A stretch of 20,766 nucleotides of DNA from Acidithiobacillus sulfuriphilus (GTDB lineage: Bacteria > Pseudomonadota > Gammaproteobacteria > Acidithiobacillales > Acidithiobacillaceae): contig NZ_RIZI01000142.1 in assembly GCF_003721225.1 (NCBI RefSeq), positions 1-20,766 on the forward strand, written 5' to 3'. The translations under genes were made by a program, and so were the position numbers. Of the stretch, positions 1-20,766 are shown in pieces. Numbering within the stretch: the first letter of the stretch is position 1; the number at the start of each line of letters is the position of its first letter. A model generated the notes under the pieces. It searched no databases and was not told the origin of the DNA. It saw only the letters and a program-made list of their open reading frames with translations.

Positions 1-1
1 C

Positions 2-511
2 CCGCCCCTGCCAAAACCGGTGGTGCAACCCAAGCCCATCCCGAAACCGGTACCCAGACCGACCCCTGTTCCTCAACCAATCATACATCACGCCCCGGCA
101 CCCAAACCATTGCTGGCCAAGGCCCCCACGCCCACGGCGCCGGTCTACACACCGCCAGCCCCTACGCCGCCTGCGCCGCCACCGCCGCCGGCCCCCAGTC
201 CGGCCACGCAGCAGGATGCCATTGCCAGCTATGCCGCCTTGCTGCGCGCGCGTGTGCAGGCCGGTACCCGCGTGCCCGAGGAGGTGCGCCTGATGCACAC
301 CGGTGGGACGGCGATGATTGCATTCCGCTTGACGCCATCCGGCCAGTTGTTGTCCGCCCGCGTGGCGCAGAGTAGCGGCGTGGGACCCATTGACCGGGCA
401 GCCCTCCACGCGGTGCAGGAGGAAAACTACCCCCCTTTCACCAAGGACATGCCTAAACATGACATGGACTTTGCGGTCCAGGTGCATTTGTCGGCACACC
501 GGGATGAATGA
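2..511 (+). CDS. tonB: TonB energy-transducing protein, 3' part only (tonB1)
   Basis: The reading frame is open from the left edge, so the N-terminus and membrane anchor lie outside the window. What remains starts in a Pro/Lys/Pro-Thr-rich linker typical of the periplasm-spanning part of TonB (many PKP and PTP repeats up to about base 210). A C-terminal domain of about 95 residues follows, with the TonB/TolA-C pattern: a helix (ASYAALLRARV), a strand pair around IAFRLTPSGQLLSARV, SSG, and DRAALHAV. The usual YP motif of TonB is replaced by RVPEEVRL. The protein would connect the inner-membrane ExbBD motor to outer-membrane receptors. The stop codon lies 113 bases before the start of a Tat phosphoesterase, so the two are probably co-transcribed. 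The similar tonB2 and tonB3 genes further along make the assignment firm. No partner receptor is visible for this copy within the window upstream. Confidence 0.85.
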   Translation, partial: PPLPKPVVQPKPIPKPVPRPTPVPQPIIHHAPAPKPLLAKAPTPTAPVYTPPAPTPPAPPPPPAPSPATQQDAIASYAALLRARVQAGTRVPEEVRLMHTGGTAMIAFRLTPSGQLLSARVAQSSGVGPIDRAALHAVQEENYPPFTKDMPKHDMDFAVQVHLSAHRDE

Positions 512-624
512 CGGAGATCAGGATCAAATCATTGAGAACAACCCTCATGGAGTTGGTGAGCAAGAACACCCCATCAACTGCCGAATCCAGGATAAATATA
601 GCCAAATCCAAGGAGTACCCCCAA

Positions 625-2178
625 ATGTTCCAACAAAACCGCAGACAGTTTCTCAAAACCATGGGCCTCGGCAGCGCCGCATTGGCCACCGCTCCCCATC
701 TCGCGGGGCTGGCCCAGGCGGCCGATGCCGTGGATCTGGCGGGCTTGCGTGCGCATATTGATCATATCGTCATCATCTATCAGGAAAACCGCAGCTTCGA
801 TCACTACTTTGGCACCTACCAGCATCCCCAAGGGACGATGGTCGCCAACCTGCTGAACCAGGACGGCAAGGTGGATCCGCGCTTCCTCGGCCAGCAAAAA
901 AACCCTGCGGGCATTCCCTACACCTACCTCCCCGTTCCCGAAGACATCCCCGGCTTCAACGGCGCCCTGCTGGACAATTTCCCCTTTCATCTCGCCCCCT
1001 ACATCCCAGCCACCCACAATGTTCCCTGGGACCCGGAACACCATTTCTTTCGCATGTACGCCCAGATGGATGGCGGCAAGATGGATCGCTTCGTGGCTTT
1101 GGCCATGTCCAAACACCATAAGCCGTTCAACAAGCTCTCCCAGCACGACATCGACGCCGTGCGCATGACCTTTGAAGAATCCAGGCCATCAGGCGCCGTG
1201 CTGGGCTTTTATGAGCGTAGCGACATTCCCGATTACCATCGCCTTGCCGATGAGTACGTCCTCTTCGACCATTTCTTCCAGGCCATGAGCGGCGGTTCCA
1301 CCGGCAACGCCCTCTATCTCGCCGCCGCCCGCTCCGCCGTCTGGCACCAGGCCCCGCAACGCCTCATGGGCAGTCTCACACCGCCCATCTTCGACCTGCC
1401 CTACGACCATAACGGCATCCTCATCAACGACCTCCCTCCCCTCCTCGGCCCCACCGAGGCAAATCCCGATAAGCTCAAGATCGCCCCGCCCCCGGAGCAG
1501 CAAAGCTACGCCAATATTGGCGATCGCCTGGACGCCGCCGGCGCCTCCTGGGCTTGGTATAATGAGAATTGGAATGCCGTCAAACCCTGGGCCATGAAAC
1601 GCGCCGACGGTCCCGGCGACGGTTCCGCCGTCATCGACACAGGCTACCTCTACGTGCCCCATCACAACCCCTTTCAATATTATCCGAGCTGGTTCAACAA
1701 CGTCCGCGCCGGGCATGTCCGGGACGAATCGGATTTTTACGAGGACGTCAAAAACGGCAAACTCCCCGCCGTCTCCTTCCTCAAGGCCACGGGTGCCCAT
1801 GATGAGCACCCGGAGGACTCGGCACCCCAATGGGGCATGCACTGGGTGATGGGGCTGCTCAAGACCCTCGCCCAAAGCCCCAGTTGGGAAAAAACCGCCG
1901 TATTCATCACCTACGACGAAGGCGGCGGCTTCTGGGACCATCTGCCCGCGCCCCAGCCAGACCAATTCGGCTGCGGCACGCGCATCCCGGCGCTGCTGGT
2001 CAGCCCGTGGGCTCGGGCCGGTTATGTGGACCACCGCAGCGGTGACACGACTTCCCTCCTCGCCCTCATCGAACGCCGCTTCGGCCTCAGTCCGTTGGAC
2101 ACCCGTGATCGCAATGCCTACCCCCTCACCGACGCCTTCGACTTCCAGCAAAAACCCCGGGGGGCATTCTTCGCCTAG
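625..2178 (+). CDS. Tat-exported phosphoesterase (acid phosphatase AcpA / phospholipase C family, PF04185), copy 1
   Basis: A 517-residue protein that should hydrolyse phosphomonoesters or phosphodiesters in the periplasm. The start at ATG 625 is chosen because an AAGGAG ribosome site lies 9 bases upstream and a twin-arginine signal follows at once (N-RRQFLK, residues 5-11, then a hydrophobic stretch ending AQA near residue 32). The frame is open further upstream to 508, overlapping the tonB stop, but that extension would bury the Tat motif. Family landmarks are YQENRSFDHYFG (52-63), the GGSTGN region (223-228) where the Ser/Thr nucleophile of this family lies, and the metal-binding YDEGGGFWDH (430-439). 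Length fits single-domain PF04185 acid phosphatases. It aligns gaplessly with the second copy at 6141. It follows tonB1 in the same direction and ends just before an intrinsic terminator. Phosphatase versus phospholipase specificity cannot be decided from sequence. Confidence 0.93.
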   Translation: MFQQNRRQFLKTMGLGSAALATAPHLAGLAQAADAVDLAGLRAHIDHIVIIYQENRSFDHYFGTYQHPQGTMVANLLNQDGKVDPRFLGQQKNPAGIPYTYLPVPEDIPGFNGALLDNFPFHLAPYIPATHNVPWDPEHHFFRMYAQMDGGKMDRFVALAMSKHHKPFNKLSQHDIDAVRMTFEESRPSGAVLGFYERSDIPDYHRLADEYVLFDHFFQAMSGGSTGNALYLAAARSAVWHQAPQRLMGSLTPPIFDLPYDHNGILINDLPPLLGPTEANPDKLKIAPPPEQQSYANIGDRLDAAGASWAWYNENWNAVKPWAMKRADGPGDGSAVIDTGYLYVPHHNPFQYYPSWFNNVRAGHVRDESDFYEDVKNGKLPAVSFLKATGAHDEHPEDSAPQWGMHWVMGLLKTLAQSPSWEKTAVFITYDEGGGFWDHLPAPQPDQFGCGTRIPALLVSPWARAGYVDHRSGDTTSLLALIERRFGLSPLDTRDRNAYPLTDAFDFQQKPRGAFFA

Positions 2179-2203
2179 AAAGGCATCACGCTAACAATGC
2201 CAC

Positions 2204-2226
2204 AACGCCCTGCGGGGCGTTTTTTT
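2204..2226 (+). terminator. Rho-independent terminator after phosphoesterase 1
   Basis: A perfect 7-bp stem, AACGCCC paired with GGGCGTT around a TGCG loop, runs straight into a tract of T. It ends the tonB1-phosphoesterase transcript 26 bases after the stop codon and insulates the next receptor gene. Confidence 0.9.
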
Positions 2227-2240
2227 GTTCGCGTAACAAA

Positions 2241-2312
2241 CCGTAGGAGCGGCCCATGGCCGCGATTGGCCGCCTGGTACGGCATGGGTCACGGCCATAG
2301 GCAGTTCCTGCG
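2241..2312. repeat. Degenerate REP-like inverted pair (REPIN-like)
   Basis: The left arm CCGTAGGAGCGGCCCATGG, continuing CCGCGA, closely matches the arm of the pair at 4910-4986. The right arm (2286-2312, GGGTCACGGCCATAGG then CAGTTCCTGCG) is a decayed form of the inverted arm there. It lies between a terminator and a promoter, the typical extragenic position of REP elements. The extra C in the left arm and several changes in the right arm suggest an older copy. Confidence 0.7.
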
Positions 2313-2412
2313 TTTGCGGAAGCGTTTCATCATTCCAGAGTGCGCTGCAGAGCATGATCGTTAAAATGAACAGCGCGAATTACGATTACGACTAAACGTT
2401 CAGGATGGCAAT

Positions 2413-2457
2413 TTGTCATGAAAATGACACATCAGATTCACATTGCGTTCATATAAT
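2413..2457 (+). promoter_or_regulatory. Pho-box array and -10 element of the TBDT1 promoter
   Basis: Four seven-base units start exactly 11 bases apart: TTGTCAT (2413), ATGACAC (2424), GATTCAC (2435) and CGTTCAT (2446). This is the direct-repeat geometry of PhoB sites (consensus close to CTGTCAT every 11 bp). A perfect TATAAT at 2452-2457 begins 10 bases after the third unit; the fourth unit overlaps the -10. No sigma70 -35 box is needed in activated Pho promoters. Transcription would start near 2464, giving a leader of about 30 bases before the ATG at 2495. The same 10-bp gap occurs in the second promoter at 6050. PhoB itself is not in the window. Confidence 0.8.
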
Positions 2458-2494
2458 CCCGGCAGAGAAAACTTCCAAGCCGGAGAGCAATTTC

Positions 2495-4873
2495 ATGAAA
2501 CGCAACCGCCTATTGTCTAACGCCGTTATTGTTGCCTTATGTGCTGGTTCCATTGTTATCTCCATAAAAGCTCGCGCGGAAACGGCTAGCGCCGGAACAT
2601 CCGTCACCGCGGCTACCGAGAGTGGCAGCGCATCGACGCCACAAGGACCCATAAATGTCGGCCAGGTAAATGCCAACTCAGCGCCACCGTCCTCCAGCTC
2701 GGGAAATTTCTCCAACCATGTCCTCACCAAAGAGCAGCTTTTCACCTCCAGCCAAGCGGTCACTACGGTGAACAAATCGGAACTGGATCTCTTCAACCCC
2801 GCCTCTTCCGGAATTCAGGCGCTGTCCCTCAAGCCCGGCATCCAGATCAACGGCTACAATGCCGGCAGCGGCACCGCGCGTTCCACCATTTCCATGCGCG
2901 GCGTGAAAGTCGGGTGGAATAGCGTCCCCGGCGACCTGGAAACCAATGGCATTACCGCAGAGTTTGATGGGATTCCGTTGAACAGCCTGATTCAGGGGAC
3001 CGGCTGGCACTCCGTGGAAATCCCCCTGGGGGCGCTGCTCGCCGGTGTGAACGTGATCTATGGACCGGGGAATCCCCGCGACCGTTGGTACGACAGTATC
3101 GGCGGTACCATCAACTTCCTCCCGGTACAGCCCACCAAACATCCGGAAGCCAAAGTATCCGCCGCCTATGGCAGCGATCAGGCACAGGTTTATACGGCAA
3201 TCGCCTCTACGGGCGTCCATGACGGTTGGTCTGCCATAGTTGCCGCGGACTACGCCCACAATAACACCTATCGGGTGAGTACCTTCAACTGGCCAACACG
3301 GGCAAATCAGGTGTTCATGAAGGTCCGCAAGGCTTTTGCGGCCGGAACATTCAGCGTCGGCGCCTATTGGCAACGCAACGATGAATACCGTCCGAACATG
3401 ATACCGATTACCCCAATTCCGGGGATCACCACCGCCGGCTTGAACCAGAACGCACCGCTCTATAGCCAACAGACTACCGGATTTTATTCTGCCCTACCCA
3501 ATAGCGTATGGTTCAAAAACAATATCATTGAGAACTACCTCGCCTACTCCAAACTCCATCTGCAGCTCGCCTCCAATGTAGAGTTGAGCAATATATTATG
3601 GTATAGGCATGGGCAGGTTCTTCATTACCGGATCAATACCGGATTCGCCGGAGGCTCCACCGAGGACTATTATCCCTATTCGGAAACTTATGGTGACAAA
3701 ATGGTCTTTGATGTTGCCCTTCCCTATAACAACAAGCTAAGCTTCGGCGGATACGCCATCAACTCCACAACCGATAACCGTTTTAATGGATACAATGCGC
3801 TCCAGGGATCATCGGTGCAGAATCCCTCCTACATCAGCTTTAACAATTATCAGAACACCTATGTTTCCGCTTTTGTCGAGGACCACTTCAAGCCAATGGA
3901 CAATCTCGAGATTGTCCCAGGCGTGCAACTGGTCAACTATAAAACAATTTTTACCAACAACAATAGCTCGGAAGCGTTGAATTACCCCAATGCCAGCTAC
4001 AACACCAACCCCAATACCAGCAAAACCTTTGTGCGCTTTGCCCCATCCGTTGGCATTACCTATCGGCCCCTTTCATGGTTGACCACCTACGCCAACTATG
4101 CCATCACCTATCAGAACCCCACGGGTGGCAACTTCAATAACGCCCAGACGGATCTTCCCGCCCTCCTGCCGGTGAAAAGTACAGATTACGAAGTGGGATT
4201 CCGCGTGTTGCGCAATCACTGGCTCGGTCTCCAGCGTATTTATCTTGACATGAGTTACTATCACGATCGACTGGCGAATGAAACCATTCCCATCAGCCTC
4301 GCCAGCAATCCCACGGTTACCACTTTTGGTTATGGAATGGCCACCTTGAATGGCGTGAACATGGCTCTCCAAGCGGATGTCGATGACCATTGGTCCGCCT
4401 TCGTCAATACCAGCGTCCTTCATGGCTACTATAACCAATATTTTTCCACAACAACCAATCAATCCTACAATGGCTACCCGGTAACGAACTCCCCTTATTT
4501 CACGTTATCCAGCGGCATCAAATATCGAACCTACCTCCAAGGGATGGAACTTGCTGCGAATCTTTGGGATCAGTATTATGGCCACAGCTATCTCTTTGAT
4601 AACAATGTTGGGGCACCGACGAGGCAGACCAACCCGGGCTACAATCTGGTCAACTTGTCACTGTCCATGCACACCACCGCGCTGAATGGATATGTCCCCG
4701 GGGTGAAGGCTGCAACCATATCGGTCTACCTCAGCAATCTTCTTGGGAGAAAATACAATGCGACCGAATATGTCTCCGCAGGCGGGTATTTCAACGGCAA
4801 TAGCGCCGGCGCCATCCTGGCCAATCCCGGCGCACCCCGGACCTTCTTCGTCAATGCCAGCCTGACCTTCTGA
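2495..4873 (+). CDS. TonB-dependent outer-membrane receptor (TBDT1)
   Basis: A 792-residue outer-membrane receptor that would import a substrate using TonB energy. The start at ATG 2495 has a GGAGAG ribosome site 7 bases upstream and gives a Sec signal peptide (MKRNRLL, hydrophobic core, cleavage probably after IKARA at residue 28). The frame is open back to 2405, but that region contains the promoter. A Ser/Thr-rich spacer leads to a possible TonB box (INVGQVNA, 53-60), then a plug domain (about 75-220, with ISMRGV, FDGIPLN and GGTINF) and a beta-barrel with alternating aromatic strands. The chain ends FVNASLTF, with the terminal Phe expected for BAM-inserted porins. The coding sequence looks clearly more AT-rich than the flanking genes, which may mean separate acquisition. 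It is a single-gene unit with its own Pho-box promoter. Substrate unknown; an organophosphate or metal-phosphate is inferred from context. Confidence 0.93.
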   Translation: MKRNRLLSNAVIVALCAGSIVISIKARAETASAGTSVTAATESGSASTPQGPINVGQVNANSAPPSSSSGNFSNHVLTKEQLFTSSQAVTTVNKSELDLFNPASSGIQALSLKPGIQINGYNAGSGTARSTISMRGVKVGWNSVPGDLETNGITAEFDGIPLNSLIQGTGWHSVEIPLGALLAGVNVIYGPGNPRDRWYDSIGGTINFLPVQPTKHPEAKVSAAYGSDQAQVYTAIASTGVHDGWSAIVAADYAHNNTYRVSTFNWPTRANQVFMKVRKAFAAGTFSVGAYWQRNDEYRPNMIPITPIPGITTAGLNQNAPLYSQQTTGFYSALPNSVWFKNNIIENYLAYSKLHLQLASNVELSNILWYRHGQVLHYRINTGFAGGSTEDYYPYSETYGDKMVFDVALPYNNKLSFGGYAINSTTDNRFNGYNALQGSSVQNPSYISFNNYQNTYVSAFVEDHFKPMDNLEIVPGVQLVNYKTIFTNNNSSEALNYPNASYNTNPNTSKTFVRFAPSVGITYRPLSWLTTYANYAITYQNPTGGNFNNAQTDLPALLPVKSTDYEVGFRVLRNHWLGLQRIYLDMSYYHDRLANETIPISLASNPTVTTFGYGMATLNGVNMALQADVDDHWSAFVNTSVLHGYYNQYFSTTTNQSYNGYPVTNSPYFTLSSGIKYRTYLQGMELAANLWDQYYGHSYLFDNNVGAPTRQTNPGYNLVNLSLSMHTTALNGYVPGVKAATISVYLSNLLGRKYNATEYVSAGGYFNGNSAGAILANPGAPRTFFVNASLTF

Positions 4874-4909
4874 ATAGCCCGCCCGGCCATGGAGACAAAG
4901 GCCGCCTTC

Positions 4910-4986
4910 CCCGTAGGAGCGGCCATGGCCGCGACCCCCATCCATCCGAACCGCCTACGGGTCGCGGCCATGGCTGCTCCTACGGG
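4910..4986. repeat. REP-like inverted pair (REPIN-like element)
   Basis: Two 28-base arms (4910-4937 and 4959-4986) are inverted copies differing at one base, separated by 21 bases. Each arm has the form CCCGTAGGAGCGGCC, ATGG, CCGCGACCC and is itself an imperfect palindrome, which is typical of gammaproteobacterial REP sequences mobilised by RAYT transposases. It lies in the gap between TBDT1 and the slp-type gene. It could fold into one long hairpin in the TBDT1 mRNA 3' end, but no T tract follows, so it is not a classical terminator. Confidence 0.85.
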
Positions 4987-5173
4987 CAACAAACAGTCCG
5001 CAGGACGGCAGGCCTTGTTGTTTCCCGTTGAACCCCCTGCGTCAATGGCGGGATCCAGGCCGAAGCGCAGCGCCGCCCGCCGGGGCGAACCATTTGGCGG
5101 AACCACGAGGCGGCAAAGACATCTATACTCAAACAAGAATTGCATGAGCCCCCGTCCGGGCGAGGAGTACCCC
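4987..5173. other. Gap before the slp-type gene
   Basis: No gene is supported here. The only signals are a TATACT -10-like hexamer at 5124-5129, without a convincing -35 at the right distance, and the GAGGAG ribosome site at 5162-5167 of the following gene. Open frames crossing this stretch on both strands lack homology-like features. Confidence 0.5.
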
Positions 5174-5704
5174 ATGATTCGCCATCATCTTCCCGTCTAC
5201 GCCGCAGTCCTCATCGCCCTGGGCGGCTGCGCCACCGTCACCCCCGTCAGTGGCAATTATCCGCCCATCACCCCGCGCCAGGCCCAAGGCGGCGCCGAAA
5301 ACGGCAAACTCGTGCGCTGGGGCGGCACCCTCATCCAGACCGCCCCGGAAAGCAACGAAACCTGCTTCACCGTCATGTCCCTGCCCCTGCGCCAGGACGG
5401 CCGCCCACGCCTGGGCGAGGAGAAATCCGAACTCGGCCGTTTCATCGCCTGCGCCCCCGGTTTCTACGACCCCGTTCTCTACAGCGCCAGTCGCGAAATC
5501 ACCTTCGTGGGCATCGTCACCGGCGTCAAGACAGAAAAGGTAGGCGCCTACGATTACCCCTACCCCCTCCTCTCCGCCAGCACCGTCTACCTCTGGCCGC
5601 TGGCAAAGCCCCAGCCCGCCCAAAGCACGGTATTCGTGAACGGCGGCTGGGGACCCTGGGGCTGGTGGGGAGGCCCCGGCTGGGGATGGGGCTATCCGTA
5701 TTAA
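5174..5704 (+). CDS. slp: Slp-family outer-membrane lipoprotein with Gly/Trp-rich tail
   Basis: A 176-residue lipoprotein. The start at ATG 5174 follows a GAGGAG site by 6 bases and yields a lipoprotein signal peptide with lipobox LGGC (Cys19). The body matches the Slp family (PF03843, starvation-inducible outer-membrane lipoprotein of enterobacteria): GKLVRWGGTLI, PLRQDGRP, GRFIA, YDPVLY, REITFVGIVTG and the YDYPYP-LW ending all occur in order. No Asp follows Cys19 (the next residue is Ala), so transport to the outer membrane is expected. The last 20 residues form an unusual Gly/Trp/Pro tail (GGWGPWGWWGG and GWGWGYPY) not typical of Slp. It stands alone between the REP pair and the putative small RNA. 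Its biochemical role is unknown; Slp is linked to starvation and acid stress in E. coli. Confidence 0.85.
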   Translation: MIRHHLPVYAAVLIALGGCATVTPVSGNYPPITPRQAQGGAENGKLVRWGGTLIQTAPESNETCFTVMSLPLRQDGRPRLGEEKSELGRFIACAPGFYDPVLYSASREITFVGIVTGVKTEKVGAYDYPYPLLSASTVYLWPLAKPQPAQSTVFVNGGWGPWGWWGGPGWGWGYPY

Positions 5705-5732
5705 CGGACCGCGATCCCGAATTGTTTCCTGC

Positions 5733-5760
5733 TTGAAATAATTCCCTGGCCGATTATACT
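5733..5760 (+). promoter_or_regulatory. Sigma70-like promoter of a putative small RNA
   Basis: TTGAAA (5733-5738) and TATACT (5755-5760) are separated by 16 bases, a strong consensus match. It begins 28 bases after the slp-type stop and points at no coding start. Transcription would begin near 5767 and reach the terminator at 5833-5862. Confidence 0.65.
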
Positions 5761-5766
5761 ATTCAC

Positions 5767-5862
5767 CATTGGATCCTGGCCCGTCCCAAGCGGGCCTATC
5801 CAGCAAGAACGCTCCCTCCATCAGGAGGTTTGGGTACGACTTTTCAGTCGTACCTTTTTTTT
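5767..5862 (+). ncRNA. Candidate small RNA, about 95 nt, three hairpins
   Basis: The stretch has a promoter in front and an intrinsic terminator behind, and folds almost entirely. Hairpin 1 has an outer TGGAT/ATCCA (5770-5774, 5798-5802) and an inner GGCCCG/CGGGCC (5778-5783, 5791-5796) with loop TCCCAAG. Hairpin 2 is CCTCC-ATCA-GGAGG (5815-5828). Hairpin 3 is the terminator. The linker and hairpin 2 carry CTCCCTCC, complementary to Shine-Dalgarno sequences, as in many trans-acting regulatory RNAs. It does not match 6S, SRP, tmRNA or RNase P RNA. The alternative is that this is the 3' untranslated region of the slp-type gene. Confidence 0.5.
5833..5862 (+). terminator. Rho-independent terminator
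   Basis: A perfect 9-bp stem, GGTACGACT paired with AGTCGTACC around a TTTC loop, is followed by eight T. It can end both the slp-type mRNA and the putative small RNA, and isolates them from the Pho promoter downstream. Confidence 0.92.
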
Positions 5863-6049
5863 GCATCCTCGCCCGGCAACGAAGGATCCAGCGCTGCTCG
5901 CCCGCCACCAGCAGTTGCCCCATTTCCGGTAAAATACCCCATCCAGGGCAGCGGCAAGCCGCTACACATCTTTTCGATCGCCCCCCTGCATCCCTCATCG
6001 CCCCCCAAGTCCAGGGGCAGCCGTACCCATTAGAAATATTCCACGATCA
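5863..6049. other. Non-coding gap before the second Pho promoter
   Basis: Nothing is supported here. It is C-rich with several runs of C. One open frame (5769-6080, plus strand) crosses the terminator and the Pho box, and has no ribosome site or recognisable protein features. Confidence 0.5.
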
Positions 6050-6105
6050 TTGTCACAAAAAGTTCATACAAGGTTCATAAAACGGTCACATTCGCCTGAT
6101 ACGCT
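6050..6105 (+). promoter_or_regulatory. Pho-box array and extended -10 of the main operon promoter
   Basis: Four seven-base units start exactly 11 bases apart: TTGTCAC (6050), AGTTCAT (6061), GGTTCAT (6072) and CGGTCAC (6083), separated by A-rich 4-base linkers. This is the PhoB direct-repeat layout. Ten bases after the last unit lies TACGCT (6100-6105), preceded by TG at 6097-6098, forming an extended -10. That 10-bp gap is identical to the one in the promoter at 2413. The start point would be near 6112, about 28 bases before the first gene of the operon. Confidence 0.85.
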
Positions 6106-6140
6106 CCCCGAGATAAAGCAGTCCATAAGGGAGCGTGATG

Positions 6141-7700
6141 ATGCAGCACTGGAGTCGTCGTCAATTTTTGCAAGCCCTGGGCGCAGGCAGCGCGGCAGGG
6201 CTGGCCTGCCATCCCCTCTCCGCCCTGGCCGCGGCGGAAAACAGCGACCAGATCGCCGGTCTGCGCCAACACATCCGCCACATCGTCGTCATCTACCAGG
6301 AAAACCGCAGCTTCGACCACTACTTCGGGGCATACCGGCACCCGCGTGGCGCTGCTGTCGCCAACCTCCTCGGACCCGACGGCAAAATCAGCGCCGCCTT
6401 CGACAATCTGCAGAAGAATCCGGCAGGCATCCCTTACTCCACGCTACCCATGCCCGAAGAACTGCCCAGCCTGCAACGCAGCCTTCTGCCCAACCGCCCC
6501 TTCGCGGTCGGCCCCTACGTCGCCGCCGACCAGAACATCCCCTGGGACCCCGCCCATCTCTTTTTCCGCATGCAGCGGGAAGCGAACGGCGGCAAGATGG
6601 ATCGCTTTGTCGGCATGGCCCTGAGCAAAGGCCACTTTTCTCTGGACCACGCCCCCGTTTCCGACGTGGACAGCATGCAGGCCGCCTACTCGGTATCGCG
6701 GCCCAGCGGTGCCGTCCTCGGCTACTACACCCGCCAGGACCTCCCCTTCTACCACGCCCTCGCCGACCACTACGTCCTTTTCGATCACTTTCATCAGGCC
6801 ATGTTTGGCGGCTCCACCGGCAACGCCCTCTTCCTCGCCGCCGCCCGCACCTGCCAGGACCCCAAGGCGCCCCGCGAATGGCGCGTGCCCAAGGACATGT
6901 CCTACGTCGACCTGCCCTATGATCAGGCGGGCTACCTCATCAACAACCTGCCGCCGTTGCAGGGCCCCACGGACGCCATCCCGGAAAAGCTCGCCATCGC
7001 CCCCGATCCGGCCGCCCAGGACTTCGCCAACATCGGCGACCGCCTCGATGCCGCCGGCGTCCCCTGGGCCTGGTACCAGGAGGGCTGGGACCGGGTAAAG
7101 CCCTGGGCCATGAAGGACGCCTTCGGGCCCGGCGACGGCTCGGCCATCGTCGATAGCGGCGGTCTCTACGTCCCCCACCACAACCCCTTCCAGTACTTCG
7201 CCCGCTGGAAAACCTACGTCCGGGGCGGCCACCTCCGCGACGTCACCGATTTCTTCGGCGACGTCCAGGCCGGCCGGCTACCCGCCGTCAGCTTCCTCAA
7301 GGCATCGGCCAGCCACAACGAACACCCGGCCGACTCCGCGCCGCGCTGGGGCATGGACTATGTGCAGGGCATTCTCAACAGTCTCGCCAAAAGCCCCGCC
7401 TGGCCCCATACGCTGGTCCTCATCACCTACGACGAAGGCGGCGGTTTCTGGGACCATGTTCCCCCGCCGGCGCGGGATTATTTCGGCCCCGGCACCCGCG
7501 TCCCCGCCCTGCTCGTGAGCGCCTGGGCGCGTCCCGGCTATGTGGACCACCGCATCGCCGACACCACCAGCATCCTCCGGCTCATCGAAACGCGCTTCCA
7601 GCTCCCGCCCCTGAACGAACGGGACGCCGCAGCCTATGCCCTGACGGATGGACTGGATTTCAGCGGGAAAGTGCGGGACCCGGCGTTTACGTTTATCTGA
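6141..7700 (+). CDS. Tat-exported phosphoesterase (acid phosphatase AcpA / phospholipase C family, PF04185), copy 2
   Basis: A 519-residue phosphohydrolase, first gene of the Pho-controlled operon. Starts are possible at GTG 6135, ATG 6138 and ATG 6141; 6141 is preferred because GGGAG ends 7 bases upstream and because the protein then aligns residue-for-residue, with no gap, to copy 1 over 517 positions. The Tat signal is SRRQFLQ (5-11) with a hydrophobic core and an AxA cleavage region near residue 32. YQENRSFDHYFG (52-63), GGSTGN (223-228) and YDEGGGFWDH (430-439) sit at the same residue numbers as in copy 1. By hand count about 310 of 517 residues are identical. Differences cluster in the signal peptide and at 161-180 and 238-256, which may alter substrate choice. 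The product should act in the periplasm, or outside the cell if passed on by a secretion system. The receptor gene TBDT2 follows after 94 bases. Confidence 0.93.
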   Translation: MQHWSRRQFLQALGAGSAAGLACHPLSALAAAENSDQIAGLRQHIRHIVVIYQENRSFDHYFGAYRHPRGAAVANLLGPDGKISAAFDNLQKNPAGIPYSTLPMPEELPSLQRSLLPNRPFAVGPYVAADQNIPWDPAHLFFRMQREANGGKMDRFVGMALSKGHFSLDHAPVSDVDSMQAAYSVSRPSGAVLGYYTRQDLPFYHALADHYVLFDHFHQAMFGGSTGNALFLAAARTCQDPKAPREWRVPKDMSYVDLPYDQAGYLINNLPPLQGPTDAIPEKLAIAPDPAAQDFANIGDRLDAAGVPWAWYQEGWDRVKPWAMKDAFGPGDGSAIVDSGGLYVPHHNPFQYFARWKTYVRGGHLRDVTDFFGDVQAGRLPAVSFLKASASHNEHPADSAPRWGMDYVQGILNSLAKSPAWPHTLVLITYDEGGGFWDHVPPPARDYFGPGTRVPALLVSAWARPGYVDHRIADTTSILRLIETRFQLPPLNERDAAAYALTDGLDFSGKVRDPAFTFI

Positions 7701-7794
7701 TGGGAGATTATCCATGAGCTGTAGATAGCATGGGCACAATTATCGTATCACCTTGATCAATTAGAAAATTTAACACCCCAGATAGGGAGCGACC

Positions 7795-10002
7795 ATGACC
7801 AAGATGCACTCCACTGCCTTGCGCAGCGCGGTAGCCTTTGCCGTTTTTACCCTCAGCAGCGGCGCCGCCTTTGCCGCCGATGAATCCCTCGGTACCGTCA
7901 CCGGTACGGCCGGTGCCGCCAATAACTTTTTCGGCAGCGCACCGGCCGGCAATGTCGGGCAGACGCCAAGCGAAGACCTGAAAAAGATCCAGCGATTCAA
8001 AATAGACGCCACCAACGCCGAAACCCTCATCACCAAGGGGCAATTCGACCTCATCACCCCCACCGATTCTTACACCCAGGCCCTGCGCAACATGCCCAAC
8101 ACCCTCGTCGTCAGCAGCGGCGACAGCATGGACGGCGATGACATATACATCAATGGGTTCGGCAAAACCCTCATCAATTTCACCCTGGACGGCATACCAC
8201 TCAACGACAACGATAGCTACACCTTCTACAGCAACGAATTCATCCCCAGCCGCCTGATATCCGGCACCAGATACTATCCCGGCGCCGAATCCGCCGCCAT
8301 TCCCGGCCTGTCTTCCTTCGGCGGCTCCGTGGAAACCTACAGCCTCCAGCCCTCTCCTTACCCCTTTGTCCGTCCCCTGGCCGGGGTCGGGTCCTTTGGC
8401 AAATACAATGCCGGCGGCCTCATCAATACCGGCCTTTTCCTGCGAAACATTGCCCCCACCTCCGCCTGGGTCTATTTCAACAAGAACCAGCGGGATGGCT
8501 ATTTCCAGAACAATCCAGCGGTGCAAAACCAGTTCCTCTTCAAATCGGTTTCGCAAATCGGGCCCGGCCAGCTCACCTTGTTCTTCAGCCAGAACAACCA
8601 GCGCTTCAATTACTACAACGGCGCCACGGCTGCGCAGATCGCCCAGTATGGTCGCGACTACAACAGCAATACCGACCAGCCCTTCCTCGCCAATGGCAAA
8701 CCCAACACCGCCTACACCGGCTACAATTACAATCAATACCTCAATTGGCTGAGCTATGCCAAATATGAGGCGCAATTCTCCTCGGTCAAATTCTCCAATC
8801 AGTTTTACTACTACTATGGCAATGGTTTTAGCGCTGGCGCCAGCACCTTCAGCCAAACCGTACTGGCGCCCAATGGCAGCATTGTCCGCGCCGCCCCGCC
8901 GAGCAACGGCGTATTGCAACGTCAGAACGTCAACCAGACCGATCGCTGGGGCAATATCCTGCGCATGAGCTTTCCCCTCGGGCCGGTGGCCACCGAGCTG
9001 GGTTTCTGGTTCAACCACAACGACACCACCCACGACAGCCAGTATTACAACGGCAACGCCTATGTCGGCTCCAGCTACCTCGAACCGGTGGTCACCGACA
9101 CCTATGAGCCCTACGTCGCCCTCACCTATCAGCCCATGGACAGCCTCAAATTCAGCGCCGGCGTCAAATATCTCTATGCCACCCGCGATTTCCGCGACGA
9201 TACCGCCCTGGCCCAGGGCAAACCGGGGCAGTTCAACGCCACCTTCCGTTCCCTGCTACCTTCCCTCGGCGTCAACTATCGCATCCTGGACAATTGGCAC
9301 ATCTATGCCAACTTCACCCAAAACAGCAACCCTCCCGGATATAACCAATTCTACACCGGCACCTACAATGCCAGCTTGAATCCGCAGAAGGCCAACACCT
9401 ACGATATCGGCACCGTCTGGGATACGGGCGTATGGTCGGGCGCGCTGGACCTCTTCCGCGTGGATTTTCAGAACTACATCCTCTCCACCACCGTCGTCCT
9501 TCCCGGCAGCGCCATCAACCAGACGGTCCTCGCCAACGCCGGCACCGCCATCAACCAGGGCATCAGTTGGCAGAACAACTTTGTCATCAATGACATTTTC
9601 AGCGCCTACGCCAACTTCGGTTTCCTCGACGCCCGGCTCAAATCGGCCGGCAAGCCCTTTCCCTATGCGCCCCATCATACCGAGGCGGTGGGCCTGATCG
9701 TGCGTTACCGCGGCTTCCGCGGCAGCATCGGCGTCAACGAAATTGGCAACGCCTATTATGCCTTGGGCGGCAGCTTCCTGCCCTTGGGCAGCCGCTTCTA
9801 CACCGATGCCAGCCTGCGCTACACCTTCCGCAATGCACCCCTGGGCCGGAGTCTGGGCTTCAAGAGCGTGAGCGCCGGCCTGTATCTCAATAATCTCTTC
9901 GATCGCAGCTATATCCAGAGTTATACCGGCAGTTCGGGCAACCCCAACAGGAAGCTCAACCTGCCCACCAACGTCTATGCCTCCCTGGAGGCCACCTTCT
10001 AA
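7795..10002 (+). CDS. TonB-dependent outer-membrane receptor (TBDT2)
   Basis: A 735-residue receptor. The start at ATG 7795 has GGGAG 5 bases upstream and gives a Sec signal peptide cleaved near AFAA-DES (residues 27-29). A possible TonB box, SLGTVTGTA (31-39), follows and resembles the INVGQVNA segment of TBDT1. Plug signatures include ALRNMPNTLV, INGFGKTLINFTLDGIPLND and FGGSVETYSL. The barrel has abundant Tyr/Asn loops and ends VYASLEATF with terminal Phe. It lies between phosphoesterase 2 and exbB on the same strand. The 94-base gap before it holds no convincing promoter or Pho box, so it probably depends on the promoter at 6050. Its loops are Asn/Tyr/Gly-rich without a known siderophore or B12 signature; the substrate is inferred from context to be a phosphate-containing compound. 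Confidence 0.93.
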   Translation: MTKMHSTALRSAVAFAVFTLSSGAAFAADESLGTVTGTAGAANNFFGSAPAGNVGQTPSEDLKKIQRFKIDATNAETLITKGQFDLITPTDSYTQALRNMPNTLVVSSGDSMDGDDIYINGFGKTLINFTLDGIPLNDNDSYTFYSNEFIPSRLISGTRYYPGAESAAIPGLSSFGGSVETYSLQPSPYPFVRPLAGVGSFGKYNAGGLINTGLFLRNIAPTSAWVYFNKNQRDGYFQNNPAVQNQFLFKSVSQIGPGQLTLFFSQNNQRFNYYNGATAAQIAQYGRDYNSNTDQPFLANGKPNTAYTGYNYNQYLNWLSYAKYEAQFSSVKFSNQFYYYYGNGFSAGASTFSQTVLAPNGSIVRAAPPSNGVLQRQNVNQTDRWGNILRMSFPLGPVATELGFWFNHNDTTHDSQYYNGNAYVGSSYLEPVVTDTYEPYVALTYQPMDSLKFSAGVKYLYATRDFRDDTALAQGKPGQFNATFRSLLPSLGVNYRILDNWHIYANFTQNSNPPGYNQFYTGTYNASLNPQKANTYDIGTVWDTGVWSGALDLFRVDFQNYILSTTVVLPGSAINQTVLANAGTAINQGISWQNNFVINDIFSAYANFGFLDARLKSAGKPFPYAPHHTEAVGLIVRYRGFRGSIGVNEIGNAYYALGGSFLPLGSRFYTDASLRYTFRNAPLGRSLGFKSVSAGLYLNNLFDRSYIQSYTGSSGNPNRKLNLPTNVYASLEATF

Positions 10003-10011
10003 AAACCCGGA

Positions 10012-10042
10012 CGGGTGCCCCACCCGGGACACCCCCTTTTTT
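10012..10042 (+). other. Hairpin and T-run between TBDT2 and exbB (possible attenuator)
   Basis: CGGGTG and CACCCG pair around a CCC loop, and six T lie 10 bases further on. GGGTG can also pair with the later CACCC to make a hairpin closer to the T-run. The spacing is not ideal for a terminator. Partial termination here would lower exbBD-tonB2 and later genes relative to phosphoesterase 2 and TBDT2. Confidence 0.35.
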
Positions 10043-10058
10043 CAAGTGGAGTTAGCCC

Positions 10059-10736
10059 ATGAACTGGACCCAAATTGCCGACGTCGCCACCATGTCCGGC
10101 GGCATTCTTTACCTCATGCCCATCCTGCTGCTCATTGCCCTGACCGTCAGCATCGAGCGCTTCCTCTTTCTCAATCGCATGGTGCGCCTGGGTAATGAGG
10201 CGGCCCTGGCCGTCGAAGATCTGCCCAACCTGCAGGGACGGGCCCTGGCGGAGATCGCCGAGAAGAGCGCCTTCCCCTTCCGCGCCATCCTCGAAGGGCC
10301 GGTGCGTTTTCCGCACATCAAAGACAGCGGACGCCTTTCGGAGATCCTCCAGGAAGCGGTGATGCGGCAGGTGCCGGTATTGGACAAGCGCCTGTGGATA
10401 CTCGACACCACCGTCACCCTCGCCCCCCTGCTGGGCCTGCTGGGCACCATCATCGGCATGTTCCACGCCTTCCAGGTGCTGAACAACGCCGCCCAGAACC
10501 CCACCCTCATCACCGGCTCCGTGGCCGAAGCCCTGCTCGCCACCGCGGCCGGACTGATCATCGCCATTGTCGGCCTGGTGGCCTTCAACGGCCTGCACAA
10601 TCGCATGCGCTACGTCGTTCACCAGATGGAGACCCTGCGCACCATGCTCATCAACCGCCTGGAGGGCCTCGATCACAGCCACGCCCTGATCCACAGCGAG
10701 GCCCAGCCCCTCATTTACGCCGCCGCGGAGGCCTGA
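10059..10736 (+). CDS. exbB: ExbB-family proton channel subunit
   Basis: A 225-residue member of the MotA/TolQ/ExbB family that forms, with ExbD, the inner-membrane proton channel energising TonB. GGAG ends 7 bases before ATG 10059. Three membrane segments are seen at about 14-34, 119-139 and 157-177, with a cytoplasmic loop between the first two. The channel motifs APLLGLLGTIIGM (122-134) and EALLATAAGL (157-166, including the conserved Thr162) are intact. ExbB is favoured over TolQ or MotA because exbD and tonB follow immediately, 2 and 5 bases apart, in a near-fused cassette. Its placement inside a phosphatase/receptor operon suggests a motor devoted to these receptors rather than to general iron uptake. 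Confidence 0.95.
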   Translation: MNWTQIADVATMSGGILYLMPILLLIALTVSIERFLFLNRMVRLGNEAALAVEDLPNLQGRALAEIAEKSAFPFRAILEGPVRFPHIKDSGRLSEILQEAVMRQVPVLDKRLWILDTTVTLAPLLGLLGTIIGMFHAFQVLNNAAQNPTLITGSVAEALLATAAGLIIAIVGLVAFNGLHNRMRYVVHQMETLRTMLINRLEGLDHSHALIHSEAQPLIYAAAEA

Positions 10737-10738
10737 GC

Positions 10739-11128
10739 ATGCAATATCTGGAAATGCGCAAGGGGCGGGTAGAGATCATCCCCATGATCGACATCATGCT
10801 CTTCCTGCTGATCTTCTTCATCATGGTGACGATCCACATGATCCCCACCCAGGGGCTGCCCGCGCAGATGCCCGGTTCCAGCACCGCCCGCGATCTGCCC
10901 AAGCCCAAGGTCGTCCTCACCCTGCGCCAGTCCGGTGAAGTAGAGACGGACGGCCACGCCATTAGCCTGCCGGATCTGGAAGCCAGGCTCCGTCAGGGCA
11001 ATCCTGCCGAGACCCAGGTCACCATCGCCGCCGACAAGGGCGCCGACATCCAGGCCCTGGTCAAGGTCATGGACACCTGCCGCCACGCCGGCGTCAGCGC
11101 CATCGGCCTGGCGGCCAAGCCGGAGTAG
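10739..11128 (+). CDS. exbD: ExbD-family channel subunit
   Basis: A 129-residue partner of ExbB with one N-terminal membrane anchor and a small periplasmic domain. The start at ATG 10739 has GGAGG 7 bases upstream, inside the end of exbB. Residues 11-35 (VEIIPMIDIMLFLLIFF) carry the key membrane Asp (Asp18) that protonates in this family; the P-M-I-D-I-M pattern is diagnostic. The C-terminal half (VVLTLRQSGEVETDG, LEARLRQ, VTIAADKGADIQALVKVMDTCRHAGV) matches the ExbD/TolR periplasmic fold. Only two bases separate it from exbB, and five separate it from tonB2, so translation of the three is probably coupled. Confidence 0.95.
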   Translation: MQYLEMRKGRVEIIPMIDIMLFLLIFFIMVTIHMIPTQGLPAQMPGSSTARDLPKPKVVLTLRQSGEVETDGHAISLPDLEARLRQGNPAETQVTIAADKGADIQALVKVMDTCRHAGVSAIGLAAKPE

Positions 11129-11133
11129 GAATC

Positions 11134-11862
11134 TTGACCACTGCCCTCGCATCCCCGTTGTTCCACCCCCCGGAAGAAGGCCCCCTGCTGCGGCGGGCCT
11201 TGCTGGCCGCCGTGGCAGTGGAATTGCTGGTAATCGGCAACATGGCATTTTTCTTCCGTCAGGAAAAGCCGCAATCCCCGTCCATTCCCCCTATGCAACT
11301 GGCGCTGATCGCTCCGGAGCCGGCCAAGGTCATTCCACCGCCACCAAGACCGGCAGCCCAACCCAAGGCGACACCCAAGCCCATGCCAAAACCGGTAGCG
11401 AAGCCGCTTCCACGGCCCATCAGCCAACCGGCGGAGGCGCCGCGGCCGGCCACCACGGCACCGAGCCCATTGCCCGCTGCGCCGTCTCTTCCGTCGCCTG
11501 TGAGCGCCCCGCCGGTCCAGAACGCCAACCCGGTCAAAAGCGACCCCGGGCCCAGGGAGGACCGGGCCGGAGAAGGACAATATGCCGGCAGGGTGGCGAG
11601 CGAGATCGAAAAACACAAGGTCTATCCCGCCAGTGCCAAAGAACTCGACATGACCGGCGACGTCGTCCTTGCCTACACCATCAGCCGGCAAGGCAGCGTA
11701 GTGGAGGCGTCGATCCTCAAGTCCTCCGGCTTCAAGCTGCTCGACGAAACCGCCTTGAAGGCCCTGCGCGCCAGCCGCTTTGACGCCATGACCGCCGGCC
11801 TATGGCCCGGAGCCCCCAGCAAGACCTTCACCACCACCGTGCATTTCGCATTAGACGACTGA
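11134..11862 (+). CDS. tonB: TonB energy-transducing protein (tonB2)
   Basis: A 242-residue TonB. The start is TTG 11134, with GGAG 8 bases upstream across the exbD stop; no in-frame ATG or GTG precedes the membrane anchor, so this rare start is the only one that fits. A single membrane segment (about 18-40) is followed by the short motif PPMQLALIAPEP, which recurs in tonB3, then a long Pro/Lys/Ala linker (about 50-145) and a C-terminal domain (KHKVYPASAKELDMTGDVVLAYTI, GSVVEASILKSSG, LDETALKALRAS). The YP motif and the strand order agree with TonB_C. It completes an exbB-exbD-tonB cassette and lies 20 bases before TBDT3, its likely client. Confidence 0.93.
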   Translation: MTTALASPLFHPPEEGPLLRRALLAAVAVELLVIGNMAFFFRQEKPQSPSIPPMQLALIAPEPAKVIPPPPRPAAQPKATPKPMPKPVAKPLPRPISQPAEAPRPATTAPSPLPAAPSLPSPVSAPPVQNANPVKSDPGPREDRAGEGQYAGRVASEIEKHKVYPASAKELDMTGDVVLAYTISRQGSVVEASILKSSGFKLLDETALKALRASRFDAMTAGLWPGAPSKTFTTTVHFALDD

Positions 11863-11882
11863 CATCACCGAGGGAGCTAACA

Positions 11883-14099
11883 ATGAAGCACATCGTGACA
11901 CCACGCGCCATCGTCAAGGCCATCCTGGCCGCCACCTTCATCGGCCCCGTTCCGGCCCTTGCCGATGATCCGGTCAAAACCGACGATATCTCGGTATTCG
12001 GCCAGAAGGAAACGCGGCAGGTCCTGACCATGACCCGTTCGGAACTCAGTGAGGCCCCGCCGGGATATAGCCCCCTGGCCTCCCTGCAGAAGCTGCCCGG
12101 CGTATTCTTTTCCTCATCAGACCCCCTCGGCAACTACGAGTGGGCCAGCCGCTTCAGTATCCGGGGTTTCAACCAGAACCAGCTCGGTTTCACGCTGGAT
12201 GGATTACCCCTGGGCGATCAGAGCTACGGCAACAACAACGGCCTTTCCATCGGGCGCGCCATCAGCCAGGAAAACATCAGCCGGGTCAGCGTATCCGAAG
12301 GGGCCAGCGATACCGGCACGGCCTCCACCAGCAACTTGGGCGGCAGTGTTCAGTTCTTTTCCGTCGATCCCAAGAATCGCTTCGGCGTGACCCTGGCCGA
12401 GACCTATGGCAGCGCCAACTCCAGCCGCACCTTTCTGCGCCTGGATACCGGCGACATGGGTGCCCATACCAAGGCCTTCGTCAGCCTCCTCTATGGCCGC
12501 GCCGACAAATGGAAAGGCTATGGCCCGCAAAGCGAAAAACAACTCAACGCCAAGATCGTACACTTCTTCGGTGAGAGCAAGATCACGGCTTTTGTCGACC
12601 TATCCCGCCGTGATGAAAGCGACTACGCCGATCTCTCCCTCGACTCCCAGCGGCGCCTGGGCTGGAACTGGGACAATTATGCCCCGGATTTTCAGCGCGC
12701 CGTCAACGCCGCCAGGGGCATCTTTACCGGCGGCGTGACCAGCGTTGACGATGCCTATTATTTCGCCCGTGGCCTGCGCAACGACGAACTGGCTTATGTG
12801 AACGCCAATCTCAAGCTCTCCGCCATAGCCCGTCTCGATACCACCGTCTATTATCACCACAATGATGGGCAAGGGCATTGGTACACCCCTTATGTGCCCT
12901 CCCCATCGGGCCTGCCCATATCCATCCGCACCACGGAATATGGCATCAGCCGGGGCGGCGTCATCTCTTCGCTGGTGGCGCAGCTCAACAATCACCAACT
13001 CAGCGCCGGATTCTGGTATGAATACAATAAACATCAGCTTGCCCGGAATTACTACAATATCACCTCAGGTGACATCAATGCCTACGATCATTTTCTCAGC
13101 AACCCCTTTGCCACGGCTTTCTTGCAGCAGTTCAACACCACTACCTGGCAATTCTTCGCCCAGGATCAGGCCACCTTCTTCAACGACCGGCTAAAAGTAA
13201 CCTTGGGCGTCAAAAGCCCCCATGTGAACATTGATGCCAGCTCCCTGGTGGGCAATCGCGCCGCCGGTTCCATCAGCGCCCAGCGCGGCCTCCTGCCGCA
13301 GGTGGGCCTGAATTACCAGCTCACCCCATCGGAGAATGTTTTCTTCTCCTACGCCCAGAACATGCGCGCCTTTCAACCGGGCGTTAGCGGACCGTTCTCC
13401 ACCACGCAGGCCGCTTTCAACGCCACCTCCGGCAGCCTCAAACCGGAAACTTCCCAGACCCTGGATATCGGCATCAAGACCCAGCGGGGCAATTTCCAGG
13501 CGTCGCTGGATGCGTATCTGGTCAACTTTGATAACCGCTTGCTGAGTATCTCCCAGTGCGCGGGCATTCTCGGCTGCCCCTCCACCCTGGCCAACGTAGG
13601 CTCCGTGCATACCCGCGGCGTGGAAGGCGCCTTTCAATGGTCGCCCGTCCAGGATGTGACCTGGTACAATTCATTGACTTATACCTCTTCCAAGTACCAG
13701 TCAGACTATCTGGACGGCACGACCCTGGTACGGGCCGCCGGTAAAAATGTCGTGGATGCCCCGCGCCTGATGTTTGCCACCCAGCTTGCCTATGAACATG
13801 CCGGTTTCTTCGGCCGCCTCGGTGCAAAATATGCGGGTGAGCGCTATTACACCTACACCAATGACGCCAAAGTGCCGGGCTACTGGCTGACGGACCTCAG
13901 CACCGGCTACCGCCTGCGCCGCGTCCTCGGACTCCAGGAACTGCGCTTCCAGTTGAACATCACCAACCTCCTCAACGAAAACTACTGGGCCACCATCGGT
14001 ACCAACGGCTTTGTCTCCTCGGATCCGCAGGGACAGTTCTGGACCCTGCAAAACGGCGCGCCACGCCAGGTCTTCGGTACGGTGAGCGGCACCTTCTGA
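11883..14099 (+). CDS. TonB-dependent outer-membrane receptor (TBDT3)
   Basis: A 738-residue receptor. ATG 11883 is preceded by AGGGAG with 6 bases between; the longer open frame to 11802 overlaps tonB2 and is not used. The Sec signal ends near PALA (residue 27), and a classical TonB box, DDISVFGQ (34-41), follows. The plug has LQKLPGVFFSSSDP, FSIRGFNQNQLGFTLDGLPLGD, ISRVSVSEGAS and LGGSVQFFS; the barrel ends VFGTVSGTF. It is less like TBDT1 and TBDT2 than they are like each other at the N-terminus, so the three receptors may take different ligands. It sits between tonB2 and the propeller-phosphoesterase gene. Ligand unknown. Confidence 0.93.
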   Translation: MKHIVTPRAIVKAILAATFIGPVPALADDPVKTDDISVFGQKETRQVLTMTRSELSEAPPGYSPLASLQKLPGVFFSSSDPLGNYEWASRFSIRGFNQNQLGFTLDGLPLGDQSYGNNNGLSIGRAISQENISRVSVSEGASDTGTASTSNLGGSVQFFSVDPKNRFGVTLAETYGSANSSRTFLRLDTGDMGAHTKAFVSLLYGRADKWKGYGPQSEKQLNAKIVHFFGESKITAFVDLSRRDESDYADLSLDSQRRLGWNWDNYAPDFQRAVNAARGIFTGGVTSVDDAYYFARGLRNDELAYVNANLKLSAIARLDTTVYYHHNDGQGHWYTPYVPSPSGLPISIRTTEYGISRGGVISSLVAQLNNHQLSAGFWYEYNKHQLARNYYNITSGDINAYDHFLSNPFATAFLQQFNTTTWQFFAQDQATFFNDRLKVTLGVKSPHVNIDASSLVGNRAAGSISAQRGLLPQVGLNYQLTPSENVFFSYAQNMRAFQPGVSGPFSTTQAAFNATSGSLKPETSQTLDIGIKTQRGNFQASLDAYLVNFDNRLLSISQCAGILGCPSTLANVGSVHTRGVEGAFQWSPVQDVTWYNSLTYTSSKYQSDYLDGTTLVRAAGKNVVDAPRLMFATQLAYEHAGFFGRLGAKYAGERYYTYTNDAKVPGYWLTDLSTGYRLRRVLGLQELRFQLNITNLLNENYWATIGTNGFVSSDPQGQFWTLQNGAPRQVFGTVSGTF

Positions 14100-14107
14100 T
14101 GCATTTC

Positions 14108-14146
14108 CGGGCACGGACAGGCCATCGCCACGTGCCCGCATTTTCT
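14108..14146 (+). other. Hairpin between TBDT3 and the fusion phosphoesterase gene
   Basis: CGGGCACG (14108-14115) pairs perfectly with CGTGCCCG (14131-14138) around a 15-base loop that holds an inner GGC-CATC-GCC. A short T-rich stretch (TTTTCTT) follows. It could be a weak terminator or an mRNA-stabilising structure inside the operon. Confidence 0.45.
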
Positions 14147-14199
14147 TCCCTACGTTGCGTTACATGCCGAAACATCGGCGAAAATACTGGAGCCTATTC

Positions 14200-17037
14200 A
14201 TGCATCGCACCTTGTTATTCCTCCTATCCGGCGCCTTTGCCCTCCTGGCCGGCCCTGCCGCAGCGCAAAGCGCAATAGGCGAGAAGGATGGGCCACCATC
14301 CAGTGCCGGGCACCGGGAAAGCGCAAGGGCAGAGGCAGGAGTTCTGCCCACCGGTCAGCGTATTTCACCACAGGCCACTCCTGGCTCCCGGTTTTGGGAT
14401 CGCCTCATGACCGATGGCGGCGCTGCGCCGGTCTATGCGCGGGGTGCCGTCAGCACATTACTGACGCCGGACGGGCATTATTTGTTGATCCTGACCTCCG
14501 GATTCAAGCGGAACGCCGACGCCCATGGCCATCCGTCAGCGCAGCATTCCCGGCAGAGCGTGATTATTGAGGACGTCTCCAACCCGCGGCAGCCCCAAAC
14601 CGTCCAGGTCCTGCCCATCAACAACAGCTTTTGCGGCATGACCCTGTCGGCGGATGGGAAAACCCTTTATGTGGGCGGCGGCGTCGATGACAATGTGCTG
14701 ATTTTCCAAAAAACCGGGCCCTCCGGACAGTGGCGGACCGATGGCCATCCCATCCCTCTCGGACACCAGTCCGGCCTTGGTCTCCACGTCAAGCCCCTCA
14801 CCGCCGGCCTCGCCCTCAGCCCCGACGGCAGGCGCCTCCTCGTGAGCAATTTCTACAATGATTCAGTGAGCATGATCGACCTGGACCAGCGTCGCGTTCT
14901 CCGGGACATGGACCTGCGCCCCGGCCCCAGCGAAGGGCGGCACGGACAGGCCGGGGGTGAAAGCCCCTTCTGGATCGTCATGGATCATCGGCAGCGCGCC
15001 TATGTCTCCAGCATGCGCGACCGTGAAATCGTCGTCATCGACACCGGCAATGACGATCCGAAGATCGTCGCTCGCATCGCCACGCCGGGGAATCCCAACC
15101 GCCTGGTCCTGGACGAGGCCCGCCAGCGGCTCTACGTGGCCATGGAAAACCGCGACAGCATCGCCGTCATCGACACCCAAAAACTCCAGCTACAGGGTCA
15201 GGCCGGCCTGGTTCCGGGGGAGGCACGCCGCGCCGGGACGCCGGGAGTTTCCCCGGGCGAAGAAAATCTGGGCTGGTCGGCCAACGCCCTCGGCATCTCG
15301 CCCGATCATCAGCGGCTTTACGCCACCCTGGGCCAGATGAATGCCGTAGCCGTGCTCTCCCTGGCGGGAGCAATGCCGCACAGCCTCGGCCTCCTGCCAA
15401 CGGCATGGTCGCCCCAGGACCTGGTCCCTGCGCCGGCCGGCGACGCCCTTTGGGTGATCAACAATAAATCCATTCCCGGAGCCAATCCGGGATATTGTTC
15501 CGGTTATCGGCATGGCTGCATCGCCTCATCCCCGGTCCAGCCGAAGCCCAATCAATACATCTTGCAACTTTCCCTTTCGGGCCTGCAAGAGATTCCGCAT
15601 CTGGCCAAGGTGGACCTGCCGTCCATGACCTCGGTGGTCCTGAAAAACAACCATTCCACCCTCCTCTCCCGCACCGATCGACAAGTCATGGATTTCCTGC
15701 ACCGGCATATCCGGCACGTCATCTATATCGTCAAGGAAAACCGTTCCTACGATCAGGTGCTGGGCGACCTTCCCCGCGGCAACGGCGACCCCTCCCTCAC
15801 CGAATTCCCCCTGGCCGTGACACCCAACCAACATCGCCTCGCCCTCGACTTTGTCCTGCTTGATCACTTTCTGGATACGGGGGAAGTGAGCGGCGATGGC
15901 TGGGCGTGGTCCACGGCAGCCCGGGAGTCGGACATCAACAGCAAAATGCTGCCCAATAATTATGCCCAAGGCGGCGGTTCCTACGACTGGGAAGGCACCA
16001 ATCGCAACGTCAATGTGGGCCTGCAGGGGCAAGAACGGCGCGCGGCCAATCCCGACACCCCCAAGGACCCCGATCTTTTGCCGGGGACCGCCGACGTTGC
16101 CGCACCGGATAGCGCTGCCGGCCGCTACCAACAAGGTTATCTGTGGAGCGCCGCCCTGCGCCATGGACTCACCTTGCGCAATTATGGTTTTTTTGTGGAC
16201 CTGGAACGCTATGACGCCAGCACCAACCGGATTCCACTATCCCGCCATCCCTACCAGGAAAAAATCATCCAGGCCTATCCGGCCAATCCGGGACTCGCCG
16301 CCCATACCGATCCATTTTTCCGCAGCTTTGATAACGCCTACCCGGATTATTACCGCTATCGTGAATGGGAGCGGGAATTCCGCGCCTATGAACGCAATGG
16401 CAAACTGCCCACCCTTTCGCTCATACGCTTCATGAATGACCATACGGGCAAATTTGGCCAAGCCATGGATGGCGTCAACACGCCGGAACTCCAGGTCGCA
16501 GACAATGATTTTGCCGTAGGCTTGCTGGCGGAGCGGATCGCCCATAGCCGCTACGCCCGGGATACCCTGATATTCGTGGTGGAAGACGACGCCCAGGACG
16601 GCCCGGACCATGTGGATGCCCACCGCAGCATCGCCTTCGTCGTCGGCCCCTATGTGAAACAAGGCGCGGTGCTTTCCACCCCCTACAACACCCTCAACCT
16701 GCTACGCACCATGGAGATGGTGCTGGGACTGCCGCCCCTGAGCGCCCTGGACGGCGCCGCCCGCCCGATGACGGATATTTTCGATCTTCGGCAACAGTCA
16801 TGGAGCTTTCAGGCCTGCCCCTCGGGGCTGCTGCAAAGCACCGCCCTCGCCAGCCGCTGGCCGGCCCGATACCGATCCTGCAGCGGCGCCCAAGGCCATT
16901 TGCGGCCTTCGCACGACGGGAAATACTGGGCCGCAAAAACCCGGGGAATGGATTTTTCGGCCGAAGACCGCATCGATACCGCCCAATATAATCGCATCCT
17001 TTGGGAAGGTATCATGCACACGCCGCAACCCAATTGA
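14200..17037 (+). CDS. Beta-propeller / phosphoesterase fusion protein (YncE-like plus PF04185-like)
   Basis: A 945-residue exported protein. The start at ATG 14200 has TGGAG 7 bases upstream and a clear Sec signal peptide (hydrophobic 4-20, AAAQS cleavage). Residues about 80-460 form a YVTN/YncE-type propeller with repeated blades such as LTPDGHYLLILTS, LSADGKTLYVGG, LSPDGRRLLVSN, LDEARQRLYVAM and ISPDHQRLYATL. Residues about 500-865 are a phosphoesterase domain: IRHVIYIVKENRSYDQVLGD (504-523), FVLLDHF (551-557) and the metal motif VVEDDAQDGPDHVDAHR (793-809), which replaces the YDEGGGFWDH of the single-domain copies. Such two-domain proteins are known from other bacteria, but their substrate is not. 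Unlike its neighbours it uses Sec, not Tat, so its metals must load outside the cytoplasm. A Cys-containing tail (870-945) follows the enzyme domain. tonB3 lies immediately downstream. Confidence 0.9.
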   Translation: MHRTLLFLLSGAFALLAGPAAAQSAIGEKDGPPSSAGHRESARAEAGVLPTGQRISPQATPGSRFWDRLMTDGGAAPVYARGAVSTLLTPDGHYLLILTSGFKRNADAHGHPSAQHSRQSVIIEDVSNPRQPQTVQVLPINNSFCGMTLSADGKTLYVGGGVDDNVLIFQKTGPSGQWRTDGHPIPLGHQSGLGLHVKPLTAGLALSPDGRRLLVSNFYNDSVSMIDLDQRRVLRDMDLRPGPSEGRHGQAGGESPFWIVMDHRQRAYVSSMRDREIVVIDTGNDDPKIVARIATPGNPNRLVLDEARQRLYVAMENRDSIAVIDTQKLQLQGQAGLVPGEARRAGTPGVSPGEENLGWSANALGISPDHQRLYATLGQMNAVAVLSLAGAMPHSLGLLPTAWSPQDLVPAPAGDALWVINNKSIPGANPGYCSGYRHGCIASSPVQPKPNQYILQLSLSGLQEIPHLAKVDLPSMTSVVLKNNHSTLLSRTDRQVMDFLHRHIRHVIYIVKENRSYDQVLGDLPRGNGDPSLTEFPLAVTPNQHRLALDFVLLDHFLDTGEVSGDGWAWSTAARESDINSKMLPNNYAQGGGSYDWEGTNRNVNVGLQGQERRAANPDTPKDPDLLPGTADVAAPDSAAGRYQQGYLWSAALRHGLTLRNYGFFVDLERYDASTNRIPLSRHPYQEKIIQAYPANPGLAAHTDPFFRSFDNAYPDYYRYREWEREFRAYERNGKLPTLSLIRFMNDHTGKFGQAMDGVNTPELQVADNDFAVGLLAERIAHSRYARDTLIFVVEDDAQDGPDHVDAHRSIAFVVGPYVKQGAVLSTPYNTLNLLRTMEMVLGLPPLSALDGAARPMTDIFDLRQQSWSFQACPSGLLQSTALASRWPARYRSCSGAQGHLRPSHDGKYWAAKTRGMDFSAEDRIDTAQYNRILWEGIMHTPQPN

Positions 17038-17112
17038 GCGATTCACATGAACATGACGGTTGACGCAAAACATGTTTATCCCCATCCATTCATACGAACG
17101 GAATCAAAAAAG

Positions 17113-17826
17113 ATGGCTCCAGAACTTGCGCAGATGCCCGGTTATCGGCTTCCTGAAGAGGGCAAGGCCATGCAGCAAGCCCTTGGCCTCGCCTTTTTGG
17201 TAGAGATCCTCGCCTTGACCGCCCTCTTCTACAGTATCCATCATCAGCACCCCGTCCAGGCCACTCTGCCGCCCATGCAAATCGCCCTGGTTACACCGGA
17301 ACCCCCCGCCAAGCCGGTGACGCCCCCTACGCCGACAGCAAAGCCCAAGGTCGAAGAAACGCCAAAACCCGTGCTACGGAAAATGACACCCAAGCCCCAC
17401 CCACAGCCCACGCCCACGCCGCCTCAGCCGATCAAGGAAATGCTGCCCCCATCGCCCTTGCCGAGCCCGGTGGCGGCCCCGCCCGCGCAGGAAACGCCCA
17501 CGCCGCCACCACCCAGCCCGTCCCCCGTCGATCCGGCGGTGCGCGAGGATTATCTTTCCCAAGTCAAGGGCGCCATTCAGGCCGCAGTCCACTTTCCCGG
17601 TGTTGCCCGAATGCTGGGGGAGACAAGCCGGGTACTGGTACGTTTCCATCTTCTCCATGGCCATGTCAGTCAAATCGATATCCTCAAAAAGGGGGCCATG
17701 GGTGCCTTTGACGAGGCCGCGCTGGCCGCGGTGCGCAACGCCCAGATCCCGCCACCCCCGGCGACGTTGGCCGGCAAAGATTTTCAGTTGACCGTGTGGG
17801 TAGAGTTCCAACTGGAAAACGGCTGA
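17113..17826 (+). CDS. tonB: TonB energy-transducing protein (tonB3)
   Basis: A 237-residue TonB from ATG 17113; the frame opens earlier at ATG 17047, which would add 22 residues. The later start is preferred because it gives MAPELAQ before GYRLPEEG, the same offset as the PPEEG of tonB2, and neither start has a strong ribosome site. The membrane segment is followed by LPPMQIALVTPEPP, nearly the same as in tonB2, then a Pro-rich linker with many TPTPP and PKP repeats. The C-terminal domain reads DYLSQVKGAIQAAVHFPGVAR, VLVRFHLLHGHVSQIDILKKG and FDEAALAAVRNAQIPPPP, with FP in place of YP. It is the third TonB in the locus and sits between two phosphohydrolase genes, with no separate exbBD. It probably shares the ExbBD encoded upstream. 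Confidence 0.9.
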   Translation: MAPELAQMPGYRLPEEGKAMQQALGLAFLVEILALTALFYSIHHQHPVQATLPPMQIALVTPEPPAKPVTPPTPTAKPKVEETPKPVLRKMTPKPHPQPTPTPPQPIKEMLPPSPLPSPVAAPPAQETPTPPPPSPSPVDPAVREDYLSQVKGAIQAAVHFPGVARMLGETSRVLVRFHLLHGHVSQIDILKKGAMGAFDEAALAAVRNAQIPPPPATLAGKDFQLTVWVEFQLENG

Positions 17827-17888
17827 ATATCTGAGGTTTTTCAAGGCGCCTTATTGCAGTACCACTCACTAGCGGGAGATCGTCCACC

Positions 17889-19271
17889 ATGCCTGTGTTT
17901 AACCGTCGTCGTTTTTTACAAGGAGCCGGCGTTGGCTTTAGCGCCGGATTATTCTGGCCCCTCAGCGGTCTCGCCCAAGATATCCCCCGCCGCGCCAGCG
18001 CCCTCCATGCCGGTCCCATGCAGGGTTATCCCGCCGTCCGCTCGGCGCAGTTGTGGCTGCAGACCCTGGGGCCGGCCCGGATCCAGGTGGCCTTCTGGCC
18101 GGAGGGACGGGAAGAGGCGCGTCGCCTCACCGAGATCGTCGCTACCAAAGCACAGACCCAGTTTACCGCCCTCTTGACCCTGGACGACCTTGCGCCCGGC
18201 ACCCGCTACGCTACCCAGGTGCTGCTGGATGGCCAAGCCCTAGCGGCATCCCCGCTCACGGTACGTACCCTGTCCCTCTGGCAATGGCGCCGACCCGCGC
18301 CCGATTTCAAGGTCTTGGCGGGCTCCTGCGCATACATCAATGATCCGGTCTACGACCGACCCGGTAAGCCCTACGGGGGAGGTTACGAAATTTATCAGCC
18401 CATGGCGGCGGAAAAGGCCGACCTCATGGTCTGGCTGGGGGATAACTTGTATTTCCGCGAGGCGGACACCTTGAGCCCCGCGGGTATGGCCCTACGCTAT
18501 TGGCAGGACCGCGCCTTTGCGCCTCTCCAGCAGTTTTTGGGCTCGGCGCCCCAGGTGGCCATCTGGGACGATCACGATTATGGCCCCAATGATAGCGACG
18601 CAAGTTTTGAGTTCAAATCCACCGCCCTGAATCTTTTCCGGAACCATTGGGCCAATCCCGGCTACGGCCTGCCCGGCACGCCGGGCATCTTCACCGTGGT
18701 ACATCTCTATGACGCCGATTTCTTCCTCCTGGACGACCGCTGGTACCGGGATGCCGACGCCGCCCCGGCGCGCCGCGGCAAAGTCATGTTCGGCCCGCAA
18801 CAGATGACGTGGCTCAAAAACGCCCTGCTCTCCTCCAAGGCCCGCTTCAAGATCATCGCCGCCGGCGGCCAGATGCTCAATGACGATGACGCTTACGAGG
18901 GCTGGAACCATTATCCGGAAGAACGCCAGGATTTTCTGGATTGGCTGCAAGAAACAGGAATCAAGGGTATCCTGTTTCTCTCCGGCGACCGCCACATCAG
19001 CGAGCTCATGCGCCGTCCGCGGCCACGGTACAGCGGCCGCTACGACTATCCCCTCTTTGAATTGACCAGCTCCCCCATCAACTCGGGGCCGGGAAGGGGC
19101 GACGCCAATCCCTACCGAGTCCCCGGCACCCTGGTAAAGGCCAGAAACTACTGCAGCATGGAATTCCTCGGCGCGGGCAAGGACCGGTATCTGCGCATTC
19201 GCTGCCTGGATAGCCAAGGCAAGCGCCTCTGGGAGCAACAGATCGCCGGCGCCGATTTAGGGTACGCCTGA
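17889..19271 (+). CDS. phoD: Tat-exported PhoD-like alkaline phosphatase/phosphodiesterase
   Basis: A 460-residue metallophosphoesterase. GGGAG lies 10 bases before ATG 17889, and a Tat motif, NRRRFLQ (5-11), starts the protein. An N-terminal PhoD domain of Fn3-like strands (about 40-128: RSAQLWLQTLGPARIQVAFW, LDDLAPGTRYATQVLLDG) precedes the catalytic domain. That domain carries LAGSC (143-147; this Cys binds iron in B. subtilis PhoD), WLGDN (182-186), WDDHDYGPND (226-235) and LSGDRHISEL (364-373), the full set of metal ligands. PhoD enzymes use Fe/Ca and cleave phosphomono- and diesters. It is shorter than B. subtilis PhoD but normal for the wider MPP_PhoD group. It is the last gene of the plus-strand operon and converges on the histidine kinase gene. 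Confidence 0.93.
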   Translation: MPVFNRRRFLQGAGVGFSAGLFWPLSGLAQDIPRRASALHAGPMQGYPAVRSAQLWLQTLGPARIQVAFWPEGREEARRLTEIVATKAQTQFTALLTLDDLAPGTRYATQVLLDGQALAASPLTVRTLSLWQWRRPAPDFKVLAGSCAYINDPVYDRPGKPYGGGYEIYQPMAAEKADLMVWLGDNLYFREADTLSPAGMALRYWQDRAFAPLQQFLGSAPQVAIWDDHDYGPNDSDASFEFKSTALNLFRNHWANPGYGLPGTPGIFTVVHLYDADFFLLDDRWYRDADAAPARRGKVMFGPQQMTWLKNALLSSKARFKIIAAGGQMLNDDDAYEGWNHYPEERQDFLDWLQETGIKGILFLSGDRHISELMRRPRPRYSGRYDYPLFELTSSPINSGPGRGDANPYRVPGTLVKARNYCSMEFLGAGKDRYLRIRCLDSQGKRLWEQQIAGADLGYA

Positions 19272-19310
19272 ATCGGCACGGGGTTGCCAGGCCGATGATC
19301 CAGGATCATC
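19272..19310. other. Palindromic intergenic region between convergent genes
   Basis: The 38 bases between phoD and the histidine kinase gene hold ATCGGC/GCCGAT (19272-19277, 19291-19296) and a perfect palindrome, GATGATCC-A-GGATCATC (19294-19310), which touches the kinase stop codon. The two stems overlap and are alternatives. No T tract is present on either side, so a bidirectional terminator is only a possibility. Confidence 0.35.
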
Positions 19311-20605
19311 TAAGGAGGCCAGGAAAGTTCGGCACACAGCCCCCCCTGTGGGGCGTTGAAGAGACGCAATTGCATATCCTGCGCCTCCGCCAATTGGCGG
19401 GCGATGGCCAGCCCCAGGCCGCTGCCTTCACTATGACTCCGGGCGCTGTCCAGACGGTAAAAGGGTTCAAACACCCTTTCCAGATCCGGATCGGGGATCC
19501 CCGGGCCGCGATCACAGATCTGCAGGACCCATCGCCCCACGTCCTTGTGCAAAGCGAGATGGGCTTCGCCGCCACCATAGCAGCGGACGTTGTCCAGCAC
19601 ATTGGTAAACAGCCGACGCAGGGCCTCGCGATCCCCGCGGAAGGGAAAACGTCGGGGCAAATCCGCTTGCCAACGACCACCGGCGCGCACGAACTCCTGA
19701 CCTACCTCGCGCAAAAGGACGATGAGGTCGAAATCCGCCACCCTTGCCGTCATACTCCGCCCCAAGGCCAAAGATTGGGCCAAAAGGACATCCATACGTT
19801 CCAGGTCCTGAAGCATCCCGGAACGCAAATGTTCCGGCGTTGTCATGGGCAATAGTTCCCAGGCCATACGCAAACGTGCCAGGGGCGAACGCAGATCATG
19901 GGAAATCCCCGTCAACAACAGGGATTGATGGTCGATCATGGCCTGCAAACGGGTGCGCATTCGGGCAAAGACCGTAAGGAGATCCTGAAATTCCCGCGCG
20001 CCGCCTTTGGGCAAAACGGGCAGCGGCGCCTTCCAGGATCGGCGCAGCGCGTCGGAAAGCACGCCCAAGGGGCGTAATACGCGGCGCACCAAAATGGTCG
20101 TCAGGATCACCAGCGCCAAGGTTGAAAAGGTGATCACAAAGATCATGGCTATGGGCAGGGAACTGGCCAGGCGGCGACGATCGAAATGCACCCAGATCCT
20201 CTGCCCGCCCATGGGGATGGGCACCCAGAACGTCTGGGTAGACCCCGCAACTCTATAAACGGGGATGGGCTGCTCCAGGCGTTGACTCAAGGCGCGGCTG
20301 AGGAGCCGGCCATAGAGATGACCCGCCGGTTTTTTCGTCCGGATCTCGGGGTGGAGGCTGATGGCCAAGCCATTGTCCGCCTGGAGGCTTTCCTGGAATG
20401 CCGGACGGGTAACGGCGGGGAGTTCTACATAGGTCTGGGCACTGATCACGATGAGACCGGCAAGGTCTTCGGCCGAGCGTTCCGCCAAGGGGTATAAAAC
20501 CGTGGCCACAATGATCAATAAAGTCAAAAGTTGCAGCAAAACGATACCAAACCCCAAGGTCCAGGCCGTCTGGGCAAAAAGGCTGCGTCCCCGGAAAATC
20601 CTCAC
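19310..20605 (-). CDS. EnvZ-like sensor histidine kinase
   Basis: A 431-residue inner-membrane sensor kinase. The GTG start at 20605 overlaps the stop of the response regulator gene (GTGA), indicating translational coupling. Membrane segments lie at about 14-40 and 149-172 with a periplasmic sensor of about 105 residues between, then a HAMP domain (173-225). The dimerisation helix reads LTGISHDLRSPLARLRMA with phospho-acceptor His236, very close to the EnvZ signature. The ATP domain has the N box LFTNVLDN (332-339), G1 CDRGPGIP (364-371), FEPFYRLD (379-386) and G2 GSGLGLAI (394-401), so it should be active. There is no PAS domain as in PhoR, so it is not the usual phosphate sensor. It converges on the phosphatase operon; a regulatory link is only suggested by position. 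Confidence 0.93.
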   Translation of the reverse strand: MRIFRGRSLFAQTAWTLGFGIVLLQLLTLLIIVATVLYPLAERSAEDLAGLIVISAQTYVELPAVTRPAFQESLQADNGLAISLHPEIRTKKPAGHLYGRLLSRALSQRLEQPIPVYRVAGSTQTFWVPIPMGGQRIWVHFDRRRLASSLPIAMIFVITFSTLALVILTTILVRRVLRPLGVLSDALRRSWKAPLPVLPKGGAREFQDLLTVFARMRTRLQAMIDHQSLLLTGISHDLRSPLARLRMAWELLPMTTPEHLRSGMLQDLERMDVLLAQSLALGRSMTARVADFDLIVLLREVGQEFVRAGGRWQADLPRRFPFRGDREALRRLFTNVLDNVRCYGGGEAHLALHKDVGRWVLQICDRGPGIPDPDLERVFEPFYRLDSARSHSEGSGLGLAIARQLAEAQDMQLRLFNAPQGGLCAELSWPP

Positions 20606-20766
20606 GGCTGCGGCACGAGGCGGTAACCCGCCCCGCGCTCCGTAAGCAAGTATTGGGGCTGGCGCGGATTTTCCTCCAGCACCCGGCGCAGGCGGGTGAC
20701 GCGCACGTCGATACTCCGATCGAAGCGGCCATCCTCCTCGCCACCGAGCAATTGCAATAGAAGCTC
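20602..20766 (-). CDS. OmpR-family response regulator, C-terminal part only
   Basis: The last 54 codons of a response regulator; the rest lies beyond the right edge. The translated end contains GRFDRSIDVRVTRLRRVLEE and, a little later, PQYLLTERGAGYRLVPQP. This is the recognition helix and wing of the OmpR/PhoB winged-helix DNA-binding domain (compare RSIDVQISRLRR and the GLGY wing in OmpR). It precedes the EnvZ-like kinase in the same operon with a 3-base overlap. OmpR versus PhoB subtype cannot be decided from this piece, though the partner kinase favours OmpR. Confidence 0.92.
   Translation of the reverse strand, partial: ELLLQLLGGEEDGRFDRSIDVRVTRLRRVLEENPRQPQYLLTERGAGYRLVPQP

Follow-up and report, generated by a model that had tools for sequence, protein, structure and literature searches.

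Two kinds of described systems are closest to the locus analyzed here. The first is a cluster of the order TBDT-ExbBD-TonB-SLP-PhoD (TBDT, TonB-dependent receptor) that was described in three acidithiobacilli and interpreted as serving phosphate-assisted iron uptake (Osorio et al. 2008, PMC2631029); SLP stands for "surface layer protein" in the wording of these authors, and Slp as used below is PF03843. The second comprises the PUSI and PUSII systems of Flavobacterium johnsoniae, which are induced by depletion of phosphate (Pi) and are proposed to work in the manner of polysaccharide utilization loci (PULs) (PMC8115612). A first-pass annotation of the present locus had stated that no system of this layout was known to have been described; given these two precedents, that statement does not hold, and the gene layout itself is not new. 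In our locus TBDT, ExbB, ExbD, TonB, and PhoD are clustered and phosphohydrolase genes stand beside the receptors. It shares with the FecA3-ExbBD-TonB-SLP-PhoD cluster of Osorio et al. the bacterial group, the TBDT, ExbBD, TonB, PhoD, phosphatases of the AcpA type, and phn genes nearby, and judging from layout and taxa the FecA3 cluster very probably corresponds to the core around the receptor that we call TBDT2. What the present analysis adds to the known gene layout is regulatory evidence in the form of Pho-box arrays. This evidence bears on the observation (noted in PMC2631029 and PMC2621215) that acidithiobacilli encode many TonB "iron" receptors despite soluble iron of up to ~0.1 M.

Gene Content and Organization of the Locus

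The window, that is, the whole analyzed stretch of 20,766 nucleotides from Acidithiobacillus sulfuriphilus, carries on its plus strand every gene named in the first-pass annotation: three PF04185 phosphoesterases, one PhoD, three TBDTs, ExbB, ExbD, and three TonBs. PE1 (625..2178; PF04185, 281 bits) is a Tat-exported phosphoesterase related to acid phosphatase AcpA and phospholipase C that contains the motifs E-N, S/T, HH, and D-E...DH, and PE2 (6138..7700; PF04185, 274 bits), likewise Tat exported, is 60% identical to it. PE1 and PE2 have the full PF04185 domain with AcpA-type motifs; PE3 (14200..17037), a fusion of a beta-propeller with YVTN repeats and a PF04185-type domain, matches the profile only over its C-terminal part (37.9 bits) and has the motifs EN and DD...DH. 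The fourth enzyme is a PhoD-family phosphohydrolase (17889..19271; PF09423, 87 bits; PDB 2yeq by sequence). The proposed export of all four agrees with the twin-arginine leaders of PE1, PE2, and PhoD and the Sec-type leader of PE3, which were read by eye; the match of PE1 to the Pfam TAT model is slightly under the cut-off.

TBDT1 (2495..4873; PF00593, 92.4 bits), which has paralogs, matches the barrel model only and has a TonB box of the NVGQV type. TBDT2 (7795..10002), the core receptor of a conserved cluster, is followed by exbB (10059..10736; PF01618, 98 bits), exbD (10739..11128; PF02472, 97 bits), tonB2 (11134..11862; PF03544, 55 bits), TBDT3 (11883..14099; PF00593, 165 bits; plug, 44 bits), PE3, and tonB3 (17047..17826; PF03544, 34 bits), the last being the best match of the core-cluster tonB of relatives. 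From this adjacency ExbBD may be dedicated to the locus, as had been proposed. The remaining tonB1 (2..511; PF03544, 39.9 bits), truncated at its 5' end by the window edge, falls outside the 625–19271 span that the first-pass annotation assigned to the locus. Also within the locus, and missing from that annotation, is a gene for an Slp-family outer-membrane lipoprotein (5174..5704, plus strand; PF03843, 122 bits). Convergent to the locus lies a gene for an EnvZ-like sensor kinase (19310..20605, minus strand), a recurrent neighbor that is probably not part of the system; the end portion of a regulator gene occupies 20617-20721.

The locus is probably not a single transcription unit. Terminator-like hairpins on the plus strand 3' of PE1 (2204..2221) and at 5832..5855, a class of feature whose total count in the window is at chance level, together with two Pho-type promoters described below, suggest three units.

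Conservation and Gene Neighborhood

TBDT2 is present at 66–98% identity in 16 of 28 other Acidithiobacillaceae genomes. The exbB-exbD pair adjoins it in 15 of these 16 loci, the remaining one being cut by a contig end, and a phosphohydrolase is encoded in the same 15 loci, which are all the resolvable clusters: 12 have a full-length match to PhoD, two have a PE3-type gene replacing PhoD, and one has PE3 plus a truncated PhoD. The first-pass annotation had proposed a search for such co-occurrence and named a lack of conservation across related genomes as evidence against its reading; the association is conserved. Outside the family, relatives of TBDT2 at 47–52% identity carry the names Thiomonas, Halothiobacillus, and Sulfuriferula; no close match was found in samples of 398 genomes from the phylum and 369 from the class, and a plasmid search returned distant TBDTs only.

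The linkage extends beyond the TBDT2 cluster. Among five other genomes (the window's own genome, in 194 contigs, was excluded from these statistics), 14 of 22 PF04185 genes have a TBDT no more than 6 kb away, compared with a mean of 0.8 and at most 5 in 5000 randomizations; the 22 features derive from 23 rows after two pieces of a broken PE2 in genome G018 were merged, and some are short fragments. By coordinate subtraction, all six PF04185 genes of the window's own genome lie within the same distance of a TBDT. Sister clusters also carry RNase T2 and a phosphocholine-specific phospholipase C (PLC), and the counterpart of tonB1 in genome G023 is the tonB of a run exbB-exbD-TBDT-tonB-(RNase T2)-PE (synteny L048). 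PhnJ is encoded in 13 genomes, and in nine of them C-P lyase genes lie no farther than 10 kb from PF04185 genes.

Pho-Box Arrays and PhoB

Two arrays of 11-bp direct repeats, each with a −10 box ~10 bp past the last unit, are found on the plus strand of the window. The array upstream of TBDT1 (2413..2457), with TATAAT as its −10 box, has a position weight matrix (PWM) score of 29.6 and does not match our strict pattern exactly; the four-unit array upstream of PE2 (6050..6105) scores 40.2 and contains exact strict-pattern matches (G000:C49:6052-6089). The best score in 1000 simulated windows was 18.1. With a PWM trained on 12 arrays that do not precede TBDT2, all 14 TBDT2 orthologs of other genomes that lack PE2 in front were found to have an upstream array (PWM 32.0–48.5; the highest of 960 null scores was 15.7); G003 (L057), in which the contig stops within TBDT2, was excluded from the upstream scans for Pho arrays and for Fur matches.

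In six genomes the strict pattern gave 80 partly overlapping matches compared with one for a reversed control, and merging of overlaps left 41 for neighborhood statistics. In five genomes, an array lies no more than 6 kb upstream of 15 of 40 TBDTs (random mean 0.31), 11 of 22 PF04185 genes (random mean 0.15), and none of four feoB genes. Because the pattern was built from DNA upstream of TBDT2, the count was repeated with TBDT2 genes removed, and 11 of 35 TBDTs remained array linked (random mean 0.28, maximum 3; 2000 randomizations). Further arrays stand before pstS, an OprO/P porin, OprD porins, and an MFS carrier. We found no published report of Pho boxes before these TBDTs in the open-access literature, exclusive of older A. 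ferrooxidans phosphate-starvation work.

Each of the six genomes encodes one PhoB above its cut-off, which in the genome of the window scores 306.6 bits against a cut-off of 296.2 (G000:C94:6929-7594), and the local PhoB-like regulators near several receptor operons have a degenerate receiver domain. The EnvZ/OmpR-like pair beside the locus was rejected as a phosphate sensor because EnvZ and OmpR fit best and a proper PhoB is encoded elsewhere: the best model for the sensor in the window is EnvZ (173 bits, below cut-off), and the regulator beside the EnvZ-like ortholog in G023 scores higher for OmpR (230 bits) than for PhoB (188 bits), all below cut-offs.

Pho control and neighborhood could be all that the receptors and enzymes share; the enzymes would then act on phospholipids of the cell itself or on surface phospholipids, while the receptors would import something unrelated. 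Pho regulons do mix various scavenging genes, and that of Caulobacter combines TBDTs with phospholipase C and lipid-remodeling genes (PMC11208175). Against this, the genes stand in operon-like order, their adjacency is family-wide, and the proximity of PF04185 genes to TBDTs is far above random, so that we regard this explanation as unlikely.

Receptor Properties and Iron Control

A first AlphaFold model of TBDT2 based on eight close rows had a pLDDT of 26.9 and was discarded; a second, based on 28 diverse rows, reached 85.4. Fold matches of this model do not single out PQQ, iron citrate, or any other ligand, and the solved relatives YncD/PqqU and FecA (PDB 6v81, 9c4o, 1kmo) are 15–19% identical to TBDT2, a level at which the ligand is not transferable. 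TBDT2 scores 47 bits with the NCBIfam FecA model against a cut-off of 1100, and Pfam gives plug and barrel only, with no FecA-type N-terminal signaling domain. In a weak alignment, the position of the dicitrate-binding Arg438 of FecA corresponds to Glu430 of TBDT2, which is invariant in 28 rows; TBDT2 also has conserved acidic residues.

With the 19-bp Fur consensus, the best match in the window is 13 of 19, equal to the median of 30 simulations, and the best matches upstream of TBDT2 are 10–13 of 19 in all 16 cases examined; the feo stretch and a TBDT stretch on contig C92 both reach 14 of 19, in a null range of up to 15. A strict Fur palindrome has no site in the window and none near feoB. 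Because the strict pattern also misses the surroundings of feoB, this negative result is weak.

These data bear on iron uptake as the purpose of the locus, in which phosphate released by the phosphatases would chelate Fe(III), and ferric phosphate (or ferric dicitrate) would enter as a chelate through the receptors to supply iron. It is the published reading (Osorio et al. 2008, PMC2631029), whose authors report a link between genes of these clusters and predicted regulation by Fur, and FecA is among the nearest solved relatives of TBDT2 both by sequence and by fold. However, the FecA model score and the lack of the signaling domain speak against it, as do the arrays before 14 of 14 TBDT2 orthologs that lack PE2 in front when set against the poor Fur matches there and, at low power, in the window. 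The promoters resemble phosphate-starvation switches, and phosphorus scavenging is therefore more likely than the iron uptake proposed in 2008, which we consider quite unlikely.

Proposed Function

Judged from sequence, the locus is fairly probably a Pi-starvation-induced, TonB-powered system of phosphorus acquisition. The phosphorus reading of the first-pass annotation is strengthened by the Pho-box arrays and by the C-P lyase genes near PF04185 genes. On exhaustion of Pi, PhoB would bind the 11-bp-period arrays before TBDT1 and before the PE2 run, and PE2-TBDT2-ExbB-ExbD-TonB2-TBDT3-PE3-TonB3-PhoD would be read as a single transcript. ExbB/ExbD and the TonBs would power the receptors, through which phosphorus-bearing compounds may cross the outer membrane; nucleotides or oligonucleotides and phospholipid head groups are the likely candidates, whether free or in complex with Fe(III). 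Pi would then be liberated in the periplasm by PhoD and the exported PF04185 enzymes, as their families suggest, and be taken up by the Pst system, which in this genome also lies behind Pho-type arrays. Strictly inorganic uptake, in which Fe(III)-phosphate or polyphosphate complexes taken in by the receptors would be the phosphorus source and the enzymes would serve separate organic substrates, could draw on the argument that ferric iron may sequester phosphate and lower its availability in iron-oxidizing cultures (PMC10322971) and on the conserved acidic residues of TBDT2, which could face a metal, but is very unlikely given phosphohydrolase genes in every resolvable cluster and RNase T2, PLC, and C-P lyase in or near sister clusters.

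More tentatively, most TonB receptors of the Acidithiobacillaceae, traditionally taken for siderophore receptors although these bacteria are surrounded by iron, may be PhoB-controlled phosphorus receptors, forming a paralogous family with NVGQV/NVGEV boxes beside exported phosphohydrolases, with several operons flanked by PhoB-like regulators with degenerate receivers. Because ferric iron binds phosphorus, phosphorus can be scarce in iron-rich acid. If many TBDTs are Pi-starvation genes, PhoB control would account for the large number retained by iron-rich acidophiles, and the puzzle of the "iron" receptors would have a simple, testable answer.

Comparison with Known Systems

Osorio et al. placed the emphasis on Fur and considered PhoB a possible co-regulator, whereas the family-conserved Pho-box arrays found here point to Pi starvation; the term "Pho box" does not occur in the text of PMC2631029. 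The window differs from the clusters of most relatives in having PE2, TBDT3, PE3, and a second TonB as extra genes within the run. TBDT or Ton-complex genes under PhoB are known from the TBDTs of Caulobacter crescentus (PMC11208175) and from exbB2D2-tonB4 of PUMA3 in P. aeruginosa (PMC4971064), the latter with a sigma/anti-sigma pair and a receptor-like protein that lacks a barrel; the portions of these two papers drawn on here make no mention of a PF04185/PhoD cluster. No TonB terms occur in PMC5082522. PUSI and PUSII likewise place TBDT-type receptors beside predicted periplasmic phosphodiesterases or a phosphomonoesterase; however, they consist of SusCD pairs with a SusD lipoprotein (PMC8115612), whereas the Pfam matches of the genes in the window include no SusD, the lipoprotein present is Slp (PF03843), and exbBD and tonB lie inside the locus. 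The locus would thus be an analog of the phosphate utilization systems of Bacteroidota made from ordinary proteobacterial TBDTs, and, if this is true, TonB-linked scavenging of organophosphates as described in Flavobacterium (PMC8115612) would extend to autotrophic bioleaching acidophiles.

Gene Content and Conservation of the Locus

The window is part of contig 49 of an Acidithiobacillaceae genome of 2.81 Mb in 194 contigs. Its genes run on the forward strand in the order tonB1 (5' end missing), PE1, TBDT1, an Slp-family lipoprotein gene, PE2, TBDT2, exbB, exbD, tonB2, TBDT3, PE3, tonB3, and phoD, after which follows a convergent gene for an EnvZ-like sensor kinase. The first-pass annotation had listed its genes correctly, all of them being located on the forward strand; the Slp gene and the division of the locus into what are probably three transcription units were absent from that account. 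PE1 and PE2 are complete PF04185 phosphoesterases that show the motifs typical of AcpA/phospholipase C (PLC) enzymes, PE3 is a divergent PF04185 domain fused to a beta-propeller, and PE1, PE2, and PhoD carry Tat leaders as judged by eye. The window yielded no tRNA, and no Rfam family scored above its gathering threshold.

Orthologs of the TonB-dependent receptor TBDT2 (66–98% identity) are encoded in 16 of the 28 other family genomes; among the 28 order- and class-level genomes covered by that search the best match was just 28% identical, and none came near ortholog level. In 15 of the 16 loci exbB and exbD lie 3' of TBDT2, and in the remaining one the contig ends. Downstream of TBDT2 there is a full-length PhoD match in 12 loci, a PE3-type enzyme instead of PhoD in two, and PE3 with a truncated PhoD in one, so the gene association described in the first-pass annotation is kept across relatives, with PhoD or a PE3-type enzyme in all 15.

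PF04185 is present in 29 of 29 family genomes. Across five genomes (G018, G023, G006, G004, and G007), 14 of the 22 PF04185 genes lie less than 6 kb from a TBDT gene (random placement: mean 0.8, maximum 5 in 5,000), and in the window's genome all six do so (within 6 kb by coordinates). PhnJ (C-P lyase) was identified in 13 of the 29 genomes, nine of which have a PF04185 gene no more than 10 kb away on the same contig. TBDT counts are lower bounds, because the PF00593 genome search did not list an 835-aa TBDT-like ORF (L207:16840–19347, contig C96 of the window's genome) that is 51% identical to the adjoining TBDT.

Pho-Box Arrays and Regulators

Aligned DNA upstream of the TBDT2 orthologs contains up to four CTGTCAT-type 7-mers at 11-bp spacing, the last approximately 10 bp ahead of a –10 box, a layout that PhoB-controlled promoters have, as the Escherichia coli boxes illustrate. 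A plain three-unit pattern for these Pho-box arrays gave 80 partly overlapping matches in six genomes versus one for the reversed pattern. A weight matrix built on 14 arrays from four other genomes scored 40.2 at 6061–6105 and 29.6 at 2413–2457 of the window (top score in 1,000 first-order simulated windows, 18.1). On the five other TBDT-bearing contigs of this genome the same matrix gave 54.8 (C29), 31.8 (C77), 39.5 (C85), 39.8 (C96), and only 5.3 (C92); scores were 21.4 and 48.6 for the two pstS stretches and, for the feoB stretch, –0.9. A second matrix, from 12 arrays none of which stands before TBDT2, gave 32.0–48.5 for 14 of 14 TBDT2 orthologs without PE2 ahead (null maximum 15.7 in 960); in the window and G018, PE2 sits between the array and TBDT2, and the array precedes PE2. 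On C77 the array scoring 31.8 (L202:5516) is ahead of a TBDT, and another scoring 31.2 (L202:8421) stands before an OprD porin followed, by eye, by ABC-transporter-like ORFs.

In the five genomes, an array lies at most 6 kb upstream on the same strand of 15 of 40 TBDT genes (random mean 0.31, maximum 3 of 2,000) and 11 of 22 PF04185 genes (random mean 0.15, maximum 4 of 2,000), and none does so for the four feoB genes. Because the pattern was derived from TBDT2, we recounted without TBDT2 genes, which left 11 of 35 TBDTs with an array (random mean 0.28, maximum 3 of 2,000). Some counts run against a simple picture: strict-pattern arrays occur at just three of seven pstS and zero of three phn, and for 18 of the 41 arrays the downstream genes include no TBDT and no PF04185 member. 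A Pfam scan of ten array-following genes found three OprD porins, one OprO/P phosphate-selective porin, one MFS carrier, and one each of Sel1-repeat, DUF3034, transglutaminase-like, and PhoB-type regulator proteins, one gene having no match.

Each of six genomes encodes one PhoB above the family cut-off, and that of the window's genome is on the contig bearing both pstS genes. PhoB-like regulators also lie beside arrays in extracted loci (L201:5158–5766, L203:3861–4526, L048:6458–7048, L211:10380–11033, and L213:5528–6154), by eye mostly ahead of exbB-exbD-TBDT operons. They combine a PhoB-type DNA-binding domain with a degenerate receiver, in which the conserved lysine is missing in five of five readable rows and the phospho-acceptor aspartate is aligned in three of the five.

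Proposed Function and Substrates

With gene content, family-wide conservation, and arrays established, we propose that inorganic phosphate (Pi) starvation would switch the locus on. From family knowledge, TBDT, TonB, and ExbBD would drive transport across the outer membrane, the receptors presumably carrying in phosphorus compounds, and the PF04185 and PhoD enzymes would split phosphate esters in the periplasm, freeing Pi that Pst may then take up. The phosphorus role put forward in the first-pass annotation draws support from promoter sequence and context; its import of intact organophosphates by the receptors is plausible.

Sister clusters offer clues to what the substrates may be. In G023 an RNase T2 gene (PF00445; L048:1133–1945) lies between tonB and the PE1 ortholog. 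A second cluster of the window's design, on C96 (L207:5854–16834), with an array ahead of the TBDT listed first here, comprises a TBDT, a propeller-PF04185 protein, a TBDT, a phosphocholine-specific PLC (over the NCBIfam cut-off), and a Sel1-repeat protein; the nearby C-P lyase is a further hint. By fold, TBDT2 is nearest to YncD/PqqU and FecA, which tie as matches and share 15–19% identity with it. Most of the conserved charged residues of TBDT2 are acidic, which fits a metal complex as well as, or better than, a bare anion.

Probable Transfer between Genera

Over 5898–18297 the aligned pieces share 92–98% DNA identity with G018, which belongs to another genus, and the kinase gene that follows is only 69% identical, suggesting that this stretch was probably transferred recently between genera. 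The copy in G018 has an internal deletion in PE2 and a shortened PhoD. Named relatives of TBDT2 (7795–10002) outside the family come from Thiomonas, Halothiobacillus, Sulfuriferula, and a mine-drainage metagenome; these three genera are sulfur oxidizers, and the hosts hint at exchange inside one habitat.

Relation to Known Systems

The first-pass annotation knew of no described system of this layout, which is mistaken: Osorio et al. (2008; PMC2631029) described a cluster, conserved in part among A. thiooxidans, A. ferrooxidans, and A. caldus, with what they named FecA3, ExbBD-TonB, SLP, and PhoD, AcpA and Phn also occurring in such clusters. There it was proposed that freed phosphate chelates Fe(III) for uptake under Fur and a PhoB-like regulator. 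Iron uptake is compatible with the arrays, because our test for Fur sites had little power; the arrays nonetheless shift the balance toward phosphorus. Through them a standing puzzle, the abundance of "iron" receptors in an iron-rich acid habitat, becomes open to direct testing. The comparison of the locus with polysaccharide utilization loci is not without precedent: Flavobacterium has "phosphate utilisation systems" that are induced by Pi depletion (PMC8115612), and the Caulobacter PhoB regulon includes TBDTs (PMC11208175). Because of these precedents and the 2008 cluster, our contribution is a re-reading of a published cluster and not a new kind of system.
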